From the NCBI RefSeq assembly GCF_000178955.2, contig NC_016631.1, positions 3,410,001 through 3,474,000 on the forward strand: a stretch of 64,000 nucleotides of DNA, given 5' to 3'. Shown in pieces: positions 1 to 64,000 of this stretch. A model generated the notes under the pieces. It saw only the letters and a list, made by a program, of their open reading frames with translations. It did no database searches and was not told the origin of the DNA. This DNA comes from Granulicella mallensis MP5ACTX8 (lineage in GTDB: Bacteria; Acidobacteriota; Terriglobia; Terriglobales; Acidobacteriaceae). Positions within the stretch are counted from its first letter, which is position 1; each line of letters starts with the position of its first letter. A program made the position numbers and the translations under genes.

Positions 1-182
1 TGCAGCTTCCCGGCTTCGATCTTGTCCTGCACGGACGCCACCATCGCACGATCTTCAAACTCATAGAAACGCCCGCACGAGGTTGGGAACACAATCACCG
101 GCAGACCGTCATGCCCGAACACGAGCATCTCCATCTCACGGTCTAACTCACCCGAGTACCCCTTGTAATATTCCCGTTTCAT
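1..182 (-). CDS. Esterase-family protein, N-terminal part (runs off window)
   Basis: The reverse strand opens with an ATG at 180-182 and stays open to the window edge (60 codons). It begins MKREYYKGYSGELDREME and continues with a strand ending VIVFPTSCGRFYEFED. This resembles the start of small putative esterases of the alpha/beta-hydrolase fold (COG4947 type), in which a core strand is followed by a short loop. The catalytic serine and histidine lie beyond the window. It is transcribed divergently from the esterase starting at 240, with only 57 bp between them. The family call is inferred from this short stretch. Confidence 0.55.
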   Translation of the reverse strand, partial: MKREYYKGYSGELDREMEMLVFGHDGLPVIVFPTSCGRFYEFEDRAMVASVQDKIEAGKL

Positions 183-239
183 GAGCAGGCCCTCTGATAC
201 TCTGAGGCCTTACTTCTACACGAAGGTTGTGTTTTAGAT

Positions 240-1133
240 TTGAACGATTCACTCATTGCTGTCTCTCCCGACTTCATGCCTCTTCCGGCGGACGATTTCG
301 GCCTGCGTTTTGAAGGCGCCTCTACAAGCCCCGACGGTGCCCTGCCCTACGACCTTGACAGCAATCCGCGCTATCGCGTGCTCCGCGGATTTCACTCGCG
401 ATTTCTGCCCGATGACCGGGATATCTCAATCTATCTCCCGGAAGCGTATCGCACGGAGCCCCGGAGACGCTTTCCTGTCTTTTATTTACACGACGGCCAG
501 AACCTCTTCGATGGCCGCACCTCTTACGCTGCCAACCGCACCTGGCGCGCCCACACTACCGCCGACTGGCTTACCCGCCAGGGCCTCATCGAGCCGGTCA
601 TCCTTGTCGGCATCGCCAACACCGGTGCTCGCCGGATCGCCGAGTATACTCCGACACGGGACGCCCGTCTCGGAGGCGGCGAGGGCACGCTCTACGGCCG
701 GCTCCTGGTCGAGGATCTGAAACCCCTGATCGACCGCCGTTTCCGCACATTGCCCGACGCTGCCAATACGGCTCTCGGAGGTTCATCGCTGGGCGGCCTC
801 ATCACGCTGGTACTCGGCATGAAGTATCCGGAGGTCTTTGGAAAGCTCGCCGTACTCTCGCCGAGCGTCTGGTGGGACAACCGGAGCCTGCTGGCGCTGA
901 TGAACCCATCCCAACCCAAGCAGCACCTTCGTATCTGGCTCGATATGGGCATGTCCGAAGGGCTGCGGCACCTGCGCGACACCGACCTGCTGCACCGGCG
1001 GCTGGTACTGCGCGGCTGGCAGGATGGCATCGACCTCAAATACCTGCGCGTTCCCGGCGGAGTACACGACGAGGAAGCCTGGGCAGCGCGCTTCGACCAG
1101 GTGCTAAAGTTCCTGTTCCCTGCGGTAAAGTAG
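240..1133 (+). CDS. Alpha/beta-hydrolase, esterase D family
   Basis: 297 residues. The nucleophile elbow GGSSLGG puts the catalytic serine near residue 183, and a late histidine sits in GGVHDEE near residue 276. The segment YLHDGQNLFDG near residue 82 is typical of the PF00756 esterase family, which includes feruloyl-esterase and enterochelin-esterase-like hydrolases. There is no clear signal peptide, so it is probably cytoplasmic. The TTG start gives the full frame; an ATG at codon 13 (276) is an alternative. The substrate cannot be read from sequence. The partial gene at 1-182 is also esterase-like, so this is a divergent pair of hydrolases. Confidence 0.8.
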   Translation: MNDSLIAVSPDFMPLPADDFGLRFEGASTSPDGALPYDLDSNPRYRVLRGFHSRFLPDDRDISIYLPEAYRTEPRRRFPVFYLHDGQNLFDGRTSYAANRTWRAHTTADWLTRQGLIEPVILVGIANTGARRIAEYTPTRDARLGGGEGTLYGRLLVEDLKPLIDRRFRTLPDAANTALGGSSLGGLITLVLGMKYPEVFGKLAVLSPSVWWDNRSLLALMNPSQPKQHLRIWLDMGMSEGLRHLRDTDLLHRRLVLRGWQDGIDLKYLRVPGGVHDEEAWAARFDQVLKFLFPAVK

Positions 1134-1360
1134 GTCTGCTCTTGCCTTTCCTGCTGCTATTTCCACAGGGAATCGGCTTTTGATTTTGCTTCTGAGGTTC
1201 CGTTCGAGCTTCGCCCTGTGCTTTTCCATTGCGGATTTGACTGAAATCCGAGATACTTAGGTGTTCGGACTTACACGTCCGCCGGCTGTGTCGATCGAAA
1301 TCCACGGCTTCAGCGGCCAGCCCTGAACGACATTCGAGTTTCTTGAGAGGATTTACCCCT

Positions 1361-1702
1361 GTGTTGATGATTCGTTTGGCGCGCGTTGGCGCCCGCAAGC
1401 AGCCCCACTATCGCGTTGTTGTTATCGAGAAGGACCGCGCACGCAACGGTCGCTCCATCGAAGTGGTTGGCACCTACAATCCCCGCACCAATCCGGCAAG
1501 CGTCGATCTCAAGAGTGACCGCATCGCTTATTGGACCAGCAAGGGCGCTCAGTTCTCCGAGACCGTCGGCAAGCTCGTAGCTAAGTACAAGCCTGCCACC
1601 GAGTCGGCCGCCGATGCGTCCAAGCCTCTCACCCCTGCCGTTGCGCCGACCGTTGCTGCGGCTGAGCCAGTCGCCGAAACCGAGCCAATTGCTGCTGCAT
1701 AG
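1361..1702 (+). CDS. rpsP: 30S ribosomal protein S16
   Basis: The protein starts MLMIRLARVGARKQPHYR and carries the S16 core through the VVGTYNPRTNP region. About 30 alanine- and glutamate-rich residues follow at the C-terminus and look like a lineage-specific tail. The frame can be extended to a TTG at 1343, but that codon lies inside the GAGAGG Shine-Dalgarno sequence. The GTG at 1361 (spacing about 10) is therefore preferred. It is first in the run rpsP-khpA-rimM-trmD, a classic ribosome-biogenesis order, with 49 bp to the next gene. Confidence 0.95.
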   Translation: MLMIRLARVGARKQPHYRVVVIEKDRARNGRSIEVVGTYNPRTNPASVDLKSDRIAYWTSKGAQFSETVGKLVAKYKPATESAADASKPLTPAVAPTVAAAEPVAETEPIAAA

Positions 1703-1751
1703 CAATTGGTGCGATATTTGTCGCACACGTCGACTTCCCAGAGGTGACTGA

Positions 1752-2060
1752 GTGACCGAAAAATCAGATCCCAATCCGAACAATAGCGCTATCTCAAACA
1801 TGCAGTCCCTGATGCTCGAGATAGCACGAGCGCTGGTAGATGATCCCGAAGCGGTTCATGTTGACGCGTCCGATGCCGAGGGCTCCACGGTGCTTCGCCT
1901 CCGCGTGGCCCCCAACGACATTGGCAAAGTAATCGGAAAGCAGGGCCGGACAGCCCGTTGCCTGCGAACGATTCTTGGTGCCGCCAGCATGAAGCACCGG
2001 CATCGCTTTTCGCTCGATATCATCGAAGCGGAAGGCGACAAGGCCGCCCATGTCGAGTAA
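1752..2060 (+). CDS. khpA: KH-domain RNA-binding protein KhpA
   Basis: 102 residues forming one type II KH domain with the RNA-binding loop GKVIGKQGR near residues 58-66. The usual KhpA protein is 75-85 residues; the extra length is an N-terminal extension of about 16 residues before MQSLMLEIARALVDD. The GTG start at 1752 is preceded by GAGGTGAC. The position between rpsP and rimM is the standard context for this small RNA-binding protein, which in other bacteria partners with KhpB (Jag). Only 21 bp separate it from rimM, so co-transcription is likely. Confidence 0.9.
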   Translation: MTEKSDPNPNNSAISNMQSLMLEIARALVDDPEAVHVDASDAEGSTVLRLRVAPNDIGKVIGKQGRTARCLRTILGAASMKHRHRFSLDIIEAEGDKAAHVE

Positions 2061-2081
2061 TCCTCAGGTTCTGTAGGAGCA

Positions 2082-2723
2082 ATGACGGATTACTCGCAAC
2101 AGGACCCTTCAAAACTGGACTCCTCCTCCTCTTCCAAATGGGTCGCAATCGCTTCCATCCTGCGTCCGCAAGGACGCAAGGGTGAGGTGTTGTCCGAACT
2201 CCTGACAGATCTCACGGACCAGTTCCATGAGGGCCGTCTCGTAACGCTCGCTAAAAAAGATGCGGTACATCCCCTTCCCAGTACTGTGCCTGTAGCACTC
2301 GAAGGCCATTGGCTCCCGACCGGCAAGAATGCCGGCCGCATCGTACTGAAGCTGGCAGGCTGCGACAGCATCTCGCAGGCCGAGCTTCTCGCTGGCCAGC
2401 AGGTGATGATTCCCGCAGAAGAACTTCCAGAACTCGAGGAAGATACCTTCTACGTCGCCGACCTGCTCGATTGCACGCTGTTCAACGGCGAACAGCCCGT
2501 CGGCAAGATCATTGACGTGCAATTTGCCACGACCCCCGATGGCAAAACGCGCCTTCCCGATGCCGCTCCCCTGCTGTGCGTTGAACTCTCCGGCAGCACA
2601 GAGGAAGAAGTGGAACCTTTGTTGATTCCCTTCGTTCGCGCCCATCTGGAATCCGTCGATGTCACCGCAAAACGTATCGTGATGCATCTGCCGGAAGGGT
2701 TGATGCTAGAGGAAGACGAGTAG
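2082..2723 (+). CDS. rimM: 16S rRNA processing protein RimM
   Basis: 213 residues, longer than the usual 165-180. An N-terminal polar, serine-rich extension of about 20 residues precedes the RimM N-domain, which begins near WVAIASILRPQGRKGEVL. The PRC-barrel half follows, with EEDTFYVADLLDCTLF and, near the end, LLIPFVRAHLESVDV and MHLPEGLMLEEDE, all typical of the family. RimM binds ribosomal protein S19 and assists 30S head maturation. The location between khpA and trmD agrees with this. Confidence 0.95.
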   Translation: MTDYSQQDPSKLDSSSSSKWVAIASILRPQGRKGEVLSELLTDLTDQFHEGRLVTLAKKDAVHPLPSTVPVALEGHWLPTGKNAGRIVLKLAGCDSISQAELLAGQQVMIPAEELPELEEDTFYVADLLDCTLFNGEQPVGKIIDVQFATTPDGKTRLPDAAPLLCVELSGSTEEEVEPLLIPFVRAHLESVDVTAKRIVMHLPEGLMLEEDE

Positions 2724-2775
2724 AGTCCTTCCTCTCTGATCCTCTACACGCTAGTCTTTACACTCTGTCTTTCTC

Positions 2776-3609
2776 ATGCGCTTCGACATCGTCACCATCT
2801 TTCCAGAGTTCTTCGGCGGACCGCCCAACAATGGCATCCTGGGCCACGGCATCCTCGAGCGCGCCCTGCGCATCGGGCAGGCAGAGGCCCATACCCACGA
2901 TCTCCGCAGCTTCACCTACGACCGCCATCGCACCGTCGACGACCGGCCCTTCGGAGGCGGCGAAGGCATGGTGCTCAAAGCCCAACCCATCTTCGAGTGC
3001 GTTGAATCTCTGGGCATCGCTCCCAAAGCCGAACGCGACACAACGCGCGAGTCCGTCATCCTGCTCTCCGCCCAGGGCAAGCGATTCACCCAGGCCACGG
3101 CCCGCCATCTTGCCAAGCTGGATCGCGTCGTCCTGATCTGCGGACGCTACGAAGGCGTGGACGAGCGCGTCAGCCAGCTGCTCTGTGACGACGAGCTTTC
3201 CATCGGCGACTACGTGCTCTCCGGCGGCGAACTCGGCGCGGCAGTGATCGTCGATGCCGTCGTCCGCCTGCTGCCCGGCGTATTGGGCCACGCCGACTCC
3301 TCGAAGTACGAAAGCTTCGGCGAGGGCGACGAACCCACCGATACCATGACCGAAGATGGCGTCCCCCGCTCCACCCACGGCTCTGGAGGCCTGCTCGACT
3401 ACCCTCATTACACGCGGCCATCAGAGTTCCGCGGCACGACGATTCCCGAGGTGTTAGGCAACGGCGACCACAGCGTTATCCGCAAGTGGCGCAGGCAGGC
3501 GGCCCTCGCGAAGACGCTCGCCAATCGGCCCGACCTGTTGCCTTCAGCCGATCTCAATGACAATGACCGCGCGTTTCTGAACAAGCTCGGATTCAATCGA
3601 AAGCATTGA
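2776..3609 (+). CDS. trmD: tRNA (guanine-37-N1)-methyltransferase
   Basis: 277 residues. TrmD methylates G37 of tRNAs reading CNN codons with S-adenosylmethionine. The start MRFDIVTIFPEFF, the segment DDRPFGGGEGMV and the trefoil-knot segment SIGDYVLSGGELGA are diagnostic. The protein is some 25-30 residues longer than typical. Most of the excess is a polar insert between the knot and LLDYPHYTRP (about residues 175-200, rich in E, D, T and G). It is the last gene of the rpsP-khpA-rimM-trmD run; rplS, which often follows directly, is displaced here by the gene at 3807. Confidence 0.95.
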   Translation: MRFDIVTIFPEFFGGPPNNGILGHGILERALRIGQAEAHTHDLRSFTYDRHRTVDDRPFGGGEGMVLKAQPIFECVESLGIAPKAERDTTRESVILLSAQGKRFTQATARHLAKLDRVVLICGRYEGVDERVSQLLCDDELSIGDYVLSGGELGAAVIVDAVVRLLPGVLGHADSSKYESFGEGDEPTDTMTEDGVPRSTHGSGGLLDYPHYTRPSEFRGTTIPEVLGNGDHSVIRKWRRQAALAKTLANRPDLLPSADLNDNDRAFLNKLGFNRKH

Positions 3610-3806
3610 ATCCGCTCTAACTCCACCCCATGTCGTGTACCTCACCCAGGGAGTCCTGGCGATCAGGCAGATAAACTGCTGATTTGGAAAGCGGTGTACA
3701 TAGGGGACGGCCCACCCAATAACGAGGGGCTCCGGAAAAACAGGAAGAATGTGTTTGAAGCAGGGTCAGCCCTCTGCTAGACTCTGCTCGTCAGCCAGGA
3801 GCCATC

Positions 3807-4559
3807 ATGCGACGACTCGCAATACTGCTCGTGATCACCTCCGCCACCTGCCTCTCCGCCTTGCAGGCGCAAAGCGCTCCTGCCCGCGGGCCTGACGGGA
3901 GCATGCGAACCATCACTCCAGGCATTGAGGTGCTCCCTTATCTTAACCGCCCGTTCTCAGGAACAGACACCATCGTGAAGACTCTCTCGATCGAGGGCGG
4001 AGGAACGATCACAACGTCCGAGACGTCAAAGATCGCACGAGATAGCCAGGGACGGCTCTATCGCGAACGGCATCACTTTGCAGCAGTGGATGTCGATCCA
4101 GAGAAGACACTCTACGAGTTCTACGTTCTTGATCCGATCGCTCATACGCATACCGTATGCACCATCGCGACTCATCAATGCACGCGCACAAGTTACCATC
4201 CGCGGTTTTCGTATCCAGTACAGCCAACCGGCGCCTTTGACGCAGGACGGCGTTTCCTGACAAGAGACGATCTCGGACAACAATCGATCGATAATCTCCC
4301 GGCGATCGGAACCCGCGAAATCACCACCATTGCCCCGGCAACGGTAGGAAACGACAAGGAGCTTAGCTTGTCGCGAGAGTTCTGGTACTCGCCTGATTTG
4401 AAAACGAATCTCTCTGTCATCCGGAAAGATCCGCGCGAAGGAACTCAGGCCATTCATCTCAACGTGCTATCGCGCGATGAACCCGATCCCAGCATCTTTG
4501 CTGTCCCCGCAGGCTACACTGTTCAGGATGACCTGCAGGTAACGACATCCTCCAACTGA
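3807..4559 (+). CDS. Secreted protein of unknown function
   Basis: 250 residues with a clear signal peptide ([23 protein letters not shown]). The mature part is soluble, with beta-rich stretches such as [26 protein letters not shown] and a repeated theme of long polar strands. There are two cysteines near the middle (CTIATHQC), which could form a disulfide. I do not recognise a named family. It sits between trmD and rplS, breaking the usual trmD-rplS pairing, and has its own leader of almost 200 bp. Confidence 0.75.
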
Positions 4560-4633
4560 CCTGTGGATTTCCCTCTGCAAAATCGCGCAATTCGTGTAAA
4601 CTGAATCCTGCGACTTTACGAAGGAATCACATC

Positions 4634-4990
4634 ATGTCTATCCATCCGATTATGCAGAAGCTGGCTGACAAGCTCCAGCGCACCGACCTCCCCGAATTTG
4701 CTGCCGGCGACACCGTTCGCGTACAGGTCAAGATCAAGGAAGGCGACAAAGAGCGTCTTCAGGCGTTCGAGGGCATGGTCATTGCCGTCAAGAAGGGCCC
4801 CCAGGGCAGCTTCACTGTTCGCAAGATGAGCTTCGGCCAAGGCGTCGAGCGTATCTTCCCTTACAACTCGAAGGTTGTCGACAAGGTCGAAAAGATCCGC
4901 TCCTACCAGGTGCGCCGCTCGAAGCTCTTCTACCTGCGCGGTCTGCGTGGCAAGGCTGCCCGTCTGCGCGAGGTTGAGCGCAGCAAGTAA
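4634..4990 (+). CDS. rplS: 50S ribosomal protein L19
   Basis: 118 residues of normal length. The family signatures are [33 protein letters not shown] and the basic C-terminal tail [18 protein letters not shown]19 sits at the 30S-50S interface. The ATG start at 4634 follows GAAGGAATC. A strong stem-loop closes the transcript about 20 bp after the stop codon. Confidence 0.96.
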
Positions 4991-5010
4991 GATTTTCACC
5001 ACGCTTCCCA

Positions 5011-5040
5011 AAAAGCGGCGGCCCTCGGGTCGCCGCTTTT
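5011..5040 (+). terminator. Intrinsic terminator after rplS
   Basis: AAAAGCGGCG (5011-5020) pairs perfectly with CGCCGCTTTT (5031-5040) across a 10-base loop that can add three more GC pairs. The stem runs into TTTTCG. It lies between rplS and the rnhB start at 5082, which argues that rnhB has its own promoter and that longer upstream extensions of the rnhB frame are not translated. Confidence 0.85.
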
Positions 5041-5081
5041 CGTTTGCTCACAACAAAAATCCGCTAAACTCGAAAACAACG

Positions 5082-5855
5082 ATGTCGGCCCTTTTCCAAA
5101 TTCCAGTTCCGCCCGGCGTCACCAAAGCCACCGCCAAGCAGCAGATGCTGAAGCAGCTAATCTGCAGCGATGCCCCGGAGCAGGCCTTGCGCTACCAGGG
5201 GTTCCAGTCGATTGCAGGCGTCGACGAGGTCGGACGCGGCGCGCTCTTTGGCCCGGTCGTCGCTGCAGCAGTGATTCTGCCTGAGAAGACCGGCATCCTC
5301 GCCCGGATGGGACTCAAGGACTCCAAGCAGCTTACCCGCGAAGATCGCGAGCGCCTCGACCGCAAGATTCGCACCATGGCATTGGCCGTCGCCATCGCCG
5401 AGGTCGACGCCGCCACCATCGACCGGGTCAACATCTACCAGGCCTCGCGCATGGCTATGCTGATGGCCGTACAGCAGCTTGGAATCGCCCCCGACCACCT
5501 CATCATCGACGCCATGCGAATCGACCACCCCTGCCCGCAGACCAAGCTGTACTACGGCGATGCATTGTGCCTTTCCATCGCCGCAGCTTCGGTCGTTGCC
5601 AAGGTATATCGCGATGGATTGCTGCGCGAGTTCGACACGGTGTATCCGCAGTACGGCCTCGCCTCTCACAAGGGATACGGGACGCCGGAGCATCGCAGGG
5701 CCCTCGTCGCGCATGGCCCCTGTGAACTCCATCGCCACACCTTCGCCCCGGTTGCGGCTGTTCGACCGAAGGATGTGCCGAAAGACAGTATCGAACCCCG
5801 CGAGTTATTCCCTGCTGACGACAACACACTTTTACAGGAGGAAACATGGGCCTGA
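5082..5855 (+). CDS. rnhB: Ribonuclease HII
   Basis: 257 residues. RNase HII cleaves RNA in RNA-DNA hybrids, including single ribonucleotides in DNA. The catalytic DEDD set is visible: D48 and E49 in GVDEVGRG, D143 in LIIDAM and D178 in VVAKVYRD. The SHKGYGT motif follows. The frame is open upstream to 4875, but that stretch overlaps rplS and the terminator, so ATG 5082 is chosen. The 3' end overlaps the start of the deacetylase gene by 10 bp, and that gene's ribosome-binding site lies inside rnhB. Confidence 0.93.
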   Translation: MSALFQIPVPPGVTKATAKQQMLKQLICSDAPEQALRYQGFQSIAGVDEVGRGALFGPVVAAAVILPEKTGILARMGLKDSKQLTREDRERLDRKIRTMALAVAIAEVDAATIDRVNIYQASRMAMLMAVQQLGIAPDHLIIDAMRIDHPCPQTKLYYGDALCLSIAAASVVAKVYRDGLLREFDTVYPQYGLASHKGYGTPEHRRALVAHGPCELHRHTFAPVAAVRPKDVPKDSIEPRELFPADDNTLLQEETWA

Positions 5856-6580
5856 GGCTTCTCTGTGTCGTCGCACACCCTGACGATGAATGCTTCGCCT
5901 TTGGTGGTGCCCTGGCCCTTGCAGCTGCACGTGGCGTCGAGACAAGCGTCATCTGCCTTACGGACGGACAGGCTGCCACTCATCGCGGCTCTGCCACCAG
6001 CGGCAAGGAGCTCGGGGCAATGCGCCGTGCGGAGTTTGTGGCCTCCTGCAAGGTACTCGGAGTCGCGCACTACGAGTTGCTCGACTATCAGGACGCCCAG
6101 CTCGAGTTCGCAAACCTCTCCGAAGTAGCCGGAAAGCTTGTCGCTCGCATCCGCAGCTTCCGTCCGCAGGTGGTCATCACCTTTGGCAGCGATGGCGGAT
6201 TGAACACGCACCCCGACCACACCGTGGTCTCTGCTGCTACGACTGCGGCGTTCCACTGGGCAGCCTCTGCGAAGCGCTATCTCGAACACGGAGAGTTGTA
6301 CCAACCGCAACGGCTCTATCACCTGTCGACGAGCTACTTTCTGCCGGATCGCCCTTCCCCCATTCCTGCTCCCTGGACAGTCACGCTCGACATCAGCTCC
6401 GTCTTCGAGCGCAAGCAGGAAGCCTTCCGCGCTCACGCCTCGCAGGCCCCGCTGATGGAACGCACCAAGCCTATCTTCGAGAAGTACGGCAACGAAGAGT
6501 ACTACACGCTGCTCGCCTCGCCCGTGCCGCAGCCAGCGCGGCAGTCGACTGATCTGTTCGAGGGCGTTGCAGAAATCTAA
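5846..6580 (+). CDS. PIG-L/LmbE family deacetylase
   Basis: 244 residues. AHPDDE (residues 10-15) and HPDH (122-125) supply the zinc ligands and catalytic base of the PIG-L N-acetylglucosaminyl deacetylase family (PF02585). Family members include MshB and BshB of mycothiol and bacillithiol synthesis; which substrate applies here is not shown. It is translationally coupled to rnhB: AGGAGG lies about 6 bp before the ATG, inside the rnhB coding end. There is no signal peptide, so it is cytoplasmic. Confidence 0.88.
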   Translation: MGLRLLCVVAHPDDECFAFGGALALAAARGVETSVICLTDGQAATHRGSATSGKELGAMRRAEFVASCKVLGVAHYELLDYQDAQLEFANLSEVAGKLVARIRSFRPQVVITFGSDGGLNTHPDHTVVSAATTAAFHWAASAKRYLEHGELYQPQRLYHLSTSYFLPDRPSPIPAPWTVTLDISSVFERKQEAFRAHASQAPLMERTKPIFEKYGNEEYYTLLASPVPQPARQSTDLFEGVAEI

Positions 6581-6620
6581 CGATCAGAAGCCCTGAAGCG
6601 AGAAGACAGACGAGGTCGGA

Positions 6621-7307
6621 ATGAAGAGAACTTTCTCCGAGAAAGCCATTGAGATCTCGCTCCTCTTTGCGCTCGTCGTACATGTCATCGCACTCTTCAC
6701 CATGGCGGGCCTGCTCTTGCCCGGCGTCCCCGGCTCCGGCCTAAAAACGGTCGATCTGCGCGCCGCCTATATCGCCACGCATCCTTGGCGATGGCACCTC
6801 GGCTGGTTTCCCTGGCATCTCTGCGCGCTATCGGATCTAGCGGTCTCCCTCGCACTGTTACGACTACGATGGGTACCGAAAGCGCTGTCGGCACCCACAC
6901 TGCTCCTCACATTGATCGCAGCTGCCATTGAACAGTATTTCGAGACGTTCTGGGATGTATTGGGGCCGCACCTTGCCGCTGGCGGGGGAGTTGCCTATCT
7001 CGGATTCGAGTCCAGAGTAGCCCTCCCGGTATCGGTAATAGCCGCCGTCCTCTACGCGGTCATGGCGATGGGCTGGAGTCTGTGCCTGTCCCGCTCAAGC
7101 ACCTGGACGAGGACGTTGACCGGGCTCTCCGCCGTGACCTGGACGCTCCTCCTGCTCTCTTCTGCATCCCAGCTACTGCCGTCCGTCTACCGTCCTCCTA
7201 CCGCTCTAACAGACGTGGGCACCGAGGTTGGTTTTGTCCTGATGGTGCTTTGGTTCCTGCTCGCGCTGAGGGCCATGTTGCGTCTCACACGAGTCACCGA
7301 GCATTAG
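6621..7307 (+). CDS. Six-helix integral membrane protein, unknown function
   Basis: 228 residues with about six predicted transmembrane helices, for example ALVVHVIALFTMAGLLL, SDLAVSLALLRL, VSVIAAVLYAVMAMGWSL and VGFVLMVLWFLLALRA. GAGGTCGG precedes the ATG. No motif that names a family is visible. It follows the deacetylase by 40 bp on the same strand and may be co-transcribed. It converges with the DUF1800 gene downstream. Confidence 0.7.
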   Translation: MKRTFSEKAIEISLLFALVVHVIALFTMAGLLLPGVPGSGLKTVDLRAAYIATHPWRWHLGWFPWHLCALSDLAVSLALLRLRWVPKALSAPTLLLTLIAAAIEQYFETFWDVLGPHLAAGGGVAYLGFESRVALPVSVIAAVLYAVMAMGWSLCLSRSSTWTRTLTGLSAVTWTLLLLSSASQLLPSVYRPPTALTDVGTEVGFVLMVLWFLLALRAMLRLTRVTEH

Positions 7308-7361
7308 GGGCATGGCAGAATGACCACCTTCACAAACCGAGCGGCTGGATGCCCGCCTTTC

Positions 7362-9623
7362 CTAACGCAACTGAAACTCCGGCGCGCCCATCACCAGCGC
7401 CGTTAACAGGTTCAGCGTGTCCGTCGAGTTCGCATTTGCGGGCTGTTGATCGATTTGTTTATCGATGAGCTGATTGGTCTGCGCCGATACCGGAGCACCG
7501 ATCATCGTTCCTTCCAGCACGCGGAGCACAATATCGACTCCTGCCGGACCGGCTACAGCAGGCGCCTGCACCGATGCCGAGACCCCAACGAACCGGGCGT
7601 CCCCATGCGCTGCCTGTGCCGGGGTGCCTGCCGTCTTGGGAGCCCCACCGGCAAAGCTGCCCGCACCCGTCGGTGTCAGCAACCCCATCGCCAGTAGCTT
7701 CGGAGCGTCGAACTTCTGATTGGCGAACTTGCCATTCGTCAGTTGGTAGGCAAAGTTCAGCCGGTCGACCAAGGCGGAAGAGTTCATCCACTGATCGGCT
7801 GTCAGGTAGTAGCCCGTCGGAGGTAGCGCATAGTACATCGGCATCCCCATCGTCTTGATCGTGTTCACCAGTGCGCCAGGGTTTTGCGGCTCCGTCGCCG
7901 TGGAACGGAAGGCCGACGCCACGAACTCCACCGGGGTCTTCACCTTGTTGTGGAAGTACTGCCGCGAGTTGAACTCAGGCGAGGCGATCAGTTCGCGCAA
8001 CAGGCTCTTGATATCTCCATTGCTCGATAGATATACCTTCGCCAGCCGATCGACCAGCGCGGGCGGAGGAGTATCCGCCACAAAGTGCTGGGCCAGCAAC
8101 AGGCTGATGAAGTGTGCCGTCTTCGGGCTGGACGCGAGAATGTTCAACGCGGCAATGCCCTGCTTCATGCTGTCGTCGCTGGCTACGGTCTTGCCTGGCA
8201 CAGACGTCGCGCTCGCTGACGCCTTTGCTACATTGCCGTTGTCGTCGATTACGTAGCCGAACCATGTCTTCGGTCCGGGCTCATGGCGTTTGGGATCGAA
8301 CAGAAACGGGCCGCCCTGATTGGGGCGATCCACGCCCCACCCTGTCAAAATCGCCGAAAGCGCCGTCACGTCACTCTGCGTATAACCGCCGTTGACGCCG
8401 ACCGTGTGCAGCTCCATCACCTCGCGGCCATAGTTTTCATTCAGCCCTTTGTTGCCCTTCTTCGAGTTTGGGTTCTGCGGATTCACCCCATTAGCAATAG
8501 AGTCGGGTCCAATCGACAGCCAGTTGTCGAGGTAAACCATCATCGCCGGCGACTTTGCAGTCGCCATCAGCAGATCGCGAAAGTTGCCCAGCGCATTCTT
8601 ACGAATCACATCGCGCTCATAGCTGGTCGTGTACCACTCGTCAGAGTCCTTGGCGATGTAGACGTTGAAGTGATTGAACCAGAAGTCGGTCATCACCTCC
8701 TGCAACTGCCGCTCCGACAGCACATCGCGCAGGATGCGAGCCTGCGCCAGTTCACTACCGATGTTGTAGGACGAGTTCACCTGCGGCGACATGGCATTGA
8801 ACGTCTCACGCTCTCTCGGCGTGAAGTCCGCAAAGAGCAGATCGTGCAGGTTGCCGCTTAGATTGCCGTTGGCAGTAAAGGCGATGCGGTCTTCGACCGG
8901 CATCTTGATCAGGGCAGCCATGCGCTGCTGCTTCGGCAGAACCAGCAGGTCTCCGGCGATCCGTGTCGCCGTCGCCTGGTCGCGTTTCTTGCGTTCGGCC
9001 TTCTCCGCATCCGTAAGCTCTACCTTGGGCTTCACACTGCCGTCAGGGTTCTTCTGGTCGCGCTCCTGGAGCAGCTTGTAGACCTGCACCTCATACACCG
9101 CGTTTAGCAAAGGATCGACAGGATACGGCACCTTGCCGTCGGCAACTGGGCCGATCTGCGCGCGGTCCGGAAAGACGGTAATCATCTGCGTGGTCGGCAT
9201 GGTCAGCGTCGGATAGACAGCCAGCCTCTTGTCGAGCACAGGATCTTTGATGGTCTCGGGGCTCATCTGCTGAGCCAGCCATTGACCGGCGCCCATCGCG
9301 ACCACCTGGTCGACTTCCCCGGGCCGTGCGCCGAACGTAAACCGGTCGAGCATCTGCTGTACCCGCTCACGCTGCGAGAGCGGCGTCAGCACGACAGACT
9401 TTATAGGAGGATGGGCGACAGACACATGGGGCTTCTGCGCAAACGTCTTCGCGGCCTTCTGCTGTGCCGGGTCCATCTGCGGGGTGTCGTCCGAACTCTG
9501 CATGTCCGGGTTTGCAGCCTGAGCTGGAGACATCTGCCGTTCTGCGGGAGCCATCCCCTGTCCACGCACAGCGACCGTCGGACCGCCGAGTACAAGACCG
9601 AGAAGTATCATCCGTAGTGTCAT
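7362..9623 (-). CDS. DUF1800 domain protein, exported
   Basis: 753 residues with an N-terminal signal (MTLRMILLGLVLGGPTVAVRG) and a proline- and glutamine-rich linker. The DUF1800 core begins near MLDRFTFGARPGEVDQV. Typical features are the LTGWGVDRP segment, the HEPGPKTWFG segment and a C-terminal LASPEFNSRQYFHNK region. The function is unknown; many members are exported and encoded beside a DUF1501 protein. No DUF1501 gene is adjacent here: the next gene downstream is convergent and the next upstream is a permease. The final residues (LLTALVMGAPEFQLR) resemble the usual family end, so it is not truncated. Confidence 0.85.
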   Translation of the reverse strand: MTLRMILLGLVLGGPTVAVRGQGMAPAERQMSPAQAANPDMQSSDDTPQMDPAQQKAAKTFAQKPHVSVAHPPIKSVVLTPLSQRERVQQMLDRFTFGARPGEVDQVVAMGAGQWLAQQMSPETIKDPVLDKRLAVYPTLTMPTTQMITVFPDRAQIGPVADGKVPYPVDPLLNAVYEVQVYKLLQERDQKNPDGSVKPKVELTDAEKAERKKRDQATATRIAGDLLVLPKQQRMAALIKMPVEDRIAFTANGNLSGNLHDLLFADFTPRERETFNAMSPQVNSSYNIGSELAQARILRDVLSERQLQEVMTDFWFNHFNVYIAKDSDEWYTTSYERDVIRKNALGNFRDLLMATAKSPAMMVYLDNWLSIGPDSIANGVNPQNPNSKKGNKGLNENYGREVMELHTVGVNGGYTQSDVTALSAILTGWGVDRPNQGGPFLFDPKRHEPGPKTWFGYVIDDNGNVAKASASATSVPGKTVASDDSMKQGIAALNILASSPKTAHFISLLLAQHFVADTPPPALVDRLAKVYLSSNGDIKSLLRELIASPEFNSRQYFHNKVKTPVEFVASAFRSTATEPQNPGALVNTIKTMGMPMYYALPPTGYYLTADQWMNSSALVDRLNFAYQLTNGKFANQKFDAPKLLAMGLLTPTGAGSFAGGAPKTAGTPAQAAHGDARFVGVSASVQAPAVAGPAGVDIVLRVLEGTMIGAPVSAQTNQLIDKQIDQQPANANSTDTLNLLTALVMGAPEFQLR

Positions 9624-9710
9624 CGTCCGGAAACCCTCAACCCTAGCTTAGACCCGTTGGGCTATGCGGAAGTTGTGTTTTTAGTGGCGTGACACGGCTC
9701 TTCTCGATCG

Positions 9711-11156
9711 CTACATACGAACTTCAGATCCAGAAGGTCCCATAGCCGACCGAACCGCAAACACCAGGCACCCGGCAATCGCCACGACGACAGCCAACAG
9801 GACCTCACGATGAAAGTTCGGCCGCGACACCACGATATAGCCGAAGCCCGCAAGCGCAAAAAGAGGAGGCAGCGGATAGAGCCATAGCCGGAAGGGCCGT
9901 GGCATCTCAGGACGGCGCAGACGCAACAGCATCACCCCAATATGCTGCAGTACAAACTGCAGCAGGATGCGCAGAACCACCAGAGCTGCAATGACATCGG
10001 CGAGCGAGAAGAAGCAGCACACACAGGCAATCGCTCCCAGCACGAGAAGCGACACATGCGGAAACCGTCGCGTCGGATGCAGCCTTCCAAACGCAGCAAG
10101 GAAGTTGCCATCGCGGGCCGCCGCATAAGGAATCCTCGAATAGCCCAGCAGCAGCGAGAACACGCTGGCGAAGGCAGTCACCATCACCAGGAGAGCCGCC
10201 AGCTTACCCAGCAGCGTCGCGTCATGCGCTCCCAGCGACGGCGCATAGGCCACCTGCATAAACTGCGACAGCAGAGCCCTGCGAGCCTCGAGGTTCTGCG
10301 CCGCGAGCAACTGCGGCGCACCGATCACCGACAGCACGCTCGCATTCAGCGCGAGGTACAGCATCGCAACGATCCCGATCGACAACAGCACAGCGCGCGG
10401 AATCGTTCGCCCTGGGTCGCGCGCTTCCCCACCGAGGAACGTCACGTTGTAGTAGCCCCAATAGTCGTAGGTTGCAATCAGCATCGCCGAGCCAAGCCCT
10501 CCAAAGAACGCTCGGTTCGGCACAAAAGCGTGCGGAGGAAACGCAAACACCTGCGCGATGTGCCCGTGCATCAATCCCACCACTACCGCCCAGGCGATGG
10601 TCACGAGCACCGCCGACAGCAAAACGATCGACAGCACACGCACCTTCGCCAGGTTGCGATACAGCAGGATCACGGCGAGCACTACCGCGGCAATCGCGAC
10701 AAAGGTCGTCGGCCCAACACTGAACACCGCGCTGTATCCGGCTAACCGCAACGTGTGGATCACGGGGGACACAGCCAGCCGTGGCACGAGGTACGTCGCA
10801 TACTGGCTCAATCCGATGCAGCCGCTGGCCACCGAAAGCGGTGCAGAGAAACAGAGCTGGAAGAGAAACAGGAAGCTCAATAGACGGCCCAGCCGGCCGC
10901 GAAACATCTCGCCGAGATAGTGGTAGGTTCCTCCGGCCTCCGGCATCGCAGCGCCCAGTTCCGCCCATACCAGCCCATCGCACACAGCCAACAGCGCGCC
11001 GAGAATCCAGCCCAGCATCGCCTGCGGCCCGCCCATGGCTCCCAGCAGCAGCGGCAGCGTAATGAACGGCCCAACCCCGATCATGTCGAGCAGGTTGAGC
11101 CTTACCGCGCCGCTAAGCGTGAGCGTTCTTTCGAGCTTCGGTGCAGCGGTCTCCAT
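9711..11156 (-). CDS. APC superfamily amino-acid permease
   Basis: 481 residues from METAAPKLERTLTL, with about 12 hydrophobic helices. The consensus start of APC transporters is present (LNLLDMIGVGPFITLPLLLG), as is the helix-3 region AMPEAGGTYHYLGE. It probably imports amino acids or polyamines with protons. The frame extends 19 codons further to an ATG at 11213, but that extension (MTTKNRQQQ...) is encoded by an intergenic repeat also found at 13840-13905 and abuts the IS element. The internal ATG at 11156 is therefore preferred. Confidence 0.85.
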   Translation of the reverse strand: METAAPKLERTLTLSGAVRLNLLDMIGVGPFITLPLLLGAMGGPQAMLGWILGALLAVCDGLVWAELGAAMPEAGGTYHYLGEMFRGRLGRLLSFLFLFQLCFSAPLSVASGCIGLSQYATYLVPRLAVSPVIHTLRLAGYSAVFSVGPTTFVAIAAVVLAVILLYRNLAKVRVLSIVLLSAVLVTIAWAVVVGLMHGHIAQVFAFPPHAFVPNRAFFGGLGSAMLIATYDYWGYYNVTFLGGEARDPGRTIPRAVLLSIGIVAMLYLALNASVLSVIGAPQLLAAQNLEARRALLSQFMQVAYAPSLGAHDATLLGKLAALLVMVTAFASVFSLLLGYSRIPYAAARDGNFLAAFGRLHPTRRFPHVSLLVLGAIACVCCFFSLADVIAALVVLRILLQFVLQHIGVMLLRLRRPEMPRPFRLWLYPLPPLFALAGFGYIVVSRPNFHREVLLAVVVAIAGCLVFAVRSAMGPSGSEVRM

Positions 11157-11244
11157 TTTGCCGAGTGTATCGCGTGAGGGCTGGGTTTGCTGTTGCCTGT
11201 TTTTCGTCGTCATCCTTCTATGAAGAGAGGCGTAGTTGTCCAGG

Positions 11245-11408
11245 GGTATTTTGCGAACAGATTGCGTACAGACTTCTATTCGTGCTCATGGCACACAAGG
11301 GAGATTCGCTTCCCGGCCGCTCCATCTGAAGATGTCCTGTTGGGCTGGCTCCGAGGGACAGAGGATGAGCGAGCTGGCCGGGCTACCTTGCAACCGTCGC
11401 AAAATACC
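11245..11408 (-). ncRNA. Candidate guide (seek/bridge) RNA region of the IS1111-type element
   Basis: The 232 bp downstream of the transposase stop have no gene. They contain a perfect 12-bp inverted repeat, GGTATTTTGCGA at 11245-11256 and TCGCAAAATACC at 11397-11408, which could close an RNA domain of about 164 nt. IS1111 elements are known to carry their target-guide RNA in this 3' non-coding part. On the minus strand, 11371-11362 reads CGCTCATCCT. It shares TCATCCT with the left target flank and CGCTCA with the bottom strand of the right flank. The RNA itself is inferred; no promoter was identified. Confidence 0.4.
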
Positions 11409-11448
11409 GTAAAGTTTTTTATTTCCAGGCGTTTTGTTTTTGCCTGAT

Positions 11449-12466
11449 TTAGTCTTGTCGAGCGAAGATGGCTTCGTCGAAGCAGAGGCCATGGCGTAGC
11501 AGGGCCCAGAGGGCTGTGAGCAGCTTGCGTGCCAGTGCGATCAGGGCGACCTGCGCGGGTTTTCGCTGTTTGAGCTTTTTCAGCCATGCCCCGGCTGCGG
11601 GGGAGCGCCGTGCGGCCACCTGGGCTACCTGCAGCATGATCCATCGCAGCGTTGCCGATCCATGGTGTCCGATGCCGCCGCGCTTGCGCTTGCCCGCCGA
11701 CTCGCGCACGCTGGGGGTCAGGCCGGCATAGCTGGCCAGCGCACGCTTGGTGTGGAAGCGCTCGATCTCACCGATCTCGGCCAGGATCACCATCGCCGAA
11801 TAAGCCCCGATGCCGGGCATCGACTGCAGCCATCGGGCGCGTGCATCCTCCTGTGCCATCTTCTTCAGCGTTCTCTCCTGTTCCAGGATCGCGGCGTTCA
11901 TCTGGTCGACCACCTGCAGCCAGACCTGAACTACCACCCGTGCCGCCGGGCTCAGGGCAAGCTCCGCCAGCCACGCCCGCCCGCGCTTGCCGAACACATC
12001 CGCAACGGGCTTCAGGAAGCCCTCCTGATGCAGCACCGCCTGCAGCTGGTTCTTGGCCTTGGCCCGCTGCTGGCCCAGCGTGATCCGCAGCCGGGTCAAC
12101 AGCCGCACCTGCTGGGTGCGTTCGTTCGCCATCCAGGCCTCGGGCAACAGATCGGCCCGCGACAGATGCGCCAGGGTCTCGGAGTCCACCTTGTCGTTCT
12201 TCAGACGCGCACTCGCAATCGCCTTCATCCGCTGCGGATGCACCATCACCAGCCGCTCGGCTTCGGGCTGCACCGCGCGCGAACGCCGGCCAAAACCCGC
12301 TCGCCTCCACCACCACCTGCCGCGGCCCAGGCACCTGCCGCAGCCACGCCCGCAACGCCACTCCTTCGTTCACCACCTGCGACTGCTTCAACCTCTTCCC
12401 ACTTGCATCTACTGCCGTCAAATAGCAAAATCGCTGATGTAGATCTACTCCTACGTGGGTCTGCAT
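11449..12466 (-). pseudogene. IS110-family transposase, frameshifted
   Basis: The N-terminal part starts at ATG 12464-12466 (MQTHVGVDLHQRF) and carries the first DEDD residues in VGVDLHQ and VVVEASGFW. After AFAR the frame is lost in a CG run at 12274-12281. One more CG pair there would restore the reading into VQPEAERLVMVHP and on to the stop at 11449. The C-terminal half has DKVDSETLA, then the transposase_20 domain (MPGIGAYSAMVILAEIGEIERF, GLTPSVRESAG, GHHGSATLRW), which carries the catalytic serine in this family. All other parts look intact, so this is a recent lesion or a sequencing slip. Confidence 0.85.
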
Positions 12467-12559
12467 GGCGTATCTTCCTCCGGATGGATTATCTGTGCCT
12501 CGAGCACGTACCAGGAAGGTACGCCGCTCTTCATACCATCTGAGCGGTACGCGAAGGAC

Positions 12560-13678
12560 GGTGGAATCAAGGTTGAAGTGCAACGGGTGAGAGATTACTG
12601 GAGAACTGTGACCAGTATTTGACGAAGTCGAAGGTTCCTTCTGGGAGGAAGAGTTCAGCGGGAGCTTTCCAGCCGAGGGATTTTCTGATTCTAACGTTGA
12701 GCTTCCAGGCGATTTCATCCAACTGATCTTGAGAGAACGCGGACAGATCTGTTCCGCGGGGCAGGTATTGTCGGATCAGCCCGTTGGTATTTTCAGAGAT
12801 GCCGCGTTCCCATGGGGCATGGGGATGGGCGAAGTAGACATCGACCCCTGTCAGCTCGGTAAGGGTCTCATGGTGAGCCATCTCGGTGCCCTGATCGTAG
12901 GTCATGGAACGGCGTTTCTGGCTCTCGAAGCGGTTGAGGATCTTGGTGAAGGCCTGGGCGGTAGTGGCGGCTTTTGCGTTGTCCAGCTGCACCAGGGCGA
13001 CGAACAGGGTGGTCCGTTCAACCAGCGTGCCGACCTGGGAGCGGTTGCCCTTGCCGATGATCAGGTCACCCTCCCAGTAGCCTGGAATCAGCCGCATCGC
13101 CACTTCGACCGGTCTCTGATCGATCAGGGTCATGTTGGGGATTGCCAGGTTACGCCTGTCTTTTTTTGCAGATCGCGATCTTCGCGCCTTGTGCCCATGG
13201 CGCAGCAGATCCAGCACGACCGAGCGGAGTTCCCCGCGGGGCATGGCATAGAGCGAGGTGTAGATGGTCTCGTGGGAGAGCCGCACCGGTTCGGGCATAC
13301 GAGCCAGTGTGCGCTTGATCTGCGTCGGACTCAAGCCTTGGCGAAGATGGTCCAGCACAACCATCCATAGCGCGTTGCCCGGTTGCAGCCTCCGCCCCAC
13401 AGGGGGTGAAGACCGCAGACGCCGAGCTCGACGTTCCGCCTTGGGCGCAAGATACCCGCTGGCAAGAAGCTTCTTCAACCCCGGCGCCCAGCCGTTGCGA
13501 TGAAGCTCACGCATGATCGTCGACCGCGATCGACCTAAACCAGCCGCTATCAACGATGGCCGAATCCCCAAACTCAACTGCGTCTGGATCAATGCTCGCT
13601 CCGTGTACTCCAAATGCTGATACGACATAGGCAACTATCTCCTGTTCGGAAATGTTGCACTTCAACCTTGATTCCACC
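12560..13678 (-). mobile_element. IS30-family insertion sequence, complete
   Basis: Terminal inverted repeats of 25 bp are perfect: 12560-12584 begins GGTGGAATCAAGGTTGAAGT and 13654-13678 is its reverse complement. The flanking bases are GAC on both sides (12557-12559 and 13679-13681), a 3-bp target duplication as expected for IS30. The element is 1119 bp and carries one intact transposase. It inserted 18 bp from the IS1111-type element, in the same intergenic repeat. Confidence 0.93.
12567..13634 (-). CDS. IS30-family transposase
   Basis: 355 residues and intact. An N-terminal helix-turn-helix (GLGRSRSTIMRELHRNG) is followed by the DDE catalytic core: D in GYWEGDLIIGKG, D in SMTYDQGTEM and E in APWERGISENTNG, all typical of IS30. 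The TTG at 13634 gives the listed start; an ATG two codons later is equally possible. The reading frame ends 7 bp from the left inverted repeat. It appears functional. Confidence 0.93.
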   Translation of the reverse strand: MPMSYQHLEYTERALIQTQLSLGIRPSLIAAGLGRSRSTIMRELHRNGWAPGLKKLLASGYLAPKAERRARRLRSSPPVGRRLQPGNALWMVVLDHLRQGLSPTQIKRTLARMPEPVRLSHETIYTSLYAMPRGELRSVVLDLLRHGHKARRSRSAKKDRRNLAIPNMTLIDQRPVEVAMRLIPGYWEGDLIIGKGNRSQVGTLVERTTLFVALVQLDNAKAATTAQAFTKILNRFESQKRRSMTYDQGTEMAHHETLTELTGVDVYFAHPHAPWERGISENTNGLIRQYLPRGTDLSAFSQDQLDEIAWKLNVRIRKSLGWKAPAELFLPEGTFDFVKYWSQFSSNLSPVALQP

Positions 13679-13681
13679 GAC

Positions 13682-13920
13682 CCCCGCATTTTGTATCGCC
13701 ACAGGCCCAAAGCGAAAATCCACCAATGTTAATGCCGCGTCTGTGCTACCTCAAACGCATGTCCCCATCCAAGACGCCCGAGCGTGATCTCGTGGGCTTC
13801 ACCCATGCCTCGGTGCCCCCGCGAATACGGGGGTCCTTCGCGTACCGCTCAGGATGACGACGAAAAACAAACAACGACAAAAACAGACAACGGCAAAACC
13901 AGCCAACCGCACAATTGCAC
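13682..13920. repeat. Intergenic repeat region (unbroken copy at 13801-13920)
   Basis: The stretch between the IS30 element and the next gene has no gene. It includes, in reverse orientation, an unbroken copy of a repeat containing GAGCGGTACGCGAAGGAC and a GC-rich palindrome (GCCCCCGCGAATACGGGGG near 13814-13833). A second copy of this repeat once lay upstream of the permease. It is now split into 11161-11216, 12540-12559 and the bases from 13682, because both IS elements inserted into it. Confidence 0.7.
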
Positions 13921-13951
13921 GAAAGGTCCCACCTCATGAGACGCTATTCTC

Positions 13952-16762
13952 ATGAAGCTAGTCGCGTCTCTCGCCACCGCACTCTGTCTCCTGACGGCTG
14001 CAATCGTACAGTCCTCGAGTCAGACACCAGCCTTCAACGACCCCGCCAACCTTCGCGGTGAACGTGTCTCCCCGCGCGATGGCCGCGAGCTGCCTGTCGA
14101 CCAGGGCGCGCGCGGCCTGGAGCAGCTACTCCGCAGACTGAATACCCGCGCCTCACTGATGCTGATCGTCGCGCACCCCGATGACGAAGATGGCGGCATG
14201 CTCACGTTCTACTCGCGCGGCATGGGCGCCCGTGTCGCCATGCTCACGCTAAATCGCGGCGAGGGCGGACAGAATGCCATGACCGGCGACTTCGAGGACG
14301 CGCTCGGCCTGTTGCGCACGCAGGAGCTGCTGAGCGCAGACCGTTACTTCGGCGTCAACCAGATGTTCGGCACCGAAGTCGACTTCGGCTTTTCAAAGAC
14401 CAAGGAAGAGACCTTCGCCAAGTGGACGCACGAACGCGTGCTATACGACGCCGTACGCGCCGTGCGCCTGTACCGCCCGCTGGTGGTCGCGAGCGTCTTC
14501 ATCGGCGGCGTCACCGACGGCCACGGCCACCACCAGGTCTCGGGCGAGATCACGCAGGAGGTCTTCAAAGCCGCCGCCGACCCGAAGGTCTTTCCCGACC
14601 AGATTGCAGAAGGCCTGTTGCCCTGGGCTCCGCTGAAGGTCTATGCCCGCGTCCCCATGCAGGCCATTACCTCCCAGGGCCTCTTCGACTACGCAACAGG
14701 CCAATACGCCCCCGCACGCTTCACCAACTACGTCACGGGCGAGGTCACTACGACCACCCCCTCGGCGGATGTCGTAGTGCACGAGGGTAACAAGGACAAG
14801 CTCCTCGAAGACAAAAGCTACGTTCAGTTCGCGCGCATCGGACTCGGCCTGCAGAAGTCCCAGATTGGAAACGGCATGCGCATGCCTCCGGCAGGCGTGT
14901 TCGACATCGGCTACCATCGCTACGGCTCACGGCTCGATGCGGCCCACCAGAAGGCCCACGAAGACAGCTTCTTCGACGGCATCGACATCAGCATCGAAGG
15001 CATCGCGTCACTGGCTCCCGGCGCCCCTCCCCTGCTTCGGTCAGGGCTCGCGAAGCTTAGCGCCAGCATAGCGTTCGCCACCTCCCGCTTCGATGCCGCA
15101 AACCCCAGCGCCATCGCTCCACAACTGGCAGACGCATTGCAGCAGGACGACACCCTCCTCTCCACCCTCGAAGCGGCTTCCTTTGGGAATGCCGATGAGA
15201 AAGCCAGCGTGCTGCATGAGCTGCGGGTCAAACGTGTTCAGATCAACGATGCCCTGACGATCGCACTGGGGCTCACACTCGACGCCACCACCAGTGGCGC
15301 AGACCAGACCGCAGGCTCCGCTGTTGTCGTCCTCTCCAAGTTGAGCACGACAGTCTCCACGGACCCACTGTCTGTCACGCGGGAATGGCTTCGGAGCGGA
15401 GATTCCTCCTCATCCCATGCCTCGACCCAGCCTGAACAGAGAGAGCAATCGGAGAGATTATTCTCAAGCACAACAGACGATGTCCTTCCCGATGTTCCGG
15501 GCCATGAGAGCATTCCCGACCTCACCCTCGACCGCCCCGTCACCCGTTCGCTGCACGCCACGCCTCGCGACACAACGTCTCCCACACGCCCCTACTTCTT
15601 TCGAGACTCCATCGAGACCCCGGTCTACAGTCTTCACAACCCGACACTTCGCAATGCCCCTACAGACCCACCAGCACTGACTGCCTGGGCGACCGTCAGT
15701 TTTCGCGGTGCAGCCGTTCAGCTAGGCCGTATCGTCCACGATGGCTCGCAACCGCTGAACCTGGTCCCTGCCTACAGTCTCTCGCTCTCAGCCCATGCAC
15801 AGGTGGTCCCGCACGCTGAGTCAAAGGTCGCACTTACGGCCTCCCTGTCCGCCTCCTCTGCCCCGCAGAAGGCGATGACCCTGCCCGTATCTATTGGCAA
15901 TCATCTCCTGCACGCGCAAATCGCACAGGTGTCCGTCCCAGGACAGGCTGACTTTCACTTCGTTCTCTCTTCCGCAATGCCTGACAGCACCACTCTCGAT
16001 GCTGCCGTCACGTCCGCGGGAGTCAAGTACAGCGAAGGCTATCGCACGATAGGCTATGGGGATCTCCCACGAACTAACTACTTCACCCCTGCGTCCGACC
16101 GGCTCGTCCCAGTCGATCTCAAGCTCCCGGCACACCGCCGCATTGCCTATTTGCCCGGCACCGGCGACGATGTTCCCGAGGCCCTCACTTCAATCGGACT
16201 CAAACCAGAAATGCTCGCCGTCTCCGATCTCACCGCCGACAGGCTCAAAGACTTCGACACCGTCATTCTTGGCGTTCGAACCTACAACGCTCATCCTGAC
16301 CTGCATGGCGCCCCGACCCAGGTCTTGCTCGACTTCGCCCGCAACGGCGGCAACGTCATCGTGCAGTACCAGACGTACGAGTTCACGGAATCCGATGCGC
16401 CCTATCCGCTCACGCTTGACGGTAGCGCGGAGAAGGTCATCGATGAGACAGCCCTTGTCCGGCTTCTCGACGCAAGAGCCCCATTGCTTACGACTCCCAA
16501 TCGCATCGAATCAGCCGACTTCGATCACTGGATCGAAGAACGTGGCCATGGATTTCTCGAGAGCTGGGACAAGCACTATACCGCGGTGACCGAAACCCAT
16601 GACCCAGGGCAAGAACCTCAACGCGGCGGGTTAGTGACGGCGCAACTGGGGAAAGGCCATTGGACCTACTGTGCTTTCGCACTCTACCGCCAACTGCCCG
16701 AAGCAGTTCCCGGCAGCTATCGCCTGTTCGCCAATATGCTTGGCCTTGCAGATCAACAGTAG
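13952..16762 (+). CDS. Large secreted PIG-L deacetylase
   Basis: 936 residues with a signal peptide (MKLVASLATALCLLTAAIVQ). The PIG-L domain covers about residues 55-330, with AHPDDE at 74-79 and DGHGHHQ later as zinc and base residues. The central 400 residues look beta-rich and carry several proline- and threonine-rich linkers. The C-terminal part (from about LPGTGDDVPEALTSIGL) resembles a class I glutamine-amidotransferase-like or ThuA-like fold: FDTVILGVRTYNAHPDL, then GGNVIVQYQTYEF. Such exported two-domain proteins are common in Acidobacteria and Bacteroidetes. A role on surface or scavenged amino sugars is inference. Confidence 0.85.
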   Translation: MKLVASLATALCLLTAAIVQSSSQTPAFNDPANLRGERVSPRDGRELPVDQGARGLEQLLRRLNTRASLMLIVAHPDDEDGGMLTFYSRGMGARVAMLTLNRGEGGQNAMTGDFEDALGLLRTQELLSADRYFGVNQMFGTEVDFGFSKTKEETFAKWTHERVLYDAVRAVRLYRPLVVASVFIGGVTDGHGHHQVSGEITQEVFKAAADPKVFPDQIAEGLLPWAPLKVYARVPMQAITSQGLFDYATGQYAPARFTNYVTGEVTTTTPSADVVVHEGNKDKLLEDKSYVQFARIGLGLQKSQIGNGMRMPPAGVFDIGYHRYGSRLDAAHQKAHEDSFFDGIDISIEGIASLAPGAPPLLRSGLAKLSASIAFATSRFDAANPSAIAPQLADALQQDDTLLSTLEAASFGNADEKASVLHELRVKRVQINDALTIALGLTLDATTSGADQTAGSAVVVLSKLSTTVSTDPLSVTREWLRSGDSSSSHASTQPEQREQSERLFSSTTDDVLPDVPGHESIPDLTLDRPVTRSLHATPRDTTSPTRPYFFRDSIETPVYSLHNPTLRNAPTDPPALTAWATVSFRGAAVQLGRIVHDGSQPLNLVPAYSLSLSAHAQVVPHAESKVALTASLSASSAPQKAMTLPVSIGNHLLHAQIAQVSVPGQADFHFVLSSAMPDSTTLDAAVTSAGVKYSEGYRTIGYGDLPRTNYFTPASDRLVPVDLKLPAHRRIAYLPGTGDDVPEALTSIGLKPEMLAVSDLTADRLKDFDTVILGVRTYNAHPDLHGAPTQVLLDFARNGGNVIVQYQTYEFTESDAPYPLTLDGSAEKVIDETALVRLLDARAPLLTTPNRIESADFDHWIEERGHGFLESWDKHYTAVTETHDPGQEPQRGGLVTAQLGKGHWTYCAFALYRQLPEAVPGSYRLFANMLGLADQQ

Positions 16763-16765
16763 TTC

Positions 16766-16830
16766 TCTGCCTTTGCTTTTCTGATTGTCATTCCGAGCGT
16801 AGTGAGGAACCTGCTTCCTCCCGCTCTTCG
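16766..16830. repeat. Intergenic repeat, second family
   Basis: TTGCTTTTCTGATTGTCATT and the following CCGAGCGTAGTGAGGAACC recur with small changes at about 24170-24238 downstream of smc. Both are followed by TGCTTCCTCCCG. A shortened version (TGTCATTCCCGAAGGGAATC) is at about 24129-24150. The copies lie just after gene ends and look like dispersed intergenic repeats. Confidence 0.6.
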
Positions 16831-16881
16831 GTCGAACGGCCAGAGAGATTGGCCGGAAACTGGGTCTGGCAAAGAGCAAAC

Positions 16882-16909
16882 AAAACGGCCTCCTTTCCAG
16901 GAGGCCGTT
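16882..16909 (-). terminator. Intrinsic terminator of the first TPR-like gene
   Basis: AACGGCCTCC (16884-16893) pairs with GGAGGCCGTT (16900-16909) across a 6-base loop. Read on the minus strand, the stem is followed by TTTGTTTG. It lies 18 bp after the stop of the gene at 16928. A near-identical copy follows the paralogue. Confidence 0.85.
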
Positions 16910-16927
16910 CAGCGTACGAACCACAGT

Positions 16928-18241
16928 TTAGTGGTGCGTCGTATGGTGGACAGGAGCCTTAGCAGGCGCCTTCTTGGGAACAACAGCTGCGTCTGACATC
17001 GTGATCAGCAGCGGCGATTGCGTGTAGGAAGCATAGGTTCCAGTCAGCGTGATCTTGTCGCCAACCGCAGGCACCGTCTTCAGAGGTGTTGCAAAGTTGA
17101 AGGCGAAATCAGCCGTCTTGCTCTGCACCGCATCGTCCGATACCGACACCTGCAACTGGTCGGCAGTCGCAGCAACCACAATCGTATCCGGGAACTGGGT
17201 TGACTTGCCCTTCACGGTGCCGAAGACCTTGTCTGCATCTTCCGGCTTGCCGTACTGGAGCACAAACTCCTTGTCGCTGATCGCCAGAGTCGCCAGATCA
17301 GGCGTCGTGGCAATCAGGTTCGCTACAAGATCCGCAGGCTTGGGAGCAGGCGTAATCGTTGTTCCCAAATCCGCCGGAGGCGTCAGGCTGGTCTTCACCA
17401 AGGCCTGCAGCTTGTCATAGCCGTCTTCTTTGCCGTGGTACTTTTTGTAGCAGTACGTCGCTGTCGGCTGGATCTGCGGTGCAAAGGTGCCCGCAAACGC
17501 AGCGGCACGCGTCGCGTACCAGGCGCAGTTCAGGTAATCCGGCGGTGTCGAGTTCATGTAAGACGTCGCCAGGAAGAATACATCCTGCAGCACGGGGCCA
17601 GGGGTCTGCGTCGCGTCCTGAGCGCCAGTGATCTCGGTATTGATCGCCGTGATCGCGTCCGCATAGTCCTTCTTGGACATGTCATCATCGGCGATCGCGC
17701 TTTCAAAGGTAACTGTCGCCTGCGACTTCAGCTTCTGGAAGTCGGCATCCGCCATATTTTGCGGCTTGGTGGCAGTCAGCCCCGTCTGGGCAAAACCAGC
17801 AGCCTTGTCGAGTGCAGCGGTCTTCGCTGCCGGATCGGTCAAAGCATCCGCCGCCGTCCGGCGCAGATAGGTTTCGAAGGTCAAAGCCGGAAGATTACTC
17901 GGATCGACCTGCAGCAGACGATCGGCGGCATCCAGCGTCTTCACCGGATCGTTGGTTCCGCTGTAAGCAAACATCAACTTCTGAAGCACATCCTGCTTTA
18001 CGGCAGAGTTCGGATAGGCCTTCAGATAGGCCTCAAACCCGGCTGCTTTAGCGGCTGGGGTGGCTGCGGTGTCGGCATCGTTGTAAGCCTTGTACTCATC
18101 TGCCGACATCTGGACCTGTCCACCAGCCTGGCCTGCAGCAGGGGCAGGAGTGGCGGCTGGAGCGTCCTGCGCAAAGCAGGGCTGTATCACGGTTGCTGCG
18201 CCGGCTACTGCCAGCAAAGAAGCAAGTACGACCTTCTTCAT
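16928..18241 (-). CDS. Secreted TPR-like protein, tandem copy 1
   Basis: 437 residues from MKKVVLASLLAVAGAA, with GAGGGAG 8 bp upstream. The signal peptide ends near CFAQDAPA. The N-terminal two thirds are helical with TPR-like spacing (AAGFEAYLKAYPNSAVKQ; AADRLLQVDPSNLPAL). A C-terminal beta domain of about 120 residues contains FNFATPLKTVPAVGDKITLT and may be an OB-like fold. The tail is histidine-rich (VHHTTHH). It is paralogous to the gene at 18467 and almost identical over the C-terminal half. No function is known. Confidence 0.8.
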   Translation of the reverse strand: MKKVVLASLLAVAGAATVIQPCFAQDAPAATPAPAAGQAGGQVQMSADEYKAYNDADTAATPAAKAAGFEAYLKAYPNSAVKQDVLQKLMFAYSGTNDPVKTLDAADRLLQVDPSNLPALTFETYLRRTAADALTDPAAKTAALDKAAGFAQTGLTATKPQNMADADFQKLKSQATVTFESAIADDDMSKKDYADAITAINTEITGAQDATQTPGPVLQDVFFLATSYMNSTPPDYLNCAWYATRAAAFAGTFAPQIQPTATYCYKKYHGKEDGYDKLQALVKTSLTPPADLGTTITPAPKPADLVANLIATTPDLATLAISDKEFVLQYGKPEDADKVFGTVKGKSTQFPDTIVVAATADQLQVSVSDDAVQSKTADFAFNFATPLKTVPAVGDKITLTGTYASYTQSPLLITMSDAAVVPKKAPAKAPVHHTTHH

Positions 18242-18349
18242 AGAAAACTCCCTCAGTAAGCTCATCTTTACGATTCGTTTGATAAGACGCGGGTTGCGCC
18301 GTTAGACCGCGCCCCCAGGAATATTTGGAGCTTACGGTGGATGATGCGG

Positions 18350-18378
18350 ATTATAGAAATGCACACGCCCTTACACAA
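18350..18378 (-). promoter_or_regulatory. Promoter of TPR-like copy 1
   Basis: On the minus strand a perfect -10 TATAAT (18350-18355) lies 17 bp from a -35-like TTGTGT (18373-18378). It is about 110 bp upstream of the start at 18241. The same arrangement is conserved in the second copy. Confidence 0.6.
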
Positions 18379-18420
18379 GCTGCGGTTGCCTACTCCGCAA
18401 AGATAATGCCAACGTACAAC

Positions 18421-18448
18421 AAAACGGCCTCCCTTCCAGGAGGCCGTT
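18421..18448 (-). terminator. Intrinsic terminator of the second TPR-like gene
   Basis: AACGGCCTCC (18423-18432) pairs with GGAGGCCGTT (18439-18448). On the minus strand the stem runs into TTGTTG. It duplicates the terminator at 16882, showing that the tandem duplication included it. Confidence 0.82.
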
Positions 18449-18466
18449 CAGTGTGCGAACCACAGT

Positions 18467-19777
18467 TTAGTGGTGGGTTGTATGGTGGACAGGAGCCTTG
18501 GCAGGCGCCTTCTTGGGAACAACAGCTGCGTCTGACATCGTGATCAGCAGCGGCGATTGCGTGTAGGAAGCATAGGTTCCAGTCAGCGTGATCTTGTCGC
18601 CAACCGCAGGCACCGTCTTCAGAGGTGTTGCAAAGTTGAAGGCGAAATCAGCTGTCTTGCTCTGCACCGCATCATCAGATACCGAGACCTGCAACTGGTC
18701 GGCAGTCGCAGCAACTACAACGGTGTCCGGGAACTGGGTCGACTTGCCCTTCACGGTGCCGAACACCTTGTCTGCATCTTCCGGCTTACCGTACTGGAGC
18801 ACGAACTCCTTGTCGCTGATCGCCAGAGTCGCCAGATCAGGCGTCGTGGCAATCAGGTTCGCCACCAGATCCGCGGGCTTGGGAGCAGGCGTAATCGTTG
18901 TTGCCAGATCAGCAGGTGGCGTCAGGCTGGTCTTCACCAGCGCCTGCAGCTTGTCATAGCCCTCCTCTTTGCCGTGGTACTTCTTGTAGCAGTAGGTCGC
19001 TGTCGGCTGGATTGCCGATGCATACTGTCCCGCAAACGCTGCGGCACGCGTCGCATACCAGGCGCAGTTCAGGTAATCCGGCGGGGTCGAGTTCATGTAA
19101 GACGTCGCCAGGAAAAACACATCCTGCAGCACAGGACCAGGGGTCTGCGTTGCATCTGCCGGGGCGCCAGTGATCTCGGTCTTAAACGTCGTGATCGCGC
19201 CCGCATAGTCCTTCTTGGAGATATCGTCATCGGCGATGACGCTTTCAAAAACTGGCGTCGCCTGCGACTTCAACTTTTGAAAGTCGGCATCCGGCATATT
19301 TTGCGGCTTGGCAGCAGTCAGGCCCGTCTGAGCAAAGCCGGCAGCCTTGTCGAGTCCAGCGGTCTTCGCTGCCGGATCGGCTAAAGCATCCGCTGCGTTC
19401 CGGCGTAGAAACGCCTCAACGTACAGCGCCGTGAGATTGCTGGGATCGACCTGCAACAGACGATCAGCGGCATCCAGCGTCTTCACCGGATCGTTGGTCC
19501 CCTGATACGCAAACATCAACTTCTGCAGCGCATCCTGCTTTACGGCAGAGTTCGGATAGGCCTTCAGATAGGCCTCAAACCCGGCTGCTTTAGCGGCTGG
19601 TGTGGTTGCTGTATCGGCATCGTTGTAAACCTTGTACTCATCTGCCGACATCTGGACCTGTCCGCCAGTCTGGCCTGCAGCTGGAGCAGCGGCTGGGGCA
19701 TCCTGAGCAAAGCAGGGTTGCATCATGGTTGCAGCGCCGGCTACTGCCAGCAGAGAAGCAAGTACGACCTTCTTCAT
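18467..19777 (-). CDS. Secreted TPR-like protein, tandem copy 2
   Basis: 436 residues from MKKVVLASLLAVAGAA; GAGGAG lies 8 bp upstream. Signal peptide, TPR-like helical part and C-terminal beta domain match copy 1. Differences are scattered in the N-terminal half (for example LTALYVEAFLRRNAADAL here against LPALTFETYLRRTAADAL). From the YCYKKYHGKE region to the end only a few residues differ. The frame is open 20 codons further upstream, but that part overlaps the promoter-proximal leader and lacks a ribosome-binding site. Confidence 0.8.
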   Translation of the reverse strand: MKKVVLASLLAVAGAATMMQPCFAQDAPAAAPAAGQTGGQVQMSADEYKVYNDADTATTPAAKAAGFEAYLKAYPNSAVKQDALQKLMFAYQGTNDPVKTLDAADRLLQVDPSNLTALYVEAFLRRNAADALADPAAKTAGLDKAAGFAQTGLTAAKPQNMPDADFQKLKSQATPVFESVIADDDISKKDYAGAITTFKTEITGAPADATQTPGPVLQDVFFLATSYMNSTPPDYLNCAWYATRAAAFAGQYASAIQPTATYCYKKYHGKEEGYDKLQALVKTSLTPPADLATTITPAPKPADLVANLIATTPDLATLAISDKEFVLQYGKPEDADKVFGTVKGKSTQFPDTVVVAATADQLQVSVSDDAVQSKTADFAFNFATPLKTVPAVGDKITLTGTYASYTQSPLLITMSDAAVVPKKAPAKAPVHHTTHH

Positions 19778-19885
19778 AGAAAAACTCCTCGGTAAGCCCA
19801 TCTTTACGATTCGATTGATAAGACGCGGTTGCGCCATTGAAACCGCGTCCCCAGGAATATCCGGAGCTTACGGTGGATGATGCGG

Positions 19886-19914
19886 ATTATAGAAATGCAC
19901 GTGCCCTGACGCAA
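19886..19914 (-). promoter_or_regulatory. Promoter of TPR-like copy 2
   Basis: A -10 TATAAT (19886-19891) and a -35-like TTGCGT (19909-19914) are separated by 17 bp on the minus strand. The surrounding 60 bp match the promoter of copy 1. From here to smc (19915-20186) I see no gene; the stretch should hold the smc promoter. Confidence 0.6.
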
Positions 19915-20186
19915 GCCAATCCCCGAATGCCTCGGAAAAAGGTACTTCTTCACTCTATAGAACCAGCACCTGTAATACGAATCATCCCGATTGTCCGGCA
20001 GCGCTATTTTGCACCTTAAGCACTACATAACGGGATAACGGACTCCTTATCCACAATATCTCGTCTCAGGCGTATTGATTCGGCAGGTTTCGCCGCATAC
20101 GATTCGACAAGCAGCCCAATCGCCGCACTGTTCCTGGTTGCTTAAATTTCGTGTACTTTTGACGTCCTTCGTAGGAGTTACCGCCC

Positions 20187-23100
20187 GTGCTCAAGCTGAA
20201 AAAAGTTCAGATCCTCGGATTCAAGTCGTTCTGTGATCGCACGGAAGTGCAACTCACCGGCCAGGGCATCGCAGCCATCGTCGGCCCCAACGGCTGCGGC
20301 AAATCCAACATCTCGGACGCTATTACCTGGGTACTCGGCGAACAGTCCGCAAAGTCTCTGCGCGGCATCAAGATGGAAGACGTCATCTTCGCCGGAACCC
20401 GTGACCGCAAGCCCACCGGCATGGCCGAGGTCTCGCTTACGCTGGTCGACCCCGAAGTCTACGACGGCGCAACACTGGCCGAAGGCGAAGCCGAAGTCTT
20501 CAGCGACGGCCCTACCCTCGTTCCCATGCCCGCTGGCGATTGGGATGAGTCTGCTCTGCGCGAACAGATCGCGCAGGAGACCGAAGACGCCGTCGCCGAG
20601 GCCCAACCCGGCACCACCTACGAAGCCGAAGCCCCGGTAGCCAAGAAGACCGAAGGCGCGAAAGCAGAGGCCACCCAGGGAGAGCCTTCGAACAACGTCG
20701 TGCTCAAGATTCGCCGCCGCAAGTTCGGCCGCGCTCCCATCCGCGCCGGTGAGATCACCGTCACACGCCGCCTGTTCCGCACCGGCGACTCCGAGTACCT
20801 GCTCAACGGCAAGATCTGCCGCCTGAGCGATATCAAGGACATCTTCATGGGCACTGGTCTCGGCGGCGAAAGCTACGCCATGATCGGTCAGGAGCGCATC
20901 GGCCAGATCCTCTCCTCCAAGCCGCTGGATCGTCGCGGCATCATCGAAGAGGCTGCCGGCATCACCCGCTTCAAGACCAAGAAGCGTCTCGCCGAGCTAC
21001 GCCTCGAGAGTGCCAAGCAAAACCTCTCTCGCGTGAACGACATCTTCGAAGAGGTCACGCGTCAGATGGCCGTGCTGAAGCGCCAGGCCGCCAAGGCAGA
21101 GCGTTACGGCGCGCTGCGTGACGAACTGCGCGGCAAGCTGCGCGTCGTCCTGGCGAGCCGCCTGACACAGATGGACGCCGAGCAGTCCGCCACCGCAACC
21201 GAGATTGCGCGCCTCGCTGGTTTGATCGACACCCAGGCGGCGGAACTCGAAACCATGGATTCCGAGCACTCAGTCGGCGTCGCTCGCGGCTATGAACTGG
21301 ACAGCCAGATTCGCGAAGCCGGTTCACGCGCCAACCAGAGCGCGGTCGAGCTCGAACGCATCACCGCCCGCTCGGCCTCCAACGCCGACCGCATCTCCGA
21401 CCTGGCCCAGAGGATCACCTCCGGCAACGACGATCTCGAACAGGCGCGCGCGCAGATGGCCTCGCTCGCCGGAGAGCGCGAGCAGCAGCGCAGCTTCCTC
21501 GAAAATGCGACCTCCGAGTCCACCGCCTCGCGCGATGAGGCCAATGCGCAGCAGGCCCAGGCCCACGAGGCCACACGCAACGTGCTCGCCACCGAGGCCC
21601 TGACCGAAAACCAGCGCCGCAGCGCCATGCAGGTCATGCAGCGTGCGAACCAGTCGCGCAACGAACAGGCCCAGGCGGAAGCCGCTCTGGCCGGTCTCGA
21701 GAACGAAAGCGAGCGGCTCGTCGGAGAGTCGGAAGCAGCACGCGCCGAGCTGGAAGCCCTAAGCTCCCAGCGCAACCAGATCAAGATGTCGTTCGAAGGC
21801 GTCACAGAGCGCCTCAAGAAACTTGAAGCGGATATCGTAGAGCTTCGCCACACCCTGGAAGCCCGCCGCATGGAGGAGACGCAATCGCGCCGCCGCGGCG
21901 ACGAGCTGCGCGCCGAGATGGCGACGCTCATGGGACGCCGCGGTTCGCTCGAAGCGCTGATCCGCGAACACAGCTACTCCACCGACACCGTGCGCAACAT
22001 CTTCCGCGCCAACGCCAAGCGCGATCAGACGGGCGGCCTCGTACCCGTCGGCACGCTCGCAGACTTCCTGGAGGTCGACGGCCAGTACGAGAACGTCGTC
22101 GACGAGTTCCTGCGCGATGAGTTGAACTACATCGTCGTCAAGAGCTGGGACGCCGCCGACGAAGGCGTTCGCATGCTGCAGTCCGACGTCGCTGGCCGCG
22201 CAACGTTCCTCGTTCATCCCAACGATGCCCAGGCCAACTTCCCCCTCGCCGAAGGCATGCTCAGCAAGGCACTCACGGAGAACTCCGGCGTCGTTCCCTT
22301 GCGTGACTGCATTCGCGTGCTCGACGGCTTCGGCCGCTCGCTCGAAGTCATCCTCCCCAAGCTGCGCGAGGGCTTCGTCGCCCCCGACAGTGCAACTGCC
22401 CGCTCACTGGCACTCTCCAACCCGCAGGCATTCTTCCTCTCGCCCACCGGCGAGACCTTCCATAACGTCACCGTCACCGGAGGCCGTCCGCGCGCCCAGG
22501 GCCCACTCGCCCTCAAGCGCGAACTGGCGGAAGTACAGGCCAAGCTCGAAGGCGTAGAAGCCGAGCTCGCTAGCAATGAACAGGCCACGCTTGCACTGAC
22601 ACGCGAGATCGCCGAGTCGACCAGTGTGCTCGACTCCAAGAACCACGAGCGCCGCGATGCGGAGCGCGAGAGCGCCAACTCCGGCGCTGCCCTGCGCCAG
22701 ATGGAAGGCGAGACGGCTCGCATCGAACGCCGGTTGCAGGAGTGGCAGCTCGCCGCAGGACGTAACCAGGACACCCGCCAGCAGAAGCAGGACCTGATCG
22801 CCCGCAAGCAGGAAGAGACAGCGAGCTTCGAAGCCGATCGCGCCAGGATCGAGCAGCAGATCGCCGAACTTACCGAGAAGATCGCTGCGTTGCGCGCCAA
22901 CCGCGAAGAGCTTCAAGCCGCAGCCAGCGCCGCAGCCGCCTCTCTGGCCGGACTCGAAGAGCGCCGCCGCAACGCCAACGCCAACTTCGAGCAGACCAAT
23001 CGTCTCTACGAAGGACAGGCCCAGCGCATCGCGCAGATCGAGCAGCAGATCACCAGCGCTGCTTCGGAAAAGCAGCGCCGCGAAGAGGAGACGGCTTCCC

Positions 23101-24077
23101 TGTCCATGCAGCATGAAGGCCTCACCGAGACGCGTGCCCAGGCACTCGCCGAAGTGGAGACCCTTACAGCCGAAGCCAGCGGGCTGCGCGTCGCGATGAC
23201 AGAGTTAGATTCCCGTCTGCGCACCCTGCGCCACGAGACCGAGGCCTTGCGCGAGCAGCGTGCACAGCTCTCGGCACGCGCCGCCAAGCTCACCTCCGAT
23301 CTTGAGCATCTCGAAGGCACCTGCATCAACGATCTCTCGGTCGAACCTGCGACCCTGCGCGAGGATGCCACCATCGAGCGCATCGAAGCCGAGGCCCTGC
23401 ACACCGAAGACGAAGCGGCACGCGCCCTCAAGCAGCGCCTCGAAGCCATGGGTCCGGTGAACATGATGGCCCTCGAGGAGTACACCGAGACCTCCGAACG
23501 TCACGGCTTCCTGGAGACGCAACGCAAGGATCTGCTCGACTCCATCGAGAACACGCAGGCCTCCATCAAGGAGATCGACGATGTCTCGCACCTGAAGTTC
23601 GACGAGGCCTTCAAGATCGTCAACGAGAACTTCTCGACCACCTTCACCAAGCTCTTCGGTGGCGGCCAGGCCATGATGAAGCTGACCGACGAGGCGAACT
23701 CCTCCGAGAGCGGCATCGACATCATCGCCTCTCCTCCGGGCAAGAAGCTGCAGAACGTGCTGCTGCTCTCCGGCGGCGAAAAGGCCCTCACCGCCCTGTC
23801 GCTGCTGGTCGGCATCTTCCAGTTCCAGCCCGCGCCCTTCTGCGTGCTCGACGAAGTCGACGCTCCGCTGGACGAGACGAACGTAGGCCGCTTCGCACGG
23901 CTCATCGCGGAGATGTCTGAGACGACACAGTTTGTCGTCATCACCCATTCCAAGCGCACGATGGAGCAGGCCGACGTGATGTACGGCGTAACCATGCAGG
24001 AGCCTGGCGTCTCGAAGATCGTCAGCGTTTCGCTGGGCGGTCGCTCCAAAGGGCGCGAGGCACGCACGGCGGCATAA
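20187..24077 (+). CDS. smc: Chromosome segregation ATPase SMC
   Basis: 1296 residues, about 100 more than usual. Walker A GPNGCGKSN is at residues 33-41. The C-terminal ABC signature LSGGEK is at about 1194-1199 and Walker B CVLDEVD at about 1219-1225. Between them are two long coiled coils around a hinge (about 590-740, region VPVGTLADFLEVDGQYENVV). Unusually, residues about 90-187 of the N-terminal head, between EVSLTLVDPE and EITVTRRLFRTG, hold an acidic low-complexity insert rich in E, A and P. The GTG start follows AGGAG with 11-bp spacing. SMC works with ScpA and ScpB in chromosome compaction; neither is in the window. Confidence 0.95.
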   Translation: MLKLKKVQILGFKSFCDRTEVQLTGQGIAAIVGPNGCGKSNISDAITWVLGEQSAKSLRGIKMEDVIFAGTRDRKPTGMAEVSLTLVDPEVYDGATLAEGEAEVFSDGPTLVPMPAGDWDESALREQIAQETEDAVAEAQPGTTYEAEAPVAKKTEGAKAEATQGEPSNNVVLKIRRRKFGRAPIRAGEITVTRRLFRTGDSEYLLNGKICRLSDIKDIFMGTGLGGESYAMIGQERIGQILSSKPLDRRGIIEEAAGITRFKTKKRLAELRLESAKQNLSRVNDIFEEVTRQMAVLKRQAAKAERYGALRDELRGKLRVVLASRLTQMDAEQSATATEIARLAGLIDTQAAELETMDSEHSVGVARGYELDSQIREAGSRANQSAVELERITARSASNADRISDLAQRITSGNDDLEQARAQMASLAGEREQQRSFLENATSESTASRDEANAQQAQAHEATRNVLATEALTENQRRSAMQVMQRANQSRNEQAQAEAALAGLENESERLVGESEAARAELEALSSQRNQIKMSFEGVTERLKKLEADIVELRHTLEARRMEETQSRRRGDELRAEMATLMGRRGSLEALIREHSYSTDTVRNIFRANAKRDQTGGLVPVGTLADFLEVDGQYENVVDEFLRDELNYIVVKSWDAADEGVRMLQSDVAGRATFLVHPNDAQANFPLAEGMLSKALTENSGVVPLRDCIRVLDGFGRSLEVILPKLREGFVAPDSATARSLALSNPQAFFLSPTGETFHNVTVTGGRPRAQGPLALKRELAEVQAKLEGVEAELASNEQATLALTREIAESTSVLDSKNHERRDAERESANSGAALRQMEGETARIERRLQEWQLAAGRNQDTRQQKQDLIARKQEETASFEADRARIEQQIAELTEKIAALRANREELQAAASAAAASLAGLEERRRNANANFEQTNRLYEGQAQRIAQIEQQITSAASEKQRREEETASLSMQHEGLTETRAQALAEVETLTAEASGLRVAMTELDSRLRTLRHETEALREQRAQLSARAAKLTSDLEHLEGTCINDLSVEPATLREDATIERIEAEALHTEDEAARALKQRLEAMGPVNMMALEEYTETSERHGFLETQRKDLLDSIENTQASIKEIDDVSHLKFDEAFKIVNENFSTTFTKLFGGGQAMMKLTDEANSSESGIDIIASPPGKKLQNVLLLSGGEKALTALSLLVGIFQFQPAPFCVLDEVDAPLDETNVGRFARLIAEMSETTQFVVITHSKRTMEQADVMYGVTMQEPGVSKIVSVSLGGRSKGREARTAA

Positions 24078-24087
24078 GTAACGAAAG

Positions 24088-24128
24088 AAAAAGCAACAGC
24101 AGCCTTTGTCGCTGCTGTTGCTTTTTTG
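24088..24128 (+). terminator. Intrinsic terminator after smc
   Basis: A perfect 16-bp stem, AAAAAGCAACAGCAGC (24088-24103) against 24111-24126, has a 7-base loop and ends in a T-run. It lies 10 bp after the smc stop codon. The repeat elements at 24129-24238 follow it. Confidence 0.9.
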
Positions 24129-24369
24129 TTGTCATTCCCGAAGGGAATCTGCTTCTGCTTTTGCCGTTGCTTTTGCTCTTGCCTTTCTGGTTGTCATTCC
24201 GAGGCGAAGCCGAGGAACCTGCTTCCTCCCGTTCTTCGCTCGCACCTCCCAATAACCATGCGGTTCAATGCCATGTAGCGATGGAAGATACCGTGGCGAC
24301 ACAAGCACCTCTCCGCTCGAAACAACAAACTCCAGAAAACAACACCACCATCTGCTCTATCATCTTCCG

Positions 24370-24921
24370 ATGAACCCACTCGACTGGCTGCTCGGCATCC
24401 TGCTCGTCTACTCGATCACCCGCGCCGCGATCCAGGGCTTCTTCCGCGAGGCCTTCGCGCTGGGCGGCCTCGTTCTGGGCTTCCTGCTGGCTTGCTGGTA
24501 CTACCGCGAGGCGGCGACCCATCTCACCGGCCTCATCAGCTCGTTGCCGCTCGCGCAATTCGCCGCATTTCTGCTGATTCTCATTGCCACGATGGTGATC
24601 TCCAGCCTGATCGGCAAGATGCTGCGCAGTACGGCCTCGGCCGTGGGGCTGGGTTTCTTCGATCGCCTGCTGGGAGCGCTCTTTGGCCTGCTGCGCGGCT
24701 GCCTGCTCGGCACAGCGCTCCTGATGGCTTTTACCGCTTTTTTGCCCACCGCGCCCTGGATTTCAAATTCAAAGCTCTCACCGTATTTTCTTCGCGCCGC
24801 GCATGCTGTATCCTTCGTCATGCCCTCAGACCTTAAGTCACGTCTTCACGAGGGCATTGAGCGCATCAAGCATAGGGCTCCCGATTGGATCAAATCCGCT
24901 TCCCTGCCGCACACTGATTAA
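24370..24921 (+). CDS. CvpA family membrane protein
   Basis: 183 residues from MNPLDWLLGILLVYSI, with four hydrophobic helices. The CvpA (colicin V production, PF02674) features are the AIQGFFREAFALGGLVLGF segment and, after helix 3, the FFDRLLGALFGLLRGCLLG segment. Its exact role is not known. The frame is open upstream to 24268, but that stretch is repeat-derived and non-hydrophobic, so the ATG at 24370 is taken. The Fis-like gene follows after 41 bp. Confidence 0.85.
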   Translation: MNPLDWLLGILLVYSITRAAIQGFFREAFALGGLVLGFLLACWYYREAATHLTGLISSLPLAQFAAFLLILIATMVISSLIGKMLRSTASAVGLGFFDRLLGALFGLLRGCLLGTALLMAFTAFLPTAPWISNSKLSPYFLRAAHAVSFVMPSDLKSRLHEGIERIKHRAPDWIKSASLPHTD

Positions 24922-24962
24922 GAACTTCAAAGTTCCCTAGACCACACAAGGAAACGCCGCGA

Positions 24963-25265
24963 GTGAAACGCGATCTCGACAACCTCGTCCTCCAGATGCA
25001 CGATGCAGGCATCGCCTACGCCGATGCTGTGCGGGAATTTAAAAAGCGCTACATTCTGGAAGTACTCGCGCGCCATCGAGGCAACCAGTGCAAGGCCGCC
25101 GAAGAGCTGGGCATGCACCGCAACACCCTCAGCCGCACGCTCGTCGAGCTCGATATGGACTCCACCCAGATCAAGAAAGGTTTGCGCCGCCCACCTCGGC
25201 CTGTGCGTCCTGAACGCTCCCCGCTGCAAATTGTCTCCGGCGGACGCATTTCCGGGGGACGATAG
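24963..25265 (+). CDS. Fis-type helix-turn-helix protein
   Basis: 100 residues. Residues about 25-70 form a Fis-type DNA-binding domain (YILEVLARHRGNQCKAAEEL, then GMHRNTLSRTLVEL), similar to the C-terminal domain of Fis and NtrC proteins. A basic proline- and arginine-rich tail follows. There is no sensor or AAA domain, so it is a stand-alone small regulator or nucleoid protein. The GTG start at 24963 has GGAAACG upstream. It is likely co-transcribed with the secretin gene 26 bp downstream. Confidence 0.8.
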   Translation: MKRDLDNLVLQMHDAGIAYADAVREFKKRYILEVLARHRGNQCKAAEELGMHRNTLSRTLVELDMDSTQIKKGLRRPPRPVRPERSPLQIVSGGRISGGR

Positions 25266-25291
25266 CTCTTTTCGTTCGTCTAACTTCCATC

Positions 25292-27304
25292 ATGCCAGGC
25301 CACAGCCATCGCCACAGTTCGCGCCGTCTCCCGTCGAACATGGCGTGCATTGCAGGACTCGGCCTCTCCGCACTGCTGTGCGCGGGGGCCTATGCGCAGG
25401 ACGCGTCCAGCTCACCGGCCAGCACGCCCGCAGGCACCCTAGCAGCACGGCCCACAACGCCTGCCGCTCCGTCCACAGCCAAGCGCCCGCCCATCTCCGA
25501 AAAGCAGGCACGCCAGGCTGACGATGCCTACCTCGAAGGCGCAAGACATATAGAACATAATGATTTGGCCGCGGCCGAACAAAGTTTTGCGAAGGCCGTG
25601 GCGCTCAATCCCGAAAGACAGGAATACGTACTTTCGCTCGCCGTCACGCGTGAGCATCGGGTCTCTGAGCTGGTACAGTCGGCCGCCAAAGCACGTCTTA
25701 TGGGCGACGATCAGCGTGCCGCAAGCCTGCTGGCTGAGGCCAAGGCCATCGATCCGGGAAACAACATCGTCACCCAGCACTTCGATTTTGACACCGCCCC
25801 CCAGCCCAGGGTCATCGACTCCTCCCATCTTCCCGGCGGTCATGCCGGAGCCTCTTTCGGCGGTCCTATCGAGCTGCAACCCGCTTCAGGAAACAAGAGC
25901 TTTCATCAGCATGGCAGTGCGCAGGATGTGATTCGGGCAGTCTATAGCGCCTTTGGTATCACTGTTACCTTCGACGACTCCTTCACCAGCAATACCCAGA
26001 TAAAGTACGACCTCGACAACGTCAACTTCGCAGACGCGACACGCGTCCTCAAGGAGATGACGCATGTCTTCGTCGTCGCCGTGCAGCCACAGGCCGCGCT
26101 CGTTGCGAAAGACACTGCGGAAAACCGCGACCGCCTCGTCCCCCAGATCGAAGAGACGATCTACATGCCCGGCGTCAGCAGCGAAGAGATGACCGAGCTC
26201 GCCAACGTTGCCCGCAATGTCTTCGATCTCAAAAATGTTACGGCAAGCCCCACCGCCGGCGACATCCTCATCCGTGGCGATGAGGGAACGCTACGCCTTC
26301 TGAACGCAACCTATGCGGATCTCCTCGACGGCGGGTCCGACGTCCTGCTGGACATTCATCTGTACGAGGTCCAGAAAAGCAACACCAAAAACGTAGGAGC
26401 GCAACTGCCTACCTCTGTCGGCGCTTTTCCGGTTGCCTCCGAGGCGCAGAACTTGATCAGTCAGAACCAATCGCTGATTCAAGAGGCGATCGCCGCCGGC
26501 CTGCTGGTCTTGACCGGCAATCCAGGCAAGGACGCGCTGTCTGAACTCGAACTGCTCATCGCCTCCGGCACCGTCAACGCCTCTCAATTCACCAACCTTC
26601 TTGGAGTGCTGGGGCACTTCAGCGGCCTGCCGCTGGCGGGCGTCTTCCTCGGCTCCAACACCAATCTCAACCTGTCTCTAAACGCCAGCGACGCACGCAC
26701 ACTCGACGACATCCAGGTCCGCGCCAACGACAATCAACCTGTCAACTTCCGCGCCGGCACACGCTATCCAATCACAACGTCGACCTACAGCTCCGGTGGC
26801 TCGAATAGCCTGCCGTCTTCCCTCGCCGGCGTTAATGTGGGCGGGACAAACCTCAACACGCTGCTCCAGCAATACCTCGGAACCTCAACGGTGACAATCC
26901 CGCAGATTCAATATGAAGATCTCGGTATCACCGTAAAGACCACTCCAAGAATTCTGCGCTCCGGCGACGTCCGCCTGACCCTGGAGTTGAAGATTGAAGC
27001 GCTCGGCACCGGCTCTAACGACGGCATTCCAATTTTGACAAATCGTTCGTTAACCTCGACGATCACCGTCCCTGCCGGCAAAGAAGCGCTGCTTGCCAGC
27101 GAGATCTCGCGCGACGAATCTCGTTCCATGTCGGGGATTCCGGGACTCAATGAAATACCTGGTTTTCAGGGTACGAATGAGGACAAGGAAGTCGATACCG
27201 ATGAATTACTGATCACTATCACACCGCATATCGTACGTGCCGGCGACATGCGTATTGCCAGCAAACGTCTTGCTGTGGAACACACGGCAAAACCTTCACA
27301 ATAG
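25292..27304 (+). CDS. Secretin (GspD/PilQ-like) with TPR N-terminus
   Basis: 670 residues with a signal-like hydrophobic stretch near residues 18-35 (ACIAGLGLSALLCAGAYAQ). A TPR-like segment covers about 75-150. A secretin N-domain follows (VIRAVYSAFGITVTFDDSF). The C-terminal secretin domain is marked by TVKTTPRILRSGDVRLTLEL and VPAGKEALLASEISRDES, and ends LLITITPHIVRAGD. It should form a multimeric outer-membrane channel for type II secretion or type IV pili. No other secretion genes are in the window, so the partner machinery is unknown. Confidence 0.85.
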   Translation: MPGHSHRHSSRRLPSNMACIAGLGLSALLCAGAYAQDASSSPASTPAGTLAARPTTPAAPSTAKRPPISEKQARQADDAYLEGARHIEHNDLAAAEQSFAKAVALNPERQEYVLSLAVTREHRVSELVQSAAKARLMGDDQRAASLLAEAKAIDPGNNIVTQHFDFDTAPQPRVIDSSHLPGGHAGASFGGPIELQPASGNKSFHQHGSAQDVIRAVYSAFGITVTFDDSFTSNTQIKYDLDNVNFADATRVLKEMTHVFVVAVQPQAALVAKDTAENRDRLVPQIEETIYMPGVSSEEMTELANVARNVFDLKNVTASPTAGDILIRGDEGTLRLLNATYADLLDGGSDVLLDIHLYEVQKSNTKNVGAQLPTSVGAFPVASEAQNLISQNQSLIQEAIAAGLLVLTGNPGKDALSELELLIASGTVNASQFTNLLGVLGHFSGLPLAGVFLGSNTNLNLSLNASDARTLDDIQVRANDNQPVNFRAGTRYPITTSTYSSGGSNSLPSSLAGVNVGGTNLNTLLQQYLGTSTVTIPQIQYEDLGITVKTTPRILRSGDVRLTLELKIEALGTGSNDGIPILTNRSLTSTITVPAGKEALLASEISRDESRSMSGIPGLNEIPGFQGTNEDKEVDTDELLITITPHIVRAGDMRIASKRLAVEHTAKPSQ

Positions 27305-27307
27305 GCT

Positions 27308-27337
27308 TTGCATTCTTAGTGCAACCTCGGCTATACT
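27308..27337 (+). promoter_or_regulatory. Promoter of the tRNA-Gly gene
   Basis: TTGCAT (27308-27313) and TATACT (27332-27337), 18 bp apart, lie 12 bp before the tRNA-Gly 5' end, a good fit to a vegetative promoter. Confidence 0.6.
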
Positions 27338-27349
27338 TGCTGAGGCAGG

Positions 27350-27424
27350 GCGGGAGTAGCTCAGTGGTAGAGTGCTTCCTTGCCAAGGAAGATGTCGCCG
27401 GTTCGACCCCGGTCTCCCGCTCCA
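27350..27424 (+). tRNA. tRNA-Gly (GCC)
   Basis: The acceptor GCGGGAG (27350-27356) pairs with CTCCCGC (27414-27420), followed by T and an encoded CCA. The anticodon stem CTTCC-GGAAG holds the loop TTGCCAA, giving anticodon GCC. The D-arm (GCTCAGTGGTAGAGT) and T-arm (CCGGTTCGACCCCGG) are canonical. Confidence 0.97.
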
Positions 27425-27441
27425 AACACCCTCCTATTTGC

Positions 27442-27471
27442 GGTACACTTCCACAAGACAGTCAGTGTACC
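27442..27471. other. Inverted repeat between the two tRNA genes
   Basis: GGTACACT (27442-27449) and AGTGTACC (27464-27471) are a perfect 8-bp inverted repeat with a 14-base loop. It could be a processing hairpin or a weak terminator; no T-run follows. Confidence 0.4.
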
Positions 27472-27500
27472 CTGCGCCCTGGAGTTACGGTGTAGGTTGA

Positions 27501-27575
27501 GGCGCGGTACCCAAGTGGTAAGGGAGAGGTCTGCAAAACCTTTATGCGTCGGTTCGATCCCGACCCGCGCCTCCA
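27501..27575 (+). tRNA. tRNA-Cys (GCA); integration target of the island
   Basis: The acceptor GGCGCGG (27501-27507) pairs with CCGCGCC (27565-27571), then T and CCA. The anticodon arm GAGGT-CTGCAAA-ACCTT gives GCA. The D-arm and T-arm (TCGGTTCGATCCCGA) are normal. The 3' half from the anticodon loop onward is repeated at 51265-51312, marking it as the attachment site of a genomic island whose insertion kept the tRNA intact. Confidence 0.97.
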
Positions 27576-27578
27576 AAT
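27531..27578 (+). repeat. attL: left attachment site of the genomic island
   Basis: This 48-bp segment starts CTGCAAAACCTTTATGCGTC and covers the 3' half of tRNA-Cys plus AAAT. It is identical to 51265-51312. Tyrosine-recombinase islands typically use this part of tRNA genes. The 320 bp to the right, up to 27899, contain no gene that I can support. Confidence 0.92.
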
Positions 27579-27899
27579 TGCTTATTTGCAACGACTTACA
27601 GGCCATGTAAATGCCCTCTTAATTGCCGGTTTGTCTGTTAAATGGAAACCAGGAAAAATATAAGTAATTGATTGATAATGGTTTGTCTCATTTAGCGCTT
27701 CCCCTCTAAACCTTCCCCTTCGCCCTCCAAAATAACGAAATAGCGGAGCTGGCTGCCAAATGGCTTCCATTTCATTTCCGCATGACGTGTCGCGTCACAG
27801 TGCCTGAGCACGTTCCACAATTCAGGTTTCGGCAACGGAAGACGCACCATTGGACATTTCAGAGTCACGTCTCATGATGCTCGCCTTTCGCAGTATGGA

Positions 27900-29213
27900 T
27901 TGTTGTATCGGATTGCTCAGTTCCTAGCCGCAAAACATGGAACGCTCAATAGAGAACCTGCATTCGACGTCAAGATGCAGAGTCAGAAAGGTCGGCTTCC
28001 ACGAAGTCAAACGCCTATGCTCAAAGCCGATGAGGTACCCGGTTTGCTCGCCCTACTTCAGACCAATTGGCAGGCCGAGATGGAGGATTACGCTACCTAC
28101 AGGGCTTTAGCTTCGAGAGAATCTGACTCCCGCCGACGCAATGTCATGAGAGGGCTCGCCGCAGCTGAGAGACATCACGCCTACCTTTGGGCTGATGAGA
28201 TCAGTGCTATAGACGGACCGACGTTGATCTATAGCGGCGATGCAAACGGACGTGCCGATCTCCTTTCCAAGGGTGTTGGAGGAATCGACGCCGAACTCCG
28301 TCAACTCAGAATCCACGAACGAAGCGAGATTGAGCGTTACAGCAAACAAACGTTGAATCTCACGAATGAGGCTTGTCAGAAGATCTTGCTCGAAGTGATC
28401 GCGGACGAGAACGATCACTACAAGACTCTGAGCGGTCTGATCCGCGCCCGCCCTCCACTCCCGGCGATGGATGGTTCTCAGGCTAGAACAGCCCTTGCGG
28501 CTCTGTTGGCCGCTCGCAAAAAGCGACATCCAGAGGCTGCTGGCTGGCTCAACGATGCCATTTACGCTGCTCACGATGGCCTGGGCTCAATCTTCGGTAT
28601 CGTCTCTGGAGTCGCCGGGGCCACTCTCGGAAAAGGTCACTATGTGCTTATCGCGGGTCTCGCAGGAATGGTGGGAAGTGCTTTATCCACTGGCACAGGA
28701 GCTTACCTCACTTCCCGGAGCGAGCGGGAACTCTATGACGCTGGACTGATGCGGGAACGAAAGGCCGTTGATTACGACGAATCGGAAGCGCGCGAAGTCT
28801 TGGCGCTGAGTCTGCAGGTCCGCGGCCTTCCAGAAGATGTCGCAGGAAGGTTGGCCCACTTACTAGCTGAGAACAAAGAGGGGTTCGTGAAAGCGCTTAC
28901 GCGTATCGGAGCGAACCTTTCAGAGGAAAATCTCAGCAATCCCTGGGTTGCAGCCTTGACCGGATTTACCGCGACAGCGGTTGGTGCTTTCGTTCCGATC
29001 ATCCCGTTCTTCTTTTTGTCAGGTGTTCCAGCAATCGCACTCGCAGCAGTCGTCTCTTTGTCGGCCCATTTCGCAGTTGGCGCTACAAGATCGCTCATGA
29101 CCGTACGGCCCTGGTGGCGATCTGGCCTTGAACTAACGGCCTTTGGAGCCGTCGAAGGTATTATCACGTTCTCCATCGGAGTTGTCTTGGGGCGATTAGT
29201 CGGTACACACTAA
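27900..29213 (+). CDS. mbfA: Membrane-bound ferritin/VIT iron exporter (MbfA type)
   Basis: 437 residues in the listed frame. The N-terminal half is a ferritin-like (rubrerythrin) helical domain with iron-binding glutamates and histidines in AEMEDYATYRAL, AAERHHAYLW and VIADENDHYKTL. The C-terminal half is a VIT1/CCC1 transporter with hydrophobic helices from IFGIVSGVAGATLGKG onward to FSIGVVLGRLVGTH. This fusion is known as MbfA (erythrin-VIT) in alphaproteobacteria, where it exports iron under excess iron and peroxide stress. The start is uncertain: TTG 27900 gives an odd leader, and ATG 28017 (MLKADEVPGLL) is a good alternative. Confidence 0.85.
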   Translation: MLYRIAQFLAAKHGTLNREPAFDVKMQSQKGRLPRSQTPMLKADEVPGLLALLQTNWQAEMEDYATYRALASRESDSRRRNVMRGLAAAERHHAYLWADEISAIDGPTLIYSGDANGRADLLSKGVGGIDAELRQLRIHERSEIERYSKQTLNLTNEACQKILLEVIADENDHYKTLSGLIRARPPLPAMDGSQARTALAALLAARKKRHPEAAGWLNDAIYAAHDGLGSIFGIVSGVAGATLGKGHYVLIAGLAGMVGSALSTGTGAYLTSRSERELYDAGLMRERKAVDYDESEAREVLALSLQVRGLPEDVAGRLAHLLAENKEGFVKALTRIGANLSEENLSNPWVAALTGFTATAVGAFVPIIPFFFLSGVPAIALAAVVSLSAHFAVGATRSLMTVRPWWRSGLELTAFGAVEGIITFSIGVVLGRLVGTH

Positions 29214-29243
29214 TTGCTCGCCGAAGCCCGGACCGAAGACCTC

Positions 29244-30248
29244 CTACGGCTCGGACTCAAGCACAGTCAAGGTTTTCCCGGTGGAACTAGCGAGGAGAGA
29301 ATCGGCGGTGACAACCAGGGTCACGCCAGGCGTGAGTACGCCGTCTAGCGCTTTACGGAAAGCATCGGGCATTGTTACTCTTGCGCGCTCTGAGGCCGGA
29401 AGCTCACGATTCCCCTCCCAGCTTTGTCCGGGAAGCGGCAATTGCAACCAATGGAATCCCTGTGGATCTACCTTCGAAAGACTGTAGGCCGTTGTTTCAG
29501 ACACCGCGCCCGCGATAGTCACTGGCGCAGAGCCGATTAAAATCCCGTTGCGAAGAACAACCAATCGATGGTCTGGTGCGCTCAAGATGACAGATACAGG
29601 ACCTGATAGGGACTTCTGAGGTTCCCAGATAGCGCCGCCCGCATCTTCCGCTTTCGTCGCAGCCTCGCTCTGCAATAAATCCGGAGTTGGAGCCAGTCGA
29701 GGAACTGCGTCCAAGTCAGTGATCACCACGGTCATCCCCCGCTCAGTCGTTCCGTACAAGAGCTTCGCAAAGACCAGCGGCATTCGGATGCAACCGTGTG
29801 ACGCTGGATATCCGGGTAAGTTTCCCGCGTGCATCGCAACGCCTGACCACGTCAGGCGCTGCATGTATGGCATCGGTGCGGAGTCATAGAGATTGGATTT
29901 GTGATGCACCTGCTTTTGCAGGACCGTGAACACGCCCGTTGGTGTCTGATGGCCAGGCTTTCCCGTCGAAGCCGTGGCTGCGCCGATTAGAACGCCATTG
30001 CGATAGACATAGACACGCTGAGACGTAAGGCTGATCACAGCCAGTACTGATCCAGATGGTGCGACCATCGGAGCCCAAAGATACTGTCCTGGCTTTAGTG
30101 CCTGAATGCCATCCGCCAGATTCGAAGCCAAAGGGCTGGAGACCTGCTCCCATATCGATGGTGCATACGTGCTTATGGACGCAAACCCGCCGGCGACATA
30201 CCAGATGAACTTTCGTCTGGATTCTCTTGATTCCACTTCACGCTCCAT
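29244..30248 (-). CDS. L,D-transpeptidase (YkuD domain), membrane-anchored
   Basis: 334 residues. The catalytic motif SHGCIRM has H151, C153 and R155, with an earlier histidine in GVAMHAG (140), as in ErfK/YbiS/YcfS/YnhG enzymes that form 3-3 cross-links or attach proteins to peptidoglycan. The N-terminus has a hydrophobic segment after RRKFIWYVAGG, so it acts in the periplasm. The C-terminal 120 residues repeat a similar beta theme (VSVILSAPDHRLVVLRNGIL) and may be a substrate-binding domain. It is an island gene, convergent with mbfA. Confidence 0.87.
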   Translation of the reverse strand: MEREVESRESRRKFIWYVAGGFASISTYAPSIWEQVSSPLASNLADGIQALKPGQYLWAPMVAPSGSVLAVISLTSQRVYVYRNGVLIGAATASTGKPGHQTPTGVFTVLQKQVHHKSNLYDSAPMPYMQRLTWSGVAMHAGNLPGYPASHGCIRMPLVFAKLLYGTTERGMTVVITDLDAVPRLAPTPDLLQSEAATKAEDAGGAIWEPQKSLSGPVSVILSAPDHRLVVLRNGILIGSAPVTIAGAVSETTAYSLSKVDPQGFHWLQLPLPGQSWEGNRELPASERARVTMPDAFRKALDGVLTPGVTLVVTADSLLASSTGKTLTVLESEP

Positions 30249-30553
30249 TCAGCTGACCAATAGATCGATATGCATTCGCAGAGCCGTGGCAAAGGCTCAT
30301 TCGCATCCCTAGCAAACCAAAGCACTCACACGGTATCGAGTAGGTGCGGTCCAAGCAAGGTTTGACACCTCTGAGATCGTCCAATGCTGGCACCCCTGCC
30401 AAGATAAGTAGAACTATCGCCAGGGGGGAGCCTAAATAGAAAGCCGACGTGACGAAATCCCAGCATCCCGATAACACCCCCATTCTGAGTCCGCTCGTGG
30501 CCTGTGAGTTTCCGCAGATAGTTGAATGGCATTCCAATTCCATTCCAGCTCGT

Positions 30554-31072
30554 TCAAACCAGATGAGGCGAGATTTCGTCAGATGGCACATCCCTTCCGG
30601 TAGGAGAGTGCTCTAAAGTCGATATCACCGCCTTCGATGGATCGCTCTCTGCGGGTCCTTTGTGCAGCGAAATCCAACCCAACCCCGAGAGGCTAAGAGA
30701 TTGCGGTCCAATACTCGTACGGGAAGGAACTCGCCGACCCGAGAAATCTTGGGTTAGACAGAATAGAGTTTCGAGCAATTGTTCGGGGCGGCAGTGATGA
30801 TCAATCGATTCGTCATAGAGGTGATCGTCTAGATTCAAAGGTGACATTCCGAAGATGAGGATTCGAGCGTTCGGATAGTAGAGTCGAATTTCCTGGGCCA
30901 GCTTACTGACGATCGAAGCCCCTAGACTGCGGCTAAGAATGGCCACCCTGATGTCAGTTTCCCGTATGTCAGGTGCAGGAACCGCCTCGCTGGAAGCGGC
31001 GACACGGTAGTCAGCTGCTGAAAGTAACTGAGCTCCGGCCGCCAGTAGCCCAGGATTCGGCTCAACGATCAA
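30554..31072 (-). CDS. Degenerate response-regulator receiver protein
   Basis: 172 residues with a receiver-like pattern: MIVEPNPGLLAAGAQLL, then RVAILSRSLGA, then NARILIFGMS and YDESIDHHCRPEQLLETL. The position of the phospho-acceptor aspartate after the third strand is held by serine (AILSRSLG), so it is probably not phosphorylated. About 60 polar residues follow with no output domain. The start is TTG; the real start could be upstream. It is upstream of the transpeptidase on the same strand, with about 300 bp between them in which I see no gene. Confidence 0.5.
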   Translation of the reverse strand: MIVEPNPGLLAAGAQLLSAADYRVAASSEAVPAPDIRETDIRVAILSRSLGASIVSKLAQEIRLYYPNARILIFGMSPLNLDDHLYDESIDHHCRPEQLLETLFCLTQDFSGRRVPSRTSIGPQSLSLSGLGWISLHKGPAESDPSKAVISTLEHSPTGRDVPSDEISPHLV

Positions 31073-31209
31073 TATCCCTGAGGGAAGAAATGCGTATTGG
31101 TTTGAGTTGCTCTTCTGAAGTTTGCATTAATCCTCCTCGTACTCTGGATGAGTCTGTCAGACGCTTTCGTGGGAATCTTGCCTTCCGAGCTGATCGCAAC
31201 TCCAATTGA

Positions 31210-31655
31210 GCTTTTGACTAGCTAAGAACACTGAATCATTCTCTTCTTCCTCGATGGGGGTTTATGTATCGGATTGCTCAGCGTTGCGGTGCGGCGGCAT
31301 TGACTTATAAGCCGCAGTGCAAAAAGGTATATTCCCATGGCAGCAAAACCAACGGTCGAAGAGAAGTAGATTGAATCTCTTGAACAGGCGCAGAAAGCAA
31401 GGCAGTACACGGGGTATTCCGCAAAGCAGGCCGTCGCAGCCGCATAGAGAAGGAACTCGATGCGCTTCACGAATCCTACGACACAACCAAACTATGCTTG
31501 CCGGTTCTCAAAAAGCCAGCCTCGAACCAGATCGAGTACACTGACGACACCATAGAAGCAGCCGAGTCGCAAAGACTAATGAGTATCATTTTGAGCAGCT
31601 TCCATCCGCAAAACTAGAACGATGGGTCGCAACTATCCAGAAAGTTGCTCGGACG
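31210..31655. other. Gene-poor stretch with decayed reading frames
   Basis: No intact gene is convincing here. On the plus strand, a frame starting MAAKPTVEEK at about 31336 stops at once. A neighbouring frame ending at 31617 stays open for about 70 codons (GRRSRIEKELDALHESYDTT, then LPVLKKPASNQIEY) without a start. Together these look like a small gene broken by frameshift. TGTATCGGATTGCTCAG at 31265-31281 is identical to 27904-27920. Confidence 0.35.
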
Positions 31656-33215
31656 ATGAAGTTCGCAGATGTTCATGAATTCGAGTCGCAGGCTCACGTT
31701 CAAAAGGTTGGCGCCGCAATCTGTCTCGCTGATCCGATAGAGCAACAGCACGTTCTGACGGCTGTAAGCGAGATGAAGATTTCAACGACGATCTTCAACG
31801 CCGAAGCCAAAGAGCTCCAACGCCTAAAGACATTCGAATTCATCGTTGCGGATCAACTCGTCGCGCAGGAACTCGTTCTTCTCTTCGAACAGGACGAAGT
31901 CGACGGCGATGGAATCAGTCCTGCAATCATCGCCGTCATTCACCAAGAACCTGAACACCCATCTAAGTCCACCCAAGTCGACTGCAACTTCGATGGATTC
32001 CTTAACTTCCCGATGAGCCAGACTGAGATCTCGACCCAACTTTCAGTGATCATGTACGCGCATTGCGCGTTTGCAAAGCGGTATTCCGCTGCATGGAGAG
32101 AACTGCATCTGAATCGAAGAATCTTCCGTTCAGTCACTACTGGTATTTCTGTTGCCAGCGCAACACTACCCGATCTTCCTCTGGTTTATGTCAACCCGGC
32201 CTTTGAGGAGATGACAGGCTATAGCCGAGCTGAAGTCCAGGGACGGAACTGCCGATTCCTTGAGGGGAATGAGCGGAGTCAGCCCGGCCTTGCGATTGTG
32301 CGGGATGCTTTGTCCAATCGCCGCAAGGGCGTCGCGATTCTAAAGAATTTCAGAAAGGATGGAACTCCGTTTTGGAATGAGCTCTCCTTGTCTCCGATTT
32401 CGGATGATAACGGTCAGCTAACTCACTATGTGGGAATTCAGACCGATGTGACCAAGCGTGTCGATCTTGAGATGGCCCTCCGTGAAAGTGAGAAGCTTGC
32501 AGCCGTGGGCCGCTTGGCGTCTTCTATCGCACACGAGATCAATAACCCTCTCACCTCCGTCATGAACCTCACTTTTCTGGCACAAGGCACAGAATGCTCG
32601 CAAGACACAAAGGACTATCTGGCTACTGCAGATCGAGAGTTGAGGCGTGTCAAACTCATCACCGAACAGTCGCTACGATTCTTCAGGCAGTCGACAAAAG
32701 CGCAGTCTACAAGCCCGGCTAAACTCCTGGAACCGATTCTCGACCTCTATCAATCTCACGCGAGCAATGCAGGGGTAAAGACAATCGTTAGAGAACGGCC
32801 AAGTCGATCCATCGTTTGCATGGAAAGCGAAATCCGCCAAGTTCTCAGCAATTTGGTGGGCAACGCGATCTACGCGATGCAGGAACACGGCGGTCAATTG
32901 TTCATTCGAAGCCGTGAGACCAGAGAGGGAAACCAAGGGCGAGAGGGACTCGTGTTCACGGTCGCAGATAACGGAACAGGGATGAGTACTGAGACCCTAA
33001 GCTGCATCTATAAGGCCTTCTTCACAACGAAGGGTATCGGGGGTACTGGCCTTGGGCTATGGATAAGCTGCGAGATTATCGAGCGTCATCGCGGGAACAT
33101 CAAGGTCCGCAGTAGCCAGCGAGCCGGAGCATCGGGAACAGTTTTTCAGTTGTTCTTGCCATATCAAGGCATCGCTTCGCAAAGAGAAATTGACGACATC
33201 TCAAGGTTTTCCTAG
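31656..33215 (+). CDS. LOV-domain sensor histidine kinase (blue-light photoreceptor type)
   Basis: 519 residues. Residues about 15-135 resemble a degenerate receiver. Residues about 152-268 are a LOV-type PAS domain with the flavin-adduct motif GRNCRFLEG (Cys199) and the FMN contacts NFRKDG, FWNELSLSPI and YVGIQTDVT. The kinase core has the H-box SSIAHEINNPLTS (His293), N-box LVGNAIYAM (N403), G1 DNGTGM (438-443) and G2 GGTGLGL (462-468). It should autophosphorylate in response to blue light. There is no transmembrane segment, so it is cytoplasmic. No cognate response regulator with an output domain is adjacent; the receiver-like gene at 30554 lacks the acceptor Asp. Confidence 0.9.
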   Translation: MKFADVHEFESQAHVQKVGAAICLADPIEQQHVLTAVSEMKISTTIFNAEAKELQRLKTFEFIVADQLVAQELVLLFEQDEVDGDGISPAIIAVIHQEPEHPSKSTQVDCNFDGFLNFPMSQTEISTQLSVIMYAHCAFAKRYSAAWRELHLNRRIFRSVTTGISVASATLPDLPLVYVNPAFEEMTGYSRAEVQGRNCRFLEGNERSQPGLAIVRDALSNRRKGVAILKNFRKDGTPFWNELSLSPISDDNGQLTHYVGIQTDVTKRVDLEMALRESEKLAAVGRLASSIAHEINNPLTSVMNLTFLAQGTECSQDTKDYLATADRELRRVKLITEQSLRFFRQSTKAQSTSPAKLLEPILDLYQSHASNAGVKTIVRERPSRSIVCMESEIRQVLSNLVGNAIYAMQEHGGQLFIRSRETREGNQGREGLVFTVADNGTGMSTETLSCIYKAFFTTKGIGGTGLGLWISCEIIERHRGNIKVRSSQRAGASGTVFQLFLPYQGIASQREIDDISRFS

Positions 33216-33538
33216 AGGATCTGATGCGGTTTATCTCCCTGTCGGCCCGTAGAACGCTGAGTCCGGCTTCGGGGAATGGACGGCGTCTCTAAATGAAGAT
33301 TCACAGGGTGCTGCCAACGCTCCATGAAGGCGGTCGCAACCGTGAGTGAAGCTTTCAGTTGTGCGGGGCTCAACAGCCCTGCATCAGTTGACGTGCTGCA
33401 TCGCTCCAAATCCGTTATAAGAGTTTTCATTTCAACACCTTCACAATTTCCTACTGCGATCTGGCTTAAGTCCATCTGTGGCAAATCTGCGTTCATCTTC
33501 TTCGCAACAAACGAGTGATACTGTGCATTTGTGCTCAT
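33212..33538 (-). CDS. Small hypothetical protein
   Basis: 108 residues from MSTNAQYHSFVAKKMNADLP, with GAGG 6 bp before the ATG. The frame is open further upstream to 33712, but without a matching ribosome-binding site. It is helical with a polar C-terminus and no recognisable domain. It overlaps the 3' end of the LOV kinase by 4 bp (tail to tail) and diverges from the Crp/Fnr gene. A similar leader (GAGGCCAACAA then ATG) precedes the oleate hydratase, which favours a real start. Confidence 0.45.
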   Translation of the reverse strand: MSTNAQYHSFVAKKMNADLPQMDLSQIAVGNCEGVEMKTLITDLERCSTSTDAGLLSPAQLKASLTVATAFMERWQHPVNLHLETPSIPRSRTQRSTGRQGDKPHQIL

Positions 33539-33719
33539 AGTTGGCCTCGTTCCGTTCCTCTGATCCTTTACGGCGCTGAACATTCCGACACGTATCTGCA
33601 GCTCATTTTGGGTTTCGCCTCGCACAGCCCCCCTTGGGGGCATCAGAATAGGTGTCACTTGTTCGCGACATTCATCGTGAGCTTCAGTCCAAGCTCTAAC
33701 TTGGATTGACATCTGCTCA

Positions 33720-34631
33720 GTGGCCCGTGAACGGAAGAAGGCCCAAATGCCGCACCGGAAGCTAAAAGAATTCGATCCCGCAGCCTTTCTCGCTACCTCA
33801 GGATTAGGTCGCCGGATCGTTCACATCAAAGCCAAGGGAACTCTGTTCTCACAAGGGAGCGTTGCAGATTCTGTGTTCTATCTGCAAAAGGGGCGAGCGA
33901 AGCTCACGGTCGTGTCCAAGGCCGGCAAGGAAGCAACCATTACGCTCATCGCCGCTGGCGACTTTGTCGGGGAGGAGTCGGTCACCGCTATTGCGGGATT
34001 GCATATGTCCACTGCAACTGCAATTACCACCTGCTCTGTGCTGAAGATCGAACGGGTAGAGATGATGCGGGTCATCCACGATGAACACGCCTTTTCCGAC
34101 ATCTTTGTTGCTTTCCTCTTAGATCGGTCCATGCGAACCCAAGCGGATCTTGTGGACCAGCTATTCAATTCGAGCGAACGACGGCTAGCTAGAATTCTCC
34201 TGCTCATGGCGGATTTCGGGAAGCCTGGTGAGCCAGAGACAGTGATTCCCCGGATTACGCAGGAAACCTTGGCCGATATGATCGGGACAACCCGATCCCG
34301 GGTGAGTTTCTTCATGAACCGATTCCGCAAGATGGGGTTCATTGAATACAACGGCCGCATTCATGTTCACAAGTCCCTGCTCAACGTGGTTCTTCATGAT
34401 CAGAGGCCAGGCGCGAACTCGATCAGCGCCGCGCTTCTTGATACGAAACGAGACAAGACAAAACCGGCAAAACGAGCGTCCGCCTCAACAAGAAAAATGA
34501 TGGCCGTATCTGACGAGAGGCCTCTCGACGATGCGGTTGACTCGCCTCGACTACAACGGAGTCAAAGCAAGCGAAATGCGTATCGAATTGCTCAGAACTC
34601 ATGGTCTACGGGTGGAACACTGAGACCTTAG
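33720..34631 (+). CDS. Crp/Fnr-family transcriptional regulator
   Basis: 303 residues. A cyclic-nucleotide-binding-like beta barrel covers about 25-135 (GTLFSQGSVADSVFYLQKGR; AAGDFVGEESVTAIAG). A Crp-type winged helix follows near 175-235 (TQETLADMIGTTRSRVSFFM, then NRFRKMGFIEYNGRIHVH). The N-terminal four-cysteine cluster of true Fnr is absent, so iron-sulfur oxygen sensing is unlikely. A basic tail of about 65 residues follows the wing. The GTG start is used. A role in controlling the island stress genes is inferred from position. Confidence 0.85.
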   Translation: MARERKKAQMPHRKLKEFDPAAFLATSGLGRRIVHIKAKGTLFSQGSVADSVFYLQKGRAKLTVVSKAGKEATITLIAAGDFVGEESVTAIAGLHMSTATAITTCSVLKIERVEMMRVIHDEHAFSDIFVAFLLDRSMRTQADLVDQLFNSSERRLARILLLMADFGKPGEPETVIPRITQETLADMIGTTRSRVSFFMNRFRKMGFIEYNGRIHVHKSLLNVVLHDQRPGANSISAALLDTKRDKTKPAKRASASTRKMMAVSDERPLDDAVDSPRLQRSQSKRNAYRIAQNSWSTGGTLRP

Positions 34632-34672
34632 TGCGGTAAATCGCAACGGCAACGCCGCAACGAGGAGATTTC

Positions 34673-35200
34673 ATGAAAACTGTTGATTCGGTCGTTGCAG
34701 TCTACGACACACACGAACAAGCGGAGCACGCCATCAAGCTTCTCCAAGAGGCGGGGACCGATATGAAGACCTTATCGATCGCGGCGAAGGATACACACAC
34801 GGACGAACATGTTGTTGGTTATTACAACACTGGCGACAGGATGAAGTACTGGGGAAAGATAGGCGCCTACTGGGGAGGATTCTGGGGCTTACTCTTCGGC
34901 TCCGCGATGTTCGCCATCCCGGGTCTTGGGCCCCTTCTTGTTGCAGGTCCGCTTGTCGCCTGGATTGTCGCAGGACTTGAAGGAGCTGTCGTCATAGGCG
35001 GCGTAAGCGCTCTCGGTGCAGGCCTGATCAGCATCGGCATACCGAAAGACAGCGTTGTCGAATACGAAACTGCCATCAAGAGCGACAAATTCGTTCTTAT
35101 TGTCCACGGTTCGTTCGATGAAGTGAAACAGGCAGAAGAGGTGATCGAAAGCTCACGCCACAAGGCCTACACAGTTCACGGTGAAACTGTTCTCGCGTAA
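34673..35200 (+). CDS. DUF1269 / general-stress (YflT-like) membrane protein
   Basis: 175 residues. The start VVAVYDTHEQAEHAIKLLQ matches the general-stress protein 17M/YflT ferredoxin-like half. A glycine-rich hydrophobic hairpin follows (GAYWGGFWGLLFGSAMFAIP; LLVAGPLVAWIVAGL). The C-terminal part, KFVLIVHGSFDEVKQAEEVI, repeats the first fold. Function is unknown; homologues are stress-induced. GAGGAG precedes the ATG. It follows the Crp/Fnr gene by 41 bp and may be in its transcript. Confidence 0.75.
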   Translation: MKTVDSVVAVYDTHEQAEHAIKLLQEAGTDMKTLSIAAKDTHTDEHVVGYYNTGDRMKYWGKIGAYWGGFWGLLFGSAMFAIPGLGPLLVAGPLVAWIVAGLEGAVVIGGVSALGAGLISIGIPKDSVVEYETAIKSDKFVLIVHGSFDEVKQAEEVIESSRHKAYTVHGETVLA

Positions 35201-35280
35201 TTCCTGCTATCCGCTGGATGGCGATACAAAGCGCCATCCAGCGACATCGTATACCCAAAGAGCATGAGCAGACATCTGCC

Positions 35281-37413
35281 TCAGTCTTCGACCGCATAAT
35301 CATAACGCAGGATGATTGTGGAACGAGGGTTCACGATATAGGTTGATCCGCTGATCGGCACGTATTGTCCCTGATCCGCGACATCGAACGGCGACGCTAG
35401 TGACGTATCTACCACCCGGAGCCATCCAGAACTCTTCCCGCCTGTCACTGGCGGCAAATCGAATTCAAGAGTTTGCCAAAATGAATTGACCGCCACGTAA
35501 CGGACCTCCCCAAGCGCCGCGTTGCGCCACACAAATGCCAAACTATGAGAGTCTGCACCCCAGTCTGGCTGGTCAAGCCGAACTCCGTGCCACTCCATCT
35601 TGTTTGCATTGACGAATCCGCCGACCTCCTTTCCGTCAAGGAACATGCCATTGTCACAGTCAAGACGGAGCCGCACGAGCAATTGGGTGAATCGGAGCAT
35701 TTCTAACTTCTTCGTATCTGGTTCCCAATCGAACCAGCTGATGGGGTCATCTTGGCAATAGGCATTGTTGTTCCCGCCCTGAGTACGACGCACCTCGTCG
35801 CCCATGAGCAACATTGGAGTCCCGGTTGAAAGTAGAGCCAAAACAAGCCCATTCTTGATCTGCTGTGTTCGCAAGCGATCGATGTCTAAGCTGACATTGG
35901 CACCTTCTGTGCCACAGTTCCAACTGCGGTTGGAGTTGGTACCGTCCCCATTGAGCTCCCCGTTCGCCTCATTGTGCTTGTAGTCGTATGAGACGAGGTC
36001 GTTGAGAGTGAATCCGTCGTGGCAAGTGATGAAGTTGATGCTTTGTCCTGCCGGCCGGTCTCCAGAGCGGTAGAGATCGTAGCTTCCACTGATGCGCTCG
36101 CGAAGTTTCCAGACAGTTTCGCGATCGCCTTTCAGAAAGCTGCGAACATCATCTCTGAACTGTCCGTTCCAGTCGTTCCATCTGTCATGCCCAAATCTCC
36201 CGACCTGATACAGCCCTCCTTCGTCCCAAGCCTCAGCGATTAGCTTTGTCCCGGCCAACAGGGGCTCGGAGTCGATGTCCCAGAGAATCGGTGGGTTGCT
36301 CATGGGTTGACCCCACTCGTCGCGCGAAAGCACCGAGGCAAGGTCAAAGCGAAAGCCATCGATATGCATCTCCGATACCCAGAACTTCAGGCTATCCAAG
36401 ATAAGTCTCTTGACGACAGAATGATTCGTCTTCAACGTATTCCCTGCGCCAGTGACATTGAGGTATCCCGCTCCGTCTTCATTGAGGATGTAGTACGAGC
36501 TGTTCCCTAGTCCGCGAAAGCAAGACGTCGGACCGCCATCTCCTGCTTCCGCAGTGTGGTTGTAGACGACATCGAGGATAACCTCGATCCCTGCACGATG
36601 CAGTTGCTTTACCATCTCCCGAAACTCATCAAGACAGGTCATCGGATCGCCAGACGAACTGTATCCGAGATGAGGGGAGAAAAACGATACCGGATTGTAC
36701 CCCCAATAATCTGTTAGCCCAGAGGGCGCAGATTGAGGGTCGAACTGGAATACGGGCAGAATTTCGACCGCGGTAATACCCAACTTCTGAAGATGGGGGA
36801 TCTTCTCAATGACGCCAAGATATTTTCCTCGGTTGGCATCCGACACACCAGAGTTTGGGTGGCGAGTAAAACCGGCGATGTGCATTTCGTAAATGATGGT
36901 CGTTCGGAATGAGTGATTGAGCGGAGCGTCACCGTCCCAGTCGAAGAGAGCCATATCCGCCACAACGCTCTTCATCGACGTTGCCGTGTTGTCGCCGGGG
37001 CAGCAGGCATTGCCGCGGCTGTAATTCTTCCCTACTGCAACCGCTTTTCCGTAGGGGTCGATGAGAATCTTCGATTCGTCGAAACGTTGTCCGTTTTTGG
37101 GGTCATTAGGACCCTCGGCTCGATACCCGTAGATCTGTCCGGCCTTCACCCCAGGGATGAAGATGTGCCAGTAGTGACCGGTTCGATTGATCGCTGGATC
37201 TAATCGGATGAATCTCTGGGAGACGAGTGCATCGACATGATCGAAGAACGAGATTGTGATACCCGTCGCGCATGATGAGAAGAGGCTGAAATTGGTACCG
37301 TCCTCCAAGAGGGAGGCTCCCAGCGGAGATGGCACGCCCTGGAGCGAGTGCGTTTTGTTCAGCGGGCGTATCGCAGTTGCAACGACGGGCGCGTCATTAG
37401 CTTTTGGATCCAT
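35281..37413 (-). CDS. glgX: Glycogen debranching enzyme GlgX
   Basis: 710 residues, full length. An N-terminal CBM48 domain (PSPLGASLLEDGTNFSLFSS) precedes a GH13 barrel: DVVYNHTAE, HIDGFRFDLAS (nucleophile Asp), LIAEAWDEGG (acid/base Glu) and NFITCHDGFTLNDLV (transition-state Asp). It removes alpha-1,6 branches from glycogen limit dextrin. No other glycogen genes are near. Its presence in the stress island suggests mobilisation of reserves in dormancy, which is inference. Confidence 0.93.
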   Translation of the reverse strand: MDPKANDAPVVATAIRPLNKTHSLQGVPSPLGASLLEDGTNFSLFSSCATGITISFFDHVDALVSQRFIRLDPAINRTGHYWHIFIPGVKAGQIYGYRAEGPNDPKNGQRFDESKILIDPYGKAVAVGKNYSRGNACCPGDNTATSMKSVVADMALFDWDGDAPLNHSFRTTIIYEMHIAGFTRHPNSGVSDANRGKYLGVIEKIPHLQKLGITAVEILPVFQFDPQSAPSGLTDYWGYNPVSFFSPHLGYSSSGDPMTCLDEFREMVKQLHRAGIEVILDVVYNHTAEAGDGGPTSCFRGLGNSSYYILNEDGAGYLNVTGAGNTLKTNHSVVKRLILDSLKFWVSEMHIDGFRFDLASVLSRDEWGQPMSNPPILWDIDSEPLLAGTKLIAEAWDEGGLYQVGRFGHDRWNDWNGQFRDDVRSFLKGDRETVWKLRERISGSYDLYRSGDRPAGQSINFITCHDGFTLNDLVSYDYKHNEANGELNGDGTNSNRSWNCGTEGANVSLDIDRLRTQQIKNGLVLALLSTGTPMLLMGDEVRRTQGGNNNAYCQDDPISWFDWEPDTKKLEMLRFTQLLVRLRLDCDNGMFLDGKEVGGFVNANKMEWHGVRLDQPDWGADSHSLAFVWRNAALGEVRYVAVNSFWQTLEFDLPPVTGGKSSGWLRVVDTSLASPFDVADQGQYVPISGSTYIVNPRSTIILRYDYAVED

Positions 37414-37448
37414 TGGACGTTATCTCGATCCGGTTTTGTTCAGGCAGA

Positions 37449-38096
37449 CTAGAACTGAGCGCTTTCGCCGCGGAGAATCGGCGTGTGGTGCCGGTGCAAT
37501 CCCTCAGCGAACACAAAGATGACGGCTCCATAAAACAACTCAAATCCGCCAAGCCAGTGGGTAGCACTCCGTGTTGAAGCGTCACGATGGGTTACAAACG
37601 CTAAACCGGCACCGACTGCCACCAAGCCGGCGACGCCAAGTAGCCCTGCATAGGTCTTGCTTGCCCGGAGCTTCCATCCGAGTACTACCAGAAAACAGCC
37701 TGTGCCCAGTGCGTGCAACCCAGATAGCCATGCCAGCGACTCCGAAGAGAGCAAGAGTGTCAGTCCCACGTATGTTCCTAGCGCGGTGTCAAAGATGCAT
37801 TCCGCCAGGAGAAGACGCCAAATGCCTACTTGGTGTTCAGCGGCATAGCCAGAGGCGACTCCGAGGAGAATGCCATTGCTCAGGATGTAGAAACCGAGGA
37901 TGAGCCCCAGGAAGACGAACATGATCGGATCGAAGAAGATTGATCCAAACAGGCTCCCCGAATAAAACAGAATTCCTGAGAAGAGGATTGCTCCTCCGCC
38001 GCGGGCGGCGAACGCCCACCAGAACATCCCAAGTTTCTTCATCGGCTTCTCAAACTTCTGGGCCTGCGCCAAATCTGCCGCGCTCCCCGCGATCAC
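37449..38096 (-). CDS. HdeD-like six-helix membrane protein
   Basis: 215 residues with about six transmembrane helices (WWAFAARGGGAILFSGILFY; FLGLILGFYILSNGILLGV; GLHALGTGCFLVVLGW; ELFYGAVIFVFAEGL). The arrangement resembles DUF308/HdeD proteins linked to acid resistance. The GTG start overlaps the stop of the Usp gene upstream (GTGA, 38093-38096), so the two are translationally coupled. Confidence 0.65.
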   Translation of the reverse strand: MIAGSAADLAQAQKFEKPMKKLGMFWWAFAARGGGAILFSGILFYSGSLFGSIFFDPIMFVFLGLILGFYILSNGILLGVASGYAAEHQVGIWRLLLAECIFDTALGTYVGLTLLLSSESLAWLSGLHALGTGCFLVVLGWKLRASKTYAGLLGVAGLVAVGAGLAFVTHRDASTRSATHWLGGFELFYGAVIFVFAEGLHRHHTPILRGESAQF

Positions 38097-38602
38097 TTCG
38101 CACCCTTGGGATCATCTTTATCCAAAATCTTCGCGCTTCGGAGAAGAAGAACCGGACACTCAGCGAGTTTAACGACTTTCTCCGCGATTGATCCGAATAC
38201 CACCGGGCGCCATCCGGACATGCCGTGAGTGGAGATAACCAGCATGTCGACGTGTTCCCGTTCGATCACCATCAGTACGTTTCCGACAACATCATTACCA
38301 ATTTCAACCTTGGAACTAGCTTTTATCCCCTGCCCCAAGAGATTGGAGACGAACTCAGCCATTTTTTTCTCCGACTCCTTTTCGGCATCTGCAAGAAACT
38401 CTTGATTCGGATAAAAGGAAGTAGGAAATTCAATTCCAGTGACGATCGGTAGCATTGGGATTACATGCAGAAGATAGAGTTCGGCGTGAAACAGCCGGGC
38501 CAGTTCGATTGTCGTCGTCAAGGCTGATATCGACGATGGACTGAAATCCATAGGGACGAGTATCTTTTTCGGATTGAACGTAGAACGAGTCGGCTCGATC
38601 AT
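38093..38602 (-). CDS. Universal stress protein
   Basis: 169 residues from MIEPTRSTFNPKKILVPMDF, with GGAG upstream of this second ATG. The UspA fold is clear: KKILVPMDFSPSS at the start, then DMLVISTHGMSGWRPVVFGS and AECPVLLLR. The G-x9-G-S nucleotide-binding motif near the end is partly altered (HGMSGWRPVVFGSIAEKV). It lies directly upstream of, and is coupled to, the HdeD-like gene. Confidence 0.88.
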   Translation of the reverse strand: MIEPTRSTFNPKKILVPMDFSPSSISALTTTIELARLFHAELYLLHVIPMLPIVTGIEFPTSFYPNQEFLADAEKESEKKMAEFVSNLLGQGIKASSKVEIGNDVVGNVLMVIEREHVDMLVISTHGMSGWRPVVFGSIAEKVVKLAECPVLLLRSAKILDKDDPKGAK

Positions 38603-38698
38603 CTTGATCTCCAGAAGGCACATTCTTTGTGCGCAGCACTTCTATGCTCTTCCATCTCATAACCGGAAGACTGAGCAGTTTTGTACATATTCTTGGGC

Positions 38699-40330
38699 TT
38701 ATGACGGGATCGATTGCTCTAACAAAGCTTCCCTGCCCGCGTTGTTATGCAACGCCAGAAAAGCCTTCAGAAGAACGCGCGGATCATGGTTTCCCTTGTA
38801 AACAGACGGTGGCGTCTTGTCCAACCCGAGCAGCGAGTACACAGCAGTCTGTGCGGAACGTATGGAGTACTCCACCGTGAAAACCACGTCGTCTTCTATT
38901 TCGCAAAACTGACCTACGAAGGCGAGATTTTTGGAGCGTGGAGGAACTACCGCTGGGCGGTCACCGATGGAACGCGGCAGGAACTGGCTGGTGATAAACG
39001 GCATCATGCACGGAATACATGTGCAACTGCTCAGCACCTTGTCGATCTCTGCATTAAGCCGAAGGTGTCCCATGATTTCGGTCATGATTTCGCGGCCCGT
39101 ACATTCAGCCATCGGCTTTTTTACGAAGTTGCCAGGTCGGTCCACAAACAGACCATACCCCCAGAACACGTTGACATCCTCCGGCTGACCGATGAAGTGC
39201 GGCTGATGCGGCAATACAATCGACGCCAGCCAGTTCGATTCGGGAAACGTAATCAGGCCACCCTCCCCGGGAGCATTGCCTGTAGCATCCCGAATGCAAT
39301 CAAAAAAAATCGGAGTGTGAAGTGTTGTCGTGAAGGATAGCCACTTCGAATCTTTTACGTGGTCGCTGAAGTTTGCAGGCCTGCCGCAATCATTCTGTCG
39401 CCTTGCAATCTTCTCCCATAACGACCAGGATCCTCCGGCTCGCGCTTCATTCAGAACAGCAGCTTGATCCATCGATCCAAAACTCGATCCCTCTGTCATG
39501 GAACCCAATGTGGCAATCACAAAATCGGATGAGGTCACCTGAATTAAGTGCGGAGCGCCAGAAGTCTCGCAATGGATCTGTTCCACCGCGAAACCATCTG
39601 AGGCGTTCGACGTAATAAGGTCCATCACGCGTGTGTTCAGGTGAAACTGAACGCCTCGCTCTTCGAGCCACCTACGCAGAGGTCGAACAAGCGAGTCGTA
39701 CTGGTTGTAAACCGTTCGCATGATGCCGCCAAGCGTGTTGAAGCCGGACACCATGTGCGTGAAACGCACGAGATAGCGTTTGAACTCGACAGCGCTGTGC
39801 CAAGGTTGAAACGCGAAGGTCGTACACCACATGAACCAGAAGTCTGTCGCAAAGAAATCGGCATCTAACTGGTCGGAGATTGTCGTGCGTCCAAGCAAAG
39901 ACTCCGGCTCCAACTCAAGTCGTTCGATGGTCAAGATGTGCTTTTCACTCAGTCCGAATAGAGGAGCGTTGACGCTCTTTCCTTCACGGAAGAGACGGGA
40001 TCTTGATGCAGTCTTCATCGTCTTGTTCCAGGCGAAGATCTCCTCTGTCACGGACTGGCGATTGTCGAGGGTCGGAATAGAAGAGAACAGGTTGAAGGTG
40101 CAAAGATATTTGCTCTCGATCATCCGACCGCCACGCATGACATAGCCGGTCTCAGGCGTCCCGTTAGCGTCCAGACTGCCGCCGATCTTGTCGGATTCTT
40201 CGAGGATGCTGATGTCGTGCCCTTTTAGGCCTCCGTCGCGAATCAGGAAACCCGCGGCAGCCATCGACGCGATTCCTCCACCAATCAAGTACACCTTCGT
40301 GTCTTCTTGCACTCTGCGCTTGTGTGGCAT
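38699..40330 (-). CDS. ohyA: Oleate hydratase
   Basis: 543 residues from MPHKRRVQEDTKVYLIGGGI, with GAGG 7 bp upstream. Oleate hydratases (MCRA family) are FAD proteins that add water to cis-9 double bonds of fatty acids, giving 10-hydroxy fatty acids. The dinucleotide motif GGGIASMAAAGFLIRDG, the segment RGGRMIESKYLCTFNLFSSI and the C-terminal GQFCEIEDDVVFTVEYSIRS are characteristic. Length is slightly below the usual 560-650. The upstream 15 codons in the same frame lack a ribosome-binding site. Confidence 0.9.
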   Translation of the reverse strand: MPHKRRVQEDTKVYLIGGGIASMAAAGFLIRDGGLKGHDISILEESDKIGGSLDANGTPETGYVMRGGRMIESKYLCTFNLFSSIPTLDNRQSVTEEIFAWNKTMKTASRSRLFREGKSVNAPLFGLSEKHILTIERLELEPESLLGRTTISDQLDADFFATDFWFMWCTTFAFQPWHSAVEFKRYLVRFTHMVSGFNTLGGIMRTVYNQYDSLVRPLRRWLEERGVQFHLNTRVMDLITSNASDGFAVEQIHCETSGAPHLIQVTSSDFVIATLGSMTEGSSFGSMDQAAVLNEARAGGSWSLWEKIARRQNDCGRPANFSDHVKDSKWLSFTTTLHTPIFFDCIRDATGNAPGEGGLITFPESNWLASIVLPHQPHFIGQPEDVNVFWGYGLFVDRPGNFVKKPMAECTGREIMTEIMGHLRLNAEIDKVLSSCTCIPCMMPFITSQFLPRSIGDRPAVVPPRSKNLAFVGQFCEIEDDVVFTVEYSIRSAQTAVYSLLGLDKTPPSVYKGNHDPRVLLKAFLALHNNAGREALLEQSIPS

Positions 40331-40557
40331 TTGTTGGCCTCTTCTTTCCCTGCATCTAGAGGTTCTCAAGGCCACGAGAGATGATCTGGTTCATTTTGCA
40401 CACTTCCAGTCAACCGGCTGCGAAACCGGACCTGCTTCAGAACGGAGTGAGCAAAAAGACACAGTACGGCTAGGCATTGAATGCGAGGCTCAACAGACGT
40501 GCGTTCCTATAGATGCGCGGCTGGCCTTGATCGAAAGGGACCGGCGCAAAGGAGCAC

Positions 40558-42933
40558 ATGACGAGCAGCGACACTTTGAACGTCTCAGCGTCCATCCAGA
40601 ATGGAAGTTCCGCCGTCCCTTCGGAGGCTGGTGCGGGCCTATCAAGCTCACAAGCTGCAGCCGTGCTCACGCAGGACGGACCGAATGCGATGCCCGATAC
40701 TTCGGCCCATCTGCTTAGGAATGCGCTTTCGAAGTTCTGGGCCCCGGTTCCCTGGCTTCTCGAAGCCTCGATGGTCTTGCAGATTGCGCTGCACAAATAT
40801 GTTGAGTCTGGCATCATCGCTGCACTGCTTATCTTCAACGCTGCGCTGGCGTTTGTGCAGGAGGGTCGCGCACAAGCGACCCTTAACGCCCTGAAGTCGC
40901 GACTCGCGCTAAATGCCTCAGTCCAGCGTGACGGTGTATGGAAACTGATTCCCGCAGCGCAGTTGGTTGTTGGAGACTTGGTCAAGCTTTCGCTGGGTGG
41001 GGTGGTCGCAGCGGATGTTCATATCCTTAGTGGTTCGATCCTGCTGGACCAATCGATGCTGACGGGAGAATCTCTACCGGTGGAGGCCGGTGCTGGTGCG
41101 GATACGTTCTCAGGAGCCCTCGTCAAGCGGGGTGAAGCGACAGCCAAGGTGACGGCAACAGGTACTCGAACCAAGTTCGGGCAGACAGCCGAGTTGGTGC
41201 GAACAGCACACGTCGTCAGTTCGCAGCAGAAGGCTGTTCTAAAGATTGTGCGAAACCTTGCCTTCTTCAATGGCGCGGTCATCCTACTTATGGGTGTGTA
41301 CGCTCTCACTCACTCGATGCCCTGGAGTGAGGTTGTTCCGCTTTTCCTCACAGCGGTACTCGCTGCTATCCCGGTGGGTTTGCCGGCCACATTCACATTG
41401 TCCTCAGCTATCGGAGCGCGATCTCTCGCTAAACTAGGTGTGCTTCCTACACGCCTGTCTGCGGTGGATGAGGCCGGCACGATTAATGTGTTGTGCGTGG
41501 ACAAGACGGGCACTCTCACGGCCAATCAGCTTTCGGTGACGAGTGTCTTCCCACTGAATGGGTTCCAGGAAAACCAGGTTCTCGGGATTGCGGCACTCGC
41601 GAGTTCCATAGGTGGTCAAGACTCGGTTGACGCTGCGATTCGATCCGCCTCCGAGAAGAAACCGGCTTCGGATACGCCAAAGCTGGTGACATTTACAGCA
41701 TTTGATCCCGCTAAGAAGACATCGGAGGCGACCGCGACGGATGCCAGAGGCCAGGCTGTAAAGATCATCAAGGGCGCCTTCGCAACAATCCTCACACTCT
41801 CCGCACCCGATACACAAGCATCTGAGGCAGCAAACAAGCTCGAAAGACAAGGGTTTCGTGTTCTGGCAGTTGCTTTCGGTCCACCAACCGCCCTACGACT
41901 GATAGGTTTGATCGCGTTAAGCGATCCGCCTCGCGGAGACTCGGCGTCACTCATCTCTGAATTGAAAACCCTCGGGGTGCGGACGGTGATGGTCACGGGA
42001 GACGCACCGGAGACGGCCTCCATTGTCGCCGGCGAGGTCGGCCTCAGTGGTGCTACCTGTCCGACGGGTCCAATCCCGGCGAGTGTTAAACCAGAAGACT
42101 ATTCCGTTTTCGCAAGCATCCTTCCCGAAGGAAAGTTCGATCTTGTGAAGGCATTTCAGAAGAGTGGGCATACCGTGGGAATGTGCGGCGACGGTGCCAA
42201 TGATGCTCCGGCATTGCGACAGGCTCAAATCGGGATCGCGGTTTCCACCGCAACGGATGTCGCCAAATCAGCCGCAGGCGTTGTCCTCACTGAAGCCGGT
42301 CTCAGTGGGATCGTGGCTGCCATCAAGACGGGAAGAGTCATCTTTCAGCGCATCCTCAGCTACACCTTGAGATCCACGACTAAGAAGATCGCCCAGCTCC
42401 TGTTCCTCGCCATCGGCCTCCTGATGACCGGACAAGCCGTGCTGACTCCGCTGCTGATGGTCATCGTAATGATTACTGGCGACTTTCTTTCGATGGCCTT
42501 TGCCACTGATCGGGTGAGACCCTCCGAAACTCCCAATTCCTGGGACATCGGAAAGATTACGGCGGCCGGAGCCCTTTTGGGACTTGGCTTTCTGGCGTTC
42601 TGCACGGCCGCTCTTGCTGTCGGCAGATACAGGATGCACTTGGACATCAATCACCTGCGGACGTTCTGTGTCATCGCCATCGTCTATGGCAGCCAGGCAA
42701 TTACCTACGCTGTGCGTGACCGACAACATCTTTGGGGCCTGCCTCCAACGAAGTGGCTGGTGATGTCTTCTGCAGCGGATATGTTGTTCATCTCGTTGCT
42801 TGCGAATCGCGGTATCGAGATGTCCTCACTCTCACTCGCCGTCTTGACCTCGGAGTTCCTGGCAGCCACAATTTTCTTCTTTATTCTGAACTTCGTTAAA
42901 GTTCCTATCTTCAGGCGTCTGAATATCACCTAA
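40558..42933 (+). CDS. P-type proton-exporting ATPase (type III)
   Basis: 791 residues. The order is actuator loop (MLTGES, 168-172), phosphorylation motif CVDKTGTLT (Asp315) preceded by LSAVDEAGTINVL, then TGDAPETA and hinge GDGANDAPAL, with helices on both sides. The IPVGLPATFTLS motif in M4 and AEGAGTI-like context place it with plasma-membrane H+-ATPases, not heavy-metal or calcium pumps. AAGGAG lies close to the ATG. It should export protons at the cost of ATP, helping with acid stress or membrane potential. Confidence 0.9.
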   Translation: MTSSDTLNVSASIQNGSSAVPSEAGAGLSSSQAAAVLTQDGPNAMPDTSAHLLRNALSKFWAPVPWLLEASMVLQIALHKYVESGIIAALLIFNAALAFVQEGRAQATLNALKSRLALNASVQRDGVWKLIPAAQLVVGDLVKLSLGGVVAADVHILSGSILLDQSMLTGESLPVEAGAGADTFSGALVKRGEATAKVTATGTRTKFGQTAELVRTAHVVSSQQKAVLKIVRNLAFFNGAVILLMGVYALTHSMPWSEVVPLFLTAVLAAIPVGLPATFTLSSAIGARSLAKLGVLPTRLSAVDEAGTINVLCVDKTGTLTANQLSVTSVFPLNGFQENQVLGIAALASSIGGQDSVDAAIRSASEKKPASDTPKLVTFTAFDPAKKTSEATATDARGQAVKIIKGAFATILTLSAPDTQASEAANKLERQGFRVLAVAFGPPTALRLIGLIALSDPPRGDSASLISELKTLGVRTVMVTGDAPETASIVAGEVGLSGATCPTGPIPASVKPEDYSVFASILPEGKFDLVKAFQKSGHTVGMCGDGANDAPALRQAQIGIAVSTATDVAKSAAGVVLTEAGLSGIVAAIKTGRVIFQRILSYTLRSTTKKIAQLLFLAIGLLMTGQAVLTPLLMVIVMITGDFLSMAFATDRVRPSETPNSWDIGKITAAGALLGLGFLAFCTAALAVGRYRMHLDINHLRTFCVIAIVYGSQAITYAVRDRQHLWGLPPTKWLVMSSAADMLFISLLANRGIEMSSLSLAVLTSEFLAATIFFFILNFVKVPIFRRLNIT

Positions 42934-42997
42934 AACGAAAGAGCTATGTGAGCAAAGCTATACAGTTTTGTATTTTCGCGAGTGCCATGCTTAATGC

Positions 42998-43681
42998 ATG
43001 AATACACATATTCGCCATGATCTTGACCTTCTTCACACGAGCCTTCTCACCGGAAAACTACCCCGGAATCTGAGTTGGGCCGACACTGTTGACCTGATTG
43101 GGCAGATAGGCGACGTCAAGCCACATGGAAGCGACGAATTTGTCTTCACCGTGGGAGCACAGCGAGCCTTCTTCAAACATCCGCACACGCACGAACTCGG
43201 TGTCGAAGAAGTCGCGCGATTAAGGAAGTTCCTCCGGGACGCGGGCCCGGCCTTGTCGCCTGTTGAAGCCACGCAACCCTGTCGGATGGTGGTCGTGATC
43301 GATCATCACGCCGCGCATGTGTACCAGGACTTGAACGGAAAAGTCCCGGAAGCTGAGGAGACAGTTCGTCCCTACGACCCATTCGGTTTTCACCATCACC
43401 TGATCCATAAGAAAGAAGCCCACTACAAGGGCGAGCGGGTACCGGAAGAGAAATCGTTTTACGAAGAGGTTGCCAAGGACCTGCTGCCGGCGAATGAGAT
43501 CGTTCTGATTGGACACGGCACCGGCAAGAGTAGCGCAGTCGATCATCTCGTGGAGTACTTGAAAGAGAATCACCACGATATCTCTCGGCATGTCATTGCT
43601 ATTGAAACGGCAGACCTATCCGCTCTAACCCCTCCCGAGATCGAAGCCATCGCAAAGCGTCACATGATTACGGTCGTTTAG
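42998..43681 (+). CDS. Hypothetical protein, possible HicA-like and eRF1-like parts
   Basis: 227 residues. The N-terminal 80 residues (NLSWADTVDLIGQIGDVKPH, then FFKHPHTHELGVEEVARLR) resemble in pattern the HicA-type double-stranded-RNA-binding fold. After a linker there is CRMVVVIDHHAAHVYQDLNG. The C-terminal part has EIVLIGHGTGKSSAVDHLVE and HVIAIETADLSALTPPEIEA, similar in layout to the third domain of release-factor/Pelota-like (baeRF) proteins. Both relations are by eye and not secure. It follows the H+-ATPase by 64 bp. Confidence 0.6.
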   Translation: MNTHIRHDLDLLHTSLLTGKLPRNLSWADTVDLIGQIGDVKPHGSDEFVFTVGAQRAFFKHPHTHELGVEEVARLRKFLRDAGPALSPVEATQPCRMVVVIDHHAAHVYQDLNGKVPEAEETVRPYDPFGFHHHLIHKKEAHYKGERVPEEKSFYEEVAKDLLPANEIVLIGHGTGKSSAVDHLVEYLKENHHDISRHVIAIETADLSALTPPEIEAIAKRHMITVV

Positions 43682-43769
43682 ATCAAGATCGAACGCTTGG
43701 CTGCAGTCCCACCGATATCCATAAGTCTCTGTCGTCCCACGAAAGAAGATACAAACGAAACGGAGAAGT

Positions 43770-44234
43770 ATGCCAATCCTCACCGCTGGAACAACAGCCC
43801 CAGAGTTCCGTCTCCACGTCACCCCGGATCAAAAGCTTTCACTGAGCGAGTTGCGCGGCAAACCCGTTGTGCTCGCGTTTTATCCCGCAGACTGGAGTCC
43901 AGTCTGCGGGGACGAACTCAGCGTGTTCAATGAGATCTTGCCGGAGCTGCTCAAGTACAGTGCCGAGCTTGTCGCCATCTCGGTAGACGGCGCCTGGTGT
44001 CACGATGCCTTTGCCAAGCATAAGCATCTTCACTTCTCGTTGCTCTCTGATTTTGAGCCGAAAGGCGATACGGCCCGCGCTTATGGTTCCTATCGCGAGG
44101 CGGATGGTGTCTGCGAACGCGCTCTCTTTGTTCTCGACAAGAACGGCGTCATCACATGGAGCTACTGCTCACCGGTGGCGGTAAGTCCCGGCGCAGACGG
44201 CATTCTGAAAGCTCTCGAAGCACTACCGAAATAG
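43770..44234 (+). CDS. Peroxiredoxin (AhpC/TSA family)
   Basis: 154 residues. The thioredoxin-fold peroxidase motif is present as AFYPADWSPVCGDEL, with peroxidatic Cys46. A second cysteine (WCHDAF, near 77) and those in DGVCERAL and WSYCSPV could resolve. The catalytic threonine of the usual PxxxT/SxxC motif appears as serine (WSPVC). It should reduce peroxides with a thiol donor. It is 8 bp from the DsbA-like gene, with which it forms a redox pair. Confidence 0.88.
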   Translation: MPILTAGTTAPEFRLHVTPDQKLSLSELRGKPVVLAFYPADWSPVCGDELSVFNEILPELLKYSAELVAISVDGAWCHDAFAKHKHLHFSLLSDFEPKGDTARAYGSYREADGVCERALFVLDKNGVITWSYCSPVAVSPGADGILKALEALPK

Positions 44235-44242
44235 GAGGAAAA

Positions 44243-44779
44243 ATGAGCAAACTATCCATCGGTGTATCGAAGCACGACCACCTCCAAGGCAAACTGAATG
44301 CGGCATGTAGCCTTGTCGAATATGGCGACTATGAGTGCCCGTCATGCGGAGAAGTCCAGCCGACCATCAGAAGCTTACAAGCTCATCTCGGCAACCGGAT
44401 GTCCTTCGTCTTTCGCAATTTTCCCTTGCGGGAGATCCACCCGTGGGCCGAGCCCGCCGCTGAGGTGGCGGAGTTTGCCGGAAGTCAAGGTAAGTTCTGG
44501 GAGATGCACGATCTGCTGTTCGCAAATCAAGAGAGCTTGGACGAGAGTACGTTCCACGCACTCTTGGAGAAACTGGGCTTGACCGATTCGGGCCTACAAC
44601 TCGCGCGATCCAGCGGAACGGCGAAAGAGAGAATCGACGCCGATTTTACTGGAGGTATCCGGAGTGGTGTGAACGGAACGCCGACCTTTTTTCTGAATGG
44701 AGATCGATACGACGGTCCCACAAACTACGAATCTCTGGTTACGCTGATGGAGCAGGTTCTCATCTCGAATGGGGATTAG
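44243..44779 (+). CDS. DsbA-family thiol oxidoreductase
   Basis: 178 residues from MSKLSIGVSKHDH; AGGAGG is 5 bp before the ATG. The redox site is CPSC (Cys32, Cys35) after LVEYGDYE. The cis-proline loop appears as GVNGTPTFFLNG. The helical insert FPLREIHPWAEPAAEVAEFA is typical of DsbA-like proteins (PF13462). There is no signal peptide, so it is probably cytoplasmic, unlike classical DsbA. It overlaps the dehydrogenase gene tail to tail by 4 bp. Confidence 0.87.
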   Translation: MSKLSIGVSKHDHLQGKLNAACSLVEYGDYECPSCGEVQPTIRSLQAHLGNRMSFVFRNFPLREIHPWAEPAAEVAEFAGSQGKFWEMHDLLFANQESLDESTFHALLEKLGLTDSGLQLARSSGTAKERIDADFTGGIRSGVNGTPTFFLNGDRYDGPTNYESLVTLMEQVLISNGD

Positions 44780-45876
44780 GGAACAATCACGATCGATCCA
44801 GATTCGTCTTCGTTCTTCACCGCGATGAGAGCTTTGTGGGCATCTTCCAGCGAGAAGATGGTGACCTCCGGCCGAAACTGGAGTTGTCCTGCCAGCTTGA
44901 GAAAGTCCCGGGCGTCGTCGCGGGTCATGTTCGCCACACTGCGGATCTGTCGTTCACCCCAGAGCAACTTGTCGTAATCGAATGCCGGCATCTGATCCAA
45001 ATGGATCGCGTTGACCGCGACAACCCCGCCCTTCCTAAGACAGCTCAGCGCACTGATCACAACCTTGCCACTGGGAGCAAAGGTAATCGCCCGATCCAAC
45101 AACGCTGGAGGAACGGTATCTTCGTCTCCTACCCAAGTTGCTCCGAGCGACGTGGCGAAGTCGCGGTGTGCCCGCCCCCTCGTGACGACATAGACCTGAC
45201 ACTTCCAAAACTGCAGGATTCGGATGGCTAAAGCTGCAGAACTGCCAAAACCGAAGAGCCCTACCTTTTCACCGGGTATCACTCCGGCGACTCGCAGGCT
45301 CCGGAAACCGATGATACCTGCACACAGCAATGGAGCAACCTGCGCGTTGTCCAACTCGTCGGGCAGTGGATATGCAAAGTCCTCGCGAACCAGTACAAAC
45401 TCCGCGTAACCGCCATTCACTGAATATCCAGTGAAGACGGGATGGTCACAGAGATTCTCCATGTGATTCTGGCAATACCAGCAATCCCCATCGACGCCAC
45501 CCATCCAGGAGACACCCACCCGTGTCCCAAGGGGAAGACGAAGAGTAGCTCCTTCCACAACCTCACCAACAATTTGATGGCCCGGAATGATTTTCGGAGA
45601 GAGGGCAGGCAGATCTCCCTCGATTATATGGAGATCGGTACGGCAGACACCGCAAGCAAGCACGCGGAGAAGGAGGTGCCCTGCCATCAATCTCGGGCGT
45701 GGAACGTCCATGATCTCTACCAATTGAGCAGGGCTCGAACGATTCGAATCGTAGACAGCAGCTTTCAACTCTGACTCCGGTGGTAAGTCTGACTCCATTA
45801 TGGAGGGACTGGGAGCATCCTCGGTGAAAGGATTGAGGATTACTGTGCCGGATTGCTCGCACAAACGGAGACACAA
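44776..45876 (-). CDS. Zinc-dependent alcohol dehydrogenase
   Basis: 366 residues in the full frame. The catalytic-zinc residues lie in ACGVCRTDLHI, GHQIVGEV and later LLCAGIIGFRS; the nucleotide-binding motif is GLFGFGSSAALAI. The structural-zinc lobe reads DGDCWYCQNHMENLC, in which the first of the four usual cysteines is aspartate or absent. The TTG start at 45876 gives an unusual leader; the ATG at 45798 (MESDLPPESELKAAVYD) is more typical. The substrate is not predictable; aldehyde detoxification or fermentation would fit the island. Confidence 0.85.
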   Translation of the reverse strand: MCLRLCEQSGTVILNPFTEDAPSPSIMESDLPPESELKAAVYDSNRSSPAQLVEIMDVPRPRLMAGHLLLRVLACGVCRTDLHIIEGDLPALSPKIIPGHQIVGEVVEGATLRLPLGTRVGVSWMGGVDGDCWYCQNHMENLCDHPVFTGYSVNGGYAEFVLVREDFAYPLPDELDNAQVAPLLCAGIIGFRSLRVAGVIPGEKVGLFGFGSSAALAIRILQFWKCQVYVVTRGRAHRDFATSLGATWVGDEDTVPPALLDRAITFAPSGKVVISALSCLRKGGVVAVNAIHLDQMPAFDYDKLLWGERQIRSVANMTRDDARDFLKLAGQLQFRPEVTIFSLEDAHKALIAVKNEDESGSIVIVP

Positions 45877-46291
45877 GTTCAGCTAACGGTCTAACGAAGG
45901 CATCATGCAACCACTAGGTCGCAGGTTCCGAACAACTTCACGATACATGCATGGGCAAGTGCAACCTGAGACACCGCCATGGTCGCCAAGACAATCAGCG
46001 GTGGGCAATTGCTTCGTGTCCCGTACCCTGAACATGCCCCGTCACAACTGCAAATATCGTTGGAGCGATTCTCACAACGATCATTTTCGGCAAGTATTTT
46101 GAACGACATCGATACAACCTCTATCGACATTCTCATGCCAACAGCGGCGCATGTCTGCACTATCGAAGGCAGAGAGAACAGGAAACACCAAACTATTACC
46201 CAGAGAAGCCACTGCCGAAATTTTGCCCCAGGATGTTCGATAAATGATGGCCTTCTCCCAGGGGGCGTCGACGCGGTTGCGGCCCCTTCAA
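45877..46291. other. Stretch without a convincing gene
   Basis: Frames are open on both strands (for example a 132-codon minus frame with one hydrophobic segment), but none has a ribosome-binding site, a domain or clean composition. It may hold remains of a small membrane-protein gene: minus-strand frames near 46000-46110 show a hydrophobic run, IVVRIAPTIFAVVTGHV. Confidence 0.3.
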
Positions 46292-46573
46292 CTAAGGCCA
46301 ATCGAGCCGGGAAGTTCCCATTGCAACTCCCCTCGATCTGGCTCTCAGTCGCTGCTCCTTCTGAAGTTCGTCCAAACGATGACTCAGGATGTTCCCCCGC
46401 CCCACCAAGGCGTCCTTCGCAGCGAGCAGGCGCTCACGTTCCTCAGCGTCAAGAAGAGACGCAAGTCTCTGTCTCAAGCGAGCGAGCTCAGCGCGTTTTC
46501 CTGCCAGGAGGGCTGCACAGCCCTGAATCTCACCCTTCAGGATTTGATCTCTCGGCCCTGTTTGTATATTCAT
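46292..46573 (-). CDS. Possible small coiled-coil protein
   Basis: 93 residues, mostly one long amphipathic helix (ALLAGKRAELARLRQRLASL; DEERERLLAAKDALVGRG; ILSHRLDELQKEQRLRAR). The composition is protein-like and heptad spacing is visible. The ATG lies inside an AT-rich palindromic site (46565-46598), and no Shine-Dalgarno sequence precedes it. It would be divergent from the gene at 46688. No family is recognised. Confidence 0.4.
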   Translation of the reverse strand: MNIQTGPRDQILKGEIQGCAALLAGKRAELARLRQRLASLLDAEERERLLAAKDALVGRGNILSHRLDELQKEQRLRARSRGVAMGTSRLDWP

Positions 46574-46598
46574 ACATTCTAATATTACTATATATTCA
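46565..46598. promoter_or_regulatory. AT-rich operator-like site 1
   Basis: TATATTCATACATT (46565-46578) and TATATTCA (46591-46598) lie in the divergent gap before the spermidine-synthase-like gene. The first 12 bases recur at 48529 upstream of the ArsR-family gene, and TATATTC is a half of the palindrome at 50210-50231. Confidence 0.5.
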
Positions 46599-46687
46599 GC
46601 GACTGAACGGTGGCTCTACGCCAATCGCTCTCACGCGATCCATCGCTCAGGGATCAACGTACCTTCAGTTCTTAAGCGGGGATAGAT

Positions 46688-47473
46688 TTGGGACAAAGTC
46701 AGTATTGCGATCCACGTTGCAGCGCTTTCGCACTCGAACCAAGAAGAAGATCAACGGTGCCGCCATTCGTCTACGAAGATGCCGGCTTCCTGACCCTGCA
46801 GTTTCAGAGTTGCGTCGTCCAAAGCGAAATGAAAGCGGACGACCCCGGACTGCTTACTCTCTCGTACACACGCACGATGATGGGTTTCTTGCTCCTCAAT
46901 AGCTCCCCCAAGAACATCGCCATGATTGGCTTGGGCGGCGGCTCAATATCTAAGTGGTGCTACAAGGAGTTACCCGCGACCGACATCACGGTGATTGAGA
47001 TAAACCCCGGGGTGATCGCGCTCAGAGAGGTCTTTCACATTCCCCAGGATGGCGATCGTTTTCACCTTGTTTGCGGAGACGGTGCAGATTACGTGGCCGA
47101 AACTTCCGACGAGCCTGAAGTCTTGCTCGTGGACGGCTTCGACTATGACGGACAGCCACCCCAACTTTGCTCTCAGACGTTCTACGACAATTGCTATCGT
47201 GCGCTTGGTCCCAACGGCATACTGGTGGTTAATCTCTGCGGTCTAAACGACCGTGTGCTGCTAGACCGCATCCAGCGCAGCTTTCCAGAACAGGGCATCG
47301 TCGTGGTTCTGCCAGAAGACGGCTCCAACAAGATCGTGTTCGCGACCAAAGGTGATAATCGGTGGCTGCTGGACGAGCCGCTGCTGCACGTTCTGACCCG
47401 CTTCGGAAACCGCACGAAGACGGAACTCTGCGAAGCTGCGAGTTCACACCTGGCTGCTGAGATACGAACGTAG
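46688..47473 (+). CDS. Spermidine-synthase-like methyltransferase-fold protein
   Basis: 261 residues. The Rossmann core has [13 protein letters not shown], the acidic strand end [16 protein letters not shown], and [11 protein letters not shown], as in spermidine synthases. The second catalytic region reads [15 protein letters not shown], where polyamine synthases have a conserved aspartate-rich turn. The N-terminal beta domain is short. Many stand-alone homologues are not proven polyamine enzymes. The TTG start has GGGGAT upstream. It lies 11 bp before the KAS III gene, with which it probably forms an operon. Confidence 0.75.
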
Positions 47474-47484
47474 TGAGAGGTTCC

Positions 47485-48503
47485 ATGAAACTACAAATAC
47501 AGCCTCGGCTCGCAGTGCGGGCCAAGATCTCTTCTTTGGGAACTTTCGTCCCGCCAGCCGTCATAACGAATGCCGATCTGGAGAAACTTGTAGAGACGAC
47601 GGACGAGTGGATCGTTGAGCGCACCGGCATCCGGGAACGGCATGTAGTGGCTAAGGGGGTTGCGACCAGCGATCTCGCGGCCGAAGCAGCCAAACAATGT
47701 CTCACTCAACGGGGCGTCAACGCCAGTGACGTTGACGCGATCATCGTAGCGACCGTCACCCCGGACATGACGTTCCCATCTACAGCGTGCTTGGTGCAAA
47801 CAAAAATTCCGCGCTACCAAGGCTTGGGGGTTTGATCTCTCTGCCGCCTGCGCAGGATTTATTTACGCACTACAGATGGGCGCCAAGCTGGTGGAGTCAG
47901 GAGCCCACACCAAGGTATTGGTGATAGGCGCCGATGTGATGAGTTCCATTCTGGACTACACAGACAGAGCCACTTGCATCCTTTTCGGCGATGGCGCTGG
48001 GGCGGTATTGCTGGAGCCATGCGCTGAAGGTGAAGTCGGCATGATTGATTTTCTTCATGAAATCGATGGCTCTGGAGGTCAAAGCCTCTACATGCCGGCG
48101 GGGGGATCGTTGCTGCCCACTTCAGAGGAAACGGTCAAGAACCGGCAGCACTTCGTTGTGCAGGACGGCCGGGGCGTCTATAAGTTTGCGGTGCGCAAGA
48201 TGCCGGAAATAGCGACCGCCTTGCTTGCCCGCAACGCGTTAGAGACCAAGGACCTCGACTGCTTCATCCCCCCACCAAGCGAATCGACGCATCATCGAAG
48301 CGGTCGGGGAGCGTCTTGGTCTGGACAAAAAACAGATTGTTGTGAACATCGAAAACTTTGGAAACACAACCGCCGCTACCATCCCTCTTGCTATGGCATC
48401 TGCGCTGAAATCCGGACAACTCGAACGAGGCAACCTTGTTATGCTCGCCTCGGTGGGTGCCGGATTTTCTGCAGGAGCTACGCTGCTTCGCTGGGAAACG
48501 TGA
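47485..48503 (+). pseudogene. 3-oxoacyl-ACP synthase III (FabH-like), two frameshifts
   Basis: The three pieces together make a full KAS III. Piece 1 runs from ATG 47485 (after GAGAGG) to RYQ. An extra base near 47822 shifts the frame, and piece 2 continues [12 protein letters not shown] with the catalytic cysteine. An extra C in a six-C run near 48272 shifts it again. Piece 3 has [16 protein letters not shown] (catalytic His), [12 protein letters not shown] (Asn) and ends LLRWET. All active-site residues are present, so the decay is recent or the changes are sequencing errors. KAS III makes acetoacetyl-ACP or related condensations. Confidence 0.8.
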
Positions 48504-48528
48504 TTTCCGGGACAGGTTTCAGCTTTGA

Positions 48529-48555
48529 TATATTCATACATTGCAATATAGGAAT
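48529..48555. promoter_or_regulatory. AT-rich operator-like site 2
   Basis: TATATTCATACATTGCAATA begins at 48529 and is followed by TAGGAAT. The first 14 bases repeat the site at 46565. It is positioned to control the micro-ORF and ArsR-family gene downstream. Autoregulation by the ArsR-family protein is an inference. Confidence 0.5.
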
Positions 48556-48566
48556 ACACTCAGACC

Positions 48567-48734
48567 ATGGCAAACGCATTAGCAAATCGGCCCAACTTCC
48601 TCGTACGCCTTCTCATGAATGTGGCAAAGTCCTTCGGGATATCGAACGCTGCGGATCGGAAACCGTCACCTGGATCTTGGAGGGAGAAAGAAGCAAACCA
48701 GCGTTGTTCGACAGGTGGTGAGGAGAAGAAGTGA
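48567..48734 (+). CDS. Micro-ORF coupled to the ArsR-family gene
   Basis: 55 codons ([20 protein letters not shown], then KSFGIS and a polar tail). The TGA stop overlaps the GTG start of the next gene (GTGA, 48731-48734), and the AGGAG used by that gene lies inside this frame, a layout typical of translational coupling. The first 25 residues could form an amphipathic helix. No family is recognised. Confidence 0.45.
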
Positions 48735-49105
48735 GGCAGACGGTTCGATCGCTGAATGCTAATATTCAAAGACATATGAAGGCATCGAACCCCATTGAGC
48801 TCAGCCTTTTCAAAGCCGAGTTCTTCAAGGCGCTTGCACATCCGATGCGTATCCGTATCGTCGATGAACTCCGCGCCGGCGAAATTGGAGTGAATGATCT
48901 CAGCTCCAGGCTGGAAGTGGAACAAAGCACGCTCTCACAGCAGCTTGCCATTCTCCGCGCTCGCCATATTGTGAACGCCCGCAAAGAAGGCTTGAGCGTT
49001 CTCTACTCGATACGAGACCCGGAGATCTTTCGGCTTCTCGATGTGGCGAAGAAAATCTTTAATAAACACTTGGTCGGTGTTCAGGACATGCTGGCCAATC
49101 TGTAG
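48731..49105 (+). CDS. ArsR/SmtB-family transcriptional regulator
   Basis: 124 residues with the winged-helix pattern: FFKALAHPMRIRIVDELRAG, recognition region DLSSRLEVEQSTLSQQLAIL, then wing VNARKEGLSVLYSI. There is no cysteine in the whole protein, so the ELCVCDL metal site of ArsR is missing and the inducer is probably not a thiol-bound metal. The GTG start has GAGGAG upstream; ATG 48776 is possible. It is the likely binder of the TATATTC sites at 46565, 48529 and 50210. Confidence 0.87.
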   Translation: MRQTVRSLNANIQRHMKASNPIELSLFKAEFFKALAHPMRIRIVDELRAGEIGVNDLSSRLEVEQSTLSQQLAILRARHIVNARKEGLSVLYSIRDPEIFRLLDVAKKIFNKHLVGVQDMLANL

Positions 49106-49143
49106 CGAGTCGCGGCCATTCCGGTTGCCCGCGTGCATGTCCT

Positions 49144-49362
49144 TTGAGTGTGGCTATGATGAATGCCTTTGTCAGTATCGGAATCGGTTGGTTTTTGGGA
49201 TTCGTGTTCGGGGTCGGATGCTCGCTCGTCGTACTGTATGCGATCTATCTCGGCGGATACCGGAAAGCCATAGAAGATTCTCTTCGAGCGCCCCAACCGG
49301 AAAATTACATAAGACTATGGTCCAAAGCGAAGCAATCGCTCGCGTCGCCTGCGGCACGCTGA
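49144..49362 (+). CDS. Small single-helix membrane protein
   Basis: 72 residues. One strong hydrophobic segment (FVSIGIGWFLGFVFGVGCSL) is followed by a basic and polar tail. The TTG at 49144 or the ATG at 49156 may be the start. It lies 38 bp after the ArsR-family gene on the same strand. Function is unknown. Confidence 0.5.
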   Translation: MSVAMMNAFVSIGIGWFLGFVFGVGCSLVVLYAIYLGGYRKAIEDSLRAPQPENYIRLWSKAKQSLASPAAR

Positions 49363-49376
49363 GGTTCTCAGGACAC

Positions 49377-50138
49377 TCACCTGGAGTTCCGCGCTGCCGC
49401 GGCTCTGATATCGTCAATCAGCGGAACGGTCGCCAGGATCACCAGAACCACGGCTAGAAACAGTGTTGCGGAAAAGCCAATGCGCTTGAATCCTATTGCC
49501 CCCACGACGCCGCCCGAGAAAAACAACAAGACGAGAGAAGATAGTAGCCACAGTTTCTTCCTGTCCGCTCTCACCATCGGCTTCGACTCGTCATGGCGCG
49601 AAGCGTTCCAATAGAAGAGTTTGCCGAGCTCTATGCCGATGTCTGTCACCATTCCCGTGACGTGAGTGGTACGAACCTCCGCGTGAGAGAGCTTCGTGAT
49701 GATGGCGTTCTGAAGCCCCATGATGAAACAGAGCAGCATTACACTGGCCGGAACGAAAAGCCATTCATGATGCTCTAGGTTCCCACCCAACAATCCGAAG
49801 GCCACCATGAGCAGCGCTTCAAGCATGAGTGGAAGCGCGTATTCACTGTGCTGCTCTCTCCGGCGGCCCCAGTTGATGAGGATCGCCGAGAACCCCGCGC
49901 CCGCCATGAATGAGACGAGCGCCCCCAGCGCAGTCATCACCAATCCGACATCTCCCAAAGCCAGGTTGTCTGCCATCGCCGACACGATGCCAGACATGTG
50001 CGAGGTGTACTGTTTGACTGCTAGAAACCCTCCGGCATTCGTTGCCCCGGCGATGAACGCGAGATAACGCGCCAACTGTCTGTCGGCAGTCTGCTGTCGA
50101 TGCTTTCCAGTTAGTCCGCGTAAATAGATAATTGGCAT
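49377..50138 (-). CDS. DUF1275 (YoaK-type) membrane protein
   Basis: 253 residues from MPIIYLRGLTGKHRQQTADR, the usual start of this family, with six to seven hydrophobic helices. Diagnostic parts are AFIAGATNAGGFLAVKQYTS, HMSGIVSAMADNLALGD and CFIMGLQNAIITKLSHAEVR with RTTHVTGMVTDIG. Function is unknown. The frame is open upstream to 50285, but that part contains the palindrome at 50210-50231, so the inner ATG is preferred. Confidence 0.85.
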   Translation of the reverse strand: MPIIYLRGLTGKHRQQTADRQLARYLAFIAGATNAGGFLAVKQYTSHMSGIVSAMADNLALGDVGLVMTALGALVSFMAGAGFSAILINWGRRREQHSEYALPLMLEALLMVAFGLLGGNLEHHEWLFVPASVMLLCFIMGLQNAIITKLSHAEVRTTHVTGMVTDIGIELGKLFYWNASRHDESKPMVRADRKKLWLLSSLVLLFFSGGVVGAIGFKRIGFSATLFLAVVLVILATVPLIDDIRAAAARNSR

Positions 50139-50209
50139 AGGCCCGCAAGCGTCCGATTGAAACCACCTGCCGAAAGGATGAGGGAGACCTTCTGGCAGGT
50201 CTCTTTCAT

Positions 50210-50231
50210 TATATTCGTAAAGATGAATATA
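50210..50231 (-). promoter_or_regulatory. AT-rich operator-like site 3 (perfect palindrome)
   Basis: TATATTC (50210-50216) and GAATATA (50225-50231) form a perfect 7-bp inverted repeat with an 8-bp spacer, about 70 bp upstream of the DUF1275 start. It shares the TATATTC half-site with the two other sites in this part of the island. Confidence 0.55.
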
Positions 50232-50289
50232 TAAATTTTCGTACTTGCTGCAGTCTCCCTCGATAGTGTCCGGTCTTGACGCCATCTAA

Positions 50290-50601
50290 CCACCACCATT
50301 CTGCGGCGGCCCGATCAAGCGACCGCGTCAATTCCAAAGAGACTATCTGACAAACGAGCACGGATTTCTCAATTGGTACTTTCTCAACCATGACGCGACA
50401 GCGTACGGCCTCGCCTCTGGTTTCCGCCCGGAATACTTCGCCTATCACGCATGGGCCGAGGCCAACGACTACCTGCACTCCCTGCAGACCCGCAGGAGCA
50501 CCAACTGCTACACCCTTCTCTGGCGCCAACTGCGTCACACGTCTTACCTTCGACGCTTTCTCGATGGCTCTACTCCGGCGACGGCACATGGACCAGCGTG
50601 A
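50290..50601 (+). pseudogene. Remnant of an unidentified gene
   Basis: 103 codons follow a TAA without any start codon. The sequence looks like real protein (RDYLTNEHGFLNWYFLNHDA, then GFRPEYFAYHAWAEANDYLH). Near 50570 another frame continues more naturally (SGDGTWTSVKSINELC), suggesting an added frameshift. No family is recognised. The rest of 50139-51264 shows no gene that I can support. Confidence 0.35.
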
Positions 50602-51264
50602 AGTCCATCAATGAGTTGTGCTTAATTCGGCCGCGATGTCCAGACGAGAATTCAGCATAATCCCAGTTGTCGGTACCCGCAAAGGGATATGTAACACTAA
50701 CCAAAGCCATCTCTGGCTTTGAACCGCCGAATATTTGGGTTCTTAAGCGCCCGAGGTAGCGTGGGTGCGGCAATCTTGAAACTTGGGTCCAAACTTGGAT
50801 CCAATCGCCCCAAATACCAGCTAAAACGGTGTACTACGACGCAACACCGGACTAGAAGAATCAATACGTTATAATATCCGCTTCGGTTTCGGGACCAGGA
50901 GGTCGGAGGGGAGGTTCGAATGTTCTCGCCACGACCATCTAAAGCCCACGTTTTCAACTAGCTAGAACCACGAGGGTTGTGGCTCCAGGCTCGATTTGAC
51001 TTCATTCGGGTCCAATTGCCAATTCTTCGATCCGACCCACTGCATTTCACGAGCCCCATGAGACCGCGTAAATGCGATGCAACCGGGTCACCTCCGAAGA
51101 GGTATCAGCGCAGACAGCGAATCTAACTCTACAAATAGGAGTCAGAACGCCCAAACTTTAAGGTTTCCAATAAGGGATAAAAGGGTACTAAAACCAACGA
51201 TTCCTAGGTACTTCATTCGACGGAATTCGCGGTATTTTCAATGCTTTATGCGAAGGCCCCAAAA

Positions 51265-51312
51265 CTGCAAAACCTTTATGCGTCGGTTCGATCCCGACCC
51301 GCGCCTCCAAAT
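51265..51312 (+). repeat. attR: right attachment site of the genomic island
   Basis: 48 bp identical to 27531-27578: the anticodon loop, T-arm, acceptor 3' strand and CCA of tRNA-Cys plus AAAT. There is no 5' half, so it is not a tRNA gene. It marks the right end of the island of about 23.8 kb. Confidence 0.92.
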
Positions 51313-51383
51313 CTTCTCAACAACTTAGAGCGACTTATCGAAGCTGTTTTTTGCCGGGGCAGCCAATAAGCGAAAAGCTCAGA

Positions 51384-51770
51384 TTAGTCCCCTGCGTGGG
51401 CCGCCATGGGAGCAGAAAATCCGCCCCCCAACTGCCCACTCAGCGTTGCCGCCGCTAAGTCCGCCGACGCGTCCAGAACATGCGCGTAGACCCTAAGAAG
51501 AATATCCGGACGCGAGTACCCAGGCGTTGCTGCGCTGCCTTGAGCGGAACCCGCGCCTCCACCATCTGTGTCGCCCCCCAGTGCCGCAGGAGACGCCAGG
51601 TGATGTGCGGAAGGCCGAGTTCCCTCGCGGCGGGCTGAATCACCCTGCCGAGAAGATTATCGTGCCAGATCGGACCAGACTTCATTGTCTTGCCCTTCTT
51701 AATCCGATTCGGAAACATCCAATCCTCATCCTCCGCCTTCATCCTGGCCTTCAGGGCGAGCAGACGCTCA
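51384..51770 (-). pseudogene. Tyrosine recombinase (integrase) remnant
   Basis: The C-terminal catalytic part of a phage-type integrase is visible: GLPHITWRLLRHWGATQMVE (Arg and His box) and ARVPLKAAQQRLG. The frame is then lost by one base near 51525; the other frame continues YSRPDILLRVYAHVLDASAD, which contains the catalytic tyrosine, and stops at 51384. The N-terminal half is missing. It sits 72 bp outside attR and may be the relic of the enzyme that used this tRNA-Cys site. Confidence 0.75.
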
Positions 51771-51815
51771 ACGCATATACCTCACCAAATCTGCCAGTAA
51801 AACCTAGCCTTTTAT

Positions 51816-53120
51816 TTAGACAATCGCATTCTTCTTGTTCTCTTCCAACTCCACGCCACAGGTCTCCGGCAATAAGAGAACCCCGAGAGTCATGAGCAGG
51901 TAGGCAGAGACTGCGAACAGGGCGATGGCATGGCCCAGACGCATGTGGATGGCGAAGAAGCCGACCAGCGCGGGGAATAAGGCGCCTACACCGCGGCCAA
52001 GATTGTAGGAGAAGCCCTGCGCGGAGCCTCGGATGGCAGTGGGAAAGAGCTCGGTGAAGAAGGCACCCATGGGGCTGAAGGAACCGGAGGGAAAGAAGCC
52101 GAGCGGGAAGCCGAGGAGCAGGGTGGCCGTGTCGCTAATGGGGACGATGGTGTAGAGAAAGATGGTGAGCGCGGAGAACGCAGCGAAGAGGATGAGGGTG
52201 AGTTTGCGGCCGAGCCTGTCGGCGAGATGGGCGCTGACAAGGTACCCGGCGAAGGATCCAAGGATGACGACCAGGAGATAACCGCCGGTGTGGGTAACGT
52301 TAAGGCCGCGCGCGTTGAGGTAGAGCGGGAGCCAGGTGTTGATGGCGTAGTAGCCACCCTGCGCTCCGAGCGCAACCAGGGAGGCGAGCGCGGTGGTGCG
52401 GAGAATTGCGGGCGAAAAGATTTTGAGAAAAGTGAGGTTGGAGCCCTTGTTCGTTGATGGATGGTTGGCGCGGAGGATGGTCGCCTCTTTATAGATCTCC
52501 GGCTCCTGGACATTCTTGCGGACGTAGACAGCGAGCACGACGGGAGCGAGGCCTATCCAGAACATGGCACGCCAGGCCATGTCAGGCGAGAGTACAGCGA
52601 AGAAGAGTGTATAGAAGAGCGCGGCGATTCCCCAGCCGATGGCCCAGCCGCCTTGCACGGTGCCTACGGCACGGCCGCGATATTTGGCACGAATGGTTTC
52701 GCCGATGAGGACGGAGCCGACGGCCCACTCGCCACCAAAACCGAGGCCTTGCAGACCACGAATAATGAAGAGCTGATTGAAGCTGTTAGTGAAACCACTG
52801 AGAAAAGTGAAGACTGCGAACCAGAGGATGGTTAAGCGAAGGATACGGACGCGACCGAAGCGGTCGGCCGCGAGGCCGGCGAGCCAGCCACCGACGGAGG
52901 AGAGCAGTAGAGCGGAGGTGCCGAGCAGCCCGGCCTGGCCCTTGCTGATGTGCCAGATCAGAATGAGAGACGGGAGCACGAAGCTGTAGACCATGACGTC
53001 CATGCCGTCGAGCATCCAGCCTGCGAAAGTAGCGACGAGTGCGGAGCGCTCCTCGGATTCGAGTTGGAGGAACCAGAGTTTCTTGCGGGTTGGCAGGATG
53101 GTGATGCCTGGCTCACTCAT
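51816..53120 (-). CDS. MFS transporter
   Basis: 434 residues with 12 helices. The loop 2-3 signature is GGWLAGLAADRFGRVRI, and the helix 4 region FIIRGLQGLGFGGEWAVGSV is typical of the aromatic-acid/sugar-acid MFS branch (AAHS-like and sialic-acid-like proteins). The mid loop after helix 6 is short. It is the last gene of the locus that begins with the TonB receptor and lies 248 bp after the hydantoinase B gene. Import of the product of the outer-membrane step is the likely job. Confidence 0.85.
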   Translation of the reverse strand: MSEPGITILPTRKKLWFLQLESEERSALVATFAGWMLDGMDVMVYSFVLPSLILIWHISKGQAGLLGTSALLLSSVGGWLAGLAADRFGRVRILRLTILWFAVFTFLSGFTNSFNQLFIIRGLQGLGFGGEWAVGSVLIGETIRAKYRGRAVGTVQGGWAIGWGIAALFYTLFFAVLSPDMAWRAMFWIGLAPVVLAVYVRKNVQEPEIYKEATILRANHPSTNKGSNLTFLKIFSPAILRTTALASLVALGAQGGYYAINTWLPLYLNARGLNVTHTGGYLLVVILGSFAGYLVSAHLADRLGRKLTLILFAAFSALTIFLYTIVPISDTATLLLGFPLGFFPSGSFSPMGAFFTELFPTAIRGSAQGFSYNLGRGVGALFPALVGFFAIHMRLGHAIALFAVSAYLLMTLGVLLLPETCGVELEENKKNAIV

Positions 53121-53368
53121 GATGGATTCCTTTTTCTGAGGCGCGGTTTGGAAATTCGTGCGTTACCGGATGCTGGATTCTCTTTACCTGAGGCATTGAA
53201 GAATTCCCGCAGAAACACGGAATTCAGACGCTACCGCTTGACTCCTTCGAGAGCAAGGGCAGCACATACTGCAACGAAACGAATCACGGTAATACCCCAT
53301 TCGATATTGAGTGCTACCTCTTTGCTGCTTTGACGATGTTCTTTTATAAGGGCTTCGAAAGGCTTGAT

Positions 53369-54961
53369 CTAACTAATTTCGGGCACTCCCCAACCCCCAC
53401 CACCCGGTGTTTCGAGGCGGATGAGGTCGTATTTTTTTGCGTAAATGCTGCACTTCGCAGGAAGCTTTTCAGAGGTGCCGTCGGGCCTGATGAGCAGATT
53501 GAGGCCGACCTCACCGCCCGTACCACCGAAGAGGCCATAAGGTTGAAATTTGCGGCGCTCGCTGAGTAGCGTTACTTGCGCGTCGGCTAGTAGCTCCACT
53601 TCGCGGATGAGACCGTCGCCACCCTTGAACTCGCCCGCGCCGCCTGAGCCTTTGCGATAGGAGTAGGAACGGACGCGGAAGGGATAGGCATACTCGAGTG
53701 CCTCGACGGGCGTGTTGAGGGAGTTGGTCATGTGGCAATGGATGCCGTCAATGCCGTCAATACCGGGGCGTGCACCCATGCCGCCCGCGGTCGTCTCGTA
53801 GTAGGTGAAGGGCAGATGGAAGCGCTCGTCCCAACCGCCGACGGTGAGATTGCTCATCGAGCCATAGCTCGCGGCGGGGACACGGTCGGGAGCGGCCTTG
53901 GCGAGTGCGCGTAGAAGGACATCGACGATGCGCTGGCTGCACTCCACATTGCCTCCGGCGACTGCCGCGGGTGGACGCGCATTGACGATGGTGGCGACCG
54001 GCGCGGAGACGGTGATCGCGTTCATCATTCCGGCAGTCACTGGCGCATCGTCTCCTAATAAGCAGCGAAAGACGTAAAAGCAGGCGGAGTAGGTGATGGG
54101 ATAAACGGCGTTGATGCTTCCCGCCACTTGCGGGGAAGAGCCGCTGAAGTCGACGGCGGCCGACCCAGTGTCGGGATCAAAGGTGATGGCCACGGCGATG
54201 CGGATGGGATCGTCGGTGATGCCATCGGAGTCCATGAAGTCTTCGGCTTCATATCTGCCTGCGGGCATCTTGCGAAGTTCAGCGCGCACCAGGCGTTCCG
54301 TGTAGGCGAGCAGCCCGTCGGAGAGCTCGTTGACCTTGGCATGGCCGTACTTGGCAACCAAGTCTCTTAGCCGCTGCTCGCCGACGCGGCAGGCACCAAT
54401 CTGCGCGTCGAGATCGCCTTCGCGTTCTTCGGGTGTCCGAACGTTGTGAAGGATGAGGGAGAGGATTTCAGTGTTGGTTTCGCCCCCGACTACGAGACGG
54501 ATGGCGGGAATGCGAATGCCCTCCTGATAGATCTCGCGACAGGGACCCATGGAGCCGGCGAAGGTGCCGCCGACGTCGGCGTGGTGGGCGCGGGAGGCTG
54601 CGTAGAAGCTTGGACCGTCGACACCTTCGATGAAGATGGGAAGGACAAGCGTGATATCCGGGAGGTGTGTGCCGCCGGCGTAGGGATCGTTGAGGATGGC
54701 GATGTCACCCTCGCCGAGCTTGAGGGATTTTACAACTGCATCGACCGAGTGCGACATGGAGCCGAGGTGCACAGGCATATGGTCGCCCATAGCGATGACG
54801 CGTTGATGGCGGTCGAAGAGAGCGCAGGAGTAGTCGCGACGCTCCTTGATGTTGGGAGAGATCGAGGTGCGGCGAAGGGCGGCGCCCATCTCTTCGGCGA
54901 TGGAGTGAACAGCGCTCTTGAAGATGGCGAGTTCGATGGGACTAACTGGTTGCTGCTTCAT
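53369..54961 (-). CDS. Hydantoinase/oxoprolinase subunit B family protein
   Basis: 530 residues, full length. The start QPVSPIELAIFKSAVHSIAE, the segment HLGSMSHSVDAVVKSLKLGE followed by DIAILNDPYAGGTHLPD, and the end LETPGGGGWGVPE are diagnostic of HyuB (PF02538). HyuA-HyuB pairs hydrolyse 5-membered cyclic amides with ATP (N-methylhydantoinase, 5-oxoprolinase) or form carboxylases such as acetone carboxylase; no third carboxylase subunit is present here. Its ATG overlaps the HyuA stop by 4 bp. Confidence 0.92.
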   Translation of the reverse strand: MKQQPVSPIELAIFKSAVHSIAEEMGAALRRTSISPNIKERRDYSCALFDRHQRVIAMGDHMPVHLGSMSHSVDAVVKSLKLGEGDIAILNDPYAGGTHLPDITLVLPIFIEGVDGPSFYAASRAHHADVGGTFAGSMGPCREIYQEGIRIPAIRLVVGGETNTEILSLILHNVRTPEEREGDLDAQIGACRVGEQRLRDLVAKYGHAKVNELSDGLLAYTERLVRAELRKMPAGRYEAEDFMDSDGITDDPIRIAVAITFDPDTGSAAVDFSGSSPQVAGSINAVYPITYSACFYVFRCLLGDDAPVTAGMMNAITVSAPVATIVNARPPAAVAGGNVECSQRIVDVLLRALAKAAPDRVPAASYGSMSNLTVGGWDERFHLPFTYYETTAGGMGARPGIDGIDGIHCHMTNSLNTPVEALEYAYPFRVRSYSYRKGSGGAGEFKGGDGLIREVELLADAQVTLLSERRKFQPYGLFGGTGGEVGLNLLIRPDGTSEKLPAKCSIYAKKYDLIRLETPGGGGWGVPEIS

Positions 54962-56916
54962 GCATGCACCTCGATCACCAGGTTCTTGAAGGCGTCGACG
55001 CGAAGGACATCGCCCGGCGGCAGGATGGTGGCGGAGCTGTATTCGGAGATAATGGCGGGACCGGAGAACGTATCGCCCGCATGGAGCTTGTCGCGTTCGT
55101 AGAGACGTGTCAAATGAGACGTGCCATCGAAGTAGACGGCGCGGGTGCCGACGAGGGCAGCGCTGCCATCGCCTTCGACAATCTCCTGCCGTGGCGGCTC
55201 GAAGGTCTCTGCCGGTGCGGCGACGCGCACGCGGATGTTCACAATATCAAGAGGTCGGCCCTCGTTCGCGAAGCCGTATCTGCGCTGGTGCAGGGCGTGA
55301 AAGGCAGGGACCATATCGGGACTATAGGGAAGATTCAACTCGTAACCCTGGCCTCGGTAACGGAGATCCACGGAGCGAAAGGATTTGCCTGCGAGACCCT
55401 CGGCTTCAAACTCGTTAAAGCCCTGCCTCTCGAGCTCGGCAAAGATTTCTTCGAGGTCTGTATCGATGGTTTGCATAACGGTGCGAGAGTATTCGCGCAT
55501 GGTGTCGGCGAGCAGGATGCCTACCGCTGAGAGCGCGCCGGGCAACGCTGGAATGAGTACGCGCGGCACCTGCAGGGCGTGAGCAAGTGAGCACGCATGC
55601 AGAGGGCCTCCTCCTCCAAAGGCAACTAGGGTGAAGTCTCGGGGATCATAGCCCCGTTCGATGGAGATCACACGAATAGCCTTCTCCATGGAGGTCTCAA
55701 CGACGCGCAGGATGCCGGAGGCAAACTCTTCGACGGTGGCGAGACTTCCCTTCTCCTGCTCCATGTACTGCAACATCCGATCGCGGTCGAGCGTGACGGA
55801 ACCACCCATGAAGCGGTCGGTATCGAGTCGGCCGAGGACAAGATTCGCGTCGGTGACAGTGGGTTGGGTGCCACAGCCGAAGCAGATGGGACCGGGATCG
55901 GCGCCGGCAGATTCCGGGCCTACGCGCAACAGGCCGCCGGCGTCGAAGCGTGCGATGGAACCGCCGCCGGCACCTGCGGTATGGATGTCAAGCATGGGCA
56001 CCCCAATGGGGATGCCGGTGAGGATCGACTCATTGCTGATGTGCGGGCCAGTCGCGTCGACAAGGAAGACATCAGTGGAAGTTCCGCCCATGTCGAAGCC
56101 GATGATCTGGTCGAATCCGGCAAGGCCTGCGAGCTTATAGGCGCCGATAACGCCCCCGGCAGGTCCGGAGAGCATGGTTCGAACCGGCTCTGCGGCGGCG
56201 ATGCGTGCAGAGATGATGCCGCCCGAAGACTGCATGACCTCAAGGCGGCTCCCCGTGTAGACCTTCGCTATGTTGGCTGCGAGAGTAGTGATGTAGGAAC
56301 CTACCTTGGGAGCGACATAGGCATTCGCAACGATGGTGGAGGCACGTTCATACTCGCGGAATTCGGGCAGGATGCGATGCGAGATCGAAAGAGGTAGGCC
56401 AAGGCGTTCGAGTGCTGCGGCGATTTTGATTTCGCTATCCGGGTTAGTGAAGGAGAACAAGGTCGATACGGCGATCGCATCCACACCGGCGTCCGCAATG
56501 GCAGTGACCACGATCTCCAGATCAGAGGGATCGATCGCGACGAGTAGTTCCCCGTTCGAGCTGATCCGCTCGGAGATGCCGAAACGGAGCTGCTTGGGAA
56601 CGAGACATTCGGGCGCAGGCTGAAACCAGTCGTAGAGCTTCGGCCGTGCCTGGCGGCCAATCGCAATCGTGTCTTCAAAACCTTTCGTAGTCAGAAACGC
56701 AACGCGCGCTCCCTTACGCTCAAGCATGGCATTGGTGGCAACTGTGGTGCCGTGGCGAACGACGACGTCGGGATCAGGCGAAATCTTGTGCAGCCCCTCG
56801 ATCACGGCTCTTCCAGGATCGGAGGGAGTTGAAAATACCTTCAGCACAACGAACTGCGAATCCTGAAAATACACAATATCGGTGAACGTTCCCCCAGTGT
56901 CGATGGCTATACGCAT
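54958..56916 (-). CDS. Hydantoinase/oxoprolinase subunit A family protein
   Basis: 652 residues from MRIAIDTGGTFTDIVYFQDS, the usual HyuA start. The upstream extension to 57015 is not family-like. ASKHA-type nucleotide-binding motifs are DTGGTFTDI, RHGTTVATNAMLER, GFDMGGTSTDV and FGGGGPLHACSLA. It couples ATP hydrolysis to ring opening by the B subunit. It is 58 bp downstream of the GntR gene on the same strand. Confidence 0.92.
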   Translation of the reverse strand: MRIAIDTGGTFTDIVYFQDSQFVVLKVFSTPSDPGRAVIEGLHKISPDPDVVVRHGTTVATNAMLERKGARVAFLTTKGFEDTIAIGRQARPKLYDWFQPAPECLVPKQLRFGISERISSNGELLVAIDPSDLEIVVTAIADAGVDAIAVSTLFSFTNPDSEIKIAAALERLGLPLSISHRILPEFREYERASTIVANAYVAPKVGSYITTLAANIAKVYTGSRLEVMQSSGGIISARIAAAEPVRTMLSGPAGGVIGAYKLAGLAGFDQIIGFDMGGTSTDVFLVDATGPHISNESILTGIPIGVPMLDIHTAGAGGGSIARFDAGGLLRVGPESAGADPGPICFGCGTQPTVTDANLVLGRLDTDRFMGGSVTLDRDRMLQYMEQEKGSLATVEEFASGILRVVETSMEKAIRVISIERGYDPRDFTLVAFGGGGPLHACSLAHALQVPRVLIPALPGALSAVGILLADTMREYSRTVMQTIDTDLEEIFAELERQGFNEFEAEGLAGKSFRSVDLRYRGQGYELNLPYSPDMVPAFHALHQRRYGFANEGRPLDIVNIRVRVAAPAETFEPPRQEIVEGDGSAALVGTRAVYFDGTSHLTRLYERDKLHAGDTFSGPAIISEYSSATILPPGDVLRVDAFKNLVIEVHA

Positions 56917-56974
56917 AGGACTTAAAACCCAGTCTTCCCCAGGAACAAGAACTGTTCCGCATATGGTTGAATCT

Positions 56975-57736
56975 TTAGTGTTTAACAGTTTTGCGCGGAC
57001 GTGTAAGCCTTGCACGCTTGGTACGCTTTGCGCCGAGCGGCTCCGGGTTGCGGAGCCAGTCAGAATAGTCGGTGTTCATAGGATTTTCATTGGGAAGATT
57101 CACCGCCAGCAGATCGACCTTCATGCTGCGCTTCACCGTGTTTTCGAGGTGATCGCTGGCGCGGGCACGAGCTAACTCGGCATTGCCGGAACGAAGCGCA
57201 CGGACGAGTTCCTGATGTTCGGCGACCAACTGCGGGCCGTAACTATCCATAACGATCACCAGATAGTAATAGCGCATGAGGCGGGTCTGCGCGTTGGTGA
57301 CGATCTGGAGCAGGGACTGATTGCGGCTGGCAGCAGCGATGGAGATATGAAAGTTCTTATTCCATTCAAGAAACGTGTAGTAACTATTTCTCTCACCGAC
57401 TTGATATTCGTACGTTGCCCAGCCGCTGATTTCCCTGATCTGCTCTGGGGTTGCACGCTCTGCAGCGAAAGCGGCAACCGCGGGTTCTACGACGGACTGA
57501 AGCTCACGCAGATTTCGGTACTCTTCGATCGTCAGTGGAGTGATGCTATAGCCGCGAAACGGGGTCATCTGCATCAGCGATTCGTCTTCGAGACGCCGGC
57601 AGGCCTCGCGAACGGGAGTGCGGCTTGCGGCGTAACGATCACACATCTCTAACTCCGAAATGGAGAGCCCGGGAGACAATTTGCAGGTAACGATATCCTG
57701 CTTCAGTTCCTTGTAGATGCGTTGTGCTTCCGTCAT
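56975..57736 (-). CDS. GntR-family regulator (FadR/FCD subfamily)
   Basis: 253 residues from MTEAQRIYKELKQDIVTCKL. The winged helix ends with SRTPVREACRRLEDE; the FCD ligand domain includes LRELQSVVEPAVAAFAAERA and FHISIAAASRNQSLLQIVTN, then AEHQELVRALRSGN, which hold the metal-binding Asp/His positions. The frame is open to 57931 but the longer part overlaps the DUF2891 gene and a TGTATACA site. A basic tail (KRTKRARLTRPRKTVKH) is unusual. It sits between the periplasmic and cytoplasmic genes and probably regulates the whole locus. Confidence 0.87.
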   Translation of the reverse strand: MTEAQRIYKELKQDIVTCKLSPGLSISELEMCDRYAASRTPVREACRRLEDESLMQMTPFRGYSITPLTIEEYRNLRELQSVVEPAVAAFAAERATPEQIREISGWATYEYQVGERNSYYTFLEWNKNFHISIAAASRNQSLLQIVTNAQTRLMRYYYLVIVMDSYGPQLVAEHQELVRALRSGNAELARARASDHLENTVKRSMKVDLLAVNLPNENPMNTDYSDWLRNPEPLGAKRTKRARLTRPRKTVKH

Positions 57737-57749
57737 TGGAATGTACCAA

Positions 57750-57760
57750 GTGTATACAAC
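57750..57760. promoter_or_regulatory. Putative GntR operator upstream of the regulator gene
   Basis: GTGTATACAAC contains the 8-bp palindrome TGTATACA. The same ten bases TGTATACAAC occur at 63751-63760 upstream of the TonB receptor. FCD-type GntR proteins are known to bind short TTGTATACAA-like or TGGTNNNACCA-like palindromes. It lies 14 bp upstream of the preferred start. Confidence 0.55.
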
Positions 57761-57842
57761 AGAATCCATTCCGGGATGGTGATTGTTACAGTGTGCGAAC
57801 CTATCCGTCGCGATCATTGTATGAGTAACTTTTGGGCACATA

Positions 57843-59096
57843 CTATTTTTTTCTCGCCTCAGCACGCATAGTTTCCGGTGGCGTGACCGGCCCGTTGACA
57901 AGGTTTTCATACATAAGTGCGTAGGTGGCAATCCAATGAGTGCCGAGGTAACCGGCCGTGCCTATTTTTGTGTAACCTTCCTTGGCGGAGATGTTAGCGA
58001 ATCTGCGGTAGACGGCAACACGTGGATCATCCTTCGGAAGGCCGTTGGCGATCATTTCGAAGTCAGCTGCGCGCTGATAGTTGAGGCCAACGAGATGCGC
58101 ATTGGGCAGACCCTCCTCATCGGTGCCGGATCTGTCGAGATTGTCTCCGTGCATGGCATCGATCTCCTTCACGTAGCCCTGGAAGAGATCGGAATAGACC
58201 GGCGGAAGAAAGGTGTCGAGCCACTTGCTGTAGGCAGACGGATCAAGAATGCGTCCCATCAGCGCAGCCTCCGCAAGACAGGGCGATGCGAAGGTTCCAA
58301 AGACAGGTTCGGACTCCGTGGCGCAGTTCTGGTCGTTGCCGAAGAGGCGTAGCGCTGTGTCATGGATAACGGACTGGGTAGCCGTATCCCTGGTCTCCGT
58401 GGTGTAGTCGAGAACGAAGTTCATGTCGAGTGCAGTGTTGGGATGAAGTCCTACGCGGATGGGGTAATTGAGGCTGCGCAGATAAGTGATGTACTGCTCG
58501 GTCATCCACTTTGCGAGAGGCTCCAGGGTTGTGGCAACACGCTTCCCTTCAGGGTCGTCCCAGGTCTTGGCTTCTCCATAGAGCTTGAGTAGCCACGCAT
58601 ATCCGTAGGGCTTTTCGAAGTCGGCTTCGCGCCCTTTGAGGGCCTTGAAGTATGCAACCTCTCCATCGATATTGGATTTCTGAATATGAGTTTCGAGTTC
58701 GAGCCGAATCGCCGGCGCTACCTCAATGGTGGGGTCAGCCTTTATTAGCGACACCATCATCCAGGTCGAGTTGACCGCGGAGTGCCAATCCAGGCAGCCA
58801 TAGAAGGCCCGATGCTTGTCGTAGTCTTCGAGGATCTGCTGCGCCCCCTGAGGCTGCCAGAGATAGGCCTGGCGCGTGTCGGTGGCTACGCCCAAACGGG
58901 GAGCATGCGGATGATCCTCGCAGCCTATAGGATTCGCAGCCAGGGCAAGCCGCTGCACTTCTCCGTATTCCGGAGGATTGACTGCGGGCAAGCTCTTCAG
59001 ATAGTCCGCTATCTTCGCGGTATCACTGCGCTGGGCCAGCAGGGAGTGAACACCGGTGAAGCAGAGCAGGATCGATACCGTCCATAGTAAGCGCAT
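57843..59096 (-). CDS. DUF2891 family protein, exported (copy 2)
   Basis: 417 residues with signal peptide MRLLWTVSILLCFTGVHSLL. Family marks are HRAFYGCLDWHSAVNSTWMM, FEKPYGYAWLLKLYGEAKTW and PCLAEAALMGRILDPSAYSKW. The function is unknown; the conserved tryptophans, histidine and acidic residues suggest a helical-toroid-like enzyme or binding protein. It is paralogous to the gene at 59161 throughout. Both are exported, and lie 64 bp apart in the same orientation. Confidence 0.85.
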   Translation of the reverse strand: MRLLWTVSILLCFTGVHSLLAQRSDTAKIADYLKSLPAVNPPEYGEVQRLALAANPIGCEDHPHAPRLGVATDTRQAYLWQPQGAQQILEDYDKHRAFYGCLDWHSAVNSTWMMVSLIKADPTIEVAPAIRLELETHIQKSNIDGEVAYFKALKGREADFEKPYGYAWLLKLYGEAKTWDDPEGKRVATTLEPLAKWMTEQYITYLRSLNYPIRVGLHPNTALDMNFVLDYTTETRDTATQSVIHDTALRLFGNDQNCATESEPVFGTFASPCLAEAALMGRILDPSAYSKWLDTFLPPVYSDLFQGYVKEIDAMHGDNLDRSGTDEEGLPNAHLVGLNYQRAADFEMIANGLPKDDPRVAVYRRFANISAKEGYTKIGTAGYLGTHWIATYALMYENLVNGPVTPPETMRAEARKK

Positions 59097-59160
59097 AGGA
59101 GAGTCCTTTAGGTTGCTGATCGAGGATGGAGAGTTGGCATCATAGCGTTGCAGGTCTTAC

Positions 59161-60423
59161 TTAGTCTGCTGCGGCGGCGTTGTCATGGTTCTTGGGCTTC
59201 TCAGGAGCGAGCGGCGCAGGTCCCTTCGCCGCGTTTTCATAGAGGAGAGCGTACGTAGCGAGCCAGTGCTGGCCCTCGTACCCCGCGTTGCCGAGGTCTT
59301 CGTATCCATGGGTTGCATTGATTGTGGCAAGGGTCTTGAAGACCGGCACGCGGGCGTCGTCCTGAGGCAAAGCATAGGAGATCAGGAGAAGATCGGTGGC
59401 GCGTTGAAAGTTCAAGGCAATCAAGTGAGACTTGTAATCCAGCTGAAGCTGCGCGTCGGCGCCTGTCGTGTTCGTATGGCTGGTATCGATCTTCTTGGTA
59501 TATCCCTCGAAGAGCTTTGAGTAGACGGGGGGAAGAAAATCATCGAGCCATTTGAGGTAAGCCTGCTGGTCCATGACACGGCCCATCAAGGCCGCCTCCG
59601 TGAGGCAGGACGAGACGTCGTCAGAATTCTGGGGCTCCATGCCGGTGGGACAATCCTTATCCTTGCCAAAGAGACGAATGGCAGTAGCCTGGATTGCGGT
59701 CTTCATGGTTGTGTCTTCGGAGAGGTTTACTCCGTCAAGGGCAAGGCTCATTGCCCACGCCGTGTTGGCATCGGTTCCCACACGGAACGGGTATTTGAGA
59801 TTGTAGAGATAGAAAACATAGCGTTCGGACATCCACTTGGCCAATGGCGCCAAGGCTGTCGCCATCTTTTTGGCTTCGGGTGAATCCGAAGCCTTCGTCT
59901 CGCCGTACAGCTTGAGCAACCAGGAGTATCCGTAGGGCTCCTCGAAGTTCGGCTCGGCAACGATAGCCATGGCGGCAGGTTTTGGCTGAGTAAAGAAGGC
60001 ATACTCGCCGTCCATGTTGGTCTTACGGAAGTGAGTCGTCGCGATGTCCTTAATGGACCCTTCCAAAGGGAGCTTTGGATTCTGAATGAGCAACCGCATC
60101 AGCGTCCAGACAGAGCCGACGGCGTCATGCCAGTTTGAGCAGCCAAAGAAGGCGCGATTTCTGTCGTAGCTTTCGAGGAGCACGGGCATCTTTTCGTAGC
60201 CCCAGAGAAAGTAATCGTGCGTGCCAGTGTTCTCCTGCGGGTGATCGGAGCAACTGATGGCATAGGTTGCGAGGGTCTCTGTCCTCTGCTCGTCGAATAC
60301 AGGCGACGTGACGGACGGAAGGGTCTTGGCATACTCGGCAACCCTTGCTGGATCGCTTTTCTGAGCCACAAGACTTGCAGAACCAGCAAGGCTAAGAATG
60401 AGGAGCCCACTTAGAATTCGCAT
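59161..60423 (-). CDS. DUF2891 family protein, exported (copy 1)
   Basis: 420 residues from MRILSGLLILSLAGSASLVA (signal peptide). Conserved parts are NRAFFGCSNWHDAVGSVWTL, FEEPYGYSWLLKLYGETKAS and SCLTEAALMGRVMDQQAYLKW. It matches the neighbour at 57843 over the whole length with moderate divergence, so the duplication is old. It follows the TonB receptor by 80 bp. A substrate-processing role in the periplasm is inferred from position. Confidence 0.85.
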   Translation of the reverse strand: MRILSGLLILSLAGSASLVAQKSDPARVAEYAKTLPSVTSPVFDEQRTETLATYAISCSDHPQENTGTHDYFLWGYEKMPVLLESYDRNRAFFGCSNWHDAVGSVWTLMRLLIQNPKLPLEGSIKDIATTHFRKTNMDGEYAFFTQPKPAAMAIVAEPNFEEPYGYSWLLKLYGETKASDSPEAKKMATALAPLAKWMSERYVFYLYNLKYPFRVGTDANTAWAMSLALDGVNLSEDTTMKTAIQATAIRLFGKDKDCPTGMEPQNSDDVSSCLTEAALMGRVMDQQAYLKWLDDFLPPVYSKLFEGYTKKIDTSHTNTTGADAQLQLDYKSHLIALNFQRATDLLLISYALPQDDARVPVFKTLATINATHGYEDLGNAGYEGQHWLATYALLYENAAKGPAPLAPEKPKNHDNAAAAD

Positions 60424-60462
60424 GCATTTGTCCTTGGTGTGGGTGAGTACCGATAAGGTTGC

Positions 60463-60488
60463 GGGCCCGGAGGATAACATCCGGACCC
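60463..60488 (-). other. Intercistronic hairpin between TonB receptor and DUF2891 genes
   Basis: GGGCCCGGA (60463-60471) and TCCGGACCC (60480-60488) form a 9-bp stem (one G-U pair in the minus-strand RNA) with an 8-base loop and no T-run. It may stabilise the receptor mRNA or attenuate the downstream genes. Confidence 0.45.
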
Positions 60489-60503
60489 ACGTTCCATGAC
60501 TAT

Positions 60504-63500
60504 CTAAAAGCTGAACTGCGCTGCAAGCTCGCCGATCTGGACATTGTTGCCAGAGGTAGCTGCACCGAAGCTGTTGGTTGTGGGAGCGGTGTTGATGGTC
60601 AAGTTATTCTCAGTGCCGAAGAGATCGAATGCCTGGCCGACGATCTTCAACTGCAGAGAGTTGTGCTTGTATGCGATGACAGAGATATGGAGATCGAAGT
60701 CGTTATACCCCGTGGAGGCAATCGATTTCGGACCAAGGTTGGTAGAGAGACAGGAGCCAGTACCTGGAGCGACACCGCTTCGGCATGCCGACATGTAGGG
60801 ATTGACATTAGCGTCAAGGTCGGCGCGGTAGGCATTGATCGCGGCATAGTTGATCCCGCGATTGCCCTGGTCTCGCGTGGTTCCAGGAACATACTGAGCC
60901 GTACCGTCGGCATTGGTATTTACCGGGAACATGTTTGGGCTGAGAGTAGAAGTGGTCACGCTGAATGGCAGGTTACTGCGGAGGCTGTAGATGCCGCCAA
61001 CCTGGATGCGATACGGCAGATCGACAGAACCGCTGAGTACCAGCGCATTGCGTTGGTCGAATTGCGCGGGGCCCCAGTCCTCTCCAAGGTTGTTGTAGTT
61101 CGTGGGAGCCTGGTGCGGGTTGTTGTCATGAGACGAGCTAAGAGCATAGGAAGCGGTGTACATGTAACGATGGCTCAGTCTCTTGTCGAACTTGACGTAG
61201 AAGCCCTTGTACTCATTGGCCGAGGTGGAGGCATTCTGATTGATCTGATAGAAAGTGGGATCAGGTCTGGCGGTGTTGGCCGGATAGTTGGCCGGAATGT
61301 TGAGGTCATAAATCTTGTAGTCGCGCAGGCCGCGATTATAGAGACCATCGACAGAGAGGGAAAGATCCTTGCCGAGCTGGCGACTGTAGCCAAGAGAAAA
61401 CTGATGCATATAGGGATTCTGCAGATACGGAGAAAGAGTAGCAACGGTCAGCGGCGTAGTCGAGCAATAGTCCGTGACGCTCAGTCCGTTATAGGGGTTG
61501 GGATAGGGCAGAACATGATTCGGTGGCGTGCCGGCAGGCGCAATGCCCGTCGTTAGCGAGATGTTGCAATTCTTGAAGTTAAGTTTTTCCGACTCCTGGA
61601 GCTCGGTCTGGATGAAGTTGTAATAGATGCCATAGCCCGCGCGGATTACATCATTCCCCTTCTTGAAGGGGTCCCACGACACGCCAACTCTTGGGCCAAC
61701 GTTGTGATAGTCCCCGCGATCATGAGGATTTCCTTCGCCGGGAATCACGGGCTCAGTAGTGGTGTTCGGCGTATAGGTATCGAGGAACGAGGCGCCCCGC
61801 TGGAGATCGTAGCGGAGCCCCGCGTTGACAGTCAGGTTCGGCTTTACTCTCCAGCTATCTTCCACGAAATACGACTGCTGGGTCGAGGGCAGGTAGAAGA
61901 TCTGCGGAATCGCATTCTGCGTGAATTGGTAAGGGTTGGAGAGCTTTGCCTCTGTGGCCGGAGTGTCATCAAAGGGCTGGTCGGTAAGGAAGGTGTAGGT
62001 TCCGTTCAAGTTGAGATCGTCGGAGTCGATGTAGGGGATGTAACTTACATCCGCACCGATCTTGATCGAATGCGCTCCCTTCTGGATGGTCAGGGAGTCG
62101 TTGACCTGCCAGCGAGACTCTACACCTACAGCGGCATAGTTATGCCCAAAGGAGAGGCTGGGAAAGTCATAGGCCAGCGATACATTCTGGCTATAGATCG
62201 GATTCGCAAGCTGTTCTGGCTTGGTCGGAATGGGCGTATTGTAGGGACCGAGCTCGTAGGAGATGTAGGCGTATTGAAAACGAGCCTCGTTCACCATATT
62301 GGGTTTTGGCTCCCATGTATGCCCGACCACATAGGCCTTGCGCGGAAACTCGCCATCGTAGCAATAGGCTGTGGTCTGTCCACCGCATCCATTCGCCGTG
62401 GACAACTGCCACTCTTGCGAATAGCGGAAGAATAGTTGCTGATTCGGCTTGAGGTCATCGTCGACACGAACGGTGAGGAGTTGATCGTGGCTCGGATGCT
62501 GGAAGGTTCCGAGGAGCGATGCATAGTCCGCCGCGGCGGCACTGCCAGCTGGCTCGAACAACGTCCAGGAGGTGGTGGCCTGCGTGCGCTCAAAGGCCCC
62601 GTAGTAGTGGATCCGATCCTTTAGGATCGGACCACCTATAGAGCCGCCCCACTGATTGCGCTTGTAGAGGGGAGAACCGGTATGCTCGGCCAACTCGGTG
62701 GCTTTATCGAACGAAGTGTCGGCGGTGAGAGCGGTGTCGCGATAATACTCGAAGACATCGCCGTGAATCTTGTTGGTGCCGCTCTTGGAAACGACCGTTG
62801 TGAAACCGCCCATCGCCCAGCCAAGATCGGCAGGCATGGAGGCGGTATACGTCTTGAACTCAGCCACGGAATCTTCTGGAATGTTCTGGCGCGGATCGCC
62901 TTCTTCGGTCTGCTGGTTGGACACACCGTCCCAGTAGAAGCCGTTGGCGTAGTAGTACACACCGCCTCCTGATTGCACGTTGCTATAGAAGCTGCGCGAA
63001 GCAGCCTGCGTAGTGCCCGGCGTCAGCAGCGCAAGAGCGAGATACTGCCGGTTTTGAATGGGAAGGTCTTCGATCTGAGCCTGCTCGACGACACCACCCA
63101 CGTCATAGGAGGTTGTGTCCACCGCCGGCACGGCACTTTGAACCGTGATGCTCTGCGTGGCGTTACCTGCCTGCAATGTGACGTTTTGATTCACGTGATT
63201 ATCCAGCTGGATGACGAGACCATTGATGGTCTCGGGCGAGAATGTGGGCGCGGTGATGGTAAGTGAGTAATGGCCGGGAGCCACGGTGGGAATACTGTAA
63301 CGTCCATCCGACGCTGTGGTAACAGTGCGTTTCTCTCCGTTGTCCGTGTTCGTCAGGACTACCTGGGCTTTGACCACGATGGACCCAGATACGTCCGTGA
63401 CTACCCCCTGAACGTCCGCCTGCCCGGACTGCGCGTGCATCGCGACAGCACCATTCAGGCAAAAAACGAGAGCGAGTGCGACAAGAATACCTCTGCGTAA

Positions 63501-63515
63501 CTTCAGGACGGTCAT
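60504..63515 (-). CDS. TonB-dependent receptor with carboxypeptidase-regulatory-like domain
   Basis: 1003 residues. A signal peptide (LVALALVFCLNGAVAMHAQ) precedes a beta-sandwich of the carboxypeptidase-regulatory type (GVVTDVSGSIVVKAQVVLTN). A plug domain follows (about 110-230), and then a 22-strand-type barrel that ends with an aromatic residue (IGELAAQFSF). This Oar-like architecture is characteristic of Acidobacteria. It should import a substrate across the outer membrane with TonB energy. It is the first gene of the locus reading through to the MFS transporter. Confidence 0.92.
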   Translation of the reverse strand: MTVLKLRRGILVALALVFCLNGAVAMHAQSGQADVQGVVTDVSGSIVVKAQVVLTNTDNGEKRTVTTASDGRYSIPTVAPGHYSLTITAPTFSPETINGLVIQLDNHVNQNVTLQAGNATQSITVQSAVPAVDTTSYDVGGVVEQAQIEDLPIQNRQYLALALLTPGTTQAASRSFYSNVQSGGGVYYYANGFYWDGVSNQQTEEGDPRQNIPEDSVAEFKTYTASMPADLGWAMGGFTTVVSKSGTNKIHGDVFEYYRDTALTADTSFDKATELAEHTGSPLYKRNQWGGSIGGPILKDRIHYYGAFERTQATTSWTLFEPAGSAAAADYASLLGTFQHPSHDQLLTVRVDDDLKPNQQLFFRYSQEWQLSTANGCGGQTTAYCYDGEFPRKAYVVGHTWEPKPNMVNEARFQYAYISYELGPYNTPIPTKPEQLANPIYSQNVSLAYDFPSLSFGHNYAAVGVESRWQVNDSLTIQKGAHSIKIGADVSYIPYIDSDDLNLNGTYTFLTDQPFDDTPATEAKLSNPYQFTQNAIPQIFYLPSTQQSYFVEDSWRVKPNLTVNAGLRYDLQRGASFLDTYTPNTTTEPVIPGEGNPHDRGDYHNVGPRVGVSWDPFKKGNDVIRAGYGIYYNFIQTELQESEKLNFKNCNISLTTGIAPAGTPPNHVLPYPNPYNGLSVTDYCSTTPLTVATLSPYLQNPYMHQFSLGYSRQLGKDLSLSVDGLYNRGLRDYKIYDLNIPANYPANTARPDPTFYQINQNASTSANEYKGFYVKFDKRLSHRYMYTASYALSSSHDNNPHQAPTNYNNLGEDWGPAQFDQRNALVLSGSVDLPYRIQVGGIYSLRSNLPFSVTTSTLSPNMFPVNTNADGTAQYVPGTTRDQGNRGINYAAINAYRADLDANVNPYMSACRSGVAPGTGSCLSTNLGPKSIASTGYNDFDLHISVIAYKHNSLQLKIVGQAFDLFGTENNLTINTAPTTNSFGAATSGNNVQIGELAAQFSF

Positions 63516-63616
63516 GCTACCTCCAAAAGATATGAGTAGGACTTCGCTACGAATCCGAGAGGAGTCGCATTAGGTTTTATTTATTGGCGGGGCCGTAGCC
63601 GAGACGGCATACACGG

Positions 63617-63645
63617 TTTATATGCGTGATTCATTTTCTTGTCAA
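63617..63645 (-). promoter_or_regulatory. Consensus promoter of the TonB-receptor locus
   Basis: On the minus strand TTGACA (63640-63645), a 17-bp spacer and TATAAA (63617-63622) form a near-perfect vegetative promoter about 100 bp upstream of the receptor start. Just downstream, CCGTGTATGCC (63606-63616, minus strand) resembles half of the TGTATACA operator. Confidence 0.75.
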
Positions 63646-63749
63646 GAATTTTCTGCAAAATTGTTTTACATCACAAAATGACATATTTAAAGGACTTTTA
63701 TTGATCTTCCTTGAAACTTTGCTCTGCACAAAGGCAGCCATCTCCCATC

Positions 63750-63759
63750 TTGTATACAA
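63750..63759. promoter_or_regulatory. Putative GntR operator upstream of the TonB receptor
   Basis: TTGTATACAA is a perfect 10-bp palindrome. It shares TGTATACAAC with the site upstream of the GntR gene (57751-57760). It lies 105 bp upstream of the -35 box, in the divergent gap toward the frame at 63842. Confidence 0.55.
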
Positions 63760-63841
63760 CTTGTGTTTTTTGGGGTTATCAATTGGCAACAACTTATTGA
63801 TGGGGTTTGACTTGCGCGAGACAACAGAGGAGCGCTCGGCG

Positions 63842-64000
63842 ATGATTTCAGGCCAGCTGTACGCACGCAGCTGGGCTAAGGTTATGAGATGGGTGCGGCT
63901 TCAAAAGTGCGGAAGATCCGGACTGGATATCTCGGCCTTTCTGGGGCGACCCTCCCTCGACGATCAGCCAGCAGACTTTTCGCTGCAAACGCCAATGTCG
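63842..64000 (+). CDS. Possible partial gene at window end
   Basis: The frame is open from ATG 63842 (MISGQLYARSWAKVMRWVRL) to the window edge, 53 codons, with GAGGAG 9 bp upstream. It is divergent from the TonB receptor. No domain is recognisable in this short part, and chance is possible. Confidence 0.3.
   Translation, partial: MISGQLYARSWAKVMRWVRLQKCGRSGLDISAFLGRPSLDDQPADFSLQTPMS

Follow-up and report, generated by a model that had tools for sequence, protein, structure and literature searches.

Streptococcal CIMEs, in the part of their description available to us, are att-flanked elements without recombination or transfer genes that form tandem arrays at the 3′ end of one gene, with the most decayed elements always farthest from that target gene (PMC7563491). 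Likewise, the accessible portion of a study of Dehalococcoides describes several islands in tandem at ssrA within 100 kb, which are bordered by direct repeats of the 3′ end of the gene, carry variable cargo and reverse-strand integration genes at the left border, and use a serine recombinase (PMC3146451). Our literature search found no paper joining Acidobacteria, tRNA-Cys, integrase and genomic island. The available part of the Granulicella mallensis genome paper makes no mention of island, integrase, mobile or horizontal, and the corresponding part of PMC5900883, which tabulates prophages and transposases, makes no mention of genomic island.

Here we examine a tRNA-Cys locus of G. mallensis MP5ACTX8 within a window of 64,000 nucleotides (NC_016631.1, positions 3,410,001 to 3,474,000), using window positions that are extended beyond its right end where necessary. 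The locus resembles the streptococcal arrays in that its att-flanked units form a tandem series at the 3′ end of a single gene and lack recombination and transfer genes, and it resembles the Dehalococcoides islands in its tandem arrangement within 100 kb of one RNA gene, its borders of direct 3′-end repeats, its reverse-strand integration genes at left borders and its variable cargo. It differs from the latter in that a tyrosine recombinase (PF00589) is associated with tRNA-Cys, rather than a serine recombinase with ssrA.

The attachment repeat and the tandem array

The tRNA-Cys (GCA) gene (27501..27575, + strand) is called as complete by ARAGORN and served as the anchor for synteny with relatives. 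Its 3′ end is copy 1 of a 48-bp attachment core (27531..27578, +), which lies inside the tRNA gene and forms attL of the adjoining unit. Copy 2 (51265..51312, +) is identical at 48/48 positions, and no extension of the match is possible on either side, just as had been proposed for a perfect direct repeat of the tRNA-Cys 3′ half; the chance expectation for exact 48-mer pairs in 64 kb is about 7e-20. The block enclosed by these cores (27579-51264, hereafter U1), which begins after the tRNA gene, is truly an island at tRNA-Cys.

The genome contains five copies of the 3′ end of tRNA-Cys, all on a single strand, and four of the five lack the 5′ half of the tRNA. The four copies downstream of the tRNA, at 51265, 86228, 100529 and 105198 (extended coordinates), are identical at 48/48, 45/48, 44/48 and 48/48 positions, and therefore the DNA to the right of 51312 belongs to an array that runs through 105245. 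U1 is thus the tRNA-proximal unit of a four-unit, 77.7-kb tandem array (U1-U4). The preliminary description had placed core genes on both sides of U1, which is correct on the left only. A reading of 51313-64000 as core DNA was rejected, given the repeat copies and the comparison with the closest relative described below.

The right ends of the units are related. The U1 right-end arm (51075..51264, +) is 74% identical to the right end of U2, 78% to that of U4 and, over 183 bp, 91% to the final unit of the closest relative; among U1-U4, five of the six pairs of arms exceed the top score of 100 shuffles by a factor of more than 1.3, the exception being U1-U3. The U1 left end (27579..27899) has no similarity above shuffles to the left ends of the other units, or to the 600 bp that directly follow tRNA-Cys at 53 relatives' loci. 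Neither an integrase remnant nor a shared left arm was found when sought there. The left end of U4 is an orphan as well.

Related right-end arms are also what would be expected if the whole 77.7-kb composite had arrived in one step, preassembled in another cell, and accretion elements can move as composites according to the part of PMC7563491 available. However, the att copies are unequal in their divergence, and U2 contains a 12.1-kb catabolic block (51816..63945, −) that is 92% identical to a block elsewhere in the closest relative, an indication of separate assembly within this lineage. We therefore regard arrival in one step as quite unlikely. The block carries MFS, hydantoinase B/A, GntR-like (identified by eye), DUF2891 and TonB-type genes. 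Around its copy in the relative, a scan of 80 kb showed no tRNA, and neither an integrase nor any att-like sequence was detected. Positions 64001-102000 gave no megablast match in plasmids.

The same site in relatives and the candidate integrase

U1 is missing from the same tRNA-Cys site in two close relatives (G102 and G108). The genome of G102, the closest, is 95% identical over 5 kb preceding the tRNA end and 93% identical from 106096 on, the point at which collinearity resumes; the roughly 18 kb that separate these flanks are for the most part different DNA and contain two additional att copies, and hence the content of the site has been swapped between relatives. No collinear copy of U1 was found in G102 or G108 (19.9 of 23.7 kb searched, with the ten best candidates scored per genome), nor among the matches listed for 27 other genomes of the genus.

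A sequence joining 27578 directly to 51313 had been predicted in relatives, and it exists in both. In G108, 600/637 aligned bases are identical across the junction and 430/460 to its right, where the left end of U2 is aligned with the end of the G108 element beside tRNA-Cys; the corresponding values for G102 are 261/269 and 87/93. This junction marks where a related element begins on the left and is not an orthologous empty site. A strictly empty orthologous site, the other part of that prediction, was not seen in these two genomes, as the site in G102 is filled by other units and the right flank in G108 differs.

An intact tyrosine integrase (PF00589) adjoins tRNA-Cys in G108. Matches to integrase P0001 at E ≤ 1e-60 occur in 8 of 300 genomes, and in seven of these eight the gene is on the opposite strand, 88-116 bp away from the 3′ end of tRNA-Cys. 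The G. mallensis genome yields no match to P0001 at this threshold, although integrase remnants are present at 51387-51772 in U2 and at about 86400-86550 in U3. The former, within the left end of U2 (51313..51773, −), corresponds to the C-terminal 129 residues of the integrase in G108, broken into two frames. Phages and plasmids were considered as a source of the integrase and rejected, since the matches listed for them are only distant (24-27% identity, with every matching record below 60%).

U1 has no PF00589 match, and no integrase frame was seen at its left end. With no integrase in U1 and stubs in U2 and U3, the units are CIME-like, that is, att-flanked and unable to move alone, so U1 is probably immobile in this genome and the array as a whole is probably frozen in this strain. 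As is typical of tRNA-integrated islands, U1 is inserted at the 3′ end of an intact tRNA gene and has a direct repeat at its far border (48/48), but it lacks its own integrase beside the att site. The Pfam scan of its 20 frames detected no recombinase, relaxase or conjugation genes, and we file U1 as an integrase-less (CIME-like) derivative and not as a self-integrating island. Neither relaxase or type IV secretion genes, as expected of an ICE or IME, nor structural phage genes, as expected of a prophage, were found by Pfam in these 20 frames and in 18 of 30 gene calls from U2-U4. Unlike the streptococcal arrays, with their gradient of decay, the nearest unit (U1) and the farthest (U4) are both without a left-end integrase trace, whereas U2 and U3 keep stubs, and no cognate integrase match at E ≤ 1e-60 is left in the genome.

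We consider it highly likely that U1 is a mobile-type stress island that entered at tRNA-Cys by site-specific recombination. This reading, already offered in the preliminary description, draws on the junction without U1 in relatives, the lack of a collinear U1 there and the integrase family found at tRNA-Cys. As to whether U1 arose by deletion from an ICE or IME, as CIMEs do, its right arm is related to those of units in integrase-bearing arrays and its left end is unlike theirs. Because U1 also has no integrase, the recombinase that placed it is a candidate rather than proved. These two properties also fit entry by homologous recombination, in which an incoming molecule such as a plasmid would have recombined across the 48-bp repeats or neighbouring arms already in the array; the homology available comprises the exact 48-bp repeat and the right arm shared with the last unit of G102. 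Short homologies are usually poor recombination substrates, which counts against such an event, as does the left border, which is the exact tRNA-Cys 3′ end that integrases target in relatives. Entry by homologous recombination thus seems unlikely.

Cargo of U1

The 20 frames of U1 were searched with Pfam, and NCBIfam/TIGRFAM models with their cut-offs are cited where they apply; percentages below are protein identities to pACIX903, a plasmid of Granulicella tundricola, unless stated. Beside the tRNA is a VIT1-family transporter with a rubrerythrin/ferritin-like N-terminal part (27900..29213, +; Pfam; 78%), followed by an L,D-transpeptidase of the YkuD type (29244..30248, −; Pfam; 84%), a 172-aa frame without a Pfam hit (30554..31072, −; 62%, and 52% to G. 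rosea) and a PAS (LOV-like)-histidine kinase (31656..33215, +; Pfam, NCBIfam; 77%). The kinase scores below cut-off with blue-light models and has a GRNCRFL motif at residue 196. Next are a Crp/Fnr regulator (33720..34631, +; Pfam; 92% over 254/303 aa), a YflT-type general stress protein (34673..35200, +; Pfam; 93%), the glycogen debranching enzyme GlgX (35281..37413, −; TIGR02100 above cut-off; 80%), a 215-aa protein that is hydrophobic by eye and has no family hit (37449..38096, −; 80%), a universal stress protein (38093..38623, −; Pfam; 72%) and an oleate hydratase (38699..40375, −; NF010584 above cut-off; 80%).

The P-type proton-efflux ATPase (40558..42933, +; 82-83%, and 82% to G. rosea) has TIGR01647 as its top model, at 565 bits under a cut-off of 615.5. 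It is followed by a 227-aa protein with no family hit (42998..43681, +; 76-83%, two frames on the plasmid), a peroxiredoxin of the AhpC/TSA family (43770..44234, +; Pfam; 93%), a DsbA-type thioredoxin (44156..44779, +; Pfam; 70%) and a member of the zinc-binding alcohol dehydrogenase family (44776..45876, −; TIGR02822 above cut-off; 85%), which ends the module collinear with pACIX903. The remainder comprises a spermine-synthase-like protein with no match on the plasmid (46688..47473, +), a broken fabH (47473..48721, +), an ArsR regulator (48731..49105, +; 78%) and a DUF1275 (YoaK family) protein (49377..50285, −; Pfam; 55%, and 72% to G. rosea).

The stress genes named from first inspection are thus all present: VIT1, L,D-transpeptidase, PAS kinase, H+-ATPase, universal stress protein, oleate hydratase, peroxiredoxin and DsbA. 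The broken reading frames reported with them hold for fabH, the one gene examined for breaks, which is split into a frame for about 100 N-terminal residues (47473-47835) and a second frame (47876-48721) that matches the middle part only. Simple gene calls cover 75% of U1 versus 88-91% of its flanks.

Relatives of the cargo and the origin of U1

Plasmid pACIX903, typed MOBF and MPF_T with VirB and MobF genes annotated, is conjugative; within the literature searched it is named in its genome paper only, and the terms conjug-, horizontal and stress are absent from the available part of that paper. It matches 17 of the 20 U1 proteins, 15 of them collinear and in the same orientation (NC_015058.1:96462-120448), and DNA homology is unbroken over 34571-45781 at 72.5%. 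The proposal of a portable survival module is thereby supported, as its cargo is found again, in matching order, on a conjugative plasmid. The two settings differ in that pACIX903 is a free plasmid with a T4SS and a MobF relaxase, whereas U1 is a chromosomal unit with neither in the Pfam scan, and in that the plasmid annotation gives two frames for each of the H+-ATPase and 227-aa protein genes, both of which are single frames in U1.

The ArsR gene lies about 2.7 kb before VIT1 on pACIX903 and at the far end of U1. If the ends of U1 are joined, it falls about 2.5 kb before VIT1 in the same orientation as on the plasmid, as if a circle had been opened at the attachment site. Circular permutation was rejected as an account of every gene, because ArsR fits and DUF1275 does not; DUF1275 is inverted in U1 relative to G. 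rosea, and its identity between U1 and pACIX903 is only 55%. No 45-bp tRNA-Cys end was found on pACIX903 (best match 27/45, with 181,900 of 188,167 bases covered).

In G. rosea DSM 18704, 13 of the 20 U1 proteins are matched within the 60 kb surrounding a cluster on a chromosomal contig (NZ_FZOU01000002.1:39130-61424). Eleven of the 13 matches sit in this 22-kb locus, in which no tRNA was called, and GlgX is matched only in pieces of 65-69 residues. Adjacent to the cluster is what was identified by eye as a cytochrome oxidase/bc operon, and the single tRNA-Cys match of this genome is about 475 kb away. Judged by these comparisons, the cargo has a history of its own, with much of its gene order shared by a conjugative plasmid and a variant present elsewhere on another chromosome.

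The GC content of U1 (53.7%) is lower than that of all 17 sampled 20-kb genome windows (mean 58.1, sd 2.1, minimum 54.7), but its tetranucleotide distance (0.110) is inside the background range (maximum 0.123) and not foreign. Because the right core flank is close to U1 in GC (55%) and the tetranucleotides are ordinary, composition alone would not prove an island, and we rejected it as the main argument. The ordinary tetranucleotide profile is compatible with U1 being old resident DNA that was lost in relatives, with the repeats marking other insertions at its borders, as is the retention of many of its genes on a G. rosea chromosomal contig far from tRNA-Cys. This reading, already disfavoured, is very improbable, since attachment cores lie at both U1 borders, the junction lacking U1 is present in G108 and G102, the matches listed for 27 other genus genomes include no collinear copy, and a copy is carried by a conjugative plasmid.

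Under site-specific entry, a circular molecule would have carried the stress module and an attP made up of a right arm and the last 45-48 bp of tRNA-Cys. Recombination of this circle with the tRNA-Cys 3′ end, perhaps by a tyrosine integrase like the intact one of G108, would have restored the tRNA on the left side and produced the 48-bp repeat on the right. At least three earlier events of the same kind would account for the four tandem units, with U1, beside the tRNA, as the presumed latest arrival. More tentatively, and less likely than not, tRNA-Cys could be an Acidobacteriaceae-wide docking port that serves two or more types of integrase. Circular stress modules, which would travel on conjugative megaplasmids too, would be stored there as units lacking an integrase. 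The array might then act as a reservoir, trading modules with plasmids and keeping intact a proton pump that is split over two frames in its plasmid relative.

The exact borders, the candidate integrase and the named plasmid relative make both the mobility of the module and its presumed benefit testable in laboratory strains. One gene set, with its proton pump, iron and oxidative stress functions, light-sensor-like kinase, Crp regulator and universal stress protein, occurs in three settings: a chromosomal array, a conjugative plasmid and another chromosome. The locus shows how survival genes are gained and swapped in soil acidobacteria, in which one tRNA gene is a repeated landing site whose cargo varies between sister species.

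Four tandem units at tRNA-Cys

The preliminary description placed a ~23.8-kb island at 27531-51312, within a perfect 48-bp direct repeat and with core genes outside. The repeat is exact (27531-27578 and 51265-51312), with identity ending on either side, and it begins inside a tRNA-Cys(GCA) gene at 27501-27575 that lies immediately downstream of tRNA-Gly. The chance expectation for exact 48-mer pairs in 64 kb is ~7e-20. Throughout the Granulicella mallensis genome (6,237,577 bp, one contig), the tRNA-Cys 3′ end is present in five copies, all on one strand and all at or downstream of this gene. Besides the copy in the tRNA (27531), these att copies are located at 51265 (48/48 identical) and, in coordinates that extend past the end of the window, at 86228 (45/48), 100529 (44/48) and 105198 (48/48). 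The copies therefore define four units of 23.7 kb (U1), 35.0 kb (U2), 14.3 kb (U3) and 4.7 kb (U4), for an array total of 77.7 kb. Thus, the island (U1, 27579-51264) is one unit among four, and U2 begins with what was supposed to be the right-hand core (51313-64000).

Nucleotide composition gave a mixed outcome. The GC content of U1 (53.7%) is under that of every one of 17 sampled windows (58.1%, sd 2.1), whereas its tetranucleotide distance falls inside the background range. The right core flank has a GC content of 55%. A genuine GC step occurs at 27.5 kb, yet it does not prove an island.

The closest relative (G102) matches the left flank at 95% identity up to 27578 (5 kb compared), and the match resumes on the right at ~93% from 106096, which is 850 bp past the last att copy. 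Between these flanks, G102 carries ~18 kb that includes another two att copies (48/48 and 46/48). Besides unit ends, this DNA and the G. mallensis array have in common just two short stretches, of 222 and 234 bp, which lie toward the right end of U2 (94-95%); searched at the protein level, the 18 kb yielded a single weak match (25%). Given that the content differs between the same flanks, the 77.7-kb array is largely replaced at the same place. In a second relative, G108, which has an intact integrase, the DNA right after tRNA-Cys corresponds to what G. mallensis carries after the second repeat. A joined sequence (27401-27578 plus 51313-51773) is identical to G108 at 600 of 637 positions and to G102 at 261 of 269, after which G102 diverges. 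An empty site joining 27578 to 51313 had been proposed as confirmation of the island. The junction does exist in both relatives, where it marks the left border of related elements and not an empty orthologous site.

Two observations concern other regions. A 20-kb stretch (G000:C1:4700001-4720000 in G. mallensis, G102:C1:508064-528062 in the relative) is 99.4% identical, against 93-95% around tRNA-Cys, and perhaps reflects recent exchange. In the window at 16917-18577, neighboring minus-strand genes (16928-18265 and 18467-19837) have long exact tracts in common ~1.54 kb apart; these genes form a tandem pair of duplicates, and gene conversion may have acted between them.

Integrases and unit ends

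Beside its tRNA-Cys, G108 encodes a 495-amino-acid tyrosine recombinase (P0001; PF00589 at 52 bits, plus HTH and SAM-like regions). With five candidates scored per genome, matches at E<=1e-60 were found in 8 of 300 family genomes, G. mallensis not being among them, and some are not whole (G211 in two frames, G300 and G066 partial). Seven of the eight have the integrase gene on the strand opposite to tRNA-Cys, 88-116 bp from the 3′ end of that tRNA gene. The exception is G066, where the 1.5 kb on either side gave no tRNA call, although a 77% tRNA-Cys-like stretch is nearby. Remnants of such an integrase persist in the array, at the left end of U2 (51387-51772, covering the final 129 residues at 93% identity in two frames) and, more weakly, at that of U3 (~86400-86550, 52 residues, 54%). 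Neither U1 nor U4 shows a significant P0001 match at its left end.

Other integrases adjoin tRNA-Cys in G098, G072 and G040 (49-63% identical among themselves) and in G044 (30-36% identical to those three). All four are far from P0001, at ~22-25% over 209-231 residues, with just a 37-residue match for G098. Across the family, landing at tRNA-Cys involves at least two integrase kinds, the P0001 type and the G098/G072/G040 type. A profile search found an opposite-strand integrase frame within 3 kb after tRNA-Cys in 8 of 53 loci, which were chosen partly for having repeats and where five of the eight positives are the profile's own source sequences; a further weak match, on the same strand (G050), is excluded from this count. 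Downstream copies of the tRNA-Cys end (>=46 bp, >=85% identity, same contig only) are listed for 9 of 100 family genomes (G000, which is G. mallensis, and G098, G044, G072, G045, G015, G040, G023 and G030), where 89 have any match to this end. Among the 27 other genus genomes, only G102 is listed with a downstream copy, and 25 of 28 genus genomes have any match. In Acidobacteriaceae, elements have landed at tRNA-Cys repeatedly.

The right arms of the units, which precede the repeat at each right end, are related. Five of the six pairs exceed the top score of 100 shuffles by a factor of >1.3, with 70-141 aligned bases at 74-82% identity, the U1-U3 pair being the one that does not exceed this level. 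Unit right ends of G102 and G108 group with these arms, and over 183 bp the arm of U1 shares 91% identity with that of the last G102 unit. The left ends of U2 (93%) and U3 (87%) resemble that of G108, whereas those of U1 and U4 show no likeness to the other unit left ends compared, and that of U1 shows none to the 600 bp that follow tRNA-Cys in 53 loci. Thus, U1 lacks an integrase, and its right end is of the family type whereas its left end is an orphan.

The catabolic block of U2 at 51816-63945 is found elsewhere in G102 (C1:483571-495715; 92% over 12.1 kb), where a search of the surroundings detected neither a tRNA nor an integrase or att-like sequence. One anchor collinear with G102:C1 lies near 4.69 Mb in the G. 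mallensis genome. Because the block starts directly after the truncated integrase, U2 is composite, and arrival of the block may have cost it its integrase. For 64001-102000, G102 and G108 show nothing comparable beyond unit ends and short matches. In a genome of another genus (G039, locus L069), relatives of U2 genes (42-66%; hydantoinase B/A, GntR-like, TonB-type and DUF2891) are located right after tRNA-Cys (30-8676 bp), with no integrase frame within 3 kb after the tRNA.

The stress module and its other locations

Pfam and NCBIfam bear out the stress genes proposed for U1, and the broken reading frames are evident for fabH. The best model for the pump is TIGR01647 (proton-efflux ATPase; 565 bits, under the 615.5 cut-off). 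The histidine kinase carries GRNCRFL, a motif of LOV type, but scores for the blue-light receptor models fall under the respective cut-offs.

With ten best candidates scored per genome, no collinear counterpart of U1 DNA (27579-47500 searched) is present among the matches listed for 27 other genus genomes. Matches are pieces of at most 1.9 kb at 64-89% identity, with loose clusters in G101, G103 and G109; G114 has no match at all. The proton pump (62-72% identity) occurs in 4 of 24 other same-genus genomes (G106, G111, G118 and G110).

When U1 was compared by megablast with 72,556 plasmid records, the sole match was the 188-kb plasmid pACIX903 of Granulicella tundricola MP5ACTX9, which is typed as conjugative (MOBF, MPF_T) and has annotated VirB-type and MobF genes. 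Seventeen of the 20 U1 proteins are matched, the exceptions being SpeE and both fabH pieces, and DNA homology is continuous over 34571-45781 (72.5%). Order and orientation agree for VIT1, L,D-transpeptidase, a 172-aa frame, the histidine kinase, Crp, YflT, GlgX, a 215-aa protein, Usp, oleate hydratase, H+-ATPase, a 227-aa protein, peroxiredoxin, DsbA and ADH, with one YoaK gene and a YoaK-nitroreductase-cupin block inserted on the plasmid. The ArsR gene is downstream of ADH in U1 (48731) and, in the same orientation, upstream of VIT1 on pACIX903; the ArsR-VIT1 distance is ~2.7 kb on the plasmid and ~2.5 kb in U1 with its ends joined. Such a placement is expected if a circular molecule was cut between ArsR and VIT1 on integration. 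A plain circular permutation of all genes was rejected, since ArsR fits it but DUF1275 does not do so as simply. On pACIX903 (L274, 26196-29108), the proton-pump gene and its 227-aa neighbor are each annotated as two frames; the U1 copies are single frames.

Among the best 80 named loci with proton-pump relatives, the richest is in Granulicella rosea DSM 18704, with 11 U1 proteins in 22 kb and 13 of 20 matched in the surrounding 60 kb (GlgX in pieces only). No tRNA was called in the 22-kb locus, and the single tRNA-Cys match is ~475 kb away on the same contig. The cluster adjoins genes (G324:C8:58852-66778) that by eye look like a cytochrome oxidase/bc operon; relatives of these genes lie in G. 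mallensis at extended coordinates 151370-159517, ~46 kb right of the array. Since the module is found on pACIX903 and away from tRNA-Cys in G. rosea, it is not tied to tRNA-Cys and has at least three homes, the attachment site among them.

Proposed formation of the array

Tandem arrays at RNA genes and integrase-less cis-mobilizable elements (CIMEs) are known from published work (PMC3146451, PMC7563491), and a streptococcal survey describes the most decayed elements as farthest from the target gene (PMC7563491). Unlike the streptococcal arrays described there, the nearest unit here, like the farthest, is without an integrase trace at its left end, whereas the middle two keep stubs. Our literature search found no paper on tRNA-Cys islands in Acidobacteria and, for pACIX903, only its genome paper. 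U1 is a known type of element, and the plasmid link of its cargo is unusually clear.

With the attachment cores, tandem array, sister-species exchange, integrase family and remnants, related right arms and plasmid synteny established, a route to the array can be proposed. A circle carrying the stress module would have recombined with tRNA-Cys. Because U1 separates the tRNA from the left end of U2, it was probably the last arrival, and given that no intact cognate integrase was found, the array appears to be frozen in this strain. As judged only from its gene families, the module would benefit its host under acid, iron, redox, starvation and light-linked stress.
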